From contig JAJXZJ010000035.1 in NCBI GenBank assembly GCA_021780105.1, positions 1 to 64,000 of the forward strand: 64,000 nt of DNA. Direction: 5' to 3'. Below, piece after piece: positions 1 through 64,000 of this stretch (the stretch's first letter is position 1; every line of letters starts with the position of its first letter). Made by a program: the position numbers and the translations under genes. This stretch comes from a bacterium. Lineage in GTDB: Bacteria > Verrucomicrobiota > Verrucomicrobiia > Limisphaerales > J093. The notes beneath the pieces were generated by a model that was not told the DNA's origin, ran no database searches, and saw nothing but the letters and a program-made list of their open reading frames with translations.

Positions 1-30
1 CCACACAGAAAGAAGAAAAAACAGCAGAAA

Positions 31-55
31 GGGGGGGGGGGGGGGGGGGGGGGGG
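31..55. repeat. 25-base poly-G run at contig edge
   Basis: An uninterrupted run of 25 G follows an A-rich 30-base leader at the extreme left edge. Nothing else in the window resembles either the leader or the run. Poly-G at a contig end is typical of sequencing read-through or adapter artefact, so I read this as non-biological. Bases 56-220 contain no gene that I can support. Confidence 0.7.
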
Positions 56-220
56 CCTTGTGCTGCAGCAGGCTTCGCCCTGAAGCGCTGAGCAAACAAA
101 ATGACTATTCGAGTTCATGGCAACCACGACATGGATTAGCCGGTTCCGTGCCAAGTCGGACTGCAATGGGTAGTTGTTTGGGATCACACACACCCTCGTC
201 GCAGCGCGGCGTGACGCGCC

Positions 221-2044
221 TCAGCCGGGTGCGAACGGCGGCAGCGGCAACTGCTTGGCCTGACGCAGCTCGGCCTGCCGGCGCAACAAGGCAATCCGCT
301 GCTCGTCCGGCAGGGCGGGATCGGCGATTTGCCGGCTGGCCTCGCGCAGTTGCCGGTCGAGGAACTGGTCGCGCAGCCGCTGCGCGGTTTGCACGAGCTG
401 TTCCGGCCGGTTCTTGAGTTCCCGATTTTCGGAAACTGATTCGGTCACGAGCCGCTGCGCCGCCAAGTCGTCCTCCAGTTCATCGAGCAACGCCGCGACG
501 CTTTGCCAGTCGCCGGCGCGTTCGGCCGCCAGCCGGCGTTCGATGATGCGCCGGACCTGCGGATGTTGCAGCCAGTCCGGATCGAGGTTTGCCGCCGTCC
601 ACGGCACAAGCGCGTCGTCCAGCAGCAGCAGTTTCAACAACCAGGCTTCCGCCGGCGACGGCGGCGGCGCTTCCTCCGTGGGCTGTGCATCAGCAAATTC
701 AACCTCGGGCCGCGGCTCGCGGACCGGCTGGCCGGCCTTGCGAAACTGCGCCCGCACGGCTTCGACGCCGACGCCGAGCCGCTGGGCGGTTTTTTGCGCG
801 TAGGTGTCAATCAGGACCGCGTCGCCGGTCTTCAACACTGCGGCCGCCATGTCGCGCACCACGGCCGCCCGGCCGCGGTCGGAGGCCGGGTCGTTCGTGG
901 TGAGGAGGCGGTTGAGCAGGTAATCAAAAAAACCGGCGGCGCGCTGGATGAGTTCGCGGAACGCCGCGCCGCCTTCTTCCTTGATGAAGCTGTCCGGATC
1001 GTGCGGCGCCGGCACGGTGGCGACGCGGATGGCCAGGCCGGAGGCGAGGAGGTCGTCCAGCGCCCGAAGCGCGGCTTTCTGGCCGGCGGTGTCGGAATCG
1101 AAGCACAGGACGACCTCCGGCACGTAGCGTTTCAAAATGCGGCAGTGGTCGGCGGTCAGCGCCGTGCCTTGCGGGGCGACGATGTTCTGCACGCCGGCCA
1201 TGAAGCAGGCGATCAGGTCGAGCTGGCCTTCGCAAATGATCGCGAAACCGGCGTCGAGGATGGCGCGCTTGGACTTGTCGAGGCCGAACATGACGCGACC
1301 CTTGGTGAAAATCGGCGTTTCGGGCGAGTTGACGTATTTGGCGGTCTTTTCGTCACCGGCCAGGATGCGTCCGCTGAAGCCGATCACCCGGCCCTGCTCG
1401 TCGCAGATCGGGAACATCAACCGGCCGCGGAAACGGTCGTAATACCGCGGCGGCCCGCCGCCTTCGGCGTCTTTGCGGATGATGAGACCCGCCTGCTCGA
1501 CGGTGGCCAGATCGAACCCGCGGGACTTGGCCCAATTAACGGTATCGTCCCAGGCGTCTGGCGCACAGCCGAGGCGGAAGAGTTTGACGGCTTCCGCCGA
1601 TACGCCGCGTTTGGCGAGGTAATCGCGGGCGATCTGGCCGGCGGCGGCGTTGGCCAGCACGGCCTGCCATCGCTGGCAGAGCTGTTCGTGGATCTTCAGC
1701 AGCGTTTCCTTGAGAAACTGCGTTTGCGACGCAGCGGGATTTTCCGCGAATTCGAGCGGAATGCGCGCCCGCTCGGCGAGGCGGCGGACGGCTTCGAGAA
1801 AGGTGATGTTCTCGTATTCCTTGACGAACGTGAACACGTCGCCGCCCTTGTGGCAGCCGAAGCAGTGGAAAATCTGCCGTTGCGGATTGACGTGAAAGCT
1901 GGGCGTCTTCTCTTTGTGGAACGGGCAGAGGGCGAGGAAGTTGGCGCCGGCGCGCTTCAACGGCAGCGAGGCGCCGATCACGTCCACGATGTCGCTCGCG
2001 GCGCGTATCTGCTCCAGTGTGGCCGGTGGAATCAAGCCTGCCAT
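221..2044 (-). CDS. dnaG: DNA primase DnaG
   Basis: RNA primer synthesis for DNA replication, working with the replicative helicase. The 607-residue protein starts with the typical primase N-terminus followed by a CHC2 zinc-binding domain (C40, H43, C61, C64). The catalytic core has a TOPRIM fold with the conserved glutamate in EGQLD (E272) and the D-S-D pair at 316/318. A C-terminal helicase-interaction region of about 200 residues follows. The frame stays open upstream to 2233, but the extra 63 residues are low-complexity Arg/Ala-rich and lie outside the family, so I chose the ATG at 2044. The usual rpoD partner is not adjacent; the neighbour on the other strand is the sphingolipid-like set. 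Family assignment is secure from the motifs. Confidence 0.95.
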   Translation of the reverse strand: MAGLIPPATLEQIRAASDIVDVIGASLPLKRAGANFLALCPFHKEKTPSFHVNPQRQIFHCFGCHKGGDVFTFVKEYENITFLEAVRRLAERARIPLEFAENPAASQTQFLKETLLKIHEQLCQRWQAVLANAAAGQIARDYLAKRGVSAEAVKLFRLGCAPDAWDDTVNWAKSRGFDLATVEQAGLIIRKDAEGGGPPRYYDRFRGRLMFPICDEQGRVIGFSGRILAGDEKTAKYVNSPETPIFTKGRVMFGLDKSKRAILDAGFAIICEGQLDLIACFMAGVQNIVAPQGTALTADHCRILKRYVPEVVLCFDSDTAGQKAALRALDDLLASGLAIRVATVPAPHDPDSFIKEEGGAAFRELIQRAAGFFDYLLNRLLTTNDPASDRGRAAVVRDMAAAVLKTGDAVLIDTYAQKTAQRLGVGVEAVRAQFRKAGQPVREPRPEVEFADAQPTEEAPPPSPAEAWLLKLLLLDDALVPWTAANLDPDWLQHPQVRRIIERRLAAERAGDWQSVAALLDELEDDLAAQRLVTESVSENRELKNRPEQLVQTAQRLRDQFLDRQLREASRQIADPALPDEQRIALLRRQAELRQAKQLPLPPFAPG

Positions 2045-2301
2045 TCCGTTGGAGGCTGCCGTTTTCACCGGCGGCACGCAAGCCGCGCCGGCGCGCCGGC
2101 GCCATCCGGCCCGCCTTCCGACTGGACGGGCGGCCATCAAAACCGCTTGACACGGAGCCGGTCTTAAATTGACGCTTCTGCGACATAAGATTCGGCTCAA
2201 GTTCAGTTTGGTGGCGGTGACTGAAGGGGTCATGTTCTTGCCGACAACCCGTTACGACGTGTGCTGGGCGGACTAGCTTTGAAAGGCCGATTCGCGTTTC
2301 T

Positions 2302-3630
2302 ATGAAGGGTAATGATCAGATCACAAACGTGAAACAGCCCGGCAACGGCGCCTCGCGCGCCGAATCGCCGGGGTATCCGCTATCCGGCGACGATGTCGTT
2401 GATGCCCACCAGGCGGCCCGGCCGCGTCCGCCGCGGACGACCGGTGCGCTGCCCTTGCTGGCCAAGGCGCGCAACTTCAAGAGCGCCGCCCAGGTGCGCT
2501 CGCTCGGTCTTTATCCCTATTTCCGCACCATTTCCTCCGCGCAGGACACCGAGGTGATGATCAATGGCCGGCGGGTGTTGATGCTGGGATCGAACAGCTA
2601 CCTCGGCCTGACGAATCATCCGAAAATCAAGGAAGCGACCAAGACGGCCGTGGAAAAGTACGGCACGGGCTGCGCCGGCTCCCGGTTCCTCAACGGCTCG
2701 CTGGACATTCATCTGGAGCTGGAGGCCGAACTCGCGCGGCTGGTCAAGAAGGAGGCCGTGTTGCTTTACAGCACCGGCTTTCAGGTCAATCTCGGCGTGA
2801 TCAGCACGCTGGTCGGCAAGGGCGAATACGTTCTGGCGGACAAGAGCAACCACGCCAGCATCATCGAGGGCTGTCTGCTTTCGCAGGGAAAATTTCTTCG
2901 CTTCGCGCACCGCGACATGGCCGCGCTGGAAAACCGGCTGCAACAAATCGAGCCGGACGCCGGCAAGTTGATTGTCGTGGACGGCGTCTTCAGCATGGAG
3001 GGCGACATCATCCCGCTGCCGGAATTATGCCGGCTGGCCGAGGAGCACCAGGCGGCCGTGATGGTGGACGACGCCCATGCGATCGGCGTGCTGGGCGAGC
3101 ACGGCTCGGGCACCGCCAGCCACTTCGGCCTTACCGAGCAGGTGCATCTGATCATGGGCACGTTCAGCAAGTCGCTGGCGAGCCTGGGCGGCTTTATCGC
3201 GTCCGACTTCGAAACCATTGACTATCTCAAGCACCATTCGCGGGCGTTGATTTTCAGCGCCAGCATGAGCCCGGCCAACGCCGCCGCCGTGCTCGCCGCC
3301 CTGAAAATCATGGTCGCCGAGCCGGAGCGCATCGCGCGGCTCTGGCACAACACCGAGCGGATGAAACAGGGCCTGCTCTCGCTCGGCTTCGATCTGGGCG
3401 CGTCGCATTCGCCGATCCTGCCCGTTTACACGCGCGAGTTGATGCGCACCTTCCGCTTCTGCAAACGGCTGGAGGAGGAAGGCGTGTTCGTGAACCCGGT
3501 CGTCTCGCCCGGCGTGCTGCCCGGCCAGGAACTGCTGCGCATCAGCCTCATGGCCACCCACACCGACACGCAGATTGATTTTGCGCTGGAAAAACTGGAG
3601 CAGGTCGGCCGGGAACTGGGCCTGATTTGA
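2302..3630 (+). CDS. spt: serine palmitoyltransferase-like alpha-oxoamine synthase
   Basis: PLP-dependent enzyme of the alpha-oxoamine synthase family, expected to condense serine with a fatty acyl thioester to 3-ketosphinganine. Visible motifs are SNHAS (H184), VDDAHAIG (D257, H259) and the PLP-lysine loop [12 protein letters not shown] (K290). The long [18 protein letters not shown] block and the MATHT ending match, from memory, the Bacteroides/Sphingomonas serine palmitoyltransferase group better than KBL or BioF. The first roughly 50 residues are a low-complexity extension and the true start could lie further inside. The gene is followed after 31 bp by an NAD-dependent reductase and then an Aur1/PAP2-like membrane protein, which supports sphingolipid synthesis. 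Alternatives are 8-amino-7-oxononanoate synthase or another acyl-amino-ketone synthase. Confidence 0.85.
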
Positions 3631-3661
3631 GCGCCGCCGTGCCGCCGGAAGGCCGGAAGCC

Positions 3662-4639
3662 ATGAAGGTTCTGCTGACAGGCGCAACCGGATTTGTCGGC
3701 AGCCATGTCCTGGACGGCCTCCTTGCCCGCGGCGTTCCGACGGCCGTGCTGCTGCGCCCGACCAGCAACCGGCGCTTCATCGCCGCGCACCTGCCGCGGA
3801 TCGAAATCTGCCCCGGCTCGATCACGGATCCCGCCAGCCTCGCGACGGCGTTGCACGGCGTCACCCACGTCATCCACTGTGCCGGCCTGATCAAGGCGCT
3901 GCGCGCGGAGGAACTGTTTGCCGTGAACCGCGACGGCACGCGCAACGTGGTCGCCGCCGTGAATGCCGCTTCCGTGGAGCGGCTGGTTCATATTTCCAGC
4001 CTCGCCGTGTCCGGACCCGGCACCGCGGCCGCGCCGGCCCGTGAAGACGCGCCGCCGGCGCCCGTTTCGGAATACGGGCGCAGCAAACTGGCGGCCGAAC
4101 GCGAAGTCACGGAACGCTGCCGCCCGGCGTTCACCATCCTGCGGCCGGCGGCCGTGTTCGGTCCACGCGACGGCGAGTTTCTCCGTTTGTTCAAGGCGGC
4201 GCGGGCGCGCGTCCTGCCCGTGTTCGGCGGCGGCCGGCAGGAGTTGAGCCTCGTGTTCGTGACCGATCTCGCCGCGGCCATCATCGCCAGCCTTGAGCAT
4301 CCGGCCGCGCCGGGTCGCATCATCCATGCGGCCTCGCCGGAAGGGGCGACGGCACGTCAACTCACGCTGGAAATCGCCGGCGTGCTTGGCGTGCGCCCCT
4401 TCACGCCGTCGCTGCCCAACGCCGCGCTGCGTCCGGTTTGCGCGCTGGCGCAGGCGCTGGCGCGGCTGACGCGCCGGCCCACGGTGCTGGGGCACGGAAA
4501 AATCCACGAGTTGATGGCGGCCGGCTGGGTGTGCGACACGGGCCGGCTGCGCGCGGAACTGGGTTTCACGCGCTTCACGCCGTTGCGCGAGGGGCTTCGG
4601 GAAACGGGCGGCTGGTATGAGGCCGCCGGATGGTTGTAA
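3662..4639 (+). CDS. NAD-dependent epimerase/dehydratase (extended SDR)
   Basis: A 325-residue extended short-chain dehydrogenase. The N-terminal Rossmann motif TGATGFVGSH (residues 6-15) binds NAD(P), and the catalytic pair is Y138 and K142 (YGRSK) with an ISS stretch near 111-113. The C-terminal half has the variable substrate-binding region. It sits between a serine palmitoyltransferase-like gene (31 bp upstream) and a PAP2-like membrane enzyme (12 bp downstream), which makes a 3-ketosphinganine or ceramide reductase role attractive. That role is inference from context, because the family also covers sugar-nucleotide epimerases and sterol/hopanoid dehydrogenases. Confidence 0.85.
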   Translation: MKVLLTGATGFVGSHVLDGLLARGVPTAVLLRPTSNRRFIAAHLPRIEICPGSITDPASLATALHGVTHVIHCAGLIKALRAEELFAVNRDGTRNVVAAVNAASVERLVHISSLAVSGPGTAAAPAREDAPPAPVSEYGRSKLAAEREVTERCRPAFTILRPAAVFGPRDGEFLRLFKAARARVLPVFGGGRQELSLVFVTDLAAAIIASLEHPAAPGRIIHAASPEGATARQLTLEIAGVLGVRPFTPSLPNAALRPVCALAQALARLTRRPTVLGHGKIHELMAAGWVCDTGRLRAELGFTRFTPLREGLRETGGWYEAAGWL

Positions 4640-4651
4640 GGTTGCGCGCTG

Positions 4652-5608
4652 ATGCGAGGCTACGTATTCATTGATTACGCCACCCAGATTTACATCACGG
4701 TGGTTGGCGTGCTGATTCTGGCGTTTCACAACGGCACGGTGCCGGAGTGGCCGTGGCTGGCGGCGGCGCACGCCGCCGGTCTGGTGCTCATCCACCTGCT
4801 CGTCCGCGCCCAGGCGGCGCGGCCGGCCAGCCGGGTGCTGGATTTTCTAAGGCACTTTTATCCGGTGCTGCTCTACACGGCGTTTTACCGCGAAACGGGC
4901 GAGCTGAACCGGATGTTCATGCCGGACTATCTCGATGCGCATTTCATCGCCGCCGACCAAAGGCTGTTCGGGTTCCAGCCGTCCATCGAGTTCATGGACC
5001 GGCTGCCGCATCTGTGGATCAGCGAAATATTTTACGCCGCATATTTTTCCTATTACGTGATGATCGCCGGCGTGGGCCTGGCGCTGTTCGTGCGCAACCG
5101 CCGGCAGTTTTTTCATTACGTCTCGGTCATCTCGTTCATGTTTTACGTCTGCTACCTGATCTACATCGCCCTGCCGGTGATGGGGCCGCGGGCGTTTTTC
5201 CGCGAGATTGACGGCTTCCGCCTGCCGGACGCCATTCAGGCCTATGCGGGCGAGCCGACCTATCCCGCCGCCATCAAGCCCGGACTGTTTCGCCAGACCG
5301 TGGTGTGGATTTACCGGCATTTTGAAGGGCCTGGCGCGGCGTTTCCCAGCAGTCACGTGGCCGTGGCGATCGGCACGGCCTGGTTCTCCTTCCGGTATCT
5401 CCGGCGCCTCCGCTGGTGGCATTTCGGGGACGTGGTCCTGCTCTGTGCCTCGACGGTTTACTGCCGCTACCACTATGTCGTGGACGTCATGGCCGGCATG
5501 TTGACGGCTGCGGTGCTGCTGCCGCTGGGCAACTGGCTCTATCGCCACTTTCAGGAAGGGGAGCCGGTTGCTTCCCGGCAACCCGAGCTTCGCCAGGGGA
5601 GCCAGTAG
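4652..5608 (+). CDS. PAP2/Aur1-like integral membrane phosphotransferase
   Basis: A 318-residue multi-pass membrane protein with the three PAP2 signature blocks in the Aur1-like (PAP2_3) arrangement: GPRAFF near 178-183, FPSSHVA at 231-237, and HYVVD with H274 and D278. The hydrophobic segments are evenly spaced and there is no cleavable signal. PAP2_3 proteins include inositol-phosphoceramide synthase and related head-group transferases, while plain PAP2 enzymes dephosphorylate lipid phosphates. It is the third gene of a tight set with the serine palmitoyltransferase-like and SDR genes, so a head-group transfer or phosphatase step on a sphingolipid is the best inference. The substrate cannot be read from the sequence. 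Confidence 0.8.
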   Translation: MRGYVFIDYATQIYITVVGVLILAFHNGTVPEWPWLAAAHAAGLVLIHLLVRAQAARPASRVLDFLRHFYPVLLYTAFYRETGELNRMFMPDYLDAHFIAADQRLFGFQPSIEFMDRLPHLWISEIFYAAYFSYYVMIAGVGLALFVRNRRQFFHYVSVISFMFYVCYLIYIALPVMGPRAFFREIDGFRLPDAIQAYAGEPTYPAAIKPGLFRQTVVWIYRHFEGPGAAFPSSHVAVAIGTAWFSFRYLRRLRWWHFGDVVLLCASTVYCRYHYVVDVMAGMLTAAVLLPLGNWLYRHFQEGEPVASRQPELRQGSQ

Positions 5609-5639
5609 CGCCTTCGCGGTGCCGCCGGACCACCGTGGA

Positions 5640-6665
5640 TCAGGCCGCCGCTGGCTTCCGGGCGACAACCAGCGAATTCATGCCTTCGTCGCTCTGGACC
5701 AACGCCACCGCGCCAAAACCGGCGGCCTCCAAGTCCGCGCGCAGTTCGGCCAGCGTGAACGTGCCGCCGACTTCGTTGGCCACCAGCATGTTCACGGCAA
5801 ACAACGCACCGGCGCAGGGGTGGGTTCGCGCGGCGTCCATCACCACATCGCGTATGGCGATGCGTCCGCCGGGGACCAGCGCGGCGAAAATCCTGGCGAA
5901 CAACGCGCGATTCTGGACACGCGAATTCTGGTGAATGATCGCACTCACCCACGCGAGGTCCGCGCCGGCCGGCAGCGAGTCCGTGGCGAAATCGCCCGCG
6001 ACCAGCCGGACGCGCGCCGCAAAACCCGCCGCCTCCAGGCGCCGGCGGGCCAGCGGGATCACCGAAGGCCGGTCGAAGAGCGTGGCGCTCGCCGTGGGAC
6101 ACGCGTTAAGGAACGCCATCGTCCACGTGCCCGAGGCGCCGCCAACGTCGAGCAGGTGGTCGAACCGAACCGGTTCCAGGGCGTGAATCAGCCGGTCGGC
6201 GTTGGGTGCGGCGAGATTGTGCATGCCTTCGATGAAGGCCTCCTCGTCGCCCGCCTCGCCCCGCACGCTGGGCGGCGCCTGCGCCGGCCGGCCGGTCTTC
6301 ACCACGCGCGCCAGTTGCGCCCAGCGTCGCAGACAGTTTCCCTGATGCCGGGTGATGGCCAGCAGACTGTGTGCGCCCTGGGCCGTGAGCAAGGCGTCCA
6401 GACCTTCGGCCAGCGCGTAGCGGCCGCCCGCCTTTGCCAGCAGCCGCAGCGCAGCCAGCGCGTCGAGCAGGACGGCCGTGCCCCGCTCGTCCGCTTCCAG
6501 ACGGCGGGCAACTTCGGCGGCGGTCAGCGGGTGCTCGGCCAGCGCGGCGAAAACATCCAGCTCGGCGGCGGCGGTCAACACGGCGGCGGCCTGGTAACTT
6601 CGCCCGAGCGTCAGCAACGCCTCGGTGTTCCAACGCCGGGAGGGTTCTGCCTGGTTCATCGCCAT
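5640..6665 (-). CDS. SAM-dependent O-methyltransferase (methyltransferase_2 type)
   Basis: A 341-residue class I methyltransferase. The N-terminal third (about 1-105) looks like the winged-helix dimerisation domain of the hydroxyneurosporene/acetylserotonin O-methyltransferase group. The SAM-binding glycine loop LLDVGGASGTW is near residues 172-182, followed by an acidic strand-2 residue (LFDRP) and the region LAWVSAIIHQ. It is convergent with the PAP2-like gene, with a 31-bp gap. No biosynthetic partner that would define the substrate is adjacent. Either M1 or M3 may be the start, because they are two codons apart. Confidence 0.85.
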   Translation of the reverse strand: MAMNQAEPSRRWNTEALLTLGRSYQAAAVLTAAAELDVFAALAEHPLTAAEVARRLEADERGTAVLLDALAALRLLAKAGGRYALAEGLDALLTAQGAHSLLAITRHQGNCLRRWAQLARVVKTGRPAQAPPSVRGEAGDEEAFIEGMHNLAAPNADRLIHALEPVRFDHLLDVGGASGTWTMAFLNACPTASATLFDRPSVIPLARRRLEAAGFAARVRLVAGDFATDSLPAGADLAWVSAIIHQNSRVQNRALFARIFAALVPGGRIAIRDVVMDAARTHPCAGALFAVNMLVANEVGGTFTLAELRADLEAAGFGAVALVQSDEGMNSLVVARKPAAA

Positions 6666-6805
6666 CGAGTCTAAACCCGTCCGCCCGGCGGGAAAAGCAG
6701 CAATCTTTACGGCAAACCATCGCCAAGCTTACAAATTATTTTACTCTTTATTTCGCTCGAACCGTTTGCGAATCTCTCCAATTAACGTAATTTGCTATCC
6801 GGATT

Positions 6806-7255
6806 ATGAGCCAACTTGCGGCAAATGGTTCCGAAGTGGTTGATACGCGCCTTATGCTATCCGAAACAAAAAATTTGAAGGACGTGCTTGTTTCCAACGC
6901 GCCGTTCGACGGCAAACGAGTTCGCGTGAACCTCTACCGGCGCGGCATCTTCCGCTCCTGCGTGTTTGGCAAGTGCCGGGTAACTCAGTATGGCGTTACC
7001 GTATCAGCGGAAACTCCGCTGACGCAGGGGCGTCGCTGCCTGAGCCAGTTTGAATTGACCCCCGCAGACGTGGCCACCATGACGCCCTCAAAATCCCCGG
7101 AGGCGGATTTCGACCTGCGGCTGGAACTCGAACTCGTCCAATGGCAGGAGCGGATCGAAAAGCACCCGCTGGCGGCGCAACCGAAGTCGCCCGGCCGGAG
7201 CATCCGCCGCCACTCGCTGATGAGTGACGCACCGCACGGTTCGGGCGAGCCTTGA
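6806..7255 (+). CDS. hypothetical protein, 149 aa
   Basis: Not recognised. Codon use looks like that of a real gene, and an AT-rich 140-bp intergenic stretch lies upstream, shared with the divergent methyltransferase gene. The protein has no signal peptide or membrane segment. The central part alternates charged and beta-branched residues (RVRVNLYRRGIF, VTQYGVTVSAE), suggesting a small beta-rich domain, and the C-terminal 40 residues are basic and probably disordered. It ends just before a convergent hairpin shared with purD. The UGA stop was considered as a selenocysteine codon and rejected. Confidence 0.5.
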   Translation: MSQLAANGSEVVDTRLMLSETKNLKDVLVSNAPFDGKRVRVNLYRRGIFRSCVFGKCRVTQYGVTVSAETPLTQGRRCLSQFELTPADVATMTPSKSPEADFDLRLELELVQWQERIEKHPLAAQPKSPGRSIRRHSLMSDAPHGSGEP

Positions 7256-7262
7256 ACCGTCT

Positions 7263-7287
7263 CGCCTGCCGCAGGATGAGGCAGGCG
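7263..7287. terminator. convergent hairpin between the hypothetical gene and purD
   Basis: A perfect 8-bp inverted repeat, CGCCTGCC and GGCAGGCG, encloses a 9-base loop. It fills the gap between two convergent genes that end at 7255 and 7291, so it could act in both directions. There is no T tract, which makes intrinsic termination uncertain. Confidence 0.45.
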
Positions 7288-7290
7288 TTG

Positions 7291-8613
7291 TCAGGCGGTT
7301 TGCACTTCGAGTGGCGCACTGCCGGTCAACGCCTTGCTGGCAATGTCGCGGCGGAAATGTGCTCCTTCAAACTGAATACGCTCAACAGCCACGTAAGCGG
7401 CGGCTTGCGCTGATTTCAAGTCTTTGCCCACCGCCGTCACCCCCAGCACCCGCCCACCGTTCGTGACGACGCTGTCTTCGGCCCGCGCGGTGCCGGCGTG
7501 AAAAACCTTCGTGCCCGGCAGCGCATTGGCCTCTGCGAGGCCGCGAATCGGCTTGCCTTTCGCGTAGCCGCCCGGATAGCCGCCGGAGGCCAGCACGACG
7601 CAGACCGCCGTCTCGGATTTCCACTTCAATTCCACGGTGTCGAGCGTGCCGCCGACGCTGGCGTCGAGCAGTTCGACGAGGTCGTTTTCGAGTCGCGCGA
7701 GGTAAACCTGTGTTTCCGGGTCGCCGAAACGCGCGTTGAATTCGAGCACCTTCGGTCCGTCCGCCGTCAGCATTACGCCCGGATACAGCAGGCCGCGGAA
7801 ATCAATGCCTTCCGCCGCGCAGCCGCGCAGCCACGGCTGTAGAATGCGGTCGTAGGCGGACGCCAGTTCGGCCGGCGCGAGAAACGGCGTGGGCGAGAAC
7901 GTGCCCATGCCGCCGGTATTGGGGCCGCGGTCGCCATCTTGGGCGCGTTTGTGGTCCTGCGACGACGGGAAAGGGCGGGCCATCCGGCCGTCGCAGAGCG
8001 CGTGCAGCGAAATTTCCGTGCCGGTCAGCAGCTCCTGGATGACGATGCGTGCGCCGGCGGCGCCGAAGGCATGTTTGACGAGGATTTCCTCGATGGCCTG
8101 GTCCGTCTGCGCCATGTCGCGGCAGATCAAGACGCCTTTGCCCAGCGCCAGGCCGTCGGCCTTCACGGCGCAGCGCCCGCCGAGCGCGGCGGCAAAGCGG
8201 GACGCCGCGGCGGCCTCGGTGAACGTCCCGGCCCGCGCGGTCGGAATGCCGTATTTCTCCATGAATGTCTGGGCGAAAACCTTGGACGATTCGAACTGCG
8301 CGGCCCGCCGGTTCGGTCCCCAAATCCGCAGCCCATGCGCCTGGAACAAGTCCACGATGCCCAGCGCGAGCGGATTGTCGGGACCAACGACCGTGAGGTC
8401 CGGCCGCTGCGCCTGCGCGAAGGCGAGCAACCCTGGCAAATCCTCCGCACCGAGGGCGACGCAGCCGACCGGCGCGCCGTTTTTTGCGCAGCGTTCCTCC
8501 GCGATGCCGGCGTTGCCGGGCGCGCACCAAATCCGCGTGGCGTGCGGCGACTGCGCCAGCTTCCACACCAACGCGTGCTCGCGCCCCCCGGAACCGATGA
8601 CCAAGAGTTTCAC
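7291..8613 (-). CDS. purD: phosphoribosylamine-glycine ligase PurD
   Basis: Purine synthesis step two: ATP-dependent ligation of glycine to phosphoribosylamine, giving GAR. The 440-residue protein opens with the family signature LLVIGSGGREHALVWKL and contains GPNRRAAQFESSK, the ATP-grasp region, and FNARFGDPETQ near the C-terminal third. I chose the GTG at 8613, which places the signature at residue 2. The frame is open to 8715, but that extension is unlike the family and would overlap the divergent AddB-like gene. The neighbours are unrelated; purC lies 53 kb away in this window. Confidence 0.95.
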   Translation of the reverse strand: MKLLVIGSGGREHALVWKLAQSPHATRIWCAPGNAGIAEERCAKNGAPVGCVALGAEDLPGLLAFAQAQRPDLTVVGPDNPLALGIVDLFQAHGLRIWGPNRRAAQFESSKVFAQTFMEKYGIPTARAGTFTEAAAASRFAAALGGRCAVKADGLALGKGVLICRDMAQTDQAIEEILVKHAFGAAGARIVIQELLTGTEISLHALCDGRMARPFPSSQDHKRAQDGDRGPNTGGMGTFSPTPFLAPAELASAYDRILQPWLRGCAAEGIDFRGLLYPGVMLTADGPKVLEFNARFGDPETQVYLARLENDLVELLDASVGGTLDTVELKWKSETAVCVVLASGGYPGGYAKGKPIRGLAEANALPGTKVFHAGTARAEDSVVTNGGRVLGVTAVGKDLKSAQAAAYVAVERIQFEGAHFRRDIASKALTGSAPLEVQTA

Positions 8614-8705
8614 GCGGCGGATTGAAACAGGAAATCCGGCGGCGCGGAAATGGATTTCTTCGCGGTGGACTTTGCTTCCGCGTGCCACCGCGATAACCTG
8701 CCGCC

Positions 8706-11700
8706 GTGCAGGCAACGTTCCTCCTCGGTCCGGCGGGCAGCGGCAAGACCTGGCGCTGCCTCGCGGAAATTCGCGCCGCCCTGCACGCCTCGCCGGACGG
8801 CCCGCCGTTGCTTCTGCTGGCGCCGAAACAAGCGACCTTCCAGCTCGAACGCCAGTTGCTCGCGGACGGCTCGCTCGCCGGCTACACGCGGTTGCGCATC
8901 GTCTCGTTCGAGCGGCTCGCGGAGTTTGTCCTCGACGCTCTCGGCACGCCGGCGCCGGCGCTGCTCAGCGACGACGGCCGCGTGATGGTTCTGCGCGCCC
9001 TGCTGGCGCGCGAGGCCGGGAACCTGCGCGGGTTTCGCGCCGCCGCGCGACTGACCGGTTTTGCCCAGCAACTCAGCCTCGTCCTGCGCGAACTCCAGCA
9101 TCACCAGCTCTCGCCGGACCGGCTGGAGGAACTGGCCCGCCGGCCCGCCGGCCCGCCGCGGCTCGATGACAAACTGCACGATCTCGCGCTCCTGCTCCGC
9201 GCCTACCGCGCCTGGCTGGTCGAGCACCAGTTGCAGGACGCGAACCGCCTGCTCGACCTTGCCGCCGGGGCGTTGCAAGGCCCAGTCGCCGTGGCGGACC
9301 CGCCGGCTCCGGCCTTCCGCGTCGCCGGCCTGTGGCTGGATGGCTTTGCCGAGATGACGCCGCAGGAACTCGCTTTGCTGGCGGCGCTGGTGCCGCGCTG
9401 CGGCCACGCGACGCTCGCGTTCTGCCTGGCCTCGGAAACCGAGGACACCCGGCGGTGGCTTTCGACGTGGTCCGTAACCGGCAGAACCTTCAGCGAATTG
9501 CGCGCCCGGCTGAGCGGTTTGCCGGACGTGACGACCGTCGTGGAAACGCTGGTTTGCGACAAAGTTGCCGGCCGGTTCGCCGGGCAGCCGGTGTTGCAGC
9601 ACCTGGCGCAAAGCTGGGCGAAACCAACGCCTCTGGGCGGCGACGAACTTGTTTCCGACGCGCTGCGCCTTGTCGGCTGCGCGAATCCGGAGGCCGAGGC
9701 AGCGTTCGCGGCGCGGGAAATCCTGCGCTTCATCCGCGACGGCGGCGGCCGTTTCCGGCAGGTCGCCGTGCTGGTGCGCTCGTTGGACGCCTACCACGAT
9801 GCGTTGCGAAGGGTGTTCACACGCTACGACATTCCGTTTTTTCTAGACCGGCGCGAGGCGGTCGGCCACCACCCGCTGGCGGAGCTGACGCGTCACGCGC
9901 TGCGGACGGTGGCGTTTGACTGGCAGCCGGACGACTGGTTCGGCGCGCTGAAAACCGGTCTGGTGGACGACGAGCAGCCGGCGATTGACCTGCTGGAAAA
10001 CACGGCGCTGGCAAAAGGCTGGAAAGGCGCGGCGTGGCGGAATCCGCTTCCGCTCGCCGACGAACCGGACCTCGCGGACCGGCTGGAGCGGCTGCGGCGG
10101 CGCGTCATCGCGCCGTTCACGAACCTCGCGGCGACGTTGGACGCCACCGGCAGGCAGCCGACGGGAACGCAGTTGGCCGGCGCGCTGCGGGCGTTGTGGC
10201 AGGCGCTGGATGTGGAGGAAAAACTAACGGCGTGGAGCGGCGTGGGAATTTCAAATCTCGAATCACACAGCTCAAACCGCGTTCACGCGACCGTCTGGGA
10301 GCAGATGAACGCGCTGCTCGACAGTCTGGGGCTGGCGTTCCCGTGCGAACCCCTGCGGCTGGCCGACTGGCTGCCCGTCCTCGAAGCCGGCCTGGCGAAC
10401 CTCACCGTCGGTGTCATTCCGCCGGCGTTGGACCAGGTGCTGATCGGCGCGGTGGACCGCTCGCGCAATCCGGACCTGCGGTGCGCGCTGCTGCTGGGCT
10501 TGAACGACGGCGTCTTCCCCGCCGCGCCCGCGCCGCCGGCGATCCTGACGCGGGCCGACCGCGAAACGCTGGCCGCCGCGGGCGTGGAGCTGGATCCCGA
10601 TCCGCACCGGCAGATTGGGCGCGAACGTTACTACGGCTACGTGGCCTGCACGCGCGCCAGCCAGCGGTTGATCGCCACCTTTTCCGCGCGGGACGCGGAC
10701 GACCGCGCGCTCAATCCGTCGCCGTTTGTCGGTCATTTGCAGCGACTGTTTCCGACGCTTCAGGTGGAAACCGCGCCGGCGTTGCCGGACCCGTCCGCCA
10801 TCGAGCATGGCAGCGAACTGATTGCACCGCTGTTGCGCGACGCCGCGCTGCGGATTGAACTGCCGCCGGCACTGGCGGTCGTGGTGGAGGCGTTGCGCCG
10901 CCGGCCAGAACCCGATGCCGCCGAGGCGCTTTCACCGGCGCTGGCAGAGCGGCTTTACGGTCCGGTGCTGAAAACCTCGGTCAGCCGGCTCGAGCAATTC
11001 GCGGCGTGCCCGTTTCGCTTCTTCGTCCATTCGGGACTGCGCGCCGAGGAGCGGGAGCGTTTCGAGGTGGACGCTCGGCAGCGCGGGAGTTTCCAGCATG
11101 AGCTGCTGAAGCGGTTCGACGACTCGCTGCGCGCCGAGCGACGCCGGTGGCGCGAACTGACACCGGCGGAGGCGCGCGCGCGGATCGGCCGGATCGGGGT
11201 GGCGGTGGAACGCGAATTCGGCGAGGGGCTGTTCCAGGCGGACGACCGGAATCTCTTCACCGCGCGCAGCCTGACGGCGGCGTTGCAGGATTTCATCGAG
11301 GTCGTCGTCGGCTGGATGCGTGGCGGCTACGAGTTCGATCCGGCGGCGGTGGAGCTGGATTTCGGCGGCAAGGAGGCGGCGTTGCCGGCGTGGGAAATTG
11401 ACCTGGGCGGCGGGCACCGCCTCATGTTTCGCGGCAAAATTGACCGGGTGGACCTCGCGGCCGCGGCGACGCCGGGCGAGGCGTTTTGCGCGGTGGTGGA
11501 CTACAAATCGAGCCAGCGAAAGGTTGATCCGGTGCTGCTGGCGAACGGCGTCCAAATCCAGTTGCCCGCGTATCTGGCGGCGTTGCGGCGGATCGCGGCG
11601 CCCGGCGGTCCGTTGGGCGATCTCACGCTGTTGCCGGCGGGCATGTTCTATGTGAGCCTGCGCGGCCAATACCCGCGGGGCGCGAGCCGGTTGGAGGCGC

Positions 11701-12074
11701 TGGCGGACACGGCCAGGGCGCGGCTCAAGGCGTATCAGCATCGCGGCCGGTTCAGCCTCGCGGCCCTGCCGAAACTGGATGCCCGCCACGACGGAGCGCC
11801 GAGCGGTCAATTTGCTTATCGGTTGAAGAAGAACGGCGAACCCTACGCGAGCGACAGCGACCCGCTGCCGGCGGAGCGGTTGGACGCGTTGTTGGATGGC
11901 GTGGAAGATCAGCTTCGGCGCATGGGCGGCGAGATTTTTGCCGGCGTCGCGCGGGTGGATCCGTATCGTCACGGCACCTCGCATTGCGCCTGCGACTGGT
12001 GCGAGGACCGGGCGATCTGCCGGATTGATCCGTGGACGCACGAATTTCGTCGGCTCCGCGACGTGGGCGCTTAA
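8706..12074 (+). CDS. addB: AddB-like helicase/nuclease subunit with Fe-S PD-(D/E)XK domain
   Basis: A 1122-residue protein of the AddB (RexB-like) family involved in recombinational repair of double-strand ends. The N-terminus has a Walker A loop GPAGSGKT (residues 8-15). The C-terminal part is a PD-(D/E)XK nuclease with FRGKIDRVD and DYKSS. It carries the AddB cysteine pattern for a 4Fe-4S clamp: C768 in ACPFRFF plus C1096-x2-C1099-x5-C1105. The central region is the degenerate helicase body. The start is GTG at 8706, giving a family-like N-terminus. An addA partner would be expected but is absent here: the next gene starts the sulfur operon. It may lie elsewhere, or the protein may work without it. 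Confidence 0.85.
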   Translation: MQATFLLGPAGSGKTWRCLAEIRAALHASPDGPPLLLLAPKQATFQLERQLLADGSLAGYTRLRIVSFERLAEFVLDALGTPAPALLSDDGRVMVLRALLAREAGNLRGFRAAARLTGFAQQLSLVLRELQHHQLSPDRLEELARRPAGPPRLDDKLHDLALLLRAYRAWLVEHQLQDANRLLDLAAGALQGPVAVADPPAPAFRVAGLWLDGFAEMTPQELALLAALVPRCGHATLAFCLASETEDTRRWLSTWSVTGRTFSELRARLSGLPDVTTVVETLVCDKVAGRFAGQPVLQHLAQSWAKPTPLGGDELVSDALRLVGCANPEAEAAFAAREILRFIRDGGGRFRQVAVLVRSLDAYHDALRRVFTRYDIPFFLDRREAVGHHPLAELTRHALRTVAFDWQPDDWFGALKTGLVDDEQPAIDLLENTALAKGWKGAAWRNPLPLADEPDLADRLERLRRRVIAPFTNLAATLDATGRQPTGTQLAGALRALWQALDVEEKLTAWSGVGISNLESHSSNRVHATVWEQMNALLDSLGLAFPCEPLRLADWLPVLEAGLANLTVGVIPPALDQVLIGAVDRSRNPDLRCALLLGLNDGVFPAAPAPPAILTRADRETLAAAGVELDPDPHRQIGRERYYGYVACTRASQRLIATFSARDADDRALNPSPFVGHLQRLFPTLQVETAPALPDPSAIEHGSELIAPLLRDAALRIELPPALAVVVEALRRRPEPDAAEALSPALAERLYGPVLKTSVSRLEQFAACPFRFFVHSGLRAEERERFEVDARQRGSFQHELLKRFDDSLRAERRRWRELTPAEARARIGRIGVAVEREFGEGLFQADDRNLFTARSLTAALQDFIEVVVGWMRGGYEFDPAAVELDFGGKEAALPAWEIDLGGGHRLMFRGKIDRVDLAAAATPGEAFCAVVDYKSSQRKVDPVLLANGVQIQLPAYLAALRRIAAPGGPLGDLTLLPAGMFYVSLRGQYPRGASRLEALADTARARLKAYQHRGRFSLAALPKLDARHDGAPSGQFAYRLKKNGEPYASDSDPLPAERLDALLDGVEDQLRRMGGEIFAGVARVDPYRHGTSHCACDWCEDRAICRIDPWTHEFRRLRDVGA

Positions 12075-12162
12075 CTTGCACGTTGCGTGACGGTTGTATG
12101 GTAAGGAGCGGGTGCCTGCAAACAGCCAAACGTCGGGTATAGGTTAAAGATGATTAAACAAC

Positions 12163-12190
12163 TTGACATAGTGTTGAATGTGCTTACCTT
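12163..12190 (+). promoter_or_regulatory. candidate sigma-70 promoter of the sulfur operon
   Basis: A perfect -35 hexamer TTGACA at 12163-12168 is followed after 16 bp by TACCTT at 12185-12190, a weak -10. It lies in the only AT-richer stretch between the AddB-like gene and the sulfate-assimilation genes, and just before the small frame at 12196. A regulator-binding site may overlap, but I cannot name one. Confidence 0.4.
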
Positions 12191-12195
12191 GCCTC

Positions 12196-12342
12196 ATGTT
12201 GAACGTGATTGACGAACTCATGGCAAGCGAACGCCAACCGGCCTTCTGCCTGTCGCCGGCGGGGCGGCGCACGACCGGAGTTGTCATGATGCGGATTCGA
12301 CGCCACTTTGGAAAGAAATGCGGTCCGGCCGTCCCATCATGA
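12196..12342 (+). CDS. possible 48-aa leader peptide coupled to the sulfate-binding gene
   Basis: A small frame begins with ATG shortly after the candidate promoter and ends with TGA that overlaps the start of the sulfate-binding-protein gene as ATGA. The product is basic and unrecognised, with two cysteines. The 4-base stop/start overlap is what translational coupling looks like, so it could be a leader peptide that senses translation. It may also be a chance frame: at 48 codons in high-GC DNA that is quite possible. Confidence 0.3.
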   Translation: MLNVIDELMASERQPAFCLSPAGRRTTGVVMMRIRRHFGKKCGPAVPS

Positions 12343-13349
12343 AGACGATGCTCCACTGGCTTGCCGTGACGTTGGCGGTCGCGGCGGCGGCGATCAACGG
12401 CGCAGCGCGAGAAGTCACGTTGCTGAACGCGTCTTACGACCCGACCCGCGAATTGTTCCGGGATTTCAACGCCGCGTTTGCCAGGCATTGGAAGGAAACG
12501 ACCGGCGACACGGTGGTCGTCCGGCAATCGCACGCCGGTTCGGGCAAGCAGGCGCGCGCGGTGATGGACGGGCTGGAGGCGGATGTCGTGACACTGGCGC
12601 TGGCCAGTGACATTGACGCACTGGCGGAACAAGGCGGGTTGATTCCCGCCGACTGGCAGACGCGCCTGCCGGACCACAGCGCGCCGTTCACTTCGACGAT
12701 TGTGTTCCTCGTGCGGAAGGGAAATCCCAAGGCCATCAAGGACTGGGACGACTTGGTCAAACCGGGCATGGCCGTGATCACGCCCAATCCGAAGACCTCC
12801 GGCGGCGCGCGGTGGAATTATCTCGCCGCCTGGGCGTATGCGGCCCGGAAATTCGGCGGCGACGACGCCAAGGTACGCGCGTTCGTCGGTCAGTTGTATC
12901 GAAACGTGCCGGTGCTCGACACCGGGGCGCGCGGGGCGACGACCACGTTTGCGCAGCGCGGCCTCGGTGACGTGCTGGTGACGTGGGAAAACGAGGCGCG
13001 CCTGGCGCAGCGCGAGTTCGCGGCGGACCAACTGGAGATGGTCGCGCCGTCGTTGAGCATCCGCGCCGAACCGCCGGTGACGTGGGTGGACAACGTCGTG
13101 AAGAAACACGGCACCGAGGCCGTGGCCAGAGCCTATCTCGAATACCTTTATTCGCCGGCGGGACAGGACATCGCGGGCCGCCACTTTTACCGGCCGCGGC
13201 TGGCGGCCGTCGCGGAGAAATACCGTCACCAGTTTGCGCCGGTCAACATGGTCACCATTGACGAGGCGTTTGGCGGGTGGCGGCAGGCGCAGCCGAAACA
13301 CTTTGGCAACGGCGGCGTGTTCGACCAGATTTACCAGCCCGCCCGATGA
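12339..13349 (+). CDS. sbp: sulfate/thiosulfate ABC transporter substrate-binding protein
   Basis: Periplasmic sulfate capture. The 336-residue protein has an N-terminal signal sequence (MKTMLHWLAVTLAVAAAAINGAA), after which the mature part begins EVTLLNASYDPTRELF, the hallmark of the Sbp/CysP family. Further family blocks are QSHAGSGKQARAV, VTLALASDIDAL, VRKGNPKAIKDWDDL and NPKTSGGARWNYLAAW. I chose ATG 12339 over 12318 because it gives a clean signal peptide. It heads the sulfur operon, but no permease (cysT, cysW) or ATPase (cysA) gene follows: the next gene is cysK. The membrane part of the transporter must therefore be encoded elsewhere. Confidence 0.92.
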   Translation: MKTMLHWLAVTLAVAAAAINGAAREVTLLNASYDPTRELFRDFNAAFARHWKETTGDTVVVRQSHAGSGKQARAVMDGLEADVVTLALASDIDALAEQGGLIPADWQTRLPDHSAPFTSTIVFLVRKGNPKAIKDWDDLVKPGMAVITPNPKTSGGARWNYLAAWAYAARKFGGDDAKVRAFVGQLYRNVPVLDTGARGATTTFAQRGLGDVLVTWENEARLAQREFAADQLEMVAPSLSIRAEPPVTWVDNVVKKHGTEAVARAYLEYLYSPAGQDIAGRHFYRPRLAAVAEKYRHQFAPVNMVTIDEAFGGWRQAQPKHFGNGGVFDQIYQPAR

Positions 13350-13399
13350 AGCTTTTGACCCGATCGCACATTCAACCTACTGACTGAAAGGAAAATACC

Positions 13400-14362
13400 A
13401 TGCCCGTTCATCCTGACATCATCAGCACCGTGGGGCGCACCCCGCTGGTCAAGCTCAACCGCCTCGCCGCCGGCGCGCCGGCCACCGTGGCGCTGAAGGC
13501 CGAGTTCTTCAACCCGCTGGGCAGCGTCAAGGACCGCATCGGCGTGGCGATGATTGCCGCGGCCGAGCGCGAGGGCACGTTGACGCCCAAGACGACGATC
13601 ATCGAGCCGACCTCCGGCAACACCGGCATCGCGCTGGCGTTCGTCGCGGCGGCACGGGGTTACAAGCTCATCCTCACCATGCCCGAGAGCATGAGTCTGG
13701 AACGCCGCACGCTGCTCGCGTTGCTCGGCGCGAAACTGGTCCTCACGCCGGCGGCCGAAGGCATGAAAGGCGCCATCTCGCGGGCCGAACAACTTCAGGG
13801 GGAGATCGCCGATGCCTGGATCCCCCAGCAATTCAGCAATCCGGCCAACCCGGAGATTCACCGCCGGACAACCGCCGAGGAAATCTGGAAGGACACCGAC
13901 GGCCGGGCGGACATCCTGGTGTCGGCCGTCGGCACCGGCGGCACGCTCACCGGCATCAGCGAGGTGATCAAGTCCCGCAAAAAAGGCTTCACGACCTACG
14001 CGGTCGAGCCGAAGGATTCGCCCGTCATCCAGCAGACGCGCAACGGCGAACCGCTCAAGCCGGGACCGCACAAGATTCAAGGCACCGGCGCGGGGTTCAT
14101 CCCGAAAAATTTGAACCTGCAGGTCGTGGACGACGTGGTCACCGTCAGCAACGAGGACGCCATCACCACCGCGCGGCGGCTCGCGCTGGAGGAAGGGATT
14201 CTGGCCGGCATTTCCACCGGCGCCAACGTGTGGGCCGCGCTCCAGGTGGCGCACCGGCCGGAGAACAAGGGCAAGCTCATCGTCACCATCGGCTGCAGCA
14301 CCGGTGAACGTTACCTGAGCACGGTGCTGGCCGAGGAGGCCCGCAAACAGGTGCAGTCGTGA
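13400..14362 (+). CDS. cysK: cysteine synthase (O-acetylserine sulfhydrylase)
   Basis: Final step of sulfur assimilation: O-acetylserine plus sulfide gives cysteine. The 320-residue PLP enzyme carries the lysine motif [11 protein letters not shown] (K44), the substrate loop [11 protein letters not shown] and the phosphate-binding glycine loop [10 protein letters not shown]. Its length and motif order are canonical for CysK/CysM. It lies 50 bp after the sulfate-binding protein and 28 bp before the DUF2061 gene, on the same strand. An AAGGAAAAT-like ribosome site precedes the ATG. Confidence 0.95.
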
Positions 14363-14390
14363 GGCCCCGGCCTGCCCGCGGTTTCCGGTC

Positions 14391-14645
14391 ATGGACCAAC
14401 CACCTCCGGCTCCGGCGCTGGTGGACAGCCACTATCGCAGCATCGTGAAGGCCGTTTCATGGCGGGCGACCGGCACCGTGGACACGATCATCGTTTCGTT
14501 CCTGGTCACCGGGCGCATTAAAATGGCGCTTTCCATCGGCGGCATTGAGTTGTTTACGAAAATCTGCCTTTATTACCTGCACGAACGGGCGTGGAACCGC
14601 ATCGCTTTCGGTCGGAGCCAGGCCCGGCAGGATTACGAAATTTAG
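14391..14645 (+). CDS. DUF2061 small membrane protein
   Basis: An 84-residue protein with the DUF2061 pattern: R-S-I-V-K-A-V-S-W-R near the N-terminus, a T-x-D-T-I-I-V-S-F hydrophobic helix, G(R)I-x-x-A-L-S-I-G-G-I-E, and a second helix ending YYLHERAWNR-I-F-G. There are two short membrane segments. DUF2061 genes often occur with or fused to sulfate-assimilation genes, which fits this site between cysK and cysI. The molecular role is unknown; a link to sulfate or sulfite handling at the membrane is only a contextual guess. Confidence 0.85.
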   Translation: MDQPPPAPALVDSHYRSIVKAVSWRATGTVDTIIVSFLVTGRIKMALSIGGIELFTKICLYYLHERAWNRIAFGRSQARQDYEI

Positions 14646-14661
14646 CCGATTTGCCGCCACC

Positions 14662-16362
14662 ATGATGCCCACTACCTCTCCGAAACCGTCGCCCAACGAG
14701 CTGCTCAAGGCGAGCAGCCCCACGCTGGCCGGCACCATCGCCCAGACGCTCGCTGATCCAAATGCCGACCGGTTTTCCGACGACGACAACCAGTTCCTCA
14801 AGTCGCACGGCATCTACCAGCAGGATGACCGAGACCTGCGGAAAACCGGGAAGAAATTCATCCTGATGGTGCGCCTGCGCCTGCCCGGCGGCGTGATGAC
14901 ACCGGCGCAATACCTGGTCTGCGACGCGCTTTCCACGCGTTATGCGAGCGACACGCTCCGCATCACCTCCCGCCAGGGGCTGCAATTTCATGGCGTGGTG
15001 AAGAGCGACTTGCGGGCGCTGGTCAAGGGCATCAACGACGCGCTGTTGACCACGCTGGCCGCCTGCGGCGACAACAGCCGCAACGTCATGGCGCCGCCCA
15101 GTCCAGCCACCAATGGCTTGGGCGAACAGGTTCACCAACACGCCCGGCAGGTGGCCGCCGCCATCTCACCCAGCACGCCAGCCTATCATTCCATCTGGAT
15201 TGACGGGGTCGAACTTGATCTGAACGACCCAAAGAACCGCGATTTCGTGGATCCGCTCTACGGCAAAACGTATCTGCCGCGGAAGTTCAAGATCGGCTTC
15301 GCGATCCCGCCGCTGAACGACGTGGATATCTTCACGAATTGCTGCGGGTTCATCGCCGTCGCGGACGCCGCCGGCAAACTGGCCGGCTACAACCTCACCG
15401 CTGGCGGCGGCATGGGCCGCAGCCATGGCAACGAGGCCACCTTCCCGCGCGTCGCCGACCTCATCGGCTTCCTGCTGCCGGACAAGGTCGTGGACGTCGC
15501 GCGCGCCGTGCTGACCATCCACCGCGATTTTGGCGATCGCGGCAACCGCCGGCACGCCCGCTTGAAATACGTGCTTGCGGATCGCGGCGCGGCGTGGTTC
15601 CGCGAAGAACTGGAGCGGCGCCTCGGCTGCCCGCTCGCGGAGCCGCGGCCGTTCAACTTTGAGCGTCAGGGCGACGCCTTCGGTTGGAACCGCCAGGCTG
15701 ACGGCCGCCGGTTCCTCGGTTTGTTCGTGGAAACCGGTCGTATCCGCGACCGCGACGGCTGGCGCATGAAAACCGCGCTGCGCCGGGTCGTCGAACAATT
15801 CCAGCCGGAAATCCGTCTGACGCCGGGCAACAATCTCATCCTCGCCAACATCGCACCGGAGCAGCAGACGGCGATCACGCAACTCCTCGCCAGCCACGGA
15901 GTGAACGCGGCCGATCAGGGCAGCCGCCTGCGCCGCGCCTCGATGGCGTGCGTTTCGCTGCCGACCTGCGGCCTGGGCCTCGCCGAGAGCGAACGCTATC
16001 TGCCGGACTTGATCACCCAATTCGAGACGCTGCTCGCCGAGACCGGACTCGGCGACGAGGAAATCACCATCCGCATGACCGGCTGTCCAAACGGCTGTGC
16101 GCGGCCCTACATGGCGGAAATCGGCCTCGTCGGCAAGGCGCCGGCCCGCTACCAGGTTTACCTCGGCGGCAACGAGGCCAGCACGCGCCTGAACCGCCTC
16201 TGGCGCGACGTGGTGAAGGACGCCGACCTCGTCAACGAACTGCGCCCGCTGCTCACGCGCTATGCGCGGGAGCGGTCGGCGGGCGAGCGTTTCGGCGACT
16301 GGTGCGTCCGCGCCGTCTGGCCTGAACTGGCCGCGTCCGCGCCGCCGGCGTCCGCCGGTTGA
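14662..16362 (+). CDS. cysI: assimilatory sulfite reductase hemoprotein
   Basis: Six-electron reduction of sulfite to sulfide at a siroheme/4Fe-4S centre. The 566-residue protein has the paired half-domains of the family and the four cluster/siroheme cysteines as C430-x5-C436 (CVSLPTC) and C475-x3-C479 (TGCPNGC). The neighbouring sequence LAESERYLP and ARPYMAEIGLVGKAP fits CysI/Sir better than NirA. The start at ATG 14662 follows the DUF2061 stop by 16 bp; the frame is open further up but there overlaps DUF2061. No CysJ flavoprotein gene is in the cluster, so electrons may come from ferredoxin or an unlinked CysJ. The siroheme-synthesis gene lies downstream in the same operon. Confidence 0.92.
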   Translation: MMPTTSPKPSPNELLKASSPTLAGTIAQTLADPNADRFSDDDNQFLKSHGIYQQDDRDLRKTGKKFILMVRLRLPGGVMTPAQYLVCDALSTRYASDTLRITSRQGLQFHGVVKSDLRALVKGINDALLTTLAACGDNSRNVMAPPSPATNGLGEQVHQHARQVAAAISPSTPAYHSIWIDGVELDLNDPKNRDFVDPLYGKTYLPRKFKIGFAIPPLNDVDIFTNCCGFIAVADAAGKLAGYNLTAGGGMGRSHGNEATFPRVADLIGFLLPDKVVDVARAVLTIHRDFGDRGNRRHARLKYVLADRGAAWFREELERRLGCPLAEPRPFNFERQGDAFGWNRQADGRRFLGLFVETGRIRDRDGWRMKTALRRVVEQFQPEIRLTPGNNLILANIAPEQQTAITQLLASHGVNAADQGSRLRRASMACVSLPTCGLGLAESERYLPDLITQFETLLAETGLGDEEITIRMTGCPNGCARPYMAEIGLVGKAPARYQVYLGGNEASTRLNRLWRDVVKDADLVNELRPLLTRYARERSAGERFGDWCVRAVWPELAASAPPASAG

Positions 16363-16366
16363 TGCC

Positions 16367-17086
16367 GTGTTCACCGCCGCCGAAATCGCGTCGCTCAACG
16401 AGCGATTCGCCGCCGCGCCGACGGAGGACATTCTCCGCTGGGCGTGGGCGCGCTTCGGGGAGCGCGCGGCCATCGGCACCAGTTTTCAAGGTGCCGGCCT
16501 GGTGATGATGCACGTGGCGCAGCAGGCCAGCCTGCGGTTTCCGGTGTTCACCCTTGACACCGGCCTGTTGTTTCCCGAAACGGTGGCCTTGAGGCTCCGG
16601 CTGGCGGATTTTTTTGGTTGCCGCATCGAATCGCTGGAGCCGGACCTCACGGTGGAGCAGCAGGCGAACGCGCTTGGCCCGGAGCTGTGGAAGCGCGATC
16701 CCGACCTCTGCTGCACGCAGCGCAAGGTGCTTCCGCTGCGGAACCGGCTGGCGTCGCTGGACTGCTGGATCACCGGACTGCGCCGCCAGCAGAGCGACGC
16801 CCGCGCCGGCACTGGCGTGGTGGAAGTCTTTGTTTTCGATGAGAGCGCCGGCCAGGAAATCGTGAAACTCAATCCTATGGCCGCCTGGACCCGCGAGGCG
16901 GTGTGGGATTATTTGAAAACGCACCACATCCCTTACAACCCGCTGCACGACCAGGGCTATCGCAGCATTGGCTGCGCGCCCTGCACGGGCAAGGCGGCGG
17001 CGGGGGAAAATGAGCGGGCCGGCCGCTGGACGGGATTCCACAAAACCGAGTGCGGCATCCACACCTTCATGGCGAAAAAGACGTGA
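16367..17086 (+). CDS. cysH: APS-type adenylyl-sulfate reductase, Fe-S class
   Basis: Reduces adenylylsulfate to sulfite and AMP. The 239-residue PP-loop protein contains the two cysteine pairs that ligate a 4Fe-4S cluster (C115-C116 in LCCTQRK and C203-x2-C206 in GCAPC) and ends with the ECGIH catalytic motif. These extra pairs are the accepted marker of APS reductases and are absent from cluster-free PAPS reductases. I chose GTG at 16367, four bases after the cysI stop. The frame is open to 16262, but that part overlaps cysI and is Arg/Pro-rich. APS preference is inferred from the cysteines. Confidence 0.92.
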
Positions 17087-17165
17087 ACCGCCGGCTGCCG
17101 TGGAGCGTGTCCGGTCGGGCGGCTTGAAAAGACGGAGACTCCCCGCGCCATCGAAAACCGATTCT

Positions 17166-17978
17166 ATGGATTACCTCAGCAAACTCGAAAACCAGTCCAT
17201 CTACATTTTTCGCGAGGCGTTCAACAAGTTCGAGCACCTCGCCATGCTCTGGAGCATCGGCAAGGATTCCACCGTCCTGCTTTGGCTGGCGCGGAAGGCC
17301 TTCTTCGGCCACGTGCCCTTCCCGCTCGTCCACGTGGACACAACCTACAAGATTCCGAGCATGATCGAATATCGCGACCGCCTCTGCCGCGAGTGGAACC
17401 TCCAGCTCGTCGTGGGCAGGAACGAGGCCGCGCTGCGCGAGGGCCGCACGTTCCCGAACGGCCGGGCAACGCGCGTCGAGTGCTGCGGGCTGTTGAAAAA
17501 GGACGCGCTGAAGACGGTCCTCGACCAGCACGGCTTCAACGGCGTCATCGTGGGCGTCCGCCGTGACGAGGAACCGACGCGCGCCAAGGAACGTTATTTC
17601 AGTCCGCGCGACAAGAACATGGAATGGAACGTCGAGGACCAGCCGCCGGAGTTGTGGGACCAGTTCAAGACGGACTTCGACAAAGGCGCGCACATCCGCA
17701 TTCACCCGCTGCTGCACTGGACCGAGCTGAACGTCTGGGAATACATCGAGCGCGAAAACATCCCGGTCATTCCGCTCTATTTCGCGAATGAGCGTGGCGA
17801 ACGCTACCGCAGTCTCGGCTGTTTTCCCTGCACGTCCCCGATCTCCTCCCAGGCCCGGACCGTCCGCGAAATCATCGAGGAACTCCGGCACACCAGGACC
17901 CCCGAACGCGCCGGCCGCGCGCAGGACAAGGAAAGCGAGGACGCCTTCGAGAAACTGCGGCGCGACGGGTATATGTGA
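17166..17978 (+). CDS. cysD: sulfate adenylyltransferase subunit 2
   Basis: Small catalytic subunit of ATP sulfurylase, which makes APS from sulfate and ATP and is driven by the GTPase CysN. The 270-residue protein has the PP-loop [17 protein letters not shown] near residues 22-38, the family blocks [16 protein letters not shown] and [17 protein letters not shown], and the C-terminal PCTSPISS region. The start is ATG 17166, which gives the canonical [19 protein letters not shown]-terminus. It is followed after 57 bp by cysNC, its physical partner. Confidence 0.95.
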
Positions 17979-18035
17979 CCTCGCCGAGCTATGCACAACC
18001 CCGCGGGCTCCGTGCCTCCGTGGTGAAATGAAACT

Positions 18036-19919
18036 ATGCTCCCCACCGAACAACTGAAGATCGTCATCGTCGGCCACGTGGACCACGGCAAGTCCACCTT
18101 CGTCGGCCGGCTGTTTCACGACACCGGATCGCTGCCGGAGGGCAAGCTGGAGCAGCTCCAGCGGATTGCCGAGCGGCGCGGCGTGCCGTTCGAGTGGGCC
18201 AATCTGATGGACGCGCTGCAAAGCGAGCGCGACCAGAACATCACGATTGACACCGCGCAAATCTGGTTCCACACGCCCAAACGCCAATACGTCATCATTG
18301 ACGCGCCAGGCCACAAGGAGTTCCTGAAGAACATGGTCACCGGCGCCGCCAACGCCGAGGCCGCGCTGCTGCTCATTGACGCCCACGAAGGCGTGCAGGA
18401 AAACTCCCGCCGCCACGGCTACCTGCTCAATCTGCTCGGCATCCGCCAGATCGCCGTGCTCGTGAACAAGATGGACCTGGCCGACTATTCCCAGGCGCGC
18501 TTCGACGCCGTGGAAACCGAATACCGCGCCTGGCTCAAAACCATCGGCGTCGAGCCGAAGGTGTTCATCCCGATCGCCGCCAAGCACGGCGACAACATCG
18601 CGTCACCCAGCCCGAACACGCCGTGGTGGACCGGTCCGACGGTGGTCCAGACGCTCGACGAATTCCGCGTCGCCGAGCCGCCGAAAGACCAGCCGTTGCG
18701 CTTCCCGATTCAGGATGTTTATCGGTTTGATGAGCGCCGCATCCTGGGTGGGCGCGTGGAAAGCGGTCGAATCCGTGTGGGCGACCGGCTCGTCTTTTCG
18801 CCGGGCAACAAGACGAGCACGGTGAAAACGATCGAACGCTGGAACGCGCCTTCACACGACGAGGCCCTGGCCGGCGAGAGCATTGGCATCACGCTCACCG
18901 AGCAGGTGTTCGTCGAACGTGGCGCGGTGTCCGCGCGGGAAACGGAGCCGCCCTACGAACTGAGCCGTTTCCAGGCCCGCGTCTTCTGGCTCGGCAAACA
19001 GCCGTTTCGCAAAGGCCGGCGCTACCGCCTCAAGCTTGCGACGCAGGAGGCCGATTGCGAAATCGAGAGCATCGAGAAGGTCATTGACGCTTCCACGCTG
19101 GCTGCGGTCCAGCGCGCGAACGGCGAAATTTACGTCGCCCGGCATGAGGTCGCCGAGCTGACGCTCCGGACGAGGAAACCCGTCGCGTTCGACGCCATCA
19201 GCGAGATTGTCCCCACCGGCCGTTTCGTGATCGTGGACGGCTTTGACGTCGCGGGCGGCGGCATCATCCCCGCCGCGGATTATCCCCGGCGCACCGTCGG
19301 CGGCGACCAGAAGAGCGAAAACATTTTCTGGAGCCACGGCAAGGTGACGCACGATCACCGCGCCCGCCGCAACGGCCATCCCGGCTGCGTGATCTGGCTC
19401 ACCGGCCTCTCCGGCGCCGGCAAAAGCACCATCGCCACTGAACTGGAGCGCGAGCTGTTCAACCTCGGCAAACACGCCTACGTGCTCGATGGCGACAATG
19501 TCCGGCACGGGCTGAACTCCGATCTCGGCTTCTCGCCGCGCGACCGCAAGGAGAACATCCGGCGCGTCGGCGAGGTCGCGAAACTCTTCGCCGACGCCGG
19601 CGTCATTTGCATCACGGCGTTCATCTCGCCCTACCAGGAAAACCGCGATCTGGTCCGCGAGATGTTGCCGCCTGGCCGGTTCATCGAGGTTTTCGTGAAC
19701 GCGCCGCTCGCGGTTTGCGAGCAGCGCGACGTGAAGGGGCTTTACGCGCGGAGCCGGGCCAACGAGGTGAAGGAGTTCACCGGCGTCTCCGCGCCTTACG
19801 AGCCGCCGCTGGCGCCGGAAGTGGAACTGCGCACCGATCAGTTGCGCGTGGCCGAGTGTGTCACCCGGATCCTTGACCACCTGCACCTGCACGATCTGGA
19901 CACCGAAGTGATGATCTGA
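18036..19919 (+). CDS. cysNC: bifunctional ATP sulfurylase GTPase / APS kinase
   Basis: A fusion of CysN, the regulatory GTPase of ATP sulfurylase, with CysC, the APS kinase that makes PAPS. The N-terminal EF-Tu-like domain has GHVDHGKS (residues 13-20), [12 protein letters not shown] and NKMDL. The C-terminal domain begins near residue 448 with the Walker A loop GLSGAGKST (about 456-464), then [10 protein letters not shown]. At 627 residues it has the length usual for the fusion. The upstream cysH appears to be of the APS-using type, so the kinase may serve PAPS for sulfotransfer rather than assimilation. The gene ends 3 bp before the siroheme gene. Confidence 0.95.
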
Positions 19920-19922
19920 GGC

Positions 19923-21485
19923 ATGACCAGCGTCGGCGAGGTCCATCTGGTGGGCGCCGGGCCGGGCGATCCGGACCTGCTTACCTTGCGCGGTGTGGAA
20001 GTGCTTCGCCGCGCCGACGTGGTGATCTACGACGGACTTGTCAGCGCGGAATTGTTGCGCCACGCGCCCGCCGCGGCGGAAATCGTTTTCGGCGGCAAAC
20101 ACGACCGCAGCCGGTGCGTCGCGCAGGACGAGCTGAACACGCTGTTGCTCGCCAAGGCGCGCGCCGGCCAACGCGTCGTCCGCCTCAAAGGCGGCGATCC
20201 GTATCTCTTTGGTCGCGGCGGCGAAGAGGCGGCGGCGCTCGCGGCGGCGGGAATTCCCTTTGAAGTGGTGCCCGGCGTGTCGTCCCTCCAGGCCGTGCCG
20301 GCGTGCGCGGGCATCCCGCTGACGCATCGCGAACTCGCTTCGAGTGTCACCGTCGTCACCGGACACGAACCGCCCGCGTCGCCCGCCGGCAAATTGGACT
20401 GGGCGCAACTGGCCCGCGCCGACGGCACGCTGGTGGTGCTGATGGGCCTGCGCAATCTCCGTGCCATCGCCGCCACGTTGATTGCCCACGGCCGCCCGCC
20501 GGACACGCCCGCCGCCGTCATCAGCCGGGGCACGACCGGCCGGCAGCGCACTCTCGCCGGCACGCTGGCGAGCATCGCTGACCGGGTGGAACGCGCGTCG
20601 CTGCCCGCGCCCGCGGTGATCGTGGTTGGCAGCGTCGTGAACCTTCGCGCCGACCTCAACTGGTTTGAATCCCGTCCGTTGTTCGGCCGGCGCGTCGTCG
20701 TCACCCAACGATCGGACCTGGCTGCGCCGGTGGTCGCCCGCCTGCGCGAACTCGGCGCCGACGTGCTGGCCATCCCCGTCACGCGCTGGGGACCGCCGGC
20801 GGACGGGCCGCGGTTGGACGCAGCGGTCGCCGGCGCGAGCAGTTTTGACTGGATTCTCTTCAGCCACCCGTTCGCCGTGGACCGTTTCCTCGCGCGGCTC
20901 GTGGAGACGCGCGGCGATCTGCGGGCGCTCGGCGGCGCTCGGCTGGGCGCTTACGGACCCGCAACGGGCGAACGGCTGCGCGCCTGGCACCTGTGCCCCG
21001 CGGCGGTGGCGGCCGACCACAAAACGCCGCTCATTCTGGACGCCGTCACGCGCTGCGGCGCGGTGCGCGGGCAACGTTTCCTCATCGTGCGCGGGGACAC
21101 CGCGCTGGAGCAGGTGCCGGAAGCGTTGACAGAACTTGGCGCAATCGTGGAGGTCGTGGCCGGCTTCGGTGTGGAACCGGAAACCGGCGCGGGCGCCGCG
21201 GGCGCCGATCTTATGGAACACGGCGCCGACTGGATCGTCTTCGCCAGCGGCCTGGCCATCGAGCATTTCCACGCGCGGTTTGACCTGCGCTCACTGCTGG
21301 CACGTTTTCCCTCAACGCGGCTGGCCATAACCACCGTCACCATCCAATGGGCGCTGGACGAGCTGGGTTTGGAACCGGCGGTCGTCACCATGCCGAGCGA
21401 TCTTGAAGGTTTGGTGGACGCCATCATTCAAACCGCACCTGCGGTGAAAACAGGCGCGGCGCGAAACGAGAGTGCAATCGCGTGA
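19923..21485 (+). CDS. cobA-hemD: uroporphyrinogen-III methyltransferase / uroporphyrinogen-III synthase fusion
   Basis: A 520-residue fusion. Residues 1 to about 245 are SUMT/CobA, with VGAGPGDPDLLTLRG, LKGGDPYLFGRGGEE and the PGVSS...AGIPLTHR block that binds SAM. Residues from about 255 form HemD, beginning GRRVVVTQ and continuing through two alpha/beta subdomains to the C-terminus. The pair converts hydroxymethylbilane to precorrin-2, the precursor of siroheme. Position at the end of the sulfur operon, 3 bp after cysNC, suggests that it feeds siroheme to the CysI encoded upstream. A CysG-type dehydrogenase/ferrochelatase is not present here. Confidence 0.93.
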   Translation: MTSVGEVHLVGAGPGDPDLLTLRGVEVLRRADVVIYDGLVSAELLRHAPAAAEIVFGGKHDRSRCVAQDELNTLLLAKARAGQRVVRLKGGDPYLFGRGGEEAAALAAAGIPFEVVPGVSSLQAVPACAGIPLTHRELASSVTVVTGHEPPASPAGKLDWAQLARADGTLVVLMGLRNLRAIAATLIAHGRPPDTPAAVISRGTTGRQRTLAGTLASIADRVERASLPAPAVIVVGSVVNLRADLNWFESRPLFGRRVVVTQRSDLAAPVVARLRELGADVLAIPVTRWGPPADGPRLDAAVAGASSFDWILFSHPFAVDRFLARLVETRGDLRALGGARLGAYGPATGERLRAWHLCPAAVAADHKTPLILDAVTRCGAVRGQRFLIVRGDTALEQVPEALTELGAIVEVVAGFGVEPETGAGAAGADLMEHGADWIVFASGLAIEHFHARFDLRSLLARFPSTRLAITTVTIQWALDELGLEPAVVTMPSDLEGLVDAIIQTAPAVKTGAARNESAIA

Positions 21486-21505
21486 GCGCGGCGCTGGCCG
21501 GCGAA

Positions 21506-22978
21506 TCAGGCTGTCGCGCCGTCGGGACGCAGCGCGCGCTCCAGCCGCCGCCACAAATCTTCCGGGTCTTCCAAGCCCACGGAAATCCGCAGCAGGTTTC
21601 GCGGCACGCCGCAGCTTTCCGCCCACGCCAGCTCGGTGTAATGCGCCAGCAGCGTGAACGGGCAGGCCAGCGTGAACACCGTTCCCAGGCTGGGTCCCTT
21701 GCAGAACGCGAGCCGGTCGTAGATTTCAGGCGACCGGGTTTCGGCGTGTTTCGGCAGAAACGTGATGAGCGCGCTCCAGCCGCCTTCGGGCCGGCGCACC
21801 GCGTCGTAGGCCTCGGCGTTCACCCACTTCGGAAACCAGACGGCTTCCACCGCCGGATGGGCGCGCAGGCGCTCGGCGAGGCGCAGGCCGCTGGTGTTGT
21901 GCCGGCGCATCCGCTCCGGGAAACCGCGGGCCTGGGCGTCCAGCACCGCGGCGTCCGCGCCCCAGAGCAGTTCCTCGTGTTGGCGGCGGACGAGCGCCTT
22001 CAACTCGCCATAGAACGGCGACCGCGGGTTGCAGATCACCGCGCCGCCCATCGCGTCCCCGGTGCCGACGAGGAACTTGGTGAGGCTGGTCGCGATCAAA
22101 TCCGCGTGGCCGCCGAGGTCCACGTTGAACGGCGTGGCCACCACGTCGTCCGCCACCAGCGGCACGCGTTGTGCGCGGAGCAGCGGCGTGATGCGGCGCA
22201 AATCCGCCGAGCCAAGCAGCGGGTTGCCGGGAATTTCGGCGAAACACGCCGCCAGCGGTTGCCGCGCCAGCAACGCCGGCAGTTCCTCCGGAACGCGCTC
22301 CAGGTCGTGCAGTAAAATCCCGCCGTCGCCGAACTTTTGCTGCAGCTTCAGCGTGTCCACATACGGGAAACCGAACTGCGCGGTGGGCCGGCCGGGGGCG
22401 CGCTCGCGCACCGCCTCCAGCGCGGCGAAGTGCGCGGCCATGCCGGTGGTGGCCAGAAACACGTCGTCCTCGCCGCAATCGTAAAGCGCCGCGAGCTGCC
22501 GGCGCAGGGAACGTTGAGCCGCCGGGGTTTCCGCCTCGTTTCCGCCGCCGGCGAGAAACGCCTCCGCCCGGCGCGTGGAAAAAATCAGGCCGGTGTGTTG
22601 CCAGAAGGCGCGCAAGGCTGCCTGGCCCGCCGGCGCGGTCACGACGCCGGCCATGCCGTCGCGCGTGACCACGGCCGCCGGTTCGCCGCGGCCGCGGACG
22701 AATGCCGCGGCCCGCTCCGCCACGCGAATCGAGGGAAACGGCAGGCACGGCTGGCCGTCGCCGAGCCGTTGCGCCACGGTTTGCACCAGCGGGTGGATCA
22801 CGAAACGCGGATAGCCGCTGGCCAGCCGGTTCAGGACCGCCGGGGATTTCTCTTCATAGCCCACCACGTCCTGCCACCGTGGCAGCGCCATCGAAACCGC
22901 GTGGGGGGAATCCGGCATCGGCCGGCCGACATCCGCCGCCCGCCACGGCGGCTGATGAAGCAAATCAACCGAACTCAT
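21506..22978 (-). CDS. cystathionine gamma-synthase-like PLP enzyme
   Basis: A 490-residue member of the Cys/Met metabolism PLP family. The PLP lysine is K301 in TSLTKFLVGTGD, and the phosphate/ring-binding aspartate lies in DDVVATPFN. It is about 100 residues longer than E. coli MetB, with an extended N-terminus (WQDVVGYEEKSP... VIHPLV) reminiscent of the fungal type of cystathionine gamma-synthase. The start at 22978 overlaps the mazG stop by 4 bases (ATGA), and the frame upstream of it lies within mazG. It converges on cobA-hemD with a 20-bp gap. Methionine synthesis via cystathionine or direct sulfhydrylation is likely; the exact substrate is not certain. Confidence 0.82.
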   Translation of the reverse strand: MSSVDLLHQPPWRAADVGRPMPDSPHAVSMALPRWQDVVGYEEKSPAVLNRLASGYPRFVIHPLVQTVAQRLGDGQPCLPFPSIRVAERAAAFVRGRGEPAAVVTRDGMAGVVTAPAGQAALRAFWQHTGLIFSTRRAEAFLAGGGNEAETPAAQRSLRRQLAALYDCGEDDVFLATTGMAAHFAALEAVRERAPGRPTAQFGFPYVDTLKLQQKFGDGGILLHDLERVPEELPALLARQPLAACFAEIPGNPLLGSADLRRITPLLRAQRVPLVADDVVATPFNVDLGGHADLIATSLTKFLVGTGDAMGGAVICNPRSPFYGELKALVRRQHEELLWGADAAVLDAQARGFPERMRRHNTSGLRLAERLRAHPAVEAVWFPKWVNAEAYDAVRRPEGGWSALITFLPKHAETRSPEIYDRLAFCKGPSLGTVFTLACPFTLLAHYTELAWAESCGVPRNLLRISVGLEDPEDLWRRLERALRPDGATA

Positions 22979-23655
22979 TTCGCGACTTTCGCACGTTTTC
23001 GCTCCGCCCGCCGCCATTTATTTTCCGCGCGCCGGACTTCCTGCCGCAGGAGTTCCTCGGCCGACCAGCCTTTCTCCTGGCAGACCTGTGCCAGGGCGAA
23101 CAACGTCGCCGCGAGTTCGCGCTTCGCCGCCGCGCCATGGCCCGGCCGTTGATCGCCCGGCACCGGCGTGGCCAGCCCGGCCTTGACCGCCTTCTTGACC
23201 AGTTTTTGTGCCCGCAGCAGCGCCGGCAGGTGGCGCGGGATGCCGTCGAGCGCCGAGTCCCGCTGGTGCCGCGTGCCGTGCTTTTCCGCCTTCTTCAGCC
23301 GGTCCCACTGCTCCCACACGGCGGCGACCGTCCGCGTCCGGGCGTCGCCGAACACGTGCGGATGGCGGTGAATCAGTTTGTCCGCGATGCGGCGTGCCAC
23401 GCGCTCGAAATCGAACGCGCCCCGTTCCTGCGCGAGCTGGCAGTGGAAAACCACCTGCAGCAGCAGGTCGCCCAGCTCCTCCTCCAGTTCGACATCGTCG
23501 CCCGCCTCGATGGCGTCAATCATTTCATAGACTTCCTCGACCGCGTGGAAGCGGATCGAGGCGTGCGTTTGCTGGCGGTCCCACGGGCAGCCGTCCGGGG
23601 CGCGCAGCCGCGCCATGATGGCGAGCAGGTCGTTGATCGCGGGCACCTTTTTCAT
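22975..23655 (-). CDS. mazG: MazG-type nucleoside triphosphate pyrophosphohydrolase
   Basis: Hydrolyses NTPs to NMP and pyrophosphate, acting as house-cleaning or stringency control. The 226-residue protein has the signature DGCPWDRQQTH followed by the metal-binding helices with E40, E41 and E44 (EEVYEMIDA) and E60 and D63 (EEELGDLLLQVVFH). One catalytic domain is complete; the second, as in E. coli MazG, is partly recognisable in the RIADKLIHRHPHVFGDA-type region. It lies between proB (5-bp gap) and the PLP gene (4-base overlap), so the three probably form one transcript. Confidence 0.93.
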   Translation of the reverse strand: MKKVPAINDLLAIMARLRAPDGCPWDRQQTHASIRFHAVEEVYEMIDAIEAGDDVELEEELGDLLLQVVFHCQLAQERGAFDFERVARRIADKLIHRHPHVFGDARTRTVAAVWEQWDRLKKAEKHGTRHQRDSALDGIPRHLPALLRAQKLVKKAVKAGLATPVPGDQRPGHGAAAKRELAATLFALAQVCQEKGWSAEELLRQEVRRAENKWRRAERKRAKVAK

Positions 23656-23660
23656 GGGGT

Positions 23661-24737
23661 TCAGAGGATGACCAGATTGTCGCGGTGGATCAGTTCGGTC
23701 GGCGGCAGCCGTCGTTGCCGGATGGCCTCGGCGCGAAAGGCCACAATGCCGCGCGCGAACTCGACGCCGTCCTGATCACAAATGCGCACGACGTCGCCGC
23801 CGGCGAAATCGCCCTCGCACCGTTTGATGCCGACCGGCAGCAGGCTTTTGTTGTTTTCACGCAGGGCGCTTTTGGCGCCGTCGTCCACGATCAGCGTGCC
23901 TTTCGGGTGGTGGAAAAACGCGATCCAGCGTTTGCGGCCCTTGAGCTTGTTCGCGCGGGGCACGAACACCGTGCCTTCTTCTTCGCCGGCGGCCACGCGC
24001 GCCAGCACGCCGGGTTTGCGGCCGGAAGCGATCACCGTCGGAATCCCGGCGCGCGTCGCGATGCGTGCGGCCTCGATCTTCGTCACCATGCCGCCGACGG
24101 CCGTGGGGCTGTCCGTGCCGCCGGCGAGCTTCTCGATGGTTTCGTCAATCCGCTCCACCGTCGGCACCAGCCGCGCCTGCGGCGTGCCGTGGCCGGCGAT
24201 CACGCCGTCCACCGACGTGAGAATCACCAGCAGGTCCGCCGGCAGCAGGCACGCCACCAGCGCGGAGAGCCGGTCGTTATCGCCGAAGCGAAGCTCGGTC
24301 ACGGAAACGGCGTCGTTTTCGTTGATGATTGGCACCACCCCGCGGCGCAGGAGGGTGACGAGCGTGTTGCGGGCGTTGAGGTGGCGGTCGTGATGTTCGA
24401 GGTCGTCGTGCGTCAACAGCACCTGGGCGACGTCCAGGCCGGACTTCGCGAACAACCGTTCGTAGGTGGCCATCAGGCGCGACTGGCCGACGGCGGCGCA
24501 CGCCTGCAATTCGTCCAGGTTCGTCGGCCGTTTCGCAAATCCCAGCACGCCCATGCCGGCGCCCACCGCGCCCGAGGACACGAGCACGATTTCCTGGCCG
24601 GCCCGGCGGCGTTCCACGACCTGCCCCACCAATTGTTCCATCTGCGCCAGGTCCGGCTGTTTCCGACTGTCCGTCAGAATGCCGGTGCCGAGCTTGACCA
24701 CGAGGCGGCTGACATCCTTCAAAATCGCACGACGCAT
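23661..24737 (-). CDS. proB: glutamate 5-kinase
   Basis: First step of proline synthesis: ATP-dependent phosphorylation of glutamate. The 358-residue protein has the amino-acid-kinase fold starting RLVVKLGTGILTD, VLVSSGAVGAG, the NENDAVS loop and the GTDSPTAVGGMVTKIEAA nucleotide-binding segment. A C-terminal PUA domain starts near residue 265. I chose ATG 24737; the upstream extension to 24938 is low-complexity. The gene begins the proB-mazG-PLP run. A proA gene is not in the window. Confidence 0.95.
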   Translation of the reverse strand: MRRAILKDVSRLVVKLGTGILTDSRKQPDLAQMEQLVGQVVERRRAGQEIVLVSSGAVGAGMGVLGFAKRPTNLDELQACAAVGQSRLMATYERLFAKSGLDVAQVLLTHDDLEHHDRHLNARNTLVTLLRRGVVPIINENDAVSVTELRFGDNDRLSALVACLLPADLLVILTSVDGVIAGHGTPQARLVPTVERIDETIEKLAGGTDSPTAVGGMVTKIEAARIATRAGIPTVIASGRKPGVLARVAAGEEEGTVFVPRANKLKGRKRWIAFFHHPKGTLIVDDGAKSALRENNKSLLPVGIKRCEGDFAGGDVVRICDQDGVEFARGIVAFRAEAIRQRRLPPTELIHRDNLVIL

Positions 24738-24901
24738 GGCCGGCGATGTTACAACGTGAACCGCCGGTGTCGAGGGGCGATGCGCCGCTGGAGCGACGCG
24801 GCAAGGGTGGAGGCGCCGCGGCTGGCTGCCATGACGCCGAAGAGGAAACGCACGTCGTCGCGCCTGTGCCAGGCCGCTTGTCGGCGGGCACCGGAAGCGA
24901 A

Positions 24902-25795
24902 CTATCGCGCTGGGGCGCGACGGCGGGCGCGGCGCCACAGACCGAATCCGGTCAACAAACCCGCGGCGGCAAAACCGCCGGCGGCGGGTTCCGGGACCGT
25001 GGTGAACGTCACTGCCGTCACGTAGTCATCGCCCACCAGACCGGTGATGCCACCGGGCGGCTCGCTGGTGTTCGCAAAACCCGTTCCGCTGTTCTGGCGG
25101 CTGCTGAAGAAAACATCGGCCGTGTATTGGTGATCGGGGAGCAAGCTGGCGGCCGGAATCTGGAACGACGTGGTGGCCGCCGCCAGTCCGCCACTGTCCA
25201 CCACCGTGGCAAAGCTGGTGGCGTCATAAACCGAGAAGAACACGAGCGACTGGTCGGCTGCCGGGTTGGCCACCAGGGAATTCCACTGGAAGGTGAATGG
25301 CTGGGCCGGATCAACGGCCGTTTGAATGGAGTTGAAATTGGCGAACGCGGGGACGGACTGGACATACAAATGCGTCGCCGGCAGCGTGAGCGACCCCGTG
25401 TCGCTGCCCAGCGTCCCGCCCGTGATGCTGTAGTCATACGTGCCGCCGGGGAACGCGGCGTCCAGGTCGGCCAGCGAGCCGAAGGTGCCGCCCCCGGCGA
25501 ACACGTTGCCGTTGGGCGCTAGGTTCAACGGCGAGCCTGGCCCCGGATCGGTGACGGACGCCGATCCCACGTCGCCCGCTGCGGATTGGAAGACGCGCGC
25601 GGTGAAGAACCAGAAGGACGCGTCGGCGGGGGTGAAGGCCGGATTGGCGGTCGTCTGCTGGAAATCGCCGGTGCGGAAGGCGTCGAAATATTGAATGCCC
25701 GCGCGTGCGGCGGGTGCGAATCCGGTCGTCAGCAAAGCAAGGGTGGAGATGCCCGCCGCGCGGCGGGCCCGCAGGTGCGCCTGTCCCGAAGTCAT
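24902..25795 (-). CDS. PEP-CTERM sorted exoprotein
   Basis: A 297-residue secreted protein. The N-terminus is a signal peptide ending near APAARA, the middle is Thr/Ser/Gly-rich beta-type sequence of unknown fold, and the C-terminus is a clear PEP-CTERM tripartite tail: V-P-E-P, a hydrophobic helix, and a final RRARRR basic cluster. That tail is recognised and cleaved by an exosortase/archaeosortase-type system in Gram-negative bacteria with exopolysaccharide. The exosortase itself is not in this window. I chose ATG 25795 because the signal then begins properly; the frame is open to 25834. Confidence 0.85.
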   Translation of the reverse strand: MTSGQAHLRARRAAGISTLALLTTGFAPAARAGIQYFDAFRTGDFQQTTANPAFTPADASFWFFTARVFQSAAGDVGSASVTDPGPGSPLNLAPNGNVFAGGGTFGSLADLDAAFPGGTYDYSITGGTLGSDTGSLTLPATHLYVQSVPAFANFNSIQTAVDPAQPFTFQWNSLVANPAADQSLVFFSVYDATSFATVVDSGGLAAATTSFQIPAASLLPDHQYTADVFFSSRQNSGTGFANTSEPPGGITGLVGDDYVTAVTFTTVPEPAAGGFAAAGLLTGFGLWRRARRRAPAR

Positions 25796-25842
25796 GCGCA
25801 CACGCTCGCCCACCCTCGCAGCATCGTCAAGCAATTCTAACG

Positions 25843-25848
25843 ATTATA
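25843..25848 (-). promoter_or_regulatory. candidate -10 box for the PEP-CTERM gene
   Basis: A perfect TATAAT on the minus strand, 47 bp upstream of the chosen ATG, lies in a short AT-rich island within high-GC DNA. No good -35 is seen at the proper distance, so the assignment is tentative. The remaining intergenic bases up to 25972 show nothing else. Confidence 0.35.
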
Positions 25849-25972
25849 ATAAGCAAGACTTAAAGCAGGCGGCCGCCGGCCCACGAACGGGCGCCGGCGT
25901 GCGCCGGGCGGGGCTTTCGCGCACCGTTCAGCCGGTGTGCAGTCTCCCCGCCCGGAGTGGTGATCGTTGTGC

Positions 25973-27382
25973 TCAGCCGCGCGCCGGCGCGGATGGCGTT
26001 TGTCCGGCGAGTTCCTCGGCCGGATACGTCCAGATTTCTGCCAGCGTCGGGTGGTAATGCGGCGTCGCGGCGAACGCCGCCACCGTCAGCCGCGCCTGCA
26101 TCGCGACGACGACCTCATGAATCAACTCGCCGCCGAGCGGTCCCGCGCACGCGCCGCCGAGGATTTCTCCGGTGACCGGATCGCAGAGCAGTTTCACAAA
26201 GCCGTCCAGCGCCTCCATGATGAGCGATTTGCCGTGGTCGTTGAACGGGTAGCTCGCAGCAAGGAACGGCAGGCCCCGTGCCCGCGCCGCCTTGTCCGTC
26301 AACCCCACCACGGCCACCTGCGGTTCGGTGAACACCACCGCTGTCAGCAGGCGATAGTCCATCTGCCGCGGCGCGTCCGGATGGAGCGCGTTGTGGACGG
26401 TGGTTTCGCCCTGCTGGATGGCGATGTGGACGATCTCGTAAGGGCCGCAGCAATCGCCCGCCGCGAAGATGTGCGGCGCGCTGGTGCGTTGCGCGGCGTC
26501 CGTGACGATACGCCTGCCCTCGGTCTGCACACCGGCGCGTTCAAGCGCGAGGCCGGCGGTGTTGGGCGAACGGCCCAGCGCGAGCAAAATATCCTCCGCC
26601 TCGACGCGCACGGTCTGGCCGGCGTGCGCGAACTCGACGAATTTCCCGGCCGCGCACCGGCCGGCGTCGAGCAATTGCGTGCCGGTGAACACGCGCATTC
26701 CCTCGCGCCGCAGCGCGCCTTCGAGCGCCGCCGCCGCGTCGTCGTCAAAGTCGCGCAGAATATGCGCGCTGCGCTGGACGAGCGTGACCTCGGTGCCGAA
26801 GCGCGCCAGGAATTGCGCCAGTTCCACGGCCACCGGGCCGCCGCCGAGAACGATCAGCGACCGTGGCGGTCGCGGCAGCCGTAGCGCGTCGTCACTGGTC
26901 AGATAACCGGCTTCCGTCAGCGCCGGCAGCGGCGGTTCGGCCACGACCGATCCGGTGGCGATGACGAACTGCTTTGCCGTGAGCCGCCCGCCGGCCGCCA
27001 GTTCGAGAGTGTGGGGATCGGCGAAACGGGCGTGGTCGCGGATGAACGTGAAGCGGCCGTCGTTTAATTGCTTCACCCGGTAATCCGCGAAGTCGGCGAT
27101 CATCCGGTTCTTGCGGGCCAGGACGGCGTTCCAGTCAAAATCCACAATGCCGGCGCGCACGCCCCACGTGCCGCTCTGCCGCGCCAGGTGCAGCACCTCC
27201 GCCGCGTAAAGCAGCGCCTTGGTGGGCATGCAGCCACGCAGGATGCACAGTCCGCCCACGTCCCGCCCGCCTTCCACGACTGCCGTCCGCAAACCGGCGT
27301 CCGCGGCCGTCCGCGCCGCCGCGTAACCCGCGCTGCCGCCGCCGATGACCACCAGGTCGAACTCGCTTTGTGTCGCGCTCAT
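25973..27382 (-). CDS. FAD-dependent pyridine nucleotide-disulfide oxidoreductase
   Basis: A 469-residue flavoprotein of the lipoamide dehydrogenase / mercuric reductase class. It has the FAD-binding GGGSAGYAAA near residues 13-22, the redox-active disulfide LCILRGCMPTK, the NAD(P)-binding loop VLGGGPVAVELAQ, the second FAD motif FAAGDCCGP, and the C-terminal dimer region with the HYHPT-L-E histidine-containing segment. The CILRGC spacing (C-x4-C) is canonical. No 2-oxoacid dehydrogenase or mer genes are adjacent, so it is a stand-alone reductase of unknown partner. Confidence 0.9.
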   Translation of the reverse strand: MSATQSEFDLVVIGGGSAGYAAARTAADAGLRTAVVEGGRDVGGLCILRGCMPTKALLYAAEVLHLARQSGTWGVRAGIVDFDWNAVLARKNRMIADFADYRVKQLNDGRFTFIRDHARFADPHTLELAAGGRLTAKQFVIATGSVVAEPPLPALTEAGYLTSDDALRLPRPPRSLIVLGGGPVAVELAQFLARFGTEVTLVQRSAHILRDFDDDAAAALEGALRREGMRVFTGTQLLDAGRCAAGKFVEFAHAGQTVRVEAEDILLALGRSPNTAGLALERAGVQTEGRRIVTDAAQRTSAPHIFAAGDCCGPYEIVHIAIQQGETTVHNALHPDAPRQMDYRLLTAVVFTEPQVAVVGLTDKAARARGLPFLAASYPFNDHGKSLIMEALDGFVKLLCDPVTGEILGGACAGPLGGELIHEVVVAMQARLTVAAFAATPHYHPTLAEIWTYPAEELAGQTPSAPARG

Positions 27383-27544
27383 GCGGACTCAAATTGAAGG
27401 CGAATCCGCGCCACGCAAGGCGAAAGAGATGGAAGGACACAGGCCGTGGTCGCGAGCGCGGCCGGCTTTCCCAAACTTGATGCCTTTCGTGATTGCCGCT
27501 CAGGTCCGCTTGTCGCCCCGCCGGCATTCATGGATACTCGGCGA

Positions 27545-28147
27545 ATGGAACTTGATCTTGAAGGCCGGTTCGCCGCCCGCGCTTATCCCATTCTCGCCAG
27601 TCTGGTCACACCGCGGCCCATTGCGCTGATCACCACCGTCGGCCCCGACGGTGTGGTCAACGCCGCGCCATTCAGTTTCTTCAATGTCCTCGGCGCAAAC
27701 CCGCCCATCCTCGCCGTGGCGCCCGGCGACCGCGACGACGACACGCCCAAGGACACCGCGCGCAACATCCGCCTGACGCACGAATTCGTCGTGAATCTGG
27801 TGGACGAGCCGCTCGCCGAGGCCATGAACCGCTGCGCCGCGCCGCTGCCCTACGGTGTGAGCGAGCTGGCCCACGCCGGCCTCAGCACGGCCGTTTCGTC
27901 CGTGGTGCGTCCGCCGCGGATTGCCGAGGCGCCGGTGAGTCTGGAATGCACGGAATGGGGCACGCTGGAGATCGGCGGCAACCGGGTGGTGATCGGCCTG
28001 GTGAAACGCATTCACCTGCGGGACGAGTTGTTCGACGCCGGGACCCAGCGCGTGCGCGGCGACCAGTTGTTCCTCATCGGCCGCATGGCGTCACCGCACT
28101 GGTATTGCCGCACGCGCGACCGCTTCGAAATGGCGCGGCCGGAGTGA
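27545..28147 (+). CDS. flavin reductase-like FMN-binding split-barrel protein
   Basis: A 200-residue protein of the flavin reductase/DIM6-NTAB family. It has the typical PRPIALITTVGPDGVVNAAPFSFFNV strand-turn block near residues 21-45 that binds FMN phosphate, then the NPPILAVAPGDR and TARNIRLTHEFVVNLVDE segments. The start at 27545 gives the usual MELDLEGR N-terminus; ATG 27530 is an alternative. It is divergent from the disulfide oxidoreductase gene and convergent with the next. The substrate cannot be inferred. Confidence 0.85.
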   Translation: MELDLEGRFAARAYPILASLVTPRPIALITTVGPDGVVNAAPFSFFNVLGANPPILAVAPGDRDDDTPKDTARNIRLTHEFVVNLVDEPLAEAMNRCAAPLPYGVSELAHAGLSTAVSSVVRPPRIAEAPVSLECTEWGTLEIGGNRVVIGLVKRIHLRDELFDAGTQRVRGDQLFLIGRMASPHWYCRTRDRFEMARPE

Positions 28148-28199
28148 GCGCCGGGCGGGGACGGGATTGACGACTGGGCGGCAGTCCGGTGCGGCGCTT

Positions 28200-30569
28200 T
28201 CAGCCGGTTGTTCCCGATGCCTTGGGAGTGTTTTGCGACGCCAGCCAGCGGTCCAGCAGGTCGCGACAGTTCAGCACCTTTTCCGCCAGATCGCCGGGGA
28301 CGTAGAAGTAATGGTTGGAGGCTTCGAAGCCGAGGCGCGAGTCGCGGGATTGGATCGCGTGCAGCCGCTTGGCCAGCGCGAGTTCCCGCTCCAGAAGCTG
28401 CTTCAACTCGGTGGCGGGCGCGGCGGCATCGGACGGAGACTTCGCGGCCAGCAACGCGCGACGCGCCATCACGAAACGCGCCTGGTTCGCCACGCTGCGG
28501 AAGTGGATGGCCGCGGCCCCGGCGACGCTGAGTTCCGCGTCCACCGCCTCGCGGTGCGCCCGGCTCAGCGACTCCCTGTCGGGCGCGATCGCAGTTTCCA
28601 ATTGTGCCAGCGTCTGCTCGAAGCCGTCGGCGACTTTCTCGAACTGCCGGATGAAGACATCCGGCGGATACACCGCGCGCCAGGCGTCCAGATCGTCGTA
28701 AGGAAAACCGGTCATCGAGGCGTGATAGCCGGTCGGCGCGGCCCACAACGGATTTGCCGGGCCGACCTGTTGCGGTGCGCAGTAGAGCACGCCGCCGTCG
28801 AAAGGAAACTCGCGGAATGCCGCGCTAAAGCTGCGCCACGCCGTTACGACCGCCCCGGCCAGCGCCGGACCGAACCGCCGCGCCGCCACGCGCTGCATCG
28901 CCTCGTCCGCTGTCGCGCCGCCGAGCACGGCAGCCACGACTTCCAGGTTTGGCGACGGGCAGCCGCCGAGGGTCCAGCCCAGCATCAAGCCGTCCACGTT
29001 CGCGGCACGCAGATTGGCCGCGTGGCGCGCCACGTTTTCGAGCGCCGGAATCCACGGCACAGCGGCGAGTTCCCAGGTGTTGCCGGCCTGGATTTTGGCG
29101 ATCGTCGGGAGGCCGCGTTGCCGCGCCCAGGCCCAGTGACGTCGGGCGCGCGGCCCCGGACCGATGGCGGAGATCGAGTATTCGCCGACGGTGTCCTTCA
29201 CGCCGCCGCGGTCGATGGGCAGGCTCCATTCGCTCACGCTCATCAACGCGACGCTGGCGGGCAACCGGCGGATGATGTCCTCCGCCCAATCATCGTGCCA
29301 GCCCCAGTCCCAGACGATGAGTTGGGCGCGCGTGTCCGCCTGCCGGATGCCGTCGGCGAACAAGCCGTTCACTTCGGCGATCACCTCGGCCGGCGACCGG
29401 CGACCGCAGCGCGGACAACCGGCGCCGCCGCCGTGCGACCAGCAGTTGGTCAGGTTCTCCGATCCGGTGATCGTAAAAAAACCGCCGAGATCCGGCACGG
29501 CACGGCAGACGCTGGCGACGGCTTCCCGGAGAAATTGCTGCCCCGCCGGCGCGCTGGTGCAAAGCGCCGCGTGGTCGCCTTCCACGACGCCTTTCAATTC
29601 GGGACGGCTGGCGAAAAACGACAGCGGCATGGCGCGCGGCTCATTCAGATAGAGGAAAACGCGGATGCCGTGTCGGCGCGCCCGCGCCACGAGCACCCGT
29701 AGATTTTGGAGTCGTTCGTCGTAGCGTGCGCTGAGTCCGGGTTCCCACGGAAACGGCGCAAGCTTGTAAAGCACGGCCTGCAACCACACGCCGTTCACGC
29801 CGGCCTGCGCCAGCCGCGCGAGGAAACCGTCCGGATACGGATCGGTCTCCGTGTCGAGCAGCGGATCGCCGTAGAGCGCGAAATAGGAGTAGCAAAACCG
29901 CAGACCGCTGGCCGCGGGCGGCGGGTTGGCCGCGGGCGTGGGCGGACTGGAAAGCCGCTTGACGAAGGCAAACTGCGGGTCGGGCGCGACCGTGACGCCG
30001 GTCGGAAAATGTTCGTGGACGAGGCGGGCGATTTCGCCTTCGCGGCGGCGCGTCGCTTCGTCCGGCTGTTCGAAGCGGATGGGGGCGCATTTCGGCTTCA
30101 GGTTGCCGAGCTTGACGAAAAGGAAATCGTCCTCGCGCAGCGTGTAAGCCAGTTGCCCCGGCGTCCAGCCCAGCAAATCGAGCAACTGCGCGTAAGGCAG
30201 CAGGTGCCAGTTGCGGCGGATGACCGTGATGGAGGAGCGGCGCTGCTGGTCGGGTGTGATGTGCGGCGGGCCGTCGAGGCCCATCGCGCGGCCGAGGCGC
30301 AGGATGTCCGCCGGCCGTGCGCCGACGACACGCGCCAGGCGGGCGGCGGGCACCAGCGACCAGTTGCGCCAGACGAACGCGTGCAGCCGGTCGGGAAAAT
30401 GTGGAAACTCCACCGGCGGCGGCGCGGCGCCAGCGGGCAGATCGGCCACGGAAACCTGGGCCGTGTCCCCGGCAGCGAACCCTGCGGAGTTGAGCGCAAA
30501 GCCGGCGGTGACGACCGACGCGGTTTGGAGAAAACCGCGCCGGGACTGGCGTGGGAGTTGAGTATTCAT
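28200..30569 (-). CDS. Tat-exported TIM-barrel glycoside-hydrolase-like protein
   Basis: A 789-residue protein with a twin-arginine signal (SRRGFLQTASVVTAGFAL). After an alpha-helical N-terminal domain (about 50-190) with WRNW and RRNWHLLPY repeats, the central part (about 230-560) resembles a TIM barrel of the polysaccharide-degradation type. Aromatic-rich beta strands and the segments GVNGVWLQAVLYKLAP, GIRVFLYLNEPRA and FTITGSENLTNCW carry acidic residues at strand ends. A CPRCGRRSP segment could bind metal. The C-terminal 200 residues are helical. I do not recognise a named GH family. The gene starts 9 bp after a sugar isomerase/epimerase-type gene, suggesting joint glycan catabolism. Confidence 0.6.
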   Translation of the reverse strand: MNTQLPRQSRRGFLQTASVVTAGFALNSAGFAAGDTAQVSVADLPAGAAPPPVEFPHFPDRLHAFVWRNWSLVPAARLARVVGARPADILRLGRAMGLDGPPHITPDQQRRSSITVIRRNWHLLPYAQLLDLLGWTPGQLAYTLREDDFLFVKLGNLKPKCAPIRFEQPDEATRRREGEIARLVHEHFPTGVTVAPDPQFAFVKRLSSPPTPAANPPPAASGLRFCYSYFALYGDPLLDTETDPYPDGFLARLAQAGVNGVWLQAVLYKLAPFPWEPGLSARYDERLQNLRVLVARARRHGIRVFLYLNEPRAMPLSFFASRPELKGVVEGDHAALCTSAPAGQQFLREAVASVCRAVPDLGGFFTITGSENLTNCWSHGGGAGCPRCGRRSPAEVIAEVNGLFADGIRQADTRAQLIVWDWGWHDDWAEDIIRRLPASVALMSVSEWSLPIDRGGVKDTVGEYSISAIGPGPRARRHWAWARQRGLPTIAKIQAGNTWELAAVPWIPALENVARHAANLRAANVDGLMLGWTLGGCPSPNLEVVAAVLGGATADEAMQRVAARRFGPALAGAVVTAWRSFSAAFREFPFDGGVLYCAPQQVGPANPLWAAPTGYHASMTGFPYDDLDAWRAVYPPDVFIRQFEKVADGFEQTLAQLETAIAPDRESLSRAHREAVDAELSVAGAAAIHFRSVANQARFVMARRALLAAKSPSDAAAPATELKQLLERELALAKRLHAIQSRDSRLGFEASNHYFYVPGDLAEKVLNCRDLLDRWLASQNTPKASGTTG

Positions 30570-30578
30570 GCCGGCTGG

Positions 30579-31556
30579 TTACGCCGCGCGCATCAGTCTG
30601 AAGGCTTTCTTCAACGCGGTGATGGTGGCGGCGCATGCGTCGTCCTTGCTCAGGCGATTGACGGCCTCGTTGAACGGCTCGGCGCGCCCCGGGCCGTCGT
30701 AGCCGATCCGGTTCAGCGCGGTGAGAAACGCGCCGACATCAATGACGCCGGTCGCCGCGGGCAGTTCGCGCCGGTTGTCGCGCTGCTGGTCGAACGCCAC
30801 GCCGGCGGGGGCGTCGTTCAGGTCCACGGACACGACGTCCTCGTTGCGCAGCGCTTCGATGTCGGCCCCGGTGTCGCCCGCCTGCCACCAGTGCCAGGTG
30901 TCCAGCACCGCGCCGACGTTGCCGGTGCCGATTTCGGCGATCAATTCGCGCAGTTCCGCCAGCGAGTGGATGAAGGAATATCTCTGCCCGCGCAAGGTGC
31001 GGGTGCCGACGTATTCGAGGCCGAGCCGGAGCTGGTGGTCCTTCAACATCTGCGCCACCGCGCGCAGCCGCGCGGTGTGTCGCTGGAAATTCTGCCGGTA
31101 GGTCAGGACGTTGTCGCCGGGCATCAGCCAGGTGCCGACGCGCGTCACACCGGCGCGCTGCAAACCGTCCGCCACCTTCGGCAGACGCTGTAGGCCGTCG
31201 TTGAACCGCCTTTCGTCGCCGCGAAAATCCACCGGCAGCCCGGCCGTGCCCCAGACCAGATGACTCGCTTTCAACGCGGCGAGCAGTTCGTCCAGTTCCG
31301 TCGCGGACAGCCCGGCGAGAAAATCGCCGAACGGCTCGACTGACTCGAAGCCGTGGCGCGCGGCCAGGTCGATGGCTTCGCGTTGACCGACGTTCACGCC
31401 GATGCTGCCGGGCGAGAGGCACATCGTCATCTTCCGCGCCGGCGCGCCGGCGGCACTGGCGAAGCGGGAAGCAAGCGGCAGCGCGGTGGCGGCGAAACCA
31501 GCGACGGCAACGTGACGGAGAAACCGGCGGCGGGCGGGCAGCGATGGCGTGTTCAT
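30579..31556 (-). CDS. Tat-exported sugar phosphate isomerase/epimerase-type TIM barrel
   Basis: A 325-residue protein with a twin-arginine-like signal (ARRRFLRHVAVAGFAA) and a xylose-isomerase-like TIM barrel. Key segments are FESVEPFGDFLA, LGLEYVGTRTL, GNVGAVLDTWHWWQAGDTG and a final IGYDGPGRAEPFNEAVN, which together carry the usual metal-binding Glu, Asp and His residues. Exported members of this superfamily are common in Planctomycetota and Verrucomicrobiota and act on keto-sugars. It forms a pair with the upstream-lying GH-like gene on the same strand. I chose ATG 31556; the frame is open upstream but that part overlaps the next gene. Confidence 0.8.
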   Translation of the reverse strand: MNTPSLPARRRFLRHVAVAGFAATALPLASRFASAAGAPARKMTMCLSPGSIGVNVGQREAIDLAARHGFESVEPFGDFLAGLSATELDELLAALKASHLVWGTAGLPVDFRGDERRFNDGLQRLPKVADGLQRAGVTRVGTWLMPGDNVLTYRQNFQRHTARLRAVAQMLKDHQLRLGLEYVGTRTLRGQRYSFIHSLAELRELIAEIGTGNVGAVLDTWHWWQAGDTGADIEALRNEDVVSVDLNDAPAGVAFDQQRDNRRELPAATGVIDVGAFLTALNRIGYDGPGRAEPFNEAVNRLSKDDACAATITALKKAFRLMRAA

Positions 31557-31624
31557 GACCGCATTGTGGTCCTTGCCTGCGCGGCACTCAACGCCAAAGA
31601 AATCACGACCGCGCCGAAGCGAAT

Positions 31625-32875
31625 TCACCGGCGGGGCGCGGCGAGCGCGTCGCGGATGGCGTCCAGGATTTCCGGGCTGCTGCGGATGCCTTCCCAGTTG
31701 TAGATGCAGAGGTAGCGACAGCGCGGCTGGTCGAGCGTCGCCGCCAGCGCGTGACGCCACGGCTCGCGCCGGCGTGGGCCTTGATACAGCCACTCGACGG
31801 CGGCCCAAAACGGCGCGTCGCTGTGCTTCGACGCCGCCTGCACGCCGATGTCCTTTTCGGGCGCATCCGCGTGCCGGTAGAAACTCCAGCCGGGACAACT
31901 AAACCGGTTCACCGCGGCCTGGTAAAGCAATTCGCCTTCCTTCCAACCCGCGCCGTGCGTGAATAGATGATCTCGCGGCACGCCCAGCCGGCGTGCTTCC
32001 TGCGAGAGGTCCGCCAAATGCCGGCGCGCGACCTCGGCGAGGTCGGCTTCGGTGATCGCCCCCTGGCCGCGCAGGCCGGCGGTTTTGACGGCGGCGTAGC
32101 CGATTTGCACGACACCGCGGGCGGGCGGTTCGTCGGCGCGCAGGCCGGACGTGGGATCGCGCTCGGCGGGTTGATCGAGCAGCGCATTGCCGTGGGGATA
32201 ATACCACGCATTGACGCCGATGGAGGATTCCCGGCCGACTTTCAGACCGATGAACAGCCGCCGCTGGTCCGCCGGCAGCGCCTTCCACCAATCCAGCACG
32301 ATCGGAACCAATGCAGCCATTTCCGTGTGGCAGGCGGCGCGGTAGCGCGGGCTCATCAGGTTGGGCGGCGGCAGCACGCGCAGTTGGCGGCCCCAGTTGC
32401 GCCAGGCAATTTTGATGGCATCGTCCGGCGACCAGCCGCTCCACTCGACGTTCGCGCGGTTGGCGGGCGAGTAGCCGGGCGCGGCCGGGTTCCACCAGTT
32501 CCACAAGTCCGGCCGCCCGCCCCACCAGTTTTCGCCGTCGAGCTGCACGACGACCGGCAGACCGGTTTCCCGCGACAGGCGCAGGAACTGGCGCAAGTCC
32601 GCAGCGATTTTTGCGCGCGGCTGGGCGAAGTAAGAGAAAATCGCGGCGACGCCCACCTGCACTCTGGCCGCGGGCGAATTGGTGAACTCGCGGCGAATCT
32701 GGTCGAAGACCGTTGCCGACACGCCACCGCTCAAGTTCAACACGATGAATTGCTCCGGTCCCGGCGCTGCGCCGGACTGCGCCGGGGCAACGCCACCCGC
32801 CACGGCACGAACGGCGAGCGCCGCACCCAGGAGAAGCGTTCCGGCGACGGCGCGAACAACCGAAGGCGGTTTCAT
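31625..32875 (-). CDS. secreted hypothetical protein, TIM-barrel-like
   Basis: A 416-residue protein with an N-terminal signal (MKPPSVVRAVAGTLLLGAALAVRAVAG). The mature part contains aromatic-rich motifs (GENWWGGRPDLWNWWNP, GRESSIGVNAWYYPHGN, FTHGAGWKEGELLYQ, YLCIYNWEGI) of the kind seen in retaining glycosidases, with Glu at strand ends. The layout resembles a beta/alpha barrel acting on a sugar, but no named family is evident. It is divergent from the selenoprotein-like gene at 33019, sharing a 143-bp intergenic stretch. The start at 32875 gives the cleanest signal peptide; ATG 32884 lies three codons further up. Confidence 0.6.
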   Translation of the reverse strand: MKPPSVVRAVAGTLLLGAALAVRAVAGGVAPAQSGAAPGPEQFIVLNLSGGVSATVFDQIRREFTNSPAARVQVGVAAIFSYFAQPRAKIAADLRQFLRLSRETGLPVVVQLDGENWWGGRPDLWNWWNPAAPGYSPANRANVEWSGWSPDDAIKIAWRNWGRQLRVLPPPNLMSPRYRAACHTEMAALVPIVLDWWKALPADQRRLFIGLKVGRESSIGVNAWYYPHGNALLDQPAERDPTSGLRADEPPARGVVQIGYAAVKTAGLRGQGAITEADLAEVARRHLADLSQEARRLGVPRDHLFTHGAGWKEGELLYQAAVNRFSCPGWSFYRHADAPEKDIGVQAASKHSDAPFWAAVEWLYQGPRRREPWRHALAATLDQPRCRYLCIYNWEGIRSSPEILDAIRDALAAPRR

Positions 32876-32958
32876 CCGGCGCATCCTGAACCGCGTCCGT
32901 GCCCCGCTCAATGGGAAAGGGGCCGGGTCCAACCTCCTCCACCGGGGCCGCTTTCCGG

Positions 32959-32987
32959 TTGCTAAACACCAGCCCGGAGCGTATAAG
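32959..32987 (+). promoter_or_regulatory. candidate sigma-70 promoter of the selenoprotein operon
   Basis: TTGCTA at 32959-32964 is followed after exactly 17 bp by TATAAG at 32982-32987, a near-consensus -10. The ATG of the first candidate selenoprotein gene lies 31 bp beyond. It is the best promoter-like match seen in the window. Confidence 0.5.
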
Positions 32988-33018
32988 AACCACCGCAGAT
33001 CAACCATTTTCCATTTCC

Positions 33019-34968
33019 ATGAAACTTTTCGGAAGCTGGGTAGGATGGTTCGCGGGGGGAGTGGTGGCCGGAGGAATGACGGCGCTGGCCGCGGCGGAGC
33101 AATGGCTGGATTACCACACCACGAGCGAAGGCCGGGGTTACCGGTGGCTGGAATTGTCCACGAACGCGCCGCCTGGCGTGCCGCTGCCGAAGCTCGGCGC
33201 GTCGCCCTGCTTTGTGCGCTGGACCACGCCGCTCGATCCCCAGGGCGCCCGCTGGATTTGCTTTGACCGTGCCCGCCACTACGGCCCTTACAACCGCGTC
33301 TTCCTGGACAGTAACGGTGACGGCCGGCTCGACGACGAAACGCCTCAGGATGCCGTCGCCATGGACGATTACAGCGCCACGTTTGCGCCGGCCCGCGTCG
33401 TGTTCAAGGGCGAGGACGGTCCGCTCACCTATCATCTCAACCTCCGGTTCATGCGCTACACCGAGGACGACATGCGCGTGCTCGCCTCGTCCGGGTGCTA
33501 TTACGACGGGAAGGTCAACCTCGGCGGCAAGAAGCGCCTGCTCACGCTGGAGGACAGCGATGTCAACGGCACGTTCAACGACCACGCGCCTGACCCGGCT
33601 GACTGCGACCACGTCATCGTCGAAGGCGACAAGGCCGGCTACCGGTTGCTCGGACAGATGCTGGAAGTGGGCGACGAGTTGTTCACGATCGAAGTCGCGC
33701 GCGACGGCGCATTTGTGAAACTCGAACCGGCGCAAAACGTGACGCTCGGCCAGGTCCGCGTGCCGGAAACCGTTTCCGAATTCGTCGCCTTCGGCGCGCC
33801 GGGGCATTTTGTTCGCCGGCCGGCGAACGGCGTGTTCACCCTGCCGGTCGGCACCTACCGGGTCCACGGCTGGACGATTGACCGCAAGGATGACAAGGGT
33901 GCCGCCTGGAAAATAAGCGGCTCCAGCTTCAATGACTTCAGCAGCTTCGCCGTGGCCGTGGACAAGCCGGCGGCACTCGACGTTGGTGAACCGGTGCTCG
34001 CCGCGCTCACTGCCACCGAGAACAAAGGCGGCGCTGACTTCAGTCTCCGGCTCAAAGGCCGGCTCGGCGAGTCCGTGGAAATTCTCAAAGGCCCCGAGCG
34101 GCCGCGCGCGCCGCGGCTGCAACTGGCAAGCGCCAGCGGGCCTTTCCGCGCCACCAACACCTTCGAATATGGCTGAGGCGGGCTTTGTTCGCTCTCATGG
34201 CGGGAGCCCAAATCGGCACAGCGTCCCCTCACTGCCACCGTCGAAGTCGCCGGCCCGTTCAAGGTGCTCAGCCGCCCCTTGACCCTGCGGCCGAAGGAGG
34301 TCAAGCCGCCGCCCGGCGGCTCGGCAGGCAAACCCGTGGCGTGGTGGAAACTCGATGAAACCGGTGGCACGGAAGCGGCGGACGCCTCCGGTCACGCGCG
34401 CGCGGCGCGCGTCGAAGGCGCGGCGCGCTGGACGCCGGGGCGGGCCGGCGGCGCGCTGGAGTTCGATGGCGCTCGCGGCTACGCGGATGGCGGCGACGCG
34501 GCGGGTTTCGATTTCCGCGACGATCTGAGCGTTGCGCTCTGGCTCAGGCTGCGGGCACCCGGCCAATCGGCGCAGACCATCATTGCCAAAGGCAGCGACA
34601 CGTGGCGCGTCACACTCGCGGGCAAATCCGACAAGGTGGTCTTCGCGCTGAACGGCCCGCAAACGACCGGCAAAGACCGGAAACGCGCGCCGCAGGTCAC
34701 CTCGAAAACCGGTCTTGCTGACGGCCAATGGCACCACGTCGCCGGCGCTTACGACGGCAAGCGCATCGCGCTCTACGTGGACGGCGAACTGGCGGACGCG
34801 GTGACGGCCGTTGGGCTGGTCGCGTTGAACACGGAGCCGCTCTGGCTGGGTGACAATTCCGCCGCGCGGAGCCTCTGCTTCAACGGCTGGCTGGACGACG
34901 TGCGGCTTTTTGCCGGCGGACTCAGCGACGAGGAAGTCAAAGCCATTTACCGCGAAACGGCCAAGTAA
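33019..34968 (+). CDS. candidate selenoprotein A: secreted, in-frame UGA (Sec386), LamG C-terminus
   Basis: A continuous 649-residue frame broken only by one UGA at 34174-34176 (residue 386). Upstream: signal peptide, then a beta-rich ectodomain with calcium-loop-like DSNGDGRLDDE and EDSDVNGTFND. Downstream, in the same frame, the paralogue-conserved G-Sec-G-G-L-C-S-L-S-W-R-E-P is followed by a linker and a complete LamG/concanavalin domain (about 440-649) ending DDVRLFAGGLSDEEVKAIYRE. A hairpin with an AUGGC loop begins 14 nt after the UGA (34191-34207). Codon use is similar on both sides and no second stop intervenes. selA, selB, selC and selD all lie in the next 15 kb. The alternative reading, two separate genes, leaves the LamG half without a start or ribosome site. 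Function is unknown; UxxxC may be a redox pair. Confidence 0.75.
34191..34207 (+). promoter_or_regulatory. SECIS-like hairpin of candidate selenoprotein A
   Basis: GCUCUC and GGGAGC pair over 6 bp (one G-U) around the loop AUGGC. The loop starts 20 nt after the UGA, inside the usual bacterial SECIS window. In paralogue B the third and fifth pairs change (U-A to A-U; U-G to U-A) while the loop is identical. Confidence 0.7.
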
Positions 34969-35042
34969 GCGGCCGGCTTAGAGTTGAAACGACGACGGTG
35001 CCAAACAAGCCGGGCGCGCGACGCCGCGGGACAATTTGATTT

Positions 35043-38000
35043 ATGCGCATTGCAAACATCGCAAAAACATGGGTCCAGCCGGGCTTGTGGCTGGGCGCGG
35101 TTCTGGCGCTCGTAACCCACGCCCAGACCAACGCTCCGAACACTTTCCTGCTCACTGGTAAGGTCGTGGACATGGCCGGCAAGCCCGTCGCCGATGCTGT
35201 GGTGGAACGGTACGGATACGATCATGGACTGCCCTACTTTGGGATCGAAATGGAACGGCTCGATCGCGTTACCAGTGACGAGAGCGGTGCCTTCGAATTC
35301 CGCGTTTCCCGCGAGATGATCATGCTCGTGGCGCGCAAGTCCGGCATGTCCGTCGGCTGGCTGGAGTTCATGGCAGCACCGGGCATCCCTCACACCCTGA
35401 CTCTCACCCCGCCAAGCGTGCTGGGCGGAGTGGTCGTGGACGAGTCAGGCAAACCGGTGCCCAACGCGGACGTGTTCGTTTCTGCCGCCTTCTCCGAGAC
35501 GGCTGGCAGCGGCAACCGTCGCTGGTTCAGTTACCTGACCGGCAAGCTGGCGCGTGATTGTTTTCACGCCCCCACCGACGCTGACGGGCGCTTCCGCATC
35601 GAGAACTTCCCGACGAACAATTCCGCCCAGCTTGATGTCCGGGTGGCCGGAAAGGCGCTCAAACAGAGAGAAATGCGAGTACGAGCCAATCTCGGCCCGG
35701 ACACAATGCCTTATCAGGCAGGGCAGACCGACATCCGACTCGTGATGGAACCGGCGGGCAGCATCGAGGGCAGCCTCACTTTCGAACCGGCCGGCTCGCC
35801 GTTGCCTGTCGCGCGTCTGACCTTGCAGCCGGATGAACCCGGTTTCTTCGCCGTGGCATCTCTTGAACCGACCGGGTCCGCGCCGGACGGCAGCTTCGTG
35901 ATCAAGGATGTGCCGGCTGGCTCGTATCGCGTTCGCGCCGTCTTCGGCACCAACACCGTTCCGGACTGGGTCGCCGAGAGCGTTTCCGTTTCGGTGGATG
36001 TTGGGCAAGCGACGCGCGGCGTGCAGATCACTGCCCAACACGGTGGCATCCTGGACGTGGCGGTGGCGGGAAAGGAAGACCATAGTCCACTGCGTGAAGT
36101 CAGCGTCAACGCGATCCAGGCGGGTTATCAAACCGTGGCTGCGTCCGAGAGCAACGGCGTCGCCCGGCTACGCCTGCCGCCCGGCGAGTATCAATTGTAT
36201 GCCTTTAAGGTTGGCCGGCAGCAGCAGAACGCGAACGCCACCGTCGAGGCGGGCAAGACCAACCGCGTGGAGATCGAGTTGGCGTTGCCGGTGAAGTTGA
36301 CCGGCGTCGTTCACCGGCCTGATGGCACGCCGGCCGCCGGCTTGGAAGTGCGCATCCTGGGCGCTTTCTCCAGCACCGAAACGTTGGTGAAGACCGATGC
36401 CAACGGCCGGTTTGAAATGGAAGGGAGCACCGGCCGCGGTTCCCCAAACAACATGATACCGTGCCTGCTCGTGCGCGACCCGGAACACGATCTCGCCGTC
36501 GCGCAGGACATCGAGGAGGAAGAGCCGGCTCCGTTTGACCTGCGGCTGGCGCCGGCGCTGACCATCGCCGGTCACGCGGAGTGCGACGGCAAGCCGGTCA
36601 CCAACGCCACCGCCACGCTGATTTTCTGGACCGGCAACAGTGGTATGCACCTGTCGGACCTTTGCACAGGAACCAACGTGCCGGGACGCTTCGAGATTTC
36701 CGCGCTGCCACCTGGCCGGAAATACGGCGTGCTGGTTTCGGCGCCGGGTTTTGGGCAGAAGGCCATTTACAACCTTGAAGTCCAGGCAGACCCCGGCCGG
36801 CAGGAACTCGATCCGGTGGAACTCAAAGTCGCCAACCTCCCACTCGCCGGACAGGTGGTGGACGCAGACGACAAGCCGGTCGCCGGTGCCAGCGTGAATC
36901 TGAACGGCGACGGTCAGCCCGGCGGTTTCACGCGCACGGATCGCGAGGGCCGCTTCCGCTTCGAGCACGTTTGCGAAGGTTCGATCCAGCTTTTTGCCAG
37001 CGCGGGCGAACGCAACGGCAACGTCTCGGCGCAGGGCGGCGACACGAACGTGGTTGTCAAGCTCGGCGAGCGCAACGCCGTTTATCCCGGCGCCACCGCG
37101 CACAAGTTGAAAGGCGTGGTGACCAATCCCGACGGCAAGCCCGCCGCTGACGTGCCGGTGACAGTGTTTCCAGCCTTCGGCTCGTCGCGCTGGATCAAGA
37201 CCGGCACCAACGGCGAATTCAGCCTATCGTGGCAGGTCGAGCCGTGGCAGGCGCAGCAAGGCGGCACACCGTTGCTGGTGGCGCGGGATTTGGCCCGCAA
37301 CCTCGCCGCCGCGGAGGACATTCCGGAGGAGGCCACGAACCTCGACCTCCAGTTGAAACCGGCGCTCATGTTTGCCGGGCGGGTCGAAGACCCCGGCGGC
37401 AAACCACTCGCGGGTGCCGAGGTCGGCGTGTGGTTGCTGGCCAGCCGCACTTACAGCCAGGTGGACGGGCGGCCGGCCACAACCGGCGCGAACGGCGGCT
37501 ACGAAATCAAGGCGCTGCCGGCCGGGCAACAATTCATCGTGTTCGCCAAGGCAAACGGCCGGGGCCGGGGCCAGCGGCAGGTTTCGACGGACGCGGAATC
37601 AAGCCGCGTCGAACTCGATCCGTTCGTGCTCAAGCTGGCGGATCAGGTGCTGGCGGGCCAGGTGGTGAACGAAAATGAAAAGCCGGTTTCCGGGGTGAAT
37701 GTAATGCTCTCCGGCGAAGATCAACCGGAAGGTAATCTCACGACCGACAGCAAGGGGCGGTTCCATTTCAGAGTGTGCGAAGGCACCGTCCGCCTGTTCT
37801 GCAGCGGCCAGAACGGGTATGCCAACGTCACTGTCGAAGCCGGCGACACGAACGTCGTCATACATCTCACCTCGTCCGGTGGTGCGGTTCAGCCGGCGCC
37901 CGCGCGGGCTTCGCTCAAAGGCAAACCGCTGCCGGATCTGACCGCGGTCGGCTTGACCGCCGACGCCGTGCCCGCCGGCAAGCCGGCGTTGATTTGTCTC

Positions 38001-38318
38001 TTTGACGCGGAGCAGCGGCCGTCGCGCCACTGCGTAAGTCAGTTGGTGGAGCAGGCGGGCGCACTCAAACAGCAGGGCGTCGCGGTGGCTGTCATTCAAG
38101 CCGCGCTCGCGAGCGACGATGCCTTCAAGCAGTGGCAGGAGGCGAACACCGTGCCGTTCCCGGTCGGCCGCGTCGCGGCGAAGAACGAACAAACCAAATG
38201 GGCAACCAGCGTGGACTCGCTGCCGTGGTTGATCCTGGTGAACGCGGAACATCGCGTGACCGCGGAAGGCTTTACGCTCGACGAGCTTGATGCCAGGCTC
38301 AAGCAACCTGCCAAATGA
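35043..38318 (+). CDS. secreted carboxypeptidase-regulatory-repeat protein with redoxin-like C-terminus
   Basis: A 1091-residue exported protein. After a signal peptide come roughly eight transthyretin-like carboxypeptidase-regulatory repeats, each with the signature G-(V/x)-V-x(2-4)-G-K-P-V/A-x-A/G-(A/D)-V (for example GVVVDESGKPVPNADV and AGQVVDADDKPVAGASV). The last about 130 residues (from near 960) look like a thioredoxin-fold redoxin domain: KGKPLPDL, PALICLFDAEQRPSRHC, and a late cis-Pro-type segment SLPWLIL. The first cysteine of a CxxC is replaced (S-R-H-C), leaving one thiol. It sits between candidate selenoproteins A and B and overlaps B by ATGA, so it is probably co-translated with B and may be its redox partner. 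That partnership is inference. Confidence 0.8.
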   Translation: MRIANIAKTWVQPGLWLGAVLALVTHAQTNAPNTFLLTGKVVDMAGKPVADAVVERYGYDHGLPYFGIEMERLDRVTSDESGAFEFRVSREMIMLVARKSGMSVGWLEFMAAPGIPHTLTLTPPSVLGGVVVDESGKPVPNADVFVSAAFSETAGSGNRRWFSYLTGKLARDCFHAPTDADGRFRIENFPTNNSAQLDVRVAGKALKQREMRVRANLGPDTMPYQAGQTDIRLVMEPAGSIEGSLTFEPAGSPLPVARLTLQPDEPGFFAVASLEPTGSAPDGSFVIKDVPAGSYRVRAVFGTNTVPDWVAESVSVSVDVGQATRGVQITAQHGGILDVAVAGKEDHSPLREVSVNAIQAGYQTVAASESNGVARLRLPPGEYQLYAFKVGRQQQNANATVEAGKTNRVEIELALPVKLTGVVHRPDGTPAAGLEVRILGAFSSTETLVKTDANGRFEMEGSTGRGSPNNMIPCLLVRDPEHDLAVAQDIEEEEPAPFDLRLAPALTIAGHAECDGKPVTNATATLIFWTGNSGMHLSDLCTGTNVPGRFEISALPPGRKYGVLVSAPGFGQKAIYNLEVQADPGRQELDPVELKVANLPLAGQVVDADDKPVAGASVNLNGDGQPGGFTRTDREGRFRFEHVCEGSIQLFASAGERNGNVSAQGGDTNVVVKLGERNAVYPGATAHKLKGVVTNPDGKPAADVPVTVFPAFGSSRWIKTGTNGEFSLSWQVEPWQAQQGGTPLLVARDLARNLAAAEDIPEEATNLDLQLKPALMFAGRVEDPGGKPLAGAEVGVWLLASRTYSQVDGRPATTGANGGYEIKALPAGQQFIVFAKANGRGRGQRQVSTDAESSRVELDPFVLKLADQVLAGQVVNENEKPVSGVNVMLSGEDQPEGNLTTDSKGRFHFRVCEGTVRLFCSGQNGYANVTVEAGDTNVVIHLTSSGGAVQPAPARASLKGKPLPDLTAVGLTADAVPAGKPALICLFDAEQRPSRHCVSQLVEQAGALKQQGVAVAVIQAALASDDAFKQWQEANTVPFPVGRVAAKNEQTKWATSVDSLPWLILVNAEHRVTAEGFTLDELDARLKQPAK

Positions 38319-40426
38319 AGCAGCCCGGTGTCATCAACTTCTTGAAACAGGCAGTCGCCGTCCCGCCCGTCGCGCTGCTGACCGCCGGGCTGTTCCTTGT
38401 TGCTGCTGTCTCGTTGCGCGGTGCCGACGACGCGGCCGCGACGCCGGCGCCGGAAGTGACCGTGGTCACGCTCGAACCACAGCAGGTTGACTTCACGGTC
38501 GCCAGTTTCAGCGTTTATGCCGAGCGTGAGACAACGGCTTTCGCGAAAGAGCCGGCGTTGCGCCGGGACCGCTTCGTTCGCGGCAGGTTGCCGATCAACG
38601 GAGGCGCGACCAACGCACTGGCGTTTTTGTGGGACACCGACGCAGGCAAGCTGTATCTGGACCTCAACCGGAATCTCAACCTGACCGACGACCCGGAGGG
38701 CGTGTTCACGTGGGCGCATGAGCGCGGCTCCAGCAGCGCGAACCCGTCGTTCAATCGTGTGCCTCTGCCGTTGCTGACGCCGGCGGGCCGCCGCCAGGAA
38801 CTCGTGGACCTGCGTTTCTGGAACCTCGCCGGCAATCAGCTTCTCTGCACCGTGACGCTGCACTCATTCTGGCAGGGCAAAGTGAACCTGCATGACGAGG
38901 AGTGGCGGGTGGGCATCGTGGAGAACGTGCTCACCCAGACCGGGGCGAAGGAGAATGCCTCGTGGCTGCTGCTCCGGCCGTGGGCGGAGCGCAACCAGGC
39001 CTTCAACACCGACGACGGCTCACTTCGCGTCGTGCCGTTTGCGCGGGTGCTGAGCGTCCACGATCACACTTACGGACTGGAGTTGCTTGACGCGACGCCC
39101 GGCGGGAACGCCGGCTTCCGGCTGCAATTCACCGAACAGCGTCCGTTGCGCGGCGAAATTCAAATCGCCGGCAATTTCATCGAACGCCTCACGCTCACGA
39201 AAGCTTCGGAACTGGTCGTGCTCGACCGCCCTGAAGGCACGGTGCGCGTGCCGGTGGGCGATTACAACATTGCCGGTGTGTGGTTGAAAAACGGCGGCGC
39301 GGAGGCGTATCGCGACGCACGGCAGGCGATGCTCGCGCCGAGTCTTCACGTCGCCGTCGCCGCCCCACCCGCGGTGCTGAGTGTCGGCGGGCCGTTGACC
39401 AACTCGGTGACGGCCGGGCGTCGCGGTTCGATGCTTTATCTGAACTACCAACTGCTCGGAGTTGGCCGGGAAACCTACACGCGCATGGGCGTGGGACGAA
39501 CCGTGCCGCCGGCGTTTGCGATCTTTCACGGCGGGCACCAGATCGCCACCGGGCAGTTTGAATTTGGCTGAGGTGGCACCTGTTCGCACTCATGGCGAGT
39601 GCCCCTGACGGCGGCGGGCGAGTTGAAAATCCAGGCGGTTGCCGACTTGGGCGGATTGGGCGACAAGGACGGCGCGCCGGTGGTTTATCACTGGACCCTG
39701 CCCAACCTGATCCACCCGTTGCTGCCGGGTCTGGCGGTGCTGGCTTTGTTGCTCGTGCCGCGCAACCGTTGCGGGTCGGCTTGGTGGATTTGGATTCCGC
39801 TGCTCGCCGTGGTGTTTCTGGCGCCGCCGCTGGTCAATGCCTTCAGCCTGCCGTCCGAACTGGCGGACGTAATCGGCGCCCTGGCCTACGGACTCGCGGC
39901 GACCTGGCTGCTGGCGCCGTTCCTGGCCCGGCGCCACCGCTTTCTGTCATTTCTTTGCATTCTGCCGACGTTGGCCGCTTTCAGTGTGCTTACGTATCTG
40001 TTCAAGCAGGACTGGGGTGGCGTGGATACGGACATGGTTTTCCGAACCCTGATCGCGTTCGTTTTCGGCGTGCCCGTGATTGCCTTCGCACTGTTCCTGA
40101 CGGGCTGGATTTGCCGGCAGCGATATCGGCCGGCCGCCGTGACGTTCTGGTTTGCCGTCGCGCTCTTGGGCATCTGGCTCGTAGTTACCGCGCCGTTCTT
40201 CGTGATAACCATGATCGCATCGTCTGGCGAAGTTCCGTGGAGCACTCTGTTTATTTTCCACGCCATAATCAGCGGCGTCAGCTTCGCGTTGACCTTCCCG
40301 TTCCTCGTGCTCGCGTTCGCAAACAGCCTGTTCCGCGACCGGCTGAAGGGCTTGTTGAACTTGGAGGAAACGCCGCCGGTGCCGCCGCCGGTGCCGCACG
40401 CCGCGGCCACGCCAGCTTGCGGTTGA
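38315..40426 (+). CDS. candidate selenoprotein B: membrane-anchored ectodomain, in-frame UGA (Sec419)
   Basis: A continuous 703-residue frame with one UGA at 39569-39571 (residue 419). The N-terminal part has a signal/anchor (VPPVALLTAGLFLVAAVSL) and an ectodomain parallel to that of candidate A: LDLNRNLNLTDD for A's LDSNGDGRLDDE, VPVGDYNIAGVWL for LPVGTYRVHGWTI, and PPAVLSVGGPL before the shared F-E-F-G-Sec-G-G-T-C-S-H-S-W-R-V-P. Downstream in the same frame a stretch of about 40 residues leads into about seven membrane helices (residues about 460-680). The ectodomain with Sec would thus face the periplasm. The hairpin with AUGGC loop lies at 39586-39602. A gene caller would split it at 39571, leaving a membrane half with no start that matches. 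Codon use is uniform across the UGA. Confidence 0.75.
39586..39602 (+). promoter_or_regulatory. SECIS-like hairpin of candidate selenoprotein B
   Basis: GCACUC and GAGUGC pair perfectly over 6 bp around the loop AUGGC, with the loop 20 nt after the UGA, the same place as in paralogue A. Two stem pairs differ from A by changes that keep pairing. Confidence 0.72.
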
Positions 40427-40526
40427 AATCGTGCGCTGTTTGTCTCAGAATGCCGGCGACGTGACCCGCTTCGCTCCCAGACAAGGTGAATCGGCGCCGG
40501 CCTTCCGGGCAGTGGAAAGCCGGTGT

Positions 40527-40623
40527 GGAGGTGTAGGGCGACCTGGTGGCGCTCCTGGTCTTCAAAACCAGCGTGGGGCTCAACAAAGTCCCAGGTGGGT
40601 TCGATTCCCATCCACCTCCGCCA
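40527..40623 (+). tRNA. selC: tRNA-Sec (anticodon UCA)
   Basis: A 97-base tRNA gene including an encoded CCA. The acceptor begins GGAGGTG and pairs with CACCTCC before the discriminator G and CCA. The extended D stem is G-G-G-C-G with C-G-C-T-C. The anticodon stem CTGGT/ACCAG encloses the loop CTTCAAA with anticodon TCA at 40562-40564, which reads UGA. A long variable arm follows (GGGGCT..AGTCCC), then a T arm with TTCGATT. The overall layout matches E. coli selC: long extra arm, long acceptor plus T stack. It lies between two candidate selenoprotein genes. Confidence 0.93.
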
Positions 40624-40723
40624 AACAATGCCAAAAGTTGAAGGACGAAGGCATAAAGTAAATGCACCTGTTGCCAGCCACTCGCGGGTTTCAGCCTTTG
40701 GCTTTTAGGTTTTGGCCTTATCC

Positions 40724-41098
40724 ATGAGCCGCATCCCCCAGCCACCCGTGAATCTCGCCTTGCGCGATGCGGAGCGCCACGATTTCTGGCTGGGATTCGT
40801 CGTGGTGCTGGCCGGACTGCTGCTGGCGTTTTGCGGCGCGCAGCACCTGACCAGCGTGGGAACGGTCGAAGGCGCCAGCGCGAGCGAGCCCGACCTGATC
40901 AAGGCGTTTTCCTTCGGCGGCCTGCAATACGCGAGCGAGCAGGCGCCGCCCAAGCCGCCGAAACCCACGGGCGACCCCGCCGCTGATGCCGCCGCGCTTG
41001 CCAAGTGGGACCAACAGCAGGCCGGCGTCCGGCCGCCCGACTGGAAGGTCCGCGTGGACATCGGCGCGAAGACGCCCTGTCCTACGTGAGTGAAGTAA
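40724..41098 (+). CDS. candidate selenoprotein C: small membrane-anchored protein ending CPTU-Val-Lys
   Basis: A 124-residue frame: one N-terminal membrane helix (FWLGFVVVLAGLLLAFCGA), a Pro/Ala-rich linker, and a C-terminal stretch K-V-R-V-D-I-G-A-K-T-P-C-P-T. The apparent stop is UGA (41087-41089), but reading through adds Sec-Val-Lys before a UAA. That would give a C-P-T-U redox motif (C119, U122) at the extreme C-terminus, reminiscent of C-terminal selenols. A strong hairpin with the loop AUGGC lies at 41105-41123, with its loop 22 nt after the UGA. It follows selC by 100 bp. The UGA could instead be a true stop, so this call rests on the hairpin and the CxxU position. Confidence 0.6.
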
Positions 41099-41104
41099 GT
41101 TTTT

Positions 41105-41123
41105 CGGCCACATGGCGTGGCCG
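41105..41123 (+). promoter_or_regulatory. SECIS-like hairpin of candidate selenoprotein C
   Basis: CGGCCAC and GUGGCCG form a perfect 7-bp stem around the loop AUGGC, 22 nt after the UGA. The stem is unrelated to those of A and B but the loop is identical. It lies beyond the UAA, so it is under no coding constraint for this protein. Confidence 0.65.
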
Positions 41124-41236
41124 GCGAAAAGGCCGACTGGCGCATTCCGGAGTCCGCGGGGAGAGCCGGACTTGGTTTTGATTCAGGCCGGCGATCGCCG
41201 TTGTTTTGGGAGCGGCCGGCAAATTGTGGATTTGTT

Positions 41237-42109
41237 ATGGACGGTTCTGGTGAACATGGTCGGTCGCAGACAGCGACAGCGCTGGGCCGGAAGCTTTCGC
41301 GCCTTCGTCCGTGGGTCCAAACCAGCTTCCTCGGTGTGTGGCTCGCCCCGGTGGGCCAGTGGCTGCACGCGATTCCCGGCTGCGTTTTCCATTGTTACTC
41401 CTGTCCGCTCTCGTCGTTTGCCTGTCCCGTGGGCGTCGCCGCGAATTACGCCGCGCTGCTGCCCGCCGCATTCGAGGTGCCCTATCTTTTGATCGGGATA
41501 CTGCTGGTCATCGCCGCGGCCAGCGGAAGTCTGGTCTGCGGCTGGGCGTGCCCCTTTGGTTTTCTGCAAGACTGGCTGGCGAAAATCCCGCTGCCGAAGC
41601 TGCGCCTGCCTGCCTGGACCGGCTGCCTGCGCTACGTCGTGTTGGTGGGCCTGGTGTTGCTGCTGCCCATGATTCTCGGATTCCAGGGCATTCCGTTCGA
41701 CGAACAATCTGTGTCAATCTGCCGGCTCTGCCCGGCCGGCGCGCTCGAGGCGGGCCTGCCTTATTCCGTGAAGAGCTATCTTGCCGGCCAGGGCTGGTTG
41801 ATGAGCTGGTTCAAGACGGCGATCCTCGTCACATTTCTGGCGTCGGCGATGTTCATCCACCGACCGTGGTGTCGGTTGTTCTGTCCGCTTGGCGGATTTC
41901 TCGCGCTCTTCAACCGCGTCAGCCTCTTTCACCTGCGGTTCAATGCAAAGGAATGCGTCGAGTGCAACCTCTGCCGCAGCCGGTGCTCGATGGGCGTGAA
42001 GGTGGACGAGAAAGTCAACGTCAGCGGTTGCGTCCGCTGTCTCGAATGCGTGAAGTGCGGCGCACTCGAACCTGCCTTCGCGCTGCCCGCAGGCAGGGCC
42101 AAAGACTAA
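41237..42109 (+). CDS. membrane 4Fe-4S ferredoxin-type protein (NapH/NosR/YccM-like)
   Basis: A 290-residue polytopic membrane protein with the twin C-x3-C-P motifs of the NapH/NosR family (SLVCGWACPFGFLQDW and RPWCRLFCPLGGFLALFNR) and a C-terminal cytoplasmic double 4Fe-4S ferredoxin domain (CVECNLCRSRC with CVRCLECVKC). Such proteins move electrons across or along the membrane to periplasmic partners. It follows candidate selenoprotein C, itself a membrane-anchored thiol/selenol protein, so an electron-transfer pair is plausible. I chose ATG 41237; the frame is open to 41117 and includes the hairpin region, but that part looks non-coding. Confidence 0.82.
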   Translation: MDGSGEHGRSQTATALGRKLSRLRPWVQTSFLGVWLAPVGQWLHAIPGCVFHCYSCPLSSFACPVGVAANYAALLPAAFEVPYLLIGILLVIAAASGSLVCGWACPFGFLQDWLAKIPLPKLRLPAWTGCLRYVVLVGLVLLLPMILGFQGIPFDEQSVSICRLCPAGALEAGLPYSVKSYLAGQGWLMSWFKTAILVTFLASAMFIHRPWCRLFCPLGGFLALFNRVSLFHLRFNAKECVECNLCRSRCSMGVKVDEKVNVSGCVRCLECVKCGALEPAFALPAGRAKD

Positions 42110-42111
42110 AC

Positions 42112-42156
42112 GCTGAAGGCTGAAACCGATGAAGAATCGCGCCTTCAGCCTTCAGC
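42112..42156. terminator. convergent inverted repeat at the end of selD
   Basis: A perfect 13-bp inverted repeat (GCTGAAGGCTGAA at 42112-42124 and TTCAGCCTTCAGC at 42144-42156) with a 19-base loop lies where the ferredoxin gene and selD converge. It overlaps the last selD codons. Each arm contains internal tandem CTGAAGG copies. It is a likely bidirectional terminator, though no clear T tract follows on the plus strand except CATTTTAT. Confidence 0.55.
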
Positions 42157-43761
42157 CTTCGGCATTTTATCCAGATTCTCCTGATAAAACAGCTTCACCG
42201 GCGCGCCGCCCATCGCGATGGCGCACCACGCCGCCTCGTCCAGTTCCGCCTGGCTGAGGCCCAGCTCGCGCGCCCGGCGGAGGTGCGCGTCAAAGCACGG
42301 CGCGCAGCGGCTGAAGACGACCAGGCTGAAGAGGATTAACTCCTTCGTCCGTTCGTTCACGGCGCCGGCTGTTTGAACCGAACGCATGAACGCGCCGAAG
42401 GCCCGTTGCGATTCCGCCACGGCGCCGGCCGCAGGTTCGCGATTGAAAATGTCCGCGCAGCAGCCTTCGCTGTGCGCCTCGGGAATCGAATTGGGTGAAC
42501 TCATGGAAACGCCTTCCGGCTGGTTGCGGTTTGGTTCCATCAAAGTGGTCGCAGTTTTTTCCCGCGCATTCGCCGCGAAGAAAATTTCTCCCACGGTGCC
42601 ATTGATAATTTCGCCGATGACAAAGCCGTCGGCGCCGCGCCGCGCCAGTGCTTGAAGCAATATTTCCCGCCGCCCGGCCGGCACGGCGATCAACAGCCCG
42701 CCCGATGTCTGCGCGTCGAAGCCGAGATTCACCAGCGCCTCATCCACGCCGGGTGCGCCGCGCAGGCCGTCGCCGACGTATTCGCGGTTTCGCTCGATGG
42801 CGCCGGGCACGACGCCCTGCCGCAGCAAATCCAGCGTGCCATCAAACGCCGGCAGCGCGTCCGCAAACACCCGCGCGGTCAGCCCTCCGGTTCGCAGCAT
42901 CCGCCGCAGGTGCGCGAACAGGCCGAAGCCCGTCACGTCCGTGCAGGCCGAGGCGCCGGCTTCGAGCATCGCCTCCGCCGCCGCGCGGTTCAGCGTGGCC
43001 ATTGAAGCTTCCGCCGCAGCGAGGCCCGTGGCGTGGGCGCGACCGATCTGCCGGGCAAACGTCAGCACGCCGGTGCCAAGCGGTTTGGTCAGCACCAGCG
43101 CATCGCCGACGCGCGGAGTTTCCAACGCCGCGGCGACTGCTGGGTCAATAGTGCCGGTGATGGCGAAGCCGAGTTTGATTTCGTCGTCCTTGAGACTGTG
43201 GCCACCGACGAGTGCCACGCCGGCGTCGGCCAGGACTTCCATCGCGCCGGCGAGCAGGTGAAACATGATTTCGCCCGGCAGCTTCTCAGACGGAAACGCC
43301 AGCACGCTCAACGCCGTGCGCGGCGTCCCGCCCATCGCGTAGATGTCGGAAAGACAGTTTGCCGCGCAGATGCGGCCGAACAGATGCGGGTCGTCCACGC
43401 AGGGTGTGAACACGTCCACCGTCTGCACGAGGCAGAGGTTGTCCGCGATGCGGTAAACCGCCGCGTCGTCACCGGCGGCCAGGCCGGAGATCACGGCGGG
43501 ATCATTCACCGCCGGCAACCGCCCCAGCACGGCGTCGAGGTCCGCCGGGGCGATCTTCGACGCGCAGCCGGCGTTGTGGACCAACTCGGTCAATTTCACC
43601 TGCGTGACGTCCACCGGGTCGGGCCGCTCGCCGGCGCAAGGGCAGATGCCTTGGTCTGTGAACACGTCGCACGGGCAGGGCCGGCGCACGTCGCAGATGC
43701 AGTGGCCGAGCTGCCGCGACCGCTCCATGACCAAATGGCGTTTGGCGAGATCAACCTCCAT
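42145..43761 (-). CDS. selD: selenophosphate synthetase fused to an AhpD-like domain
   Basis: Makes selenophosphate from selenide and ATP, the selenium donor for tRNA-Sec. The 538-residue protein has three parts. Residues 1-50 hold a cysteine-rich module (C21, C23, C29, C31, C40, C42 in HCICD..PCPCD..GICPCAGE) that may bind metal. Residues about 52-410 are SelD proper, with catalytic C66 and K69 in GCASK, then DDAAVYR and the GGHSLKDDE and TKPLGTGVL blocks. Residues 420-538 form a carboxymuconolactone decarboxylase/AhpD-type domain with C486-x2-C489. No stop lies between the last two parts, but an ATG with a GGAAGG site at 42504 could start a separate protein. The catalytic residue is Cys, not Sec. 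The start at 43761 lies one base after the upstream gene's stop. Confidence 0.88.
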   Translation of the reverse strand: MEVDLAKRHLVMERSRQLGHCICDVRRPCPCDVFTDQGICPCAGERPDPVDVTQVKLTELVHNAGCASKIAPADLDAVLGRLPAVNDPAVISGLAAGDDAAVYRIADNLCLVQTVDVFTPCVDDPHLFGRICAANCLSDIYAMGGTPRTALSVLAFPSEKLPGEIMFHLLAGAMEVLADAGVALVGGHSLKDDEIKLGFAITGTIDPAVAAALETPRVGDALVLTKPLGTGVLTFARQIGRAHATGLAAAEASMATLNRAAAEAMLEAGASACTDVTGFGLFAHLRRMLRTGGLTARVFADALPAFDGTLDLLRQGVVPGAIERNREYVGDGLRGAPGVDEALVNLGFDAQTSGGLLIAVPAGRREILLQALARRGADGFVIGEIINGTVGEIFFAANAREKTATTLMEPNRNQPEGVSMSSPNSIPEAHSEGCCADIFNREPAAGAVAESQRAFGAFMRSVQTAGAVNERTKELILFSLVVFSRCAPCFDAHLRRARELGLSQAELDEAAWCAIAMGGAPVKLFYQENLDKMPKAEG

Positions 43762-43762
43762 G

Positions 43763-44515
43763 TCATGCCCCAAGCGTTCGCGGTTTAAAGAGTTCAGGGT
43801 GAGCGTCTCTAAATTCTGTCTTGAATGCCTCTTCCCCCTCTTCAAGTTCTTCCAATAGATATTTTCTATATTTCTTTTGGCTCAAACGTAACGCCTCGCG
43901 TGAACATCCTTGCTTCACAGACTCGATTTCAAAAACCTCACTTACCAGATACTCGATATGCTCCCAGGTTGATTTTTCTCCCTCCTCTCCTTTTTGTCGC
44001 TGGCGAATGTATGATGAGCCTTCTTGGTAATAGAGCGCAATCCAATGACAAAAGCTTTGGTGCAAGACTCTTTCGCTTAACTGGTTTCCGTATAGGTAAA
44101 ATCCGAGGTTGTCAAAGAAATCCAGAATCGGCTCTATTTCAGCAGCATCCGGAATCTTACCCCAATCTCCAGTGTCCGAATATTGGAGCAAGACTGCAGC
44201 AGCCTTCCCACGTTGTTCCGTCATATCGGAGAAAAATTCCTTCTCAAATCGAAGCACCAGACTGGGGTCATAGGCTCGCTTGAGGTGAGCCTTGTAAGTT
44301 GCGGAAACGCCAGCAGCAACGGCGAATATCACCAAAATGCCAGCGATTACCAGCCTGAGGCATGATTTTTGGCTGACGTCGTGAGTGCTGGACTGAATAG
44401 ATGGGCCTACATACGTCGCAATCGCCAACAAGAAGCCAATAGCTGCGGCCTCCCAGTCAAGGTAAAGTGACAGTTTAAAAATCTTTTTCCTTTTTGGCCA
44501 TTTGATCGTTGACAT
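43763..44515 (-). CDS. AT-rich membrane protein inserted in the sel operon
   Basis: A 250-residue protein of unknown function with two N-terminal membrane helices (AAAIGFLLAIATYVGP and LVIAGILVIFAVAAGVSA), then a cytosolic helical domain rich in aromatic and acidic residues (IEPILDFFDNLGFYLYGN; FCHWIALYYQEGSSYIRQ). The pattern resembles DUF4760-type proteins, a weak resemblance judged by eye. Base composition drops visibly from 43.8 to 44.6 kb compared with both neighbours. That suggests a recently acquired gene placed between selB and selD, on the same strand. It ends one base before the selD start. Confidence 0.7.
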   Translation of the reverse strand: MSTIKWPKRKKIFKLSLYLDWEAAAIGFLLAIATYVGPSIQSSTHDVSQKSCLRLVIAGILVIFAVAAGVSATYKAHLKRAYDPSLVLRFEKEFFSDMTEQRGKAAAVLLQYSDTGDWGKIPDAAEIEPILDFFDNLGFYLYGNQLSERVLHQSFCHWIALYYQEGSSYIRQRQKGEEGEKSTWEHIEYLVSEVFEIESVKQGCSREALRLSQKKYRKYLLEELEEGEEAFKTEFRDAHPELFKPRTLGA

Positions 44516-44585
44516 ATTTGAAGGTGGTGTTGTTTTGCGGGATGTCTAGCCCTTAAAGCCTAAAAACGTCTGTTTTAGTAAGCGT

Positions 44586-46535
44586 CTATAAAAGCAGTCT
44601 CCTCGCTTCCACACCCGGCGTGCGGTGGTTGCTGGAACGAACGGTGAAACGCAGCCGGTCGAGATGATCCAGCAGCGGCACGGCGAACTTGCGGCTGACG
44701 CCGAGCGCGTCGCGAAATTCCATCGTCGTGAACGCCGGCGCGCGCCGGAAAAGCTTCAGCGCAACTTGCACTCCCGCCTCGACCGCGTCGCGGTGCATCC
44801 AAACCTTGTCGTCCAAGCGCACAACCACGCCGCGTTCGGCGAGCAGTTTCATCAACGCGGCGACGCGCGGCAGCGGCTCGCCGATTGCCGCAACCAGTTC
44901 CTCCAAACCCGGCGGCGTCCAGCCGGCTGCCTTAAATCTCACCTCGATCTGCCCGCTCAATTGCTGGTCGCGGTCGGCCACTTGCGGCTGCCAATTGGTC
45001 ACGGCCAGCAACTCGCCACGGCGCTGGATTTGGCCGGTTTCGATCAACTGCGCGGCTGCGAGCTCGAACACCGCCGCGTCGCATTTCAGCACGGCCAGCA
45101 GTGTGTCGCGGCCGGCGCCGGCGCGCTGCGGATTGGCGGTGTGGAACGTTTGCAGCTCCGCGAGCAACGCGGCGGCGGTCTGGTCGCGAATTTCGCGATG
45201 CACCCACGCCCCGCCGGCCGTCGGCAGCACGCGTCCCCCGGCGTGCAACTGTTCCAGTTGGGCGGCCAATTCGTCGGCGTGAAGGAGGCAGTGTCGCTCC
45301 AACTCGCCGGCGGTGACGGGCGTGGCGCTTTCCCGCACCATGAGTTCGCACCAGCGCGACGCATCGTCCATCGCGTCTCGTCGGGCGCGGAGCGCGTCAA
45401 TCGTCCATGGCTTGCGGCGATGCAAGCGGACGTTGCTGATGCCCAAAATCCGCCCGCCGCCGATGGTGGTCAGGCCGTCGCGCGCCGCGTCCGCCACATT
45501 CAGGCGAAGCACGAAACGTTCGCCAGGCGCCAACGGCAGCGGCTCCGCCAGCCGGAGCTGCACCATTTGGCGGTCGCCGGCGCACATTTCGGATTGTTCC
45601 AGCATCGCCACGCGTGCCGAGACCGCGGCGGTGCCGACGTGCAGCTGTGCTGCGACGTAATCCTCGACCTTGCCGGGCACCGTCGCTAGAAGGCGCAACT
45701 CCGCCTCGGCCATCGCCACCAGCGGCAGGGCGTCGGCTTCGCCGAGCACCATGCCGCGCCGGACGGCGAGGTGGTCCAGTTCCGGCAGGTTGAGCGCGAC
45801 ACATTCGCCGGCGCGTCCTTCGGCCGCGTCTTCGCCATACACCTGCATCCGCCGCACGCGGCCGGACAAGCCGGACGGCAGCAGCCGCAGGTGATCGCCA
45901 GTCCGCACACGCCCGCTGGTGGGAATGCCGGTGACGATCGTGCCGGCGCCACGAATCGTGAACACGTCTTCCACCCACAGGCGAAACCGGCCGGCACACG
46001 GGCGGTCTTCGCACCGGCCGACGACCTCGTTCAGCGCATCGAAGAAACCGTCGAAGCCCTCGCCGGTGACGTTGGACAGCGGGCAAATCGGCGCTCCGGC
46101 GAGGAAGGTGCCGGCGAGCAGGCGGCGCAAATCGCGGACGACAAACTCACGCCGCGCCGCGTCCACGAGGTCGATTTTCGTCAGCGCCACCACGCCGTGG
46201 CGCAGGCCCATCAGCGTCAAAATGTGCAGGTGTTCGTGCGTCTGCGGCATGATGCCATCGTCTGCGGCGACGACGAAAATCACCACGTCAATGCCGTGCG
46301 CGCCGGCCACCATGTTGCGGATGAAGTCCACGTGGCCTGGCACGTCCACGACACCGACGACGCGTTGGTCGGCCAGCCGGCACGGCGCGAAACCGAGGTC
46401 AATCGTCAGCCCGCGCTGTTTTTCCTCGGCCATCGTGTCGGTTTCGCAGCCGGTGAGGAGCTTGACCAGCGCGGTTTTCCCGTGGTCCACGTGCCCGGCG
46501 GTGCCGAGCATGACGTTGCGGCGCGGAGTGCTCAT
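44586..46535 (-). CDS. selB: selenocysteine-specific elongation factor SelB
   Basis: Delivers Sec-tRNA-Sec to UGA codons by binding the SECIS hairpin. The 649-residue protein starts with an EF-Tu-like GTPase (GTAGHVDHGKT at residues 11-21, DVPGHVDFIRNM, TKIDL), continues with beta-barrel domains II and III, and ends with tandem winged-helix domains (from about 400) that recognise the RNA hairpin in E. coli SelB. It overlaps selA by 4 bases (ATGA), so the two are translationally coupled. The winged-helix end is complete and should recognise the UGGC-loop hairpins described here, which is inference. Confidence 0.95.
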   Translation of the reverse strand: MSTPRRNVMLGTAGHVDHGKTALVKLLTGCETDTMAEEKQRGLTIDLGFAPCRLADQRVVGVVDVPGHVDFIRNMVAGAHGIDVVIFVVAADDGIMPQTHEHLHILTLMGLRHGVVALTKIDLVDAARREFVVRDLRRLLAGTFLAGAPICPLSNVTGEGFDGFFDALNEVVGRCEDRPCAGRFRLWVEDVFTIRGAGTIVTGIPTSGRVRTGDHLRLLPSGLSGRVRRMQVYGEDAAEGRAGECVALNLPELDHLAVRRGMVLGEADALPLVAMAEAELRLLATVPGKVEDYVAAQLHVGTAAVSARVAMLEQSEMCAGDRQMVQLRLAEPLPLAPGERFVLRLNVADAARDGLTTIGGGRILGISNVRLHRRKPWTIDALRARRDAMDDASRWCELMVRESATPVTAGELERHCLLHADELAAQLEQLHAGGRVLPTAGGAWVHREIRDQTAAALLAELQTFHTANPQRAGAGRDTLLAVLKCDAAVFELAAAQLIETGQIQRRGELLAVTNWQPQVADRDQQLSGQIEVRFKAAGWTPPGLEELVAAIGEPLPRVAALMKLLAERGVVVRLDDKVWMHRDAVEAGVQVALKLFRRAPAFTTMEFRDALGVSRKFAVPLLDHLDRLRFTVRSSNHRTPGVEARRLLL

Positions 46536-47932
46536 GCCGCGATCCGGCTCAGCGCGCTGGCGATCGCCGGCAGTTGTTCATCAGCCACCGTGCGGACATC
46601 GAGCAGCACGCGCTCGTGTTCGATGCGGCCAAAGACACAGGCCTCGTCCAGACGCAACCGCCGCGCCAGTTCCGCCGCGCTCATGCCGGGGACGACGACC
46701 GTGACGGCAACGCTCTCAATTGCCTCGGTGGGCAGCGAACCGCTGCCGAGGTAAGCCGCGCTGTCCACCAACGTCACCCTGACCTTCGGCGCTGCCGCGA
46801 CGATCGAACCGGCCAGCTTGTTCGCCCGGGCCTTCAGCGTCTCAGGCGGCGTGTCCAGCATCCGGTAAGTCGGGTGTTCGCGGCGCAGGCGTTCCGGATC
46901 GCGGAACAGCGGCAGCGTCCGTTCCAAGACCATCAGGCAGGTTTTGTCCACGCGGATGGCACGCATCAACGGGTGTTTCCGGAGCCGGTCAATGAGGGAT
47001 TTTCTGCCGACGATCACGCCCGACTGGCTTGCGCCGATGAGCTTGTCGCCGCTGAACAGGACGACATCGGCGCCGGCTTCAATGGATTCACGAACCGTCG
47101 GCTCGTGCGGCAGTCCGAACTGCTCCAAGCCCACCAGCGCGCCGGCACCAAGATCGTCCATCAGCAGGAGGCCGCGGCTGTGCGCCAGCTCCGCGAGCTG
47201 GCGCAAGGCAACTTCGCTCGTGAAGCCGATCACGCGGTAGTTGCTCGGATGCACGCGGAGAATCGCCGCGGTGTGTTCGCCGATCGCCCGCTGGTAATCC
47301 TTGAGATGGGTGCGGTTCGTGGCGCCGACCTCGACCAGCCGCGCGCCGCTCTGGGCCATGACTTCCGGCAGCCGGAACGAACCGCCGATTTCGATGAGCT
47401 GTCCGCGCGAAACGATGACTTCCCTCGGCGCCGCCAGCGCGGCGAGCACGAGCAGCGTGGCCGCGGCGTTGTTGTTCACGACCGTGGCCGCCTCCGCGCC
47501 GGTCAGTTCGGTCAGGATCGGTTCAAGGAGTTCGTCGCGCTCGACGCGTTCGCCGGTTTCGCGGTCCACGGCGAGCGTGCAATAGCCACTCAACTCGCCG
47601 CGCATCGAGTCCACGACGACACCGGGAAAAACGGCGCGGCCGAGACCGGTGTGCAGGATGACGCCCGTGGCGTTGATGGCTTCCCGCACCCGTGGCACCG
47701 TGGCCTCGCGCAACAGACCTGCCGCCGCCGTCAGGATGGTTTCGACCGCGGCGTCTTCAGCCCGACCATCCGCGAGGACGCGGCGGCGGGCTTGCGCGAC
47801 GGCCCGGCGCAGGCAGACCGTGACGAGCCCGGGCGGGTGCGATGCCAGCCAGCGTTCCACTTCGCGATGCTTCAGCAGCTCCGAGATGGAAGGAAGCTGC
47901 GGGAGCAACGCCTGTTTGTCGTCCGCCTGCAT
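46532..47932 (-). CDS. selA: L-seryl-tRNA(Sec) selenium transferase
   Basis: Converts Ser-tRNA-Sec to Sec-tRNA-Sec using selenophosphate. The 466-residue PLP enzyme shows the family blocks INATGVILHTGLGRA, VNNNAAATLL, SRGQLIEIGGSFRLPEVM and LMDDLGAGALV, and the PLP lysine K297 in FSGDKLIGASQ. I chose ATG 47932; the frame is open to 48130 but lacks family similarity there. selA heads the minus-strand sel genes and is divergent from candidate selenoprotein D across a 201-bp spacer that must hold both promoters. Confidence 0.95.
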   Translation of the reverse strand: MQADDKQALLPQLPSISELLKHREVERWLASHPPGLVTVCLRRAVAQARRRVLADGRAEDAAVETILTAAAGLLREATVPRVREAINATGVILHTGLGRAVFPGVVVDSMRGELSGYCTLAVDRETGERVERDELLEPILTELTGAEAATVVNNNAAATLLVLAALAAPREVIVSRGQLIEIGGSFRLPEVMAQSGARLVEVGATNRTHLKDYQRAIGEHTAAILRVHPSNYRVIGFTSEVALRQLAELAHSRGLLLMDDLGAGALVGLEQFGLPHEPTVRESIEAGADVVLFSGDKLIGASQSGVIVGRKSLIDRLRKHPLMRAIRVDKTCLMVLERTLPLFRDPERLRREHPTYRMLDTPPETLKARANKLAGSIVAAAPKVRVTLVDSAAYLGSGSLPTEAIESVAVTVVVPGMSAAELARRLRLDEACVFGRIEHERVLLDVRTVADEQLPAIASALSRIAA

Positions 47933-48133
47933 GGTTGCGCCTGTGGTTGAGCGCAGCATGAAGAACTCGCGGCAGCCGGTCAACTGCGCTCCGGCCGGCC
48001 GTCGGCACGCGGCGGCCCGACGCCTTTTGACAGCCGCCGGTTGCTGTTTTACGGTCTGGCAGCCAGAAACGAAACGATTGTCATGCGCGCTGCGTGTATC
48101 AACGCAAGCGCCACCGGGAAGCGAGGCCATGTC

Positions 48134-48469
48134 ATGAATGCCGAATTGCCGCCGATGGTGAAGTCGGGTGCCGAACCGGGCGCACCGTCAAATCCGCCAA
48201 CGAACCTGGGCCGCGTGGGCATGGCGCTTTCGTTCGTCGCGCCCGCGGTGTTTCTCGTTTTCCTGTTGCTGCGACCGGGCTGAGGTTCTGGCCTGGCAGT
48301 CCTTGGCGGACTGTGTCTATTCCTCGTCCCGCCGGTGGCGTTGATCGTAAGTCTGATTGCGGTCATTCGCGGGCCGGGCCGGCCCGCGGCCATCGTCGGG
48401 TTGGTCCTGGCCGTCTTGAGCCTGTTGTTCTTCTTCGCGCTTCCCGTGCTCGTGGCCCTGTGCCGATAG
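48134..48469 (+). CDS. candidate selenoprotein D: small membrane protein with in-frame UGA (Sec50)
   Basis: A 111-residue frame with a UGA at 48281-48283 (residue 50). Before it come a short polar N-terminus and a hydrophobic helix (VGMALSFVAPAVFLVFLLL). After it, in the same frame, G-S-G-L-A-V-L-G-G-L-C leads into two more clear membrane helices and a UAG stop. The hydrophobic periodicity continues across the UGA. The hairpin at 48296-48314 has the loop UUGGC, 19 nt after the UGA. The gene is divergent from selA. The nearest cysteine is C61, so a simple CxxU pair is not present. Alternatively the UGA is a nonsense mutation in a small membrane-protein gene, but the hairpin argues against that. 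Confidence 0.62.
48296..48314 (+). promoter_or_regulatory. SECIS-like hairpin of candidate selenoprotein D
   Basis: GCAGUCC and GGACUGU form a 7-bp stem (outermost pair G-U) around the loop UUGGC. The loop starts 19 nt after the UGA. The stem shares no sequence with the other three hairpins, while the UGGC loop is the same. Confidence 0.65.
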
Positions 48470-48497
48470 TTGAACGGCGGCAGCGCATCGGCCTGGC

Positions 48498-49280
48498 TCA
48501 GGCTGACGCCTGTCTGCGCGCCGCCAGGATCGCGGCGCCGAGGGCGCCGGTGAACTGCGGCTGAGGCGCGACGCGGACCGGTTGCTCCAGTGCGGCTTCC
48601 AGCGCGCGGAGCATCCCCGCCTGAAGCGCCACGCCGCCGGTGAAGCAGACCGGCGGCGCCACATGGCGCCCGGCCAGCGCGGCCACGCGGAGGGCGATGG
48701 CGTTTTGCACGCCGGCGGCGACGTCCGCCGGCAGCACGCCTTCCGCCAGCAGGCCGATGATCTCGGTTTCCGCAAACACCACGCAGGTGCTGCTGATCGC
48801 GGCCGGTGCGTGGCTGTGACGGCTGAGTTCGCCGAGCGTGGGCAGGTCCACGCCAAGCAGCGCGGCGACGACTTCCAGAAACCGGCCGGTGCCGGCGGCG
48901 CAGCGGTCGTTCATGGCGAAATCACGCACGTTCCCGCCGTCTTCGAGAAAGATGGCCTTGCTGTCCTGGCCGCCGATTTCGAGGATGGTCCGGGCCTCCG
49001 GGACAAGCTGGTGGACGCCGCGCGCGTGGCAGGTGATCTCCGTGATCGTCGTGTCGGCGAACCGCACGTTGTTGCGCCCGTAACCGGTGGCCACCACGGC
49101 GCCGACGCGTGCCGGCGGCAACGCGGCCTGCCGCAGTGCTTGTGCAAACACCTCGTCGGCAAGGCGCGCCTGCTCCACGCCCTGGTCCGTGACGGTCGCG
49201 GCCAGCATCTGCGCGGTGTCGGCGTCGAACAACACCGCCTTGATCGAGCGCGAACCCGCGTCTATGCCGGCGGCAATCAT
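48498..49280 (-). CDS. 2-hydroxyacyl-CoA dehydratase-type activase (ASKHA ATPase)
   Basis: ATP-driven electron-donating activator with a 4Fe-4S cluster at the dimer interface. The 260-residue protein has the ASKHA phosphate-binding motifs IDAGSRSIKAVLFD and ILEIGGQDSKAIFL, the cluster-binding cysteines in DRCAAGTGRFLE and ISSTCVVFAE, and the FTGGVALQ adenosine motif. Start ATG 49280 overlaps the stop of the upstream partner (ATGA). It is 28 bp convergent with candidate selenoprotein D. The pairing is like E. coli YjiL with YjiM. Confidence 0.9.
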   Translation of the reverse strand: MIAAGIDAGSRSIKAVLFDADTAQMLAATVTDQGVEQARLADEVFAQALRQAALPPARVGAVVATGYGRNNVRFADTTITEITCHARGVHQLVPEARTILEIGGQDSKAIFLEDGGNVRDFAMNDRCAAGTGRFLEVVAALLGVDLPTLGELSRHSHAPAAISSTCVVFAETEIIGLLAEGVLPADVAAGVQNAIALRVAALAGRHVAPPVCFTGGVALQAGMLRALEAALEQPVRVAPQPQFTGALGAAILAARRQASA

Positions 49281-50485
49281 CGGGCCTTTCGGGCGCGGAC
49301 CATTTCCACGAGTGCCTCGACGCGGGCGCGGATGCGCGCCGAGTCCGCCGGTGAATAGTCGGTCGTGATTTTGAGGTATGGCAGGCGGAGTTCTTCCTCC
49401 GCCAGCCGGCGAACGTGGCAGGACTCGATGTCGTAAGTCAGGCACGCCTGCCAGACGAGCTCAATGAGGCAGTGCGGGCGGAACTTCGCCGCCAGTTCGC
49501 GCAACGTCTCCAGCCGCCGGCGATTGACCGTCAGCACCGAGCACGGCAGGTGGTAATATTTGCGGGCGATGGCGCGCAACGGATCGGGATCGTTTGCGTC
49601 CACGTCCTCGAGAATCGGTTTGAGGCCCGTGCAGTTTTCCATGGCGACGACGACCGCGCCGCTGCCCTCGATCAACTCCAGCACGCGTTCGGCGCCGTGG
49701 ACGAGCGGCACGCCGGTGAGCAGCGCGCGGATGGGTGGGTCCGCGCCGGCATTGGCTTTCGGCGATCCGGGCGCGGCGTCGCCGTCGTGGAACGATTTCA
49801 GCGCCGTCTCGTATTGCTGGAGATCGGCCTCGATGCCGGAGATGATGCTCTTGAACTCGATGAGTTGCCGGCCGGTCAGCGGCGGCAGGTCTTGCGTCAT
49901 CAGGTTGGCCAGATCGCGCCGCAAACCGCGCTCCCGGTTCATGAGCCGGATGGCGTCGCGCAACTTGTCATCCGTGATCGTGACGCCGAAGCGGTGCTCC
50001 AGATGTTCCTTGAGTTTGCGGACCTCGCCGCACCAGTGCGCGAAGGCATCGGCGTCGTCCGCCTTGGACGGCAGTTCGAGCACGTGCATCGGCTGCGTCG
50101 CCGCCATCAGTTCGAACATCTTCGTTTTTCCGTCGCAGGTCGTTTCGGCGACGACGAGATCGGCCCATTTCAGGAAAGGATTTTTGCCGGTGACGTGGTA
50201 GCCGAAGGTGGACTTGATCAGCGGGCAAAGGTTGGCGGGAAGCGTCTTTTCCGCGGCCGGGATGGTCGCCGCGGAACCGCCGCACAGACAAACCGGCACC
50301 GCGCCGGCGGCAAGGATGATTTCGCGCGGCGTGAATTCGCACAGGATGCCAACGACCGGACGTCCCTGCGTCTTCGCCGCCTCGGCGAAATCGTAACAGT
50401 GGTCCATCATGTCGGCGAACCACGCCAGCGCGGCGGACACACCGACTTGGGCGGACGAGGTGGTCGGGGACGTAATTGAACTCAT
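49277..50485 (-). CDS. double-cubane-type anaerobic reductase (HgdB/YjiM family)
   Basis: A 402-residue single-subunit member of the 2-hydroxyacyl-CoA dehydratase beta/double-cubane reductase family. Cysteines that could ligate clusters lie in GILCEFTPREI, VPVCLCGG, NLCPLIKSTFGY, ETTCDGKTKMFE, ENCTGL and CLIELVWQAC. The TFGY and CDGKTKM segments are hallmarks of the YjiM group. It is partnered with an activase by a 4-base overlap, and no second dehydratase subunit is present, so an ATP-dependent low-potential reduction of an unknown small substrate is more likely than 2-hydroxyacyl-CoA dehydration. Its position next to the selenium genes may or may not be functional. Confidence 0.85.
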   Translation of the reverse strand: MSSITSPTTSSAQVGVSAALAWFADMMDHCYDFAEAAKTQGRPVVGILCEFTPREIILAAGAVPVCLCGGSAATIPAAEKTLPANLCPLIKSTFGYHVTGKNPFLKWADLVVAETTCDGKTKMFELMAATQPMHVLELPSKADDADAFAHWCGEVRKLKEHLEHRFGVTITDDKLRDAIRLMNRERGLRRDLANLMTQDLPPLTGRQLIEFKSIISGIEADLQQYETALKSFHDGDAAPGSPKANAGADPPIRALLTGVPLVHGAERVLELIEGSGAVVVAMENCTGLKPILEDVDANDPDPLRAIARKYYHLPCSVLTVNRRRLETLRELAAKFRPHCLIELVWQACLTYDIESCHVRRLAEEELRLPYLKITTDYSPADSARIRARVEALVEMVRARKAR

Positions 50486-50650
50486 GGGCGCATCGTGCCT
50501 CGCGCCAGGCGCATGGCCGATCACAGGTGACACGCCCGGTTGCCCGACCCTGTTACGAAGCGGGTGACGTGGCAAGCGGCAAACGCCGATCGGTGCCGCC
50601 ACACGGCGGGCTGGCAACACCAAGGTAAAGTCTGTCTTGCGTTTTGCCGT

Positions 50651-52300
50651 TTATTTCTTCGGCCCGGTGGTCAGCACCAGCACCCAGTCGTCGTCGCCGG
50701 CCGAATTCTTGCCCGGCGGGGTGAAGTGGTGGGCAGCTTGGTTTAGAACCGGTTTGGAATCGGCCGCCGCGTATTTCCCGCTCGTCGGGTCAAACCATTC
50801 TGTTGTGACCGGTGCAGCAAACCCGGACAGATCGATATCGACGCCATTCTGATCAGGAAGGTAGGCGACAGCCAGGTCGCCGCGCGCCGTGTGTGCCAGG
50901 ACGGAGCGGTGCAGGTATTCGGTGGGCGGGTTTCGAATCCACTCGGGCACCGGTGCGAGCCGCCACCATTCAATGCTCGCGAGGAAATCATGCAGGCAGG
51001 TCATTTGTCGGGAGCTGGGGAGGGCCATCGCCTTTCGCCAGAAACCGGCCTTCGCCGGCTCGGTTTCCTACTGGTAGAGGTCGGTGCCGTAAGTGTAGCC
51101 CTTGGTGCCGGAGAGCCAGGAACGCCAGCCGAGGGAGCGCGCGCCGAGCGCGTTGAAGGCGGTCTGGCCCTCCGTGTCATACATCGCCTCGAGGTTGATG
51201 ACCGGCTTGGGCGGTTCGCGGCGATAAAGGTGCAGGTTCCATGCGTTGGCTTGCCGGGCGCACAGTTCGCGGTTGCCGCCATTGTGGCCGGTCTGATCGC
51301 CGGCAAAATCGAGATAGGATTGATCGAAATAGGCCTCGGCGATCGTGTTCACCGGCTTACCGGTCGTCGTTCCCGGATGCTCGGTGATGAGATGAACGTG
51401 GGTCGCATCGCGAATGGCTTCGCCCACGGCGTTGCCCAGCTCGCGGTAGCCGCTGTCGAAGCTGGGCGAAAAGGCGATGAAGTTCCCGTAGAGCCGGGCC
51501 ACGATTTGCCGGGCAAACAGACACGCGTCCGCGGCAGCGGGATAACGCGTGGTCGGCTCCATCACGCCCACCATGAGGACGAACAGGCCGCGCTCATTGG
51601 CCTCTTGGACCTTGCGCTCATAGGTCTGCCAAAAGGCGGGGTTTGGCTGGCCGATGTCCTCTCCAAGGAAAGGCAGGTTTCCGGTCGCGTCGCGCTTGCC
51701 CGCCCACCACGGCGCGGGACCGATTTGAATGACGGTGAAGTGCTTGCTGACCCGGTCCGCCAGATACGTTTCCCAATCGGCCTCCGTGGATTTCATCGGC
51801 CCGACCCAGGCCGTGTCGCCCATCCACAGGAACGGCGTGCCATCGGCATGGCAGAGATAACGCCGGTTGTCACTGAGCCGGAGAAAACCGTGACGGTAGA
51901 GCGGATTGTCGCCCCGGTAAGGCGTCACATTGACGGTGCCGGTCTGCGCGTGGAGTCCGGTATTGGCCGGATCAGAACACTCCGTGCGCCAGTGCCAGAG
52001 ACCGGGCGTCGGAAACGCGCAGCGGATGCGGAACGTGTCGCCGCCATCCCAAAATCCATAAGCGTGCTGGACCTGGCCGGCGGGCCCGGTGCAGGTCACG
52101 CGCAATGTCACGTCGCGGCAGGGATTCCTATAGGCTTTGGAGCTGTGCAAGGCGGTTTCCCAGCGGGTCCAGGACTGCGCTTGGCTGCAGGTCGCTGCCG
52201 GTTCTCCAGCAATGGCACTCACAAGGATGAGCACGGCGGCAAGCAGAACAAGGAGACTCCGTTCGGCGAGGCGGTTCCTGGATTCGAGAGCAGGCTGCAT
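50651..52300 (-). pseudogene. DUF4038-type glycoside hydrolase, frame interrupted by an in-frame UAG
   Basis: One frame of 549 codons is interrupted only by UAG at residue 411 (51068-51070). The first part (51068-52300) has a signal peptide, a DUF5060-like beta domain and a DUF4038 barrel (DGTPFLWMGDTAWVGP; RPNPAFW-type strands; VINLEAMYD). Beyond the UAG the frame continues FWRKAMALPSSRQM, WWRLAPVPEWI and a collagen-binding-like C-terminal domain (VTTEWFDPTSGKY... DDDWVLVLTT), which is the normal end of this family. A 10-bp stem with one bulge (51041-51067) follows the UAG immediately. Either a nonsense mutation truncates the gene, or the codon is read through. It is the last gene of a four-gene glycan-related run, 14 bp after the GH-A gene. 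Confidence 0.75.
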
Positions 52301-52314
52301 TGAACCAAGAATGG

Positions 52315-53337
52315 TTAAGGTGTTTTACGCCCGCCAGCGCATTCGATCGCGGCCTGTTGCACGACACGTTGTTCGACAGCATCCAGTTGGTCGAAGAGTC
52401 GCCTCTTCCGCAGGTCGAAGCTCCGGCGGGGCTGTTTGTCTGCGGTATCCCCCTGCTGGCCGTTGTGAAAGCACCAGCCGGCCGCGCCGCCGGCGATGGC
52501 TCCGCGCAGGTCGTTCAGAAAGTCTTCCGTCTGCGGTTCCCAGCGGGTGTAGCCGCGGCGGAACGGTTCCTGGTAAAGGATGGGGGCCGTGCGCCCCAGT
52601 TTCTGCATGGCCGATCGCAGCATCCACGTTTGGGCCTCGGTTTCGCGCGGCGATGGAGCGGTGCGCGGCCGGTGAGGGGCGAGAAAATCCAGGCCGACGG
52701 TCAACAAGGCCTCGCGCACCTCGTCCGGCGTCAAATCATGTCCGCCAAACGAAGCGGTCACCCGCCGCGCGGGATCGCGCCGACGCACCAGATCGCGCAG
52801 TCGCGTCAACTCGGCGTCGCTGACGAAGCGCGCGTCCCGCACGTCGTGCTCGTTAGCCAAATCGAGGAACCAATTGCAGTGAGTCTGGAGCGCGGCAAGC
52901 AACGTTTCCACCGCCTGCTGATGGGCGGCGAAGCTCCGCAAGGTTTCCCCGCGCGTCAGCGTCACATCCACCACGAGTCCACGCCGGTCGCATTCCGCCA
53001 CCAGCCACTTGAGTCTCCCCAGGAACGGTTCGCGCGCCGTCCCGTTGGTCCCGACGGCGGAGATGTCTCCGCCAAAAGCGTTCCAAGTGGCCCAAACCCG
53101 CAGCCAGTTGAAGCCGAGGCGTTGCGCGTCATCAAGGTCTTTCCGAACCGCATCATGGTGAGCGCCCAGCGCGCCGTAGTAGCTGAAGCCAAGCAGGAAC
53201 TCGGGCTGGCCATTCAGCGTGAATTCCCCACCACGAACGCCGAGCCGCGTGGGACGGGCAGGTGTGGGGCCGGCGGCGCGCACGACCATTTCGGCGGCAC
53301 AGAGGATCACCGCGACCAGGATTTGCTTGATTCTCAT
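52315..53337 (-). CDS. secreted clan GH-A glycoside hydrolase-like protein
   Basis: A 340-residue protein with a signal peptide (MRIKQILVAVILCAAEMVVRAAG) and a TIM barrel of clan GH-A. The acid/base glutamate follows Asn in DLANEHD at the end of strand 4, and the candidate nucleophile lies in ILYQEPFRRGY. The N-terminal GQPEFLLGFSYYGAL and GFNWLRVWATWNAFGGD strands are typical of GH5-like mannanases and glucanases. It lies in tandem with three more secreted sugar-related genes on the same strand, suggesting a small polysaccharide-utilisation locus without transport genes. The exact family is not certain. Confidence 0.78.
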   Translation of the reverse strand: MRIKQILVAVILCAAEMVVRAAGPTPARPTRLGVRGGEFTLNGQPEFLLGFSYYGALGAHHDAVRKDLDDAQRLGFNWLRVWATWNAFGGDISAVGTNGTAREPFLGRLKWLVAECDRRGLVVDVTLTRGETLRSFAAHQQAVETLLAALQTHCNWFLDLANEHDVRDARFVSDAELTRLRDLVRRRDPARRVTASFGGHDLTPDEVREALLTVGLDFLAPHRPRTAPSPRETEAQTWMLRSAMQKLGRTAPILYQEPFRRGYTRWEPQTEDFLNDLRGAIAGGAAGWCFHNGQQGDTADKQPRRSFDLRKRRLFDQLDAVEQRVVQQAAIECAGGRKTP

Positions 53338-53366
53338 GTTGAATGCGGAGGCTGCTTTCGATTGGT

Positions 53367-54755
53367 TTACGGCCGACGCTGGAGCAGCAAGCCCCAATCG
53401 CTTTCATCGGGTGCCTTGAATTCGTGTGTGCGGCCACCGTCCACGCCGAAGGACTCGCCGAATGATCCGCCGCGCGGGTTGTACCATTGCGCCTGCAGGC
53501 TCCCGCCCATCCGCGAGAGGTCGAGGAGCACACGACCTCCGTGGGGCAGGTAAGCCGCCAGTTGAGCGCTCGAGGCCATGGCGTAGGCGGTGCCAGACCT
53601 TACGAGCGCATCGTCAGGCGTCATCTCCCAGGGCTTGATGCGCTTCATGAACGCGGCCGCGAAGTCGATCTGCTTGTGCAGGGCTGCCCGCGAATCCGGG
53701 TACGGCTTCCCGAGCCGGTACTCCAAAGCATCGTCCATATAGTCAAAGTGTCCGCCGCTGACGAGCGCGGTCCACATGGCGGCGCGGACCTCGTCGTCGT
53801 TCTTGTTGATCGTCCAGTCCGTGTCGAAGATGAGGGGTTGGCGAAGGACGCGTCGGGCCAGCATGCCCCGGCGCACCAGGGCAGGCTCCCATCTCTGCAC
53901 CACATCGCTGTGAAGGGGAAGGTCACGGCGCATGGTCAGGTGTTTCCGCGGCATGGTCTTCTCGATCTCGTGGATGTAGTCGCAGAACGCCAGTTCCCAC
54001 TCCGCGCTGTAGTAGTTCTCGTTGGCAATCTCGTAGCGCACGTTGGCGAACCCGTTGATCGTTTCGACGATTTTGTGGACCAGGGCCTTCTGGTACTTCA
54101 TCGCCCCGGGGTTACCCAGGGAGCAGAAGCCGCGCGCGCCATCGATGCCGGTGCCGGTGTGGGCAGGATCGCCGTCCACGCCGTTGATGTTGTTGTCACG
54201 CTGGAAGGCGTGGAGCTTCCAGAGCTCGGCGTGCTTCAACATCCACGCGTCCATCATGATGGGTTGTAACTGGATGCCGTGCTGCTGCGCGGCCCGGCAG
54301 AACGCCTGTAGTCGCTCGAAGAAAGCCGGGTTGAAGCGGCTGAGATCATATTTCGGCCGCCCGTCGTTGGCCGTTCCGGGGCCTGGGCGAAGGAACGGCT
54401 CCACGTGCCGTGCGGGGATGGGGTCGGTGGTGATCTCCTCGCACCCCCACCAGAGCCAGACGCGCGCCGTATTGAGGCCGCGCGAGCGCAGGCTGTCCAG
54501 AAAGCGCACGTAGTCGAAGTCGAGGTCTGAGAACGCACCCCAGGTGTAGTCGCCCACCAGCACGACCGGACGCTCCCGCGCATCCCGGAAGTAGTACGGA
54601 TTGCTGGGAAGCACAGCCAGCGCGCGAGTTCGGCCGCCGGACGGTCGTCCCGGCTGCACCGCCCCGCTGTCACGCGACGCGGCGAGGGCAGGTGTGCAAC
54701 TGCCACTCATCACCGCGAGCGCCAAGGCACAGATGACTACATCGCCCCTTGTCAT
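53367..54755 (-). CDS. secreted glycoside-hydrolase-like protein with collagen-binding-like domain
   Basis: A 462-residue protein with a signal peptide that has a possible lipobox (VMSGSC). The catalytic part is a TIM barrel with GLNTARVWLWWGCEE and the Asn-Glu pair in YEIANENYYSAEW, placing it in the GH-A-like group. A nucleophile at the end of strand 7 may lie in PLIFDTDWTIN but is unclear. The C-terminal about 100 residues (HGGRVLLDLSRMGGSLQAQWYNPRGGS... DWGLLLQ) match the collagen-binding-like domain that ends DUF4038-type proteins. The ATG overlaps the stop of the next upstream gene by ATGA. Confidence 0.75.
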   Translation of the reverse strand: MTRGDVVICALALAVMSGSCTPALAASRDSGAVQPGRPSGGRTRALAVLPSNPYYFRDARERPVVLVGDYTWGAFSDLDFDYVRFLDSLRSRGLNTARVWLWWGCEEITTDPIPARHVEPFLRPGPGTANDGRPKYDLSRFNPAFFERLQAFCRAAQQHGIQLQPIMMDAWMLKHAELWKLHAFQRDNNINGVDGDPAHTGTGIDGARGFCSLGNPGAMKYQKALVHKIVETINGFANVRYEIANENYYSAEWELAFCDYIHEIEKTMPRKHLTMRRDLPLHSDVVQRWEPALVRRGMLARRVLRQPLIFDTDWTINKNDDEVRAAMWTALVSGGHFDYMDDALEYRLGKPYPDSRAALHKQIDFAAAFMKRIKPWEMTPDDALVRSGTAYAMASSAQLAAYLPHGGRVLLDLSRMGGSLQAQWYNPRGGSFGESFGVDGGRTHEFKAPDESDWGLLLQRRP

Positions 54756-55570
54756 GGTTGCTCCTTCGCCGAGCTGGCGATCGCGTCGCCCAGCGCGTTG
54801 ATCACGGCCTTGTCAATGGCGCGGTCCCTGAAACCGTAGATCAAAAAATGCGCGCCTTTTTTCATCGCGATCCGTGCCATTGCCCCCGCGCGAGCCGGCC
54901 CCGGATTGATCACCGGTCCGCAATCGGTGTTGTTGATGGTGGGGGCGCTGGCGGTTTGGAGCCGCACGGTCGCCTCGGTGAAATCCTCGCAATGGTGCCA
55001 GTCCACGTAATCAAAGCCCTTGACCTGCGGCGCGCCCCGGCCGCCGTCGCCACACGCGGCCTTCAAACCTTTCCACTGCTCCAGCGCGTAGCTCATCCAG
55101 CGATGTGCTTTGCCGTTCTCCTGCCCATCCGGTTCGGAAACGCCGAGGAGGATCACCCGTTCCGATCCGATCTGCTCGCTGATCTCCCGCAGCCGCTCCT
55201 GGAACCAGGCGTCGCTTTGGTGCCGCTGGGCTTCCCCATTCCAATTGACCAGGGAGATCAGCGTCGTGATCCGCTGCCGGCGCATGGCGTTGACCAGGCG
55301 CCGGGCGGCCGCGACGCGGGTTTCACTGGACAATCCCTTGCGCGCACTCTCGTTGAACCAGGCGACGTATTCAATTTCGGTCAACGTGCATCCGGCGGCG
55401 TTCAACAACCCCGCGAGTTCCTCGGCGTCAATCGTGTGCCAGAGATTGACCACGCCGTAGCCGATGAGAAGGGGAGCGCGTTGCGCCGACGGTGGAGCCC
55501 CCGAACCCAACGCCACCTGTCCGGCTGCCAGCAGACTGGCACCGAGGAATGCTCTTCGATTGATCTTCAT
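54752..55570 (-). CDS. Tat-exported hypothetical protein heading the glycan gene run
   Basis: A 272-residue protein with a twin-arginine signal (NRRAFLGASLLAAGQVALG). The mature part suggests a barrel fold with the segments LLIGYGVVNLWHTIDAEE, ITTLISLVNWNGEA, VILLGVSEPDG and GFDYVDWHHCEDFTEATVR, whose Asp, Glu and His residues could be catalytic or metal-binding. I cannot name a family. It heads four consecutive minus-strand genes (ATGA overlap with the next) that share a secreted sugar-degradation theme. I chose ATG 55570 because the signal begins there. Confidence 0.65.
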   Translation of the reverse strand: MKINRRAFLGASLLAAGQVALGSGAPPSAQRAPLLIGYGVVNLWHTIDAEELAGLLNAAGCTLTEIEYVAWFNESARKGLSSETRVAAARRLVNAMRRQRITTLISLVNWNGEAQRHQSDAWFQERLREISEQIGSERVILLGVSEPDGQENGKAHRWMSYALEQWKGLKAACGDGGRGAPQVKGFDYVDWHHCEDFTEATVRLQTASAPTINNTDCGPVINPGPARAGAMARIAMKKGAHFLIYGFRDRAIDKAVINALGDAIASSAKEQP

Positions 55571-55980
55571 TGGGAAAATGTGGATGCGGCCGCGGTGATC
55601 GCCCAATTCATGATTGCACCGGATAGACTCGGAACGCCGCGCTCCTATTCGAGACGCATGAGGGTTCCCCGATTCGATTCCAGGCTCCGCCGGATCGAAC
55701 CGTGGGTTTCTCAGCCTCGAAGTCACACTCGGTGAACGACACGGAGCCGTCGTTGTGGCCCGCGAGGACATGATGTTGAACGACGCCGCGGCCGGTGGCG
55801 CGTGCGAACGCGATCGGATCATGGTTTGCGCGCGAGTTGAATTTTACCAGCGGGTTGACGGTGACGCGGGTGCCGGCGCCGGGCGTTCCGGGTCCGTTCT
55901 GGACACTCCGGCGCCGGGGACGTAGTTTTGGCGCAATGTGAATACCACCTCCGATCCGCAACTCAAGCCATAGGAAGTTT
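55571..55980. other. 410-bp intergenic stretch with possible decayed coding remnant
   Basis: No intact gene is seen. On the minus strand the bases from about 55690 to 55910 translate as a protein-like stretch (TRVTVNPLVKFNSRANHDP; VVQHHVLAGHNDGSVSFTE) with sensible composition but no start or domain. It may be the remnant of a gene eroded upstream of the glycan-related run. The promoter of that run should lie here, but I find no convincing boxes. Confidence 0.35.
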
Positions 55981-56448
55981 ATGCGTCTTCGTTTGTTTTC
56001 TGCCGGGTTGATTCTCGGATTAAGCCTGGTCTGTGCCGGTTTGCTGGCACCGGTGCCGGCGTGCGCGGCCAATCCCGGTCCGCCCGCTCCCGACGTGGTG
56101 GACGCGGGCTTCAGTCTCTATGCAAAGGCCGGCGCCGGGCTGGCTTTGGACACCTGGCGGAAGGGCGGACTGGCGGAGGCTGACAGTGGCAAGGTCGCCA
56201 CCCAGCTCAGCTTCTTCCGGCAGACGGATCGGACCCTCGGCAACTACCGCGCCTACGAGGTGGTCCAGTCGCGGCGGATTGGCGCCAGTTCGCGCATTTT
56301 TTACATCGCCATCAACTACCAGCGTGGCGCCGTCTATGCGCGGTTTCTGGTTTACCAGACGGACAAGGATTGGGTTGTGCAGAGCATGGATTTCAGCCTG
56401 AAGCCGGAGGCAATCATGCCGTGGCTGGCATTGGAAAATCCAGAGTGA
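55981..56448 (+). CDS. small secreted hypothetical protein
   Basis: A 155-residue protein with a clear signal peptide (MRLRLFSAGLILGLSLVCAGLLAPVPACAA). The mature domain of about 125 residues alternates beta-type segments (YRAYEVVQSRRIGASSRIFYIAINYQRGAVYARFLVYQ) and ends DWVVQSMDFSLKPEAIMPWL, a layout reminiscent of small alpha+beta NTF2/DUF4864-like periplasmic proteins. I do not recognise a named family. It converges with atpG across a 75-bp gap where beta and epsilon subunit genes are often found in other bacteria. Confidence 0.7.
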   Translation: MRLRLFSAGLILGLSLVCAGLLAPVPACAANPGPPAPDVVDAGFSLYAKAGAGLALDTWRKGGLAEADSGKVATQLSFFRQTDRTLGNYRAYEVVQSRRIGASSRIFYIAINYQRGAVYARFLVYQTDKDWVVQSMDFSLKPEAIMPWLALENPE

Positions 56449-56523
56449 CGCCGCCGGGCAACGCCTCCGCACGTGTTTGGCCACGGCGGCGGCCGTGTTG
56501 CGGCGGAGGCGAACTGGCGTCGC

Positions 56524-57399
56524 TCAGCCGAGCGACATCGTGGCGCTGGAAATTTCGAGCAGCTCCTTGGTGATGAGCGACTGGCGGAGCTTGTTGTATT
56601 CCAGCGTGAGGTCGCTGATGAGTGTGTTGGCGTTGTCGGTCGCGTTTTTCATCGCCACCATGCGGGCGCTGTGTTCGCTGGCCTTGGCTTCGAGCAGCAC
56701 CTGATAAACGACGAAGTTGACCCAGTGCGGCAACAGCTCACCCAGGACACTTTCGGCGTTCGGCTCAAACAGAAACGCCGTCGGCTCGCCGGCCGTCGGT
56801 TCGTCCGGCGCATCGTCCGGACGGAGGGTGAAGCTTTTGATTTCCTCGACGGGCAGCAGTTTGATGGCGGCCGGCCGCTGGGTGAGCGTATTGACGAACC
56901 GGGTGAACATGACGTCCACGCGGCTGACATCGCCCTTGAGGAACAGATCGCGGGCGGACTTGGCGATCGCGCGCGCTTCCGCGTAAGCCGGCGTGTCGTG
57001 GTAAGTGAACTCGGCCACCAAGGAACGCTTGGTGCGCGCGATGAACTGGGAGGCTTTGCGGCCGGCGGTGATGAAGGTCGTGCGCGCGCGGTCGAGTTTG
57101 GCGACCTCGCGAAACAGGTTGCTGTTCAGCGCGCCGCACAAGCCTTTGTCCGTGCTGACGAGAATCACGGCGGTTTTTCCCCGCTCCCGCTTTTCCATGA
57201 GCGGGTGGGTCATGTCCGTGCCATCCGATGCAACCGCTCCGAGCACCGTATTCATGAGCCGCGCATACGGCCGGCCGGCCAGGGCGGCCTGCTGGGCCTT
57301 CGTCATTTTGGACGAGGCCACCATTTGCATGGCCTTGGTGATCTGGGCCGTGCTTTTGACCGACTTGATGCGCCGGCGGATGTCGCGCGTGCTGGGCAT
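56524..57399 (-). CDS. atpG: ATP synthase gamma subunit
   Basis: Central rotor shaft of F1. The 291-residue protein opens with the typical RDIRRRIKSVKSTAQITKAMQMVASSKM helix and ends with the conserved LEYNKLRQSLITKELLEISSATMSL helix that sits in the alpha3-beta3 cavity. The middle segment VSTDKGLCGALNSNLFR is also canonical. It lies 6 bp after atpA. It is the last gene of this ATP synthase cluster: no atpD or atpC follows. Confidence 0.95.
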   Translation of the reverse strand: MPSTRDIRRRIKSVKSTAQITKAMQMVASSKMTKAQQAALAGRPYARLMNTVLGAVASDGTDMTHPLMEKRERGKTAVILVSTDKGLCGALNSNLFREVAKLDRARTTFITAGRKASQFIARTKRSLVAEFTYHDTPAYAEARAIAKSARDLFLKGDVSRVDVMFTRFVNTLTQRPAAIKLLPVEEIKSFTLRPDDAPDEPTAGEPTAFLFEPNAESVLGELLPHWVNFVVYQVLLEAKASEHSARMVAMKNATDNANTLISDLTLEYNKLRQSLITKELLEISSATMSLG

Positions 57400-57405
57400 G
57401 CGGAA

Positions 57406-58938
57406 TTACTTGTAAGTCTGCTTGAACTCGGTCACCGCCGCCTTGAGCTCCGCCGTGAGCGCGTCATCGAGTGCCTTCTGTTTGGTGATGCGCGCCATCA
57501 GCGCGGCCTTGCGGGTGTTGAGGTATTCGACCAGTCTGGCCTCGCAGTCCTTCACCTTGTCCACGGGCACGTCGTCCAGAAAACCGTTTTGCGCGGCCCA
57601 GAGGACGGCCACCTGGACCTCCACCGGCATGGGGTGGTATTGCGGCTGTTTGAAGATTTCAACGATGCGCTTGCCGCGTTCGAGCTGGGCCTGCGTCTTG
57701 GCATCCAGATCCGAACCGAACTGGGCGAACGCCGCCAGCTCGCGGAATTGCGCCAATTCGAGCTTCACCCGGCCGGCGACCTGCTTCATCGCCTTGACCT
57801 GTGCGGCGGACCCCACGCGCGACACCGAAATGCCGACCGATATCGCGGGCCGGATGCCCTGATAAAAGAGGTCGGTTTCCAGGAAAATCTGGCCGTCCGT
57901 GATGGAAATCACGTTGGTCGGAATATACGCCGAAACGTCGCCCGCCTGCGTCTCGATGATCGGCAGGCCGGTGAGCGAGCCGCCGCCGAACTTCTCCGCC
58001 ACGCGCGCCGAGCGTTCGAGCAACCGGCTGTGCAGGTAGAACACGTCGCCCGGATACGCCTCGCGGCCGGACGGACGCTTGAGGATGAGCGACACCTGCC
58101 GGTAGGCGACCGCGTGCTTGGAGAGGTCGTCGTAAATGATGAGCGCGTCCATGTTGTTGTCCATGAACCACTCGCCCATCGCGCAGCCGGCGAACGGCGC
58201 GAGATACTGGTTGGTGGCCGAATCGGAGGCGGCTGCGGCCACGATGATCGTGTAGGGCAGCGCGCCGTGTTCCTCCAGCACGCTGACGACGCGGGCGATG
58301 CTCGACTGCCGCTGGCCGATGGCGACGTAAATCGAATACAACGGGCGGTGATCCTTGTCGCCCGCCTCCTCGGCAGCCTTGTTCAGCCGCGCGTTGTTGA
58401 TGATCGTGTCAATGCCGATGGTCGTCTTGCCCGTCGAGCGGTCGCCGATGATCAACTCGCGCTGGCCGCGGCCGATCGGGATCATGGCGTCAATGGCCAT
58501 GATGCCGGTCTGCACGGGCTGGCTGACCGGTTTGCGCTTGATGATGCCGGGCGCGATTTTTTCGACCGGATAAAAGGTCTGCGCCTTGATTTCGCCCTTG
58601 CCGTCCACCGGGCGGCCCAACGAGTCCACGACGCGGCCGAGCAGTTCCTTGCCGACGGGCACCTGAAGCAGTTTGCCGGTGGTGCGGACCTCGTCGCCTT
58701 CCTTCACGGACAGGTAGTCGCCCAGGATGATGGCGCCGACTTCGGTTTCTTCGAGGTTTTGCGCCAGGCCGATGACGCCGTTGCCGAAGTCGAGCATCTC
58801 GTTGAGCATCGCATCGGCGAGGCCCTCGATCTTGGCGACGCCGTCGCCGATTTCGCGCACGGTGCCGACGTTGTGCCGGGCAACGCCGACGTTCAGGCCG
58901 GCGATTTGCGCTTCGATGTCTTGCAGTAGGTTGCTCAT
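57406..58938 (-). CDS. atpA: ATP synthase alpha subunit
   Basis: Non-catalytic nucleotide-binding subunit of F1. The 510-residue protein shows [16 protein letters not shown], the Walker A loop [15 protein letters not shown], the arginine-finger segment [18 protein letters not shown], and the long helical C-terminus. Length is normal. It is placed between the short delta gene (28-bp gap) and atpG, the usual order. Confidence 0.96.
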
Positions 58939-58966
58939 GGTCAGGTAAAGGGTAAATCCACCGGCG

Positions 58967-59359
58967 TCAAAATCGTCCGTTCAACTCGTCCAACCGGGCG
59001 CGGATGCTGCCGTCCAGCACGTCACACCCGACCTTGACACGCAGGCCGCCAATCAACGCCGGGCTGACCGCGAAGGCGAAGTCCAGTCCCGGTCCGTAAC
59101 GCCGGGTGAGATTGGCCTTGAGCGTCTCCGCGAAGGCTGGCGGCGTCTCGACCGCGTTCTCGATCCGGGCGCTGTGCCGCGCCAGTTCGAGCCGGATCAA
59201 CCGCTGGAAATGGCTCAGCACCGCTGCGGCGCCGCGTGGTTTTTGGGCAACGACCTGCGTCACGGCCTGGCGAACCCGCGGCTCGTCCAGCACGCCGTTC
59301 ACGACGCAGGCGCGGAACAGGCGCTTGGCTTCGCGGCGGGCTTGCTTGGTGATCTTCAT
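58967..59359 (-). CDS. atpH: ATP synthase delta subunit, short form
   Basis: Peripheral stalk subunit joining F1 to the b dimer. At 130 residues it is clearly shorter than the about 177 of E. coli delta. The C-terminal domain signature [28 protein letters not shown] is intact, while the N-terminal six-helix bundle that binds alpha is reduced (starting [18 protein letters not shown]). Position between atpF and atpA fixes the identity. The shortening looks like a lineage feature rather than damage, because a proper start and the whole frame are present. Confidence 0.88.
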
Positions 59360-59409
59360 GCCGGCGCTGGGTGGCGAAAGGTTTGGCTCAGATGAAGGGG
59401 GCTCCGAAT

Positions 59410-59946
59410 TTAGGCGGCAAGCTCACGGTTGGTTTCCTCTGCCAGCCGTTGCCGGTCGTCCATCGTGAGGATCTTGCCAGTGACCTTGGCCGTGGTTTCG
59501 ACCACCAGCCGGCCGACTTCGTTGCGCAGCTCGCTCTTCATCCGGGCCAGATCGGCCTCATTCGCCTCGCGGGCCTTGGCGACGATCTGGTTCGCCGTGG
59601 CGATGGCCTTCTGGGTTTCCTGTTCCAGCACCCTGGCGGCGGCGTCGCGCGCTTCCTCGATCAGTTTGGCGGCCTGCTCGCCGGCCTGCGCGAGGATTTC
59701 GTGCCGCGCGGCATCGGTCTTCGCCAGTTCGGCCTTGATCTTGTCCGCGTTGGCCAGGCTCTCGGCGATGCTTTGCCGGCGGAATTCGAGCATGTGCAGA
59801 ATGGGCCGGTAGGCAAAGCGACGCAGGAGCAGCGCAACGACGGTGAAGCTGATCACCTGCGCGATGAACGTCGGCCACGTCACGCCAAACTGGTGCGCAA
59901 TATCGCCGATGGCGTTGGCGAAGAGAACAGGGGCTTGCATGGTCAA
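59410..59946 (-). CDS. atpF: ATP synthase subunit b
   Basis: Stator stalk subunit. The 178-residue protein has one N-terminal membrane helix (WPTFIAQVISFTVVALLLRRFAY) followed by a long charged helix with the typical LEFRRQSIAESLANADK entry and Ala/Glu/Lys heptads expected to dimerise. It is the single b-type gene in the cluster, placed between atpE (45-bp gap) and atpH. Confidence 0.93.
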   Translation of the reverse strand: MTMQAPVLFANAIGDIAHQFGVTWPTFIAQVISFTVVALLLRRFAYRPILHMLEFRRQSIAESLANADKIKAELAKTDAARHEILAQAGEQAAKLIEEARDAAARVLEQETQKAIATANQIVAKAREANEADLARMKSELRNEVGRLVVETTAKVTGKILTMDDRQRLAEETNRELAA

Positions 59947-59991
59947 AAGGGAGGCAGGCGCGGAACCTCACGGCCCCGCGCCCGGAGGTGC

Positions 59992-60213
59992 TTAACCCGT
60001 CGGTTTGATGAACAAGGCGTAGAACACGATGGCTTCCGCCAGGGCCATGCCCAGCAGGCCCATGGCAATGATCCGCCCGAAAGCGCCGGGGTTGCGGCCC
60101 ACCGCCATGCTCGCGCCCATGCCCACCAGTCCGATACCGATGGCTGAGCCGAGGCCGGCCAGACCGACCGAGATGCTGCCGCTCAACTCTCCCAGCATAG
60201 GTGTTGTCAACAT
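59992..60213 (-). CDS. atpE: ATP synthase subunit c
   Basis: Ring subunit carrying ions through the membrane. The 73-residue hairpin has the glycine-rich first helix (GLAGLGSAIGIGLVGMGASMAV), the polar loop GRNP, and the second helix with the ion-binding glutamate in MALAEAIVFYALF. The Gln and Ser/Thr residues of the sodium motif are missing, so proton coupling is likely. Confidence 0.95.
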   Translation of the reverse strand: MLTTPMLGELSGSISVGLAGLGSAIGIGLVGMGASMAVGRNPGAFGRIIAMGLLGMALAEAIVFYALFIKPTG

Positions 60214-60279
60214 ACTAGTTCCTTTCGTTCCTCAACAGTCCCGCGCTCCAACGCGGACGGACCGCTGAAATTGTTTGCT

Positions 60280-61218
60280 TCATGCGTGTTCATGGTGGCC
60301 TTTGCCGGATTCCTCCTCGTGCGTGCAGATCACGGCGGTAAACACCGCGCACAGCAGCATGAACACCAGGGCCTGGACAAAGCCCACCAGCACTTCCAGC
60401 AAATAAAACGGGATCGGCAGCGCCACGCTGGCGAGCGCCTTCGCCCAGGCCGGGTGTTGCACCAGGCTGCCCATCGCTTCGAGCAGGTTCTCGCCCGCGA
60501 AAATGTTGCCGTAAAGACGGAACATCAGCGCCACCGGCCGGAAGGTGATGGAAATCAACTCCAGAAAGCCCACGAGGAAGAACACCACGACCATCATGCC
60601 CTTGATGAAACCGGTCGCGTCGCCCTTCGGCCCGAAAATCTCCAGGAGGAATCCCTTCACTCCGTTGGCCTGAAACGCCCAGACCAGCCAGCAGGCGAAG
60701 AACAACATCGCCATCGCGGAGGTCAGGTTCAGATCCGCGTTGCCGCCGCGCAGAAACGGCTCCGTCACCTCAAACTGGCCGGACGCAGTGCGCTGGCCCA
60801 TGCCGATCGTGCCGACGCCGGGAATCAGCCCCACCCAGTTGTTGGCCAGGATGACAATGAAGATCGTGGCGAAAAACCAGAAGCCGCGGCTGGCCAGGCC
60901 TGGTCCCAGAATGTCCGCCAGAAACGTGTTCAGGCTTTCCACGACCCATTCGGCCACGTTTTGCAGTCCACCCGGCACCCGCTCCATCCGCCGCGTCGCG
61001 AGCTGGGCGAAACCAATCACCCCCAGCGCGACCACCCAGGACAGGAGCATGGAATTGGTCACGGCCAGCGGCCCCAGGTTAAACAAGGGCACCGCCGCCT
61101 GCGGCAGACCGTGGACCGCCTCCTCGGCGGCCGCCGGCGCCTCGGCAGCCGCCACCGCCGCCACGCCCCCAAGAAGGACCAGCGTCAGTGCCGCTACGTT
61201 GCGCAGCCATTTCATCAT
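60280..61218 (-). CDS. atpB: ATP synthase subunit a
   Basis: Stator channel subunit of F0. The 312-residue polytopic protein contains the essential arginine in ALMFRLYGNIFAGE and the upstream ISITFRPV, plus the NNWVGLIPG loop. A Ala-rich N-terminus (VAALTLVLLGGVAAVAAAEA) may be a signal or first helix. I chose ATG 61218; the frame is open to 61323, which would intrude on the spacer to the divergent purC. It is the first gene of the a-c-b-delta-alpha-gamma order on the minus strand; no atpI precedes it. Confidence 0.93.
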   Translation of the reverse strand: MMKWLRNVAALTLVLLGGVAAVAAAEAPAAAEEAVHGLPQAAVPLFNLGPLAVTNSMLLSWVVALGVIGFAQLATRRMERVPGGLQNVAEWVVESLNTFLADILGPGLASRGFWFFATIFIVILANNWVGLIPGVGTIGMGQRTASGQFEVTEPFLRGGNADLNLTSAMAMLFFACWLVWAFQANGVKGFLLEIFGPKGDATGFIKGMMVVVFFLVGFLELISITFRPVALMFRLYGNIFAGENLLEAMGSLVQHPAWAKALASVALPIPFYLLEVLVGFVQALVFMLLCAVFTAVICTHEEESGKGHHEHA

Positions 61219-61373
61219 CGTGAACAACAAAGCAATGCCGGTCGCGCGGATGTATGAAGACCGTTCGCGCGAAGGTTGTCCGGCAAAACGGGAGCTAGGC
61301 TGCCCAAGCAGTGGCCGATTCACAAGGATTTTTTGCGCCTTGAACGGGTCGCCCGCGCCGGCATACTGACGCC

Positions 61374-62264
61374 ATGCTAACCGAGCCGCTGCTCCAACTT
61401 GATCTGCCCGGCATCCCCAAACTCAAGTCCGGCAAGGTCCGCGAAATGTTCGACCTCGGCGACGCCCTGCTCATGGTGGCCACCGACCGCATTTCCGCCT
61501 TCGACTGCGTCATGCCCAACGGCATCCCGCGCAAAGGCGAGGTGCTCACGCAGCTCTCGCACTTCTGGTTCGCCCGGTTCGCCGGCCGCCTGCCCAACCA
61601 CCTGCTTGCCGGCGCCAATGATCCGCTGCCGCCGCGCCTCCAGCCCTTCGCCGGCCAGCTCGCCCGGCGCAGCATGATTGTGAAGAAGGCCCGGCCCCTG
61701 GCGATCGAATGCGTCGTCCGCGGCTACCTCGCCGGCTCGGGCTGGAAGGAATACCAGAAGTCGCGCACCGTCTGCGGCCTCCCGCTGCCGGCCGGCCTCA
61801 CCGAATCCTCCGAACTGCCGCAACCCATCTTCACGCCGGCCACCAAGGCCGAAACCGGCCACGACGAAAACATCCCCTTCGCCGAGGCGGAACGGATTGT
61901 CGGCCGGGACGTGGCCGCGCAGGTCCGCGACGCCAGCCTCGAACTTTACACCGCGGCGCGCAATTATGCCCGGCAGCGCGGCATCATCATCGCCGACACG
62001 AAATTCGAGTTTGGGCTGTTCGACGGGCGGGTGATTCTGATTGACGAGGTGCTCACGCCGGATTCCTCCCGATTCTGGCCGGCCGACGCCTACCAGCCCG
62101 GCCGCGGGCAGCCGAGCTTTGACAAGCAGTTCGTCCGCGATTACCTCGAAACGCTGGACTGGAACAAAACGCCGCCCGCCCCGGCGTTGCCGCTGGACGT
62201 GGTCGCGAAGACTACGGATAAATACCTGGACGCGTATCGTCGCCTCACAGGCAACGAGCTTTGA
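61374..62264 (+). CDS. purC: SAICAR synthetase
   Basis: Purine synthesis: ATP-dependent addition of aspartate to CAIR. The 296-residue protein is of the long bacterial type, with KLKSGKVREMFDLGDALLMVATDRISAFD, the IVKKARPLAIECVVRGYLAGSGWKEY signature, ETGHDENI and IIADTKFEFG followed by LIDEVLTPDSSRFW. It is divergent from the ATP synthase genes with a 155-bp spacer between the starts, which should contain both promoters. Confidence 0.96.
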   Translation: MLTEPLLQLDLPGIPKLKSGKVREMFDLGDALLMVATDRISAFDCVMPNGIPRKGEVLTQLSHFWFARFAGRLPNHLLAGANDPLPPRLQPFAGQLARRSMIVKKARPLAIECVVRGYLAGSGWKEYQKSRTVCGLPLPAGLTESSELPQPIFTPATKAETGHDENIPFAEAERIVGRDVAAQVRDASLELYTAARNYARQRGIIIADTKFEFGLFDGRVILIDEVLTPDSSRFWPADAYQPGRGQPSFDKQFVRDYLETLDWNKTPPAPALPLDVVAKTTDKYLDAYRRLTGNEL

Positions 62265-62418
62265 ACTTCGCCCGTTACCGTCGAGGACGGTGCGGTTGAG
62301 TTTCTCCACGGAGGGATTAAGCTTCCAACGTGACGCCTGCCCGGTTGCCCAATCCTTTCGCGGATTACGCCGCGAAAGCCAGGGGGAAACCGGTGCCGGC
62401 GGAAAGGAGACGTGCGTC

Positions 62419-63249
62419 ATGCAGATCAAAACCATGACCGTGCTGCTGGCCGCCGCCATGAGCGGCGTCGCCGCGGCCTGCCTGTGTGTCACCGCGCTGC
62501 TGGGCTGGGAGAACTGGACGTTGCAGCGGCGGCTTGCCGATGTGCAAACAAACTGGGAGCGGGTGGTGTCCCAGGCCGCTGAACTGCGCGCGCTGCAAGC
62601 GGCGTCGCAGGTGGACCTGTCCACGCAGCAGCAGCGCAGCGAAACCTTGCAGGCGCAGCTCGATTCCCTGCGATCGGCCACCAATGAACTGGCGGCCGCG
62701 GTGCTGCGCCGGCCGCTGCGGGTCCGCATTTACGACGCGAACGGCCCGCTCGGCCTGGGCTGGGTGCTCGCCGCACCGACAAACGCGGTGGTTTTTGGCA
62801 CGCCCGAGGCACCGGCCAACGTGATGTTGGACCGGCCGGTGCAAAAAACGGTGGTCGCCGCGCCAGCCGCACAACCAAGTCAGCCCCCCGCCCCCGCCGT
62901 CGCATCCAGTTACGCCACGTCATGGCAGCAGCTTCCCTACGGTTACTGGGGCTGGCCGGTCGGGTGGACGGGCGATGAAGGCCGGCGTCGGCATGACGAT
63001 TCCGGCAGGCATGGGGCTGGTCCGGGTTCAACGCCGGCCGTTGTCCCGTCGCCAACGTCCACTGGGTTTAGAGGAGTTTCGTTGGGTTCTTTCCCGTCTC
63101 GCGTTTCGGTGATTCCCCCCATGTTGAATCAGCCGGCACCGCGGCCCATCCAGCCGATGACGACCTTCGCCGCCGGCCAGCGCAGTTTCCTGCCCACCGT
63201 CCCGACCGCGTCCCTGACACCGCAAACCTTGTTGCGGCCCTCACAATGA
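62419..63249 (+). CDS. secreted/anchored coiled-coil hypothetical protein
   Basis: A 276-residue protein preceded by a good ribosome site (AAGGAG, 8 bases before ATG). It has a single N-terminal signal-anchor helix (MTVLLAAAMSGVAAACLCVTALLGW), then a coiled-coil of about 60 residues (TLQRRLADVQTNWERVVSQ... LRSATNELAAAV), a short beta-type segment and a Pro/Ser-rich tail of about 130 residues that is probably disordered. No family is recognised. Its stop overlaps the 3' end of the convergent gltD-like gene by 9 bp. Confidence 0.65.
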   Translation: MQIKTMTVLLAAAMSGVAAACLCVTALLGWENWTLQRRLADVQTNWERVVSQAAELRALQAASQVDLSTQQQRSETLQAQLDSLRSATNELAAAVLRRPLRVRIYDANGPLGLGWVLAAPTNAVVFGTPEAPANVMLDRPVQKTVVAAPAAQPSQPPAPAVASSYATSWQQLPYGYWGWPVGWTGDEGRRRHDDSGRHGAGPGSTPAVVPSPTSTGFRGVSLGSFPSRVSVIPPMLNQPAPRPIQPMTTFAAGQRSFLPTVPTASLTPQTLLRPSQ

Positions 63250-64000
63250 GTGGACGCGGTCCCCCGCGACCGCCGCGCAAAGCGAAGCCGCCGCGCCCTC
63301 GCCGTTTACGGGCTTGGTCATGGCGGGCATCAGATACTCGTGAATGGTTTGGGCGGCGCGTTTGCCGTCGCCCATCGCGAGGATTACCGTCGCGGCGCCG
63401 CGCACGATGTCGCCGCCGGCAAACACGCCCGGCACGCTGGTCATGCCGCGTTCGTCCACCTCGATGTTGCCGTGCCGGTTCAACTTCAGGTCCGGGCACG
63501 TCGCGGTGAGCAAGGGGTTGGCGCGGGTGCCGATGGCCACGATCACCTGGTCGCATTCGATCACGAATTCCGACCCCGCCACCGGCACCGGCCGGCGGCG
63601 TCCGGAGGCGTCCGGCTCGCCAAGCGCCATGCGGACGCACCTGAGGCCGGTGACCCATTTCTGCGCGTTGCCGAGGACTTCCACCGGTGCCGTGAGCAAC
63701 TCGAATTCCACGCCCTCGCTTTCGGCGTGATGCACCTCCTCCAGCCGCGCCGGCAGTTCTTCCTTGCCGCGCCGATAGACGATGAACGCGCGTTCGGCGC
63801 CCATGCGCTTGGCCGTGCGCACCGAATCCATGGCCACGTTGCCGCCGCCGACCACCGCCACGCGCCGGCCCACGAGCACCGGCGTGTCGGCCTTCGGAAA
63901 TTCGTAGGCGGCCATCAGGTTCACGCGGGTCAAATACTCGTTGGCCGAGTAAACGCCCTTCAAGTTCTCGCCCGGCACGTTCATGAACACCGGCAGGCCC
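63241..64000 (-). CDS. GltD/NfnA-type NADPH oxidoreductase, partial (5' end outside window)
   Basis: The C-terminal about 253 residues of a glutamate-synthase small-subunit-type flavoprotein; the gene continues past the right edge. Visible are the NAD(P)-binding loop GRRVAVVGGGNVAMDSVRTAKRMGA, the FIVYRRGKEELPAR segment that determines NADPH binding in this family, the FAD-binding GVFAGGDIVRGAATVI, and the C-terminal MGDGKRAAQTIHEYL. It may belong to glutamate synthase or to a homologue such as sulfide dehydrogenase/NfnA; the missing N-terminus with Fe-S cysteines would help decide. Confidence 0.85.
   Translation of the reverse strand, partial: GLPVFMNVPGENLKGVYSANEYLTRVNLMAAYEFPKADTPVLVGRRVAVVGGGNVAMDSVRTAKRMGAERAFIVYRRGKEELPARLEEVHHAESEGVEFELLTAPVEVLGNAQKWVTGLRCVRMALGEPDASGRRRPVPVAGSEFVIECDQVIVAIGTRANPLLTATCPDLKLNRHGNIEVDERGMTSVPGVFAGGDIVRGAATVILAMGDGKRAAQTIHEYLMPAMTKPVNGEGAAASLCAAVAGDRVHSL

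Follow-up and report, generated by a model that had tools for sequence, protein, structure and literature searches.

The window that we analysed is a stretch of 64,000 nt from an uncultured bacterium of the GTDB lineage Bacteria; Verrucomicrobiota; Verrucomicrobiia; Limisphaerales; J093 (assembly GCA_021780105.1, contig JAJXZJ010000035.1, positions 1-64,000, forward strand). It contains an island of about 15 kb (33019-48469) in which four genes, g1 to g4, each have an in-frame UGA codon and the genes selA, selB, selC and selD are interspersed with them (Table 1). The initial annotation, which was made from the sequence alone, had proposed four new selenoproteins, each with protein-like sequence on both sides of a single UGA, together with the complete selenocysteine (Sec) machinery. 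All four UGA codons were upheld, g3 having only two codons beyond its UGA, and so was the machinery, by a tRNA call and by NCBIfam cut-offs. The count of new selenoproteins held in part: g1 and g2 have their Sec domain in common, so the four genes make up three families and not four. Ordinary gene calling had been expected to truncate or split every one of them; g3 would lose three residues and would not be split.

Table 1. Features of the selenocysteine island and its flank (positions in the window; Sec codons are predicted).
Feature	Position	Strand	Remarks
g1	33019..34968	+	Sec codon 34174-34176; beta-rich region, Ig-like GUGGxC domain, C-terminal LamG
g1 SECIS	34191..34207	+	GCUCUC-AUGGC-GGGAGC; loop 34197-34201, 20 nt past UGA
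Carboxypeptidase-regulatory repeats, weakly redoxin-like C-terminus	35043..38318	+	AhpC-TSA below cut-off
g2	38315..40426	+	Sec codon 39569-39571, in an Ig-like GUGGTC domain that follows a hydrophobic N-terminus and a beta-rich region and precedes a hydrophobic membrane domain
g2 SECIS	39586..39602	+	GCACUC-AUGGC-GAGUGC; loop 39592-39596, 20 nt past UGA
selC, tRNA-Sec	40527..40623	+	Anticodon UCA; 70.9 bits against gathering 47
g3	40724..41098	+	One hydrophobic segment; C-terminal arm ends CPTU-V-K-stop (Sec codon 41087-41089)
g3 SECIS	41104..41124	+	Beyond TAA; loop AUGGC 41112-41116, 22 nt past UGA
NapH/NosR-like membrane 4Fe-4S protein	41237..42109	+	Frame open from 41117; start 41237 inferred from relatives
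selD fused to AhpD/CMD-like domain	42145..43764	-	NCBIfam SelD cut-off passed
selB	44586..46535	-	Separate SelB lineage; NCBIfam cut-off passed
selA	46532..48130	-	NCBIfam cut-off passed; model match begins at residue 78; the real start codon probably lies further in
g4	48134..48469	+	Small membrane protein with three hydrophobic segments, the first followed by Sec in RPGUGS (codon 48281-48283)
g4 SECIS	48296..48314	+	Loop UUGGC 48303-48307, 19 nt past UGA
BadF/HgdC-type activator ATPase	48498..49445	-	
Double-cubane-cluster reductase NF040772	49277..50623	-	395.4 bits against cut-off 350, met

The Sec domains of g1 and g2 are united by the motif GUGGxC..SW and define the main, GUGG, family. 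Sequence and a predicted model both point to an Ig-like domain, with Sec near its end and four residues ahead of a cysteine (U-x-x-x-C). The C-terminal half of g1 matches LamG (PF13385; only LamG models exceeded the Pfam cut-off), and the same part gave 41 of 410 bits against TafC in NCBIfam. Export of g1 is probable but inferred: no segment exceeded the hydropathy threshold, so the inference depends on a signal-like N-terminus recognised by eye. The GUGG proteins in general are likely to be exported or anchored in the membrane, their location being inferred too, and the single hydrophobic segment of g3 indicates that it is membrane-anchored. The CPTU ending of g3 and the PGUG motif of g4 mark the two other families. 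The structure model of g2 was fair to good (mean pLDDT 85.2) and that of g1 poorer (75.4). Foldseek returned 609 PDB matches at E <=10 and none at E <=0.001; the better rows had low TM-scores and were of Ig-like and macroglobulin type, and rows for SoxYZ and superoxide-reductase folds were too weak for use. A CuA-type copper site at U-x-x-x-C was rejected because there is no conserved histidine.

The Sec regions of all four proteins lie outside every Pfam and NCBIfam model. Neither library had a match to g2, g3 or g4 at E 0.01, 41 GUGG domains found nothing in NCBIfam better than E 0.057, and none of the 119 families in a 2026 catalogue of selenoproteins resembles the three described here. We regard the three families as new in the sense that they are absent from the libraries and the catalogue checked. 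The earlier statement that no known selenoprotein family is matched is correct for the Sec regions, the downstream half of g1 containing a known domain.

Each UGA is followed at 19-22 nt by a hairpin with a five-base [A/U]UGGC loop, as had been claimed; the stems in g1, g2, g3 and g4 are of 6, 6, 8 and 7 bp, and three loops are AUGGC and one UUGGC. When both strands of the window were scanned for a UGA followed at 19-22 nt by an [AT]TGGC loop on a stem of at least 6 bp, with at least 30 open codons upstream, 4 hairpins were observed and 0.05 were expected (the mean of 60 order-2 Markov simulations, in which the maximum was 1). A looser scan (loops [N][TC]GG[CGT], 17-24 nt, stem 5) added seven rows, one of them the g3 hairpin approached from another UGA and the other six seemingly due to chance. 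Relatives that had not been selected for the hairpin retain it: it was present in 28 of 28 GUGG rows, every time at exactly 20 nt, and at >=5 bp in 11 of 13 CPTU rows (the two others do not fit) and 6 of 6 PGUG rows. Covariation occurs at all 6 stem pairs in 42 rows. Selection of these rows for a stem of >=4 bp biases the counts, a bias from which the figures above for unselected rows are free; absent from the 42 are L020 and L030, whose GUGGC loops escaped the expression, L048 and L049, which gave no match, and duplicates. Among GUGG members, tyrosine UAC pairs with valine GUA in 56 of 71 cases and histidine CAC with GUG in 13 of 13. This switch of valine codon is synonymous and preserves pairing, and GUA makes up 7 of the 459 valine codons across nine island genes. 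Covariation that includes synonymous codons, together with conservation in unselected rows, leads us to conclude that selection acts on the hairpin at the RNA level.

The proposal of a single [A/U]UGGC form held only in part, as the loops of the window are local variants within a more general NUGGC form: 139 GUGG members, gathered by a pattern that requires the partner cysteine, have GUGGC (78), AUGGC (53) or other loops (8). The bacterial SECIS (bSECIS) consensus specifies an upper stem of 4-16 bp, a loop of 3-9 nt and 16-37 nt from UGA to loop (PMC13188914, Fig. 2A legend), limits that the window hairpins satisfy (6-8 bp, 5 nt, 19-22 nt). It also requires a G as the first or second loop base (PMC13188914), a rule that all four window loops fail to meet and that GUGGC fits. 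The genome-wide SECIS search that had been suggested was run with a hairpin model and revealed nothing credible outside the island: of its 6 matches at E <=10, the island accounts for three, and the others are weak and lack a credible frame. The model missed g4 even though g4 is a row of its alignment, so the search is incomplete for UUGGC loops. It had no match in the 131 of 146 relatives that lack g2. Its matches in the other 15 arise largely by construction, the model having been built from the same genomes; what is informative is the 131 empty genomes and the matches outside the alignment, in G017 (twice) and G003:C53 (a match at G065:C327 is left out of account). A hairpin scan without any protein motif over about 110 loci from other genomes found 21 further rows, all belonging to the three families.

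The UGA codons are conserved in the homologues from 146 relatives, to which the search for g3 and g4 homologues was confined. A UGA lies in an otherwise open frame in 27 of 28 matches to g2 and 6 of 6 to g4, and is present in all 7 matches to the N-region of g1 that span the site. Of the matches to g3, 13 of 14 have it, as CPTU, with two codons and a stop following in 13 of 13 rows read. Homologues that all ended at the UGA, or always had their downstream halves as separate genes, would have refuted the Sec reading; the relatives were checked and do not show this pattern. Further afield, the GUGG domain had UGA in 15 of 15 matches (one doubtful) among 387 genomes of the phylum and in 102 of 113 among 248 genomes of the class of genome G552, where 31 of the 248 have the UGA form, with up to 13 matches per genome. 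The domain recurs in Planctomycetota, Sumerlaeota, Hydrogenedentota, Riflebacteria and Omnitrophota, and 56 of 85 matches in the cross-phylum pattern search had a stem of >=5 bp at 20 nt (55 after L169 was dropped as chance); three of the 29 without such a stem look family-like (L178, L193 and L233). That scan matched at least 116 stretches and supplied 80 loci, so its phylum counts are not rates. The main family is found in several phyla along with its hairpin form and its SelB lineage. A viral or mobile origin was considered and not supported, the GUGG pattern occurring in 5 IMG/VR stretches of which four look like chance; one stretch, L400, has an open frame and a 6-bp stem. Cysteine at the UGA site, another check that had been proposed, is almost never seen: no Cys form occurred among the matches in the 146 relatives, and 3 of 9 stop-free matches in the class of G552 are candidates, their Cys falling in the Sec column or no more than one residue from it (by eye, in a search that was not exhaustive).

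SelB exceeded the cut-off in 14 of 15 genomes with g2, compared with 50 of the 146 relatives (p 9e-7), and in 30 of 36 GUGG genomes outside those relatives. In a SelB tree of one order, two groups with 100/100 support track the presence of g2; the tree took in 12 of the 14 SelBs from g2 genomes and 15 of 36 others, and its conventional rows come from that order only. Four genomes (G003, G004, G535 and G565) have two SelBs above the cut-off, and in G003 and G004 the two are split between the groups. Formate dehydrogenase offers a weak contrast between these groups. FdhA-like matches were found in 27 of 40 genomes and were above cut-off in seven; five of these are GUGG genomes, all with Cys, and two have conventional SelB, one with UGA (G086) and one without (G057). 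The G086 match, the only one with UGA, has the SECIS loop GGUCU and is the sole ordinary SECIS compared; as it sits in a conventional-SelB genome, formate dehydrogenase was rejected as a client of the island's SelB. The formate-dehydrogenase-like gene of the present genome has no in-frame UGA. The presumed active site of SelD reads NAGCASK, with Cys rather than Sec.

Several neighbours of the selenoprotein genes recur. The gene with carboxypeptidase-regulatory repeats adjoins g1 and g2 here and is near GUGG genes in relatives; in some other genomes the double-cubane reductase, too, is found close to GUGG genes. The NapH-like protein has two Fer4_5 stretches and hydrophobic segments; its score against NapH/MauN TIGR02163 (46.8 bits) does not meet the cut-off of 213.05. 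In Riflebacteria (L170), Planctomycetes (L213) and Hydrogenedentota (L320) too, a g3-type gene is immediately followed by a NapH-like gene; the CPTU-stop row at L319, a short locus, has no NapH-like gene.

From these comparisons it is very likely that the island encodes three selenoprotein families with their own Sec machinery and that UGA is decoded as Sec. There is no bench evidence of Sec insertion, and no protein or selenium measurement exists. The usual support for a selenoprotein, cysteine homologues, is nearly absent, which leaves the inference to depend on the conserved UGA, the hairpin and the co-occurrence of the machinery. In the mechanism that we propose, the NUGGC-loop hairpin would recruit SelB with Sec-tRNA, and Sec would be inserted where translation would otherwise stop. 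Sec may form a reversible Se-S bond within U-x-x-x-C, although this is inferred, and U-C chemistry is not universal because a few members lack the partner cysteine (GUSSTGSYSW, GUSGSSSRTW). Taken as a whole, the account of three families with their machinery, hairpin-directed Sec insertion and an Ig-like GUGG domain with Sec near its end is likely, with cellular location and the Se-S bond as its inferred parts. Beyond it lies an extracytoplasmic selenol relay, in which the NapH-like Fe-S membrane protein would take electrons from the quinone pool and hand them to the C-x-x-U arm of g3, which would maintain the GUGG proteins with their Sec in reduced form, ready to act outside the cytoplasm on a peroxide, a disulfide or something similar. 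This relay is wholly inferred, and on balance we lean slightly against it.

Of the rival explanations, the one that survives best accepts Sec insertion and denies any special pairing between the NUGGC hairpin and the SelB lineage, the same SelB also reading ordinary SECIS elements. The conventional SelB rows come from one order, a single ordinary SECIS was compared, the formate dehydrogenase contrast is weak and the GUGGC loops (78/139) obey the general bacterial rule; against it stand the two fully supported SelB groups that track g2 and the presence of one of each in G003 and G004. We cannot at present choose between this rival and special pairing. An unlikely alternative is that Sec is inserted but binds a metal or acts as a carrier site, with copper, mercury or selenium as examples, and is not part of a redox pair. 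Eleven GUGG-like rows outside the strict motif all have U and two of them lack Cys, the site is probably extracytoplasmic, and redoxin-like and Fe-S neighbours are no proof of catalysis. However, Cys is kept in 9 of those 11 rows (the 139 members cannot be counted, since their pattern requires Cys), and the recurrent Fe-S membrane neighbour of g3 suits electron flow. It is very unlikely that UGA is a true stop, with the downstream parts being separate genes or remnants and the hairpins coincidental or concerned with, for example, translational coupling. Standard gene calls do terminate at UGA, and each AUGGC loop contains an AUG, that of g2 opening a frame of 290 aa at 39592, but in another frame. 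This rival has to contend with conserved protein that spans UGA in frame (GUGG, PGUG), the uniform CPTU ending, the co-occurring Sec machinery, the synonymous covariation and the excess of hairpins over expectation. The idea that UGA encodes an ordinary amino acid genome-wide would account for frames open across UGA and is all but excluded by the UGA stops of g2 itself (40424-40426) and of five g3 homologues, two codons past their Sec codons, by the formate-dehydrogenase-like gene free of in-frame UGA and by the tRNA-Sec (UCA).

Selenocysteine insertion thus remains our preferred reading, and a bolder version of it is possible, though less likely than not: a dedicated second Sec channel, whose SelB lineage reads only NUGGC hairpins, serving exported GUGG, CPTU-stop and PGUG proteins that hardly ever have Cys forms, and in some cells operating beside a conventional SelB. 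Exclusive pairing has not been shown. Like bSECIS selenoproteins such as FdhA, the island families have a UGA and hairpin, SelA/B/C/D and a Sec that is presumably redox-active; unlike them, they show nearly no Cys homologues, the first G in the window loops is the third base, and the g3 hairpin lies past the stop codon. Most known selenoproteins are thioredoxin-like (PMC13188914), whereas the GUGG domain is Ig-like. The UXX-star selenoproteins (NF041114, NF041211; PMC13188914) resemble g3 in that their name implies a Sec three residues from the stop; g3 differs in having no NCBIfam match at E 0.01, and in its membrane segment, CPTU and NapH-like neighbour. The SAO and Tso operons (PMC13188914, section 9) likewise gather several unrelated selenoproteins in one neighbourhood, but the island's families are different and its Sec machinery, with a SelB of separate lineage, is in the same island. 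The GUxG motif of hypothetical protein DG (NF049953) of deep-Sep also fits GUGG; DG, a protein of Desulfosediminicola, reportedly has Cys homologues (PMC12013277), and the 41 GUGG domains had no match to it in NCBIfam at E 1.

Detection of selenoproteins relies largely on a standard hairpin and on Cys homologues, and the authors of PMC12013277 note that their method may miss selenoproteins without such homologues, which all known ones seem to have. Families of the kind described here can be overlooked because they fail the Cys filter almost wholly and because the window loops fail the loop rule, which the GUGG members with GUGGC loops would pass. Should this SelB lineage prove specific for its hairpin, the two would provide a natural orthogonal pair with which to engineer Sec insertion, and the evolution of SECIS recognition could be tested on them. 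If the Sec reading is true, the known extracytoplasmic use of selenium would be enlarged in Planctomycetota, Verrucomicrobiota and their relatives.

Both the presence of four genes (g1 to g4), each crossing one in-frame UGA, and that of a complete selenocysteine (Sec) machinery in the same stretch had been claimed in the initial annotation, and both claims held: all four UGAs are present, there is a tRNA-Sec, and SelA, SelB and SelD exceed the NCBIfam cut-offs with 533, 317 and 328 bits, respectively. The window is contig C26 of a draft genome of 4.55 Mb. The hairpin form claimed to be common to the four genes, an [A/U]UGGC loop 19-22 nt after the UGA, also held. Loops are 5 nt in every case (AUGGC at 20, 20 and 22 nt in g1, g2 and g3; UUGGC at 19 nt in g4) on stems of 6, 6, 8 and 7 bp, and a scan of both strands at those limits found 4 places, where 60 simulated sequences gave 0.05 on average and 1 at most. 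The claim of four new selenoproteins held only in part: the families number three, with one Sec domain common to g1 and g2.

Candidate selenoprotein genes and associated features of the window
Feature	Position	Character
g1	33019-34968	single in-frame UGA
g2	38315-40426	single in-frame UGA
tRNA-Sec	40527-40623	anticodon UCA
g3	40724-41098	single in-frame UGA
SelD	42145-43764	fused to AhpD/CMD domain reading CAPC
g4	48134-48469	single in-frame UGA
Activator ATPase and double-cubane reductase	48498-50623	adjoin selA

The Sec region of g1 was recovered by the g2 query (match G000:C26:33814-34230). Both genes are also matched by a profile of their common domain, which had g1 and g2 among its sources. 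This GUGG domain, of about 100 residues and predicted by a model to be mainly beta strands, reads G-U-[G/S][G/S]-x-C-x-x-S-W at its C-terminal end in most members. It is followed by a LamG domain in g1 and by a hydrophobic membrane domain in g2. The g3 protein (CPTU family) has a single hydrophobic segment, and its C-terminal arm closes with CPTU[V/I][K/R/H]-stop; the hairpin of g3 lies 3' of the stop codon. In g4 (PGUG family) Sec follows the first of three hydrophobic segments. The hydropathy scan found segments in g2, g3 and g4; in g1 none exceeded the threshold, and its signal-like N-terminus was seen by eye only. A hydrophobic N-terminus could be found in 22 members of other genomes, with the caveat that starts were selected in favour of such an N-terminus.

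Had all homologues ended at the UGA positions, the selenoprotein reading would have been refuted; instead, the UGA is kept within matches of all four genes. Among 146 relatives, g2 gave 28 matches in 15 genomes with one UGA inside 27 (one of which also holds TAA), while the 28th belongs to a gene counted before, of which it covers the C-terminal part. The CPTU ending was present in 13 of the 14 matches of g3 (13 genomes), the other being weak with two UGAs, and the UGA in 6/6 matches of g4. The g1 search matched 142 of the 146 genomes, nearly all via LamG, and the UGA is present in 7/7 listed matches spanning the Sec site. With the GUGG profile, 387 genomes drawn from the phylum yielded 15 matches in 11 genomes, one UGA in each; one is doubtful (G329, E 7e-4, 77-aa frame), and the motif expression missed five when positions were checked. 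For the class of G552 (Phycisphaerae by record annotation), 248 genomes gave 113 matches in 35 of them: 102 with one UGA (31 genomes), nine stop-free and two with a decayed frame holding TAG or TAA. The position of the UGA at the Sec site was confirmed in fetched loci only, not in every row. Homologues with Cys at the UGA site, a further check proposed at the outset, amount to three candidates among the nine stop-free matches, two with FQSQ-C-CGNYRLSW and one with WCS-C-VESFSHSW, where Cys lies, by eye, at the Sec column or within one residue; among the rest, Gly or unrelated residues stand there, and one match ends before the site. One decayed domain copy (L366, G546:C175) has TAG and TAA codons and Arg in place of Sec. 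Thirteen GUGG matches, each with UGA, lie in genome G661 of the same class; the member read (L361) is MEFGUGGLCEYSGGVP, without the usual SW.

Comparison of sequences shows that the hairpin is under selection at the RNA level. In a 42-sequence alignment both-side changes occur at all six pairs, and 99.6% of cells are paired, against 29-54% with the partner slid. As a stem of >=4 bp had been the criterion for including those rows, a fairer count picks members by protein motif alone and seeks the hairpin afterwards: stems of >=6 bp were found in 28/28 GUGG members, every one at exactly 20 nt, a hairpin in 11/13 CPTU members, and stems of >=5 bp in 6/6 PGUG members (>=6 bp in 5/6). Across 139 unique GUGG members the residue entering the 5' arm and the Val codon in the 3' arm vary together: His CAC is paired with GUG in 13/13, and Tyr UAC with GUA in 56/71, the remaining 15 having GUG, which makes a U-G pair (Fisher p 6e-8, uncorrected for kinship). 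GUA accounts for 7/459 Val codons in nine island genes. The loops of these members are GUGGC (78), AUGGC (53), AUGGG (6), CUGGC (1) and AUGGA (1). Three distant members (L280, L284, L291) have different hairpins, with loops GGGUC, CGUGU and CGUGA.

The three families are likely to be new to the catalogue and family libraries checked, although description elsewhere is possible. A 2026 review listing 119 selenoprotein families (PMC13188914) has none of these motifs in its Table 1 and bearing sections apart from GUxG of protein DG, and 0/41 GUGG domains match DG in NCBIfam. No match at E 0.01 was found for g2, g3 or g4 in NCBIfam (June 2026) or Pfam, and the Sec region of ten further full-length members had no Pfam match over cut-off. 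According to PMC12013277, its method could overlook selenoproteins that have no Cys homologues, and every known selenoprotein now seems to have such homologues. Selenoproteins have been reported in two planctomycetes (PMC4807772) and could overlap with these families. No report of them appeared among the titles and abstracts returned by literature searches, which left out most subscription papers, so prior description remains possible.

A search of GTDB genomes with an exact DNA pattern of the GUGG motif yielded at least 116 stretches (the limit was reached), 80 as loci, and 55 of 85 matches read had an open frame and stem. By record annotation they belong to Planctomycetota (Sedimentisphaerales, Phycisphaerae, Pirellulaceae), Verrucomicrobiota, Sumerlaeota/BRC1, Hydrogenedentota, Riflebacteria and Omnitrophota; an Actinomycetes label (L175, G539) is doubtful because that genome belongs to the class of G552. 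About 110 loci were covered by a scan free of any protein motif (UGA, hairpin and >=50 open codons upstream). Apart from members with the strict GUGG motif it gave 21 rows, each in one of the three families: 11 GUGG-like, 5 CPTU-stop and 5 PGUG. CPTU-stop occurs outside Verrucomicrobiota in L170, L213, L319 and L320, directly followed in three by a gene for a NapH-like membrane 4Fe-4S protein, none being detected at L319. PGUG rows L293, L297, L305 and L311 sit in loci fetched for selB, so all three families co-occur with the machinery beyond the phylum. A GUGG member, MEYGUGSTCALSWGEP, preceded by 460 open codons and accompanied by a 6-bp stem, is present on a 46,080-base IMG/VR contig filed as viral (L400), which may be cellular DNA placed there in error or may point to transfer.

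The grouping of g2, g1 and a redoxin-like gene recurs in relatives, in an order unlike that of the window. There, too, g3 precedes the NapH-like gene, and on sufficiently long contigs selD, selB and selA are close by. From these neighbourhoods and the hydrophobic segments we propose an electron relay outside the cytoplasm, every step of which is inference: electrons would pass from the quinone pool to the NapH-like Fe-S protein, then to the C-x-x-U arm of g3 and finally to the U-x-x-x-C of the GUGG domain. Sec might instead have a metal or carrier role, and in favour of this a few GUGG members have lost the partner Cys and kept Sec (L345, L365 of G576, and L165; GUSGSSSRTW, GUSSTGSYSW). Matches of similar length suggest that relatives and some other groups share the SelD fusion, whose AhpD/CMD domain may supply or reduce the selenium that SelD uses. 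In several groups a double-cubane reductase and its activator adjoin GUGG genes or sel genes; 2-hydroxyglutaryl-CoA dehydratase subunits are listed among sel-associated genes of Slackia heliotrinireducens (PMC5322559).

The hairpin and g2 accompany a particular SelB. A covariance model of the hairpin matched at E <=0.01 in precisely the 15 relatives having g2 and in none of the 131 without it; because the model was built from the g2 genomes themselves, its informative part is the 131 empty genomes and the members recovered outside the alignment (two in G017, one in G003). SelB exceeds its cut-off in 50/146 relatives, among them 14/15 g2 genomes (p 9e-7); the g2 genome without such a match, G065, has a completeness of 57%. 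In a tree of 29 SelBs, covering 12/14 from g2 genomes (G008 and G011 were left out) and 15/36 from genomes without g2, a 100/100 branch separates those 12 from 17 others, namely the 15 and the second SelBs of G003 and G004. Beyond the relatives (37 GUGG loci, 36 genomes) SelB was over cut-off in 30/36, and 29 of 30 SelB loci obtained, one of which (L306) repeats G003, score higher against the window type than against a single conventional SelB. A FastTree drawing, its supports not printed, groups them except L302, from the two-SelB genome G565. Two SelB matches over cut-off also occur in G003, G004 and G535, the lineages differing in G003 and G004; one in G535 passes only when joined with in-frame neighbours. 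Contamination is not excluded in these genomes: G003 is listed at 8%, and its SelBs may therefore come from two organisms. Formate dehydrogenase is the most widespread bacterial selenoprotein (PMC13188914). FdhA-like matches occurred in 27/40 genomes, 7 above cut-off, and UGA is present in only one match (G086, with a conventional SelB and loop GGUCU); that of G057, also with a conventional SelB, has none. Five GUGG genomes over cut-off have Cys at the FdhA Sec site. This contrast suggests, far short of proof, that the window-type SelB lineage serves its own set of selenoproteins.
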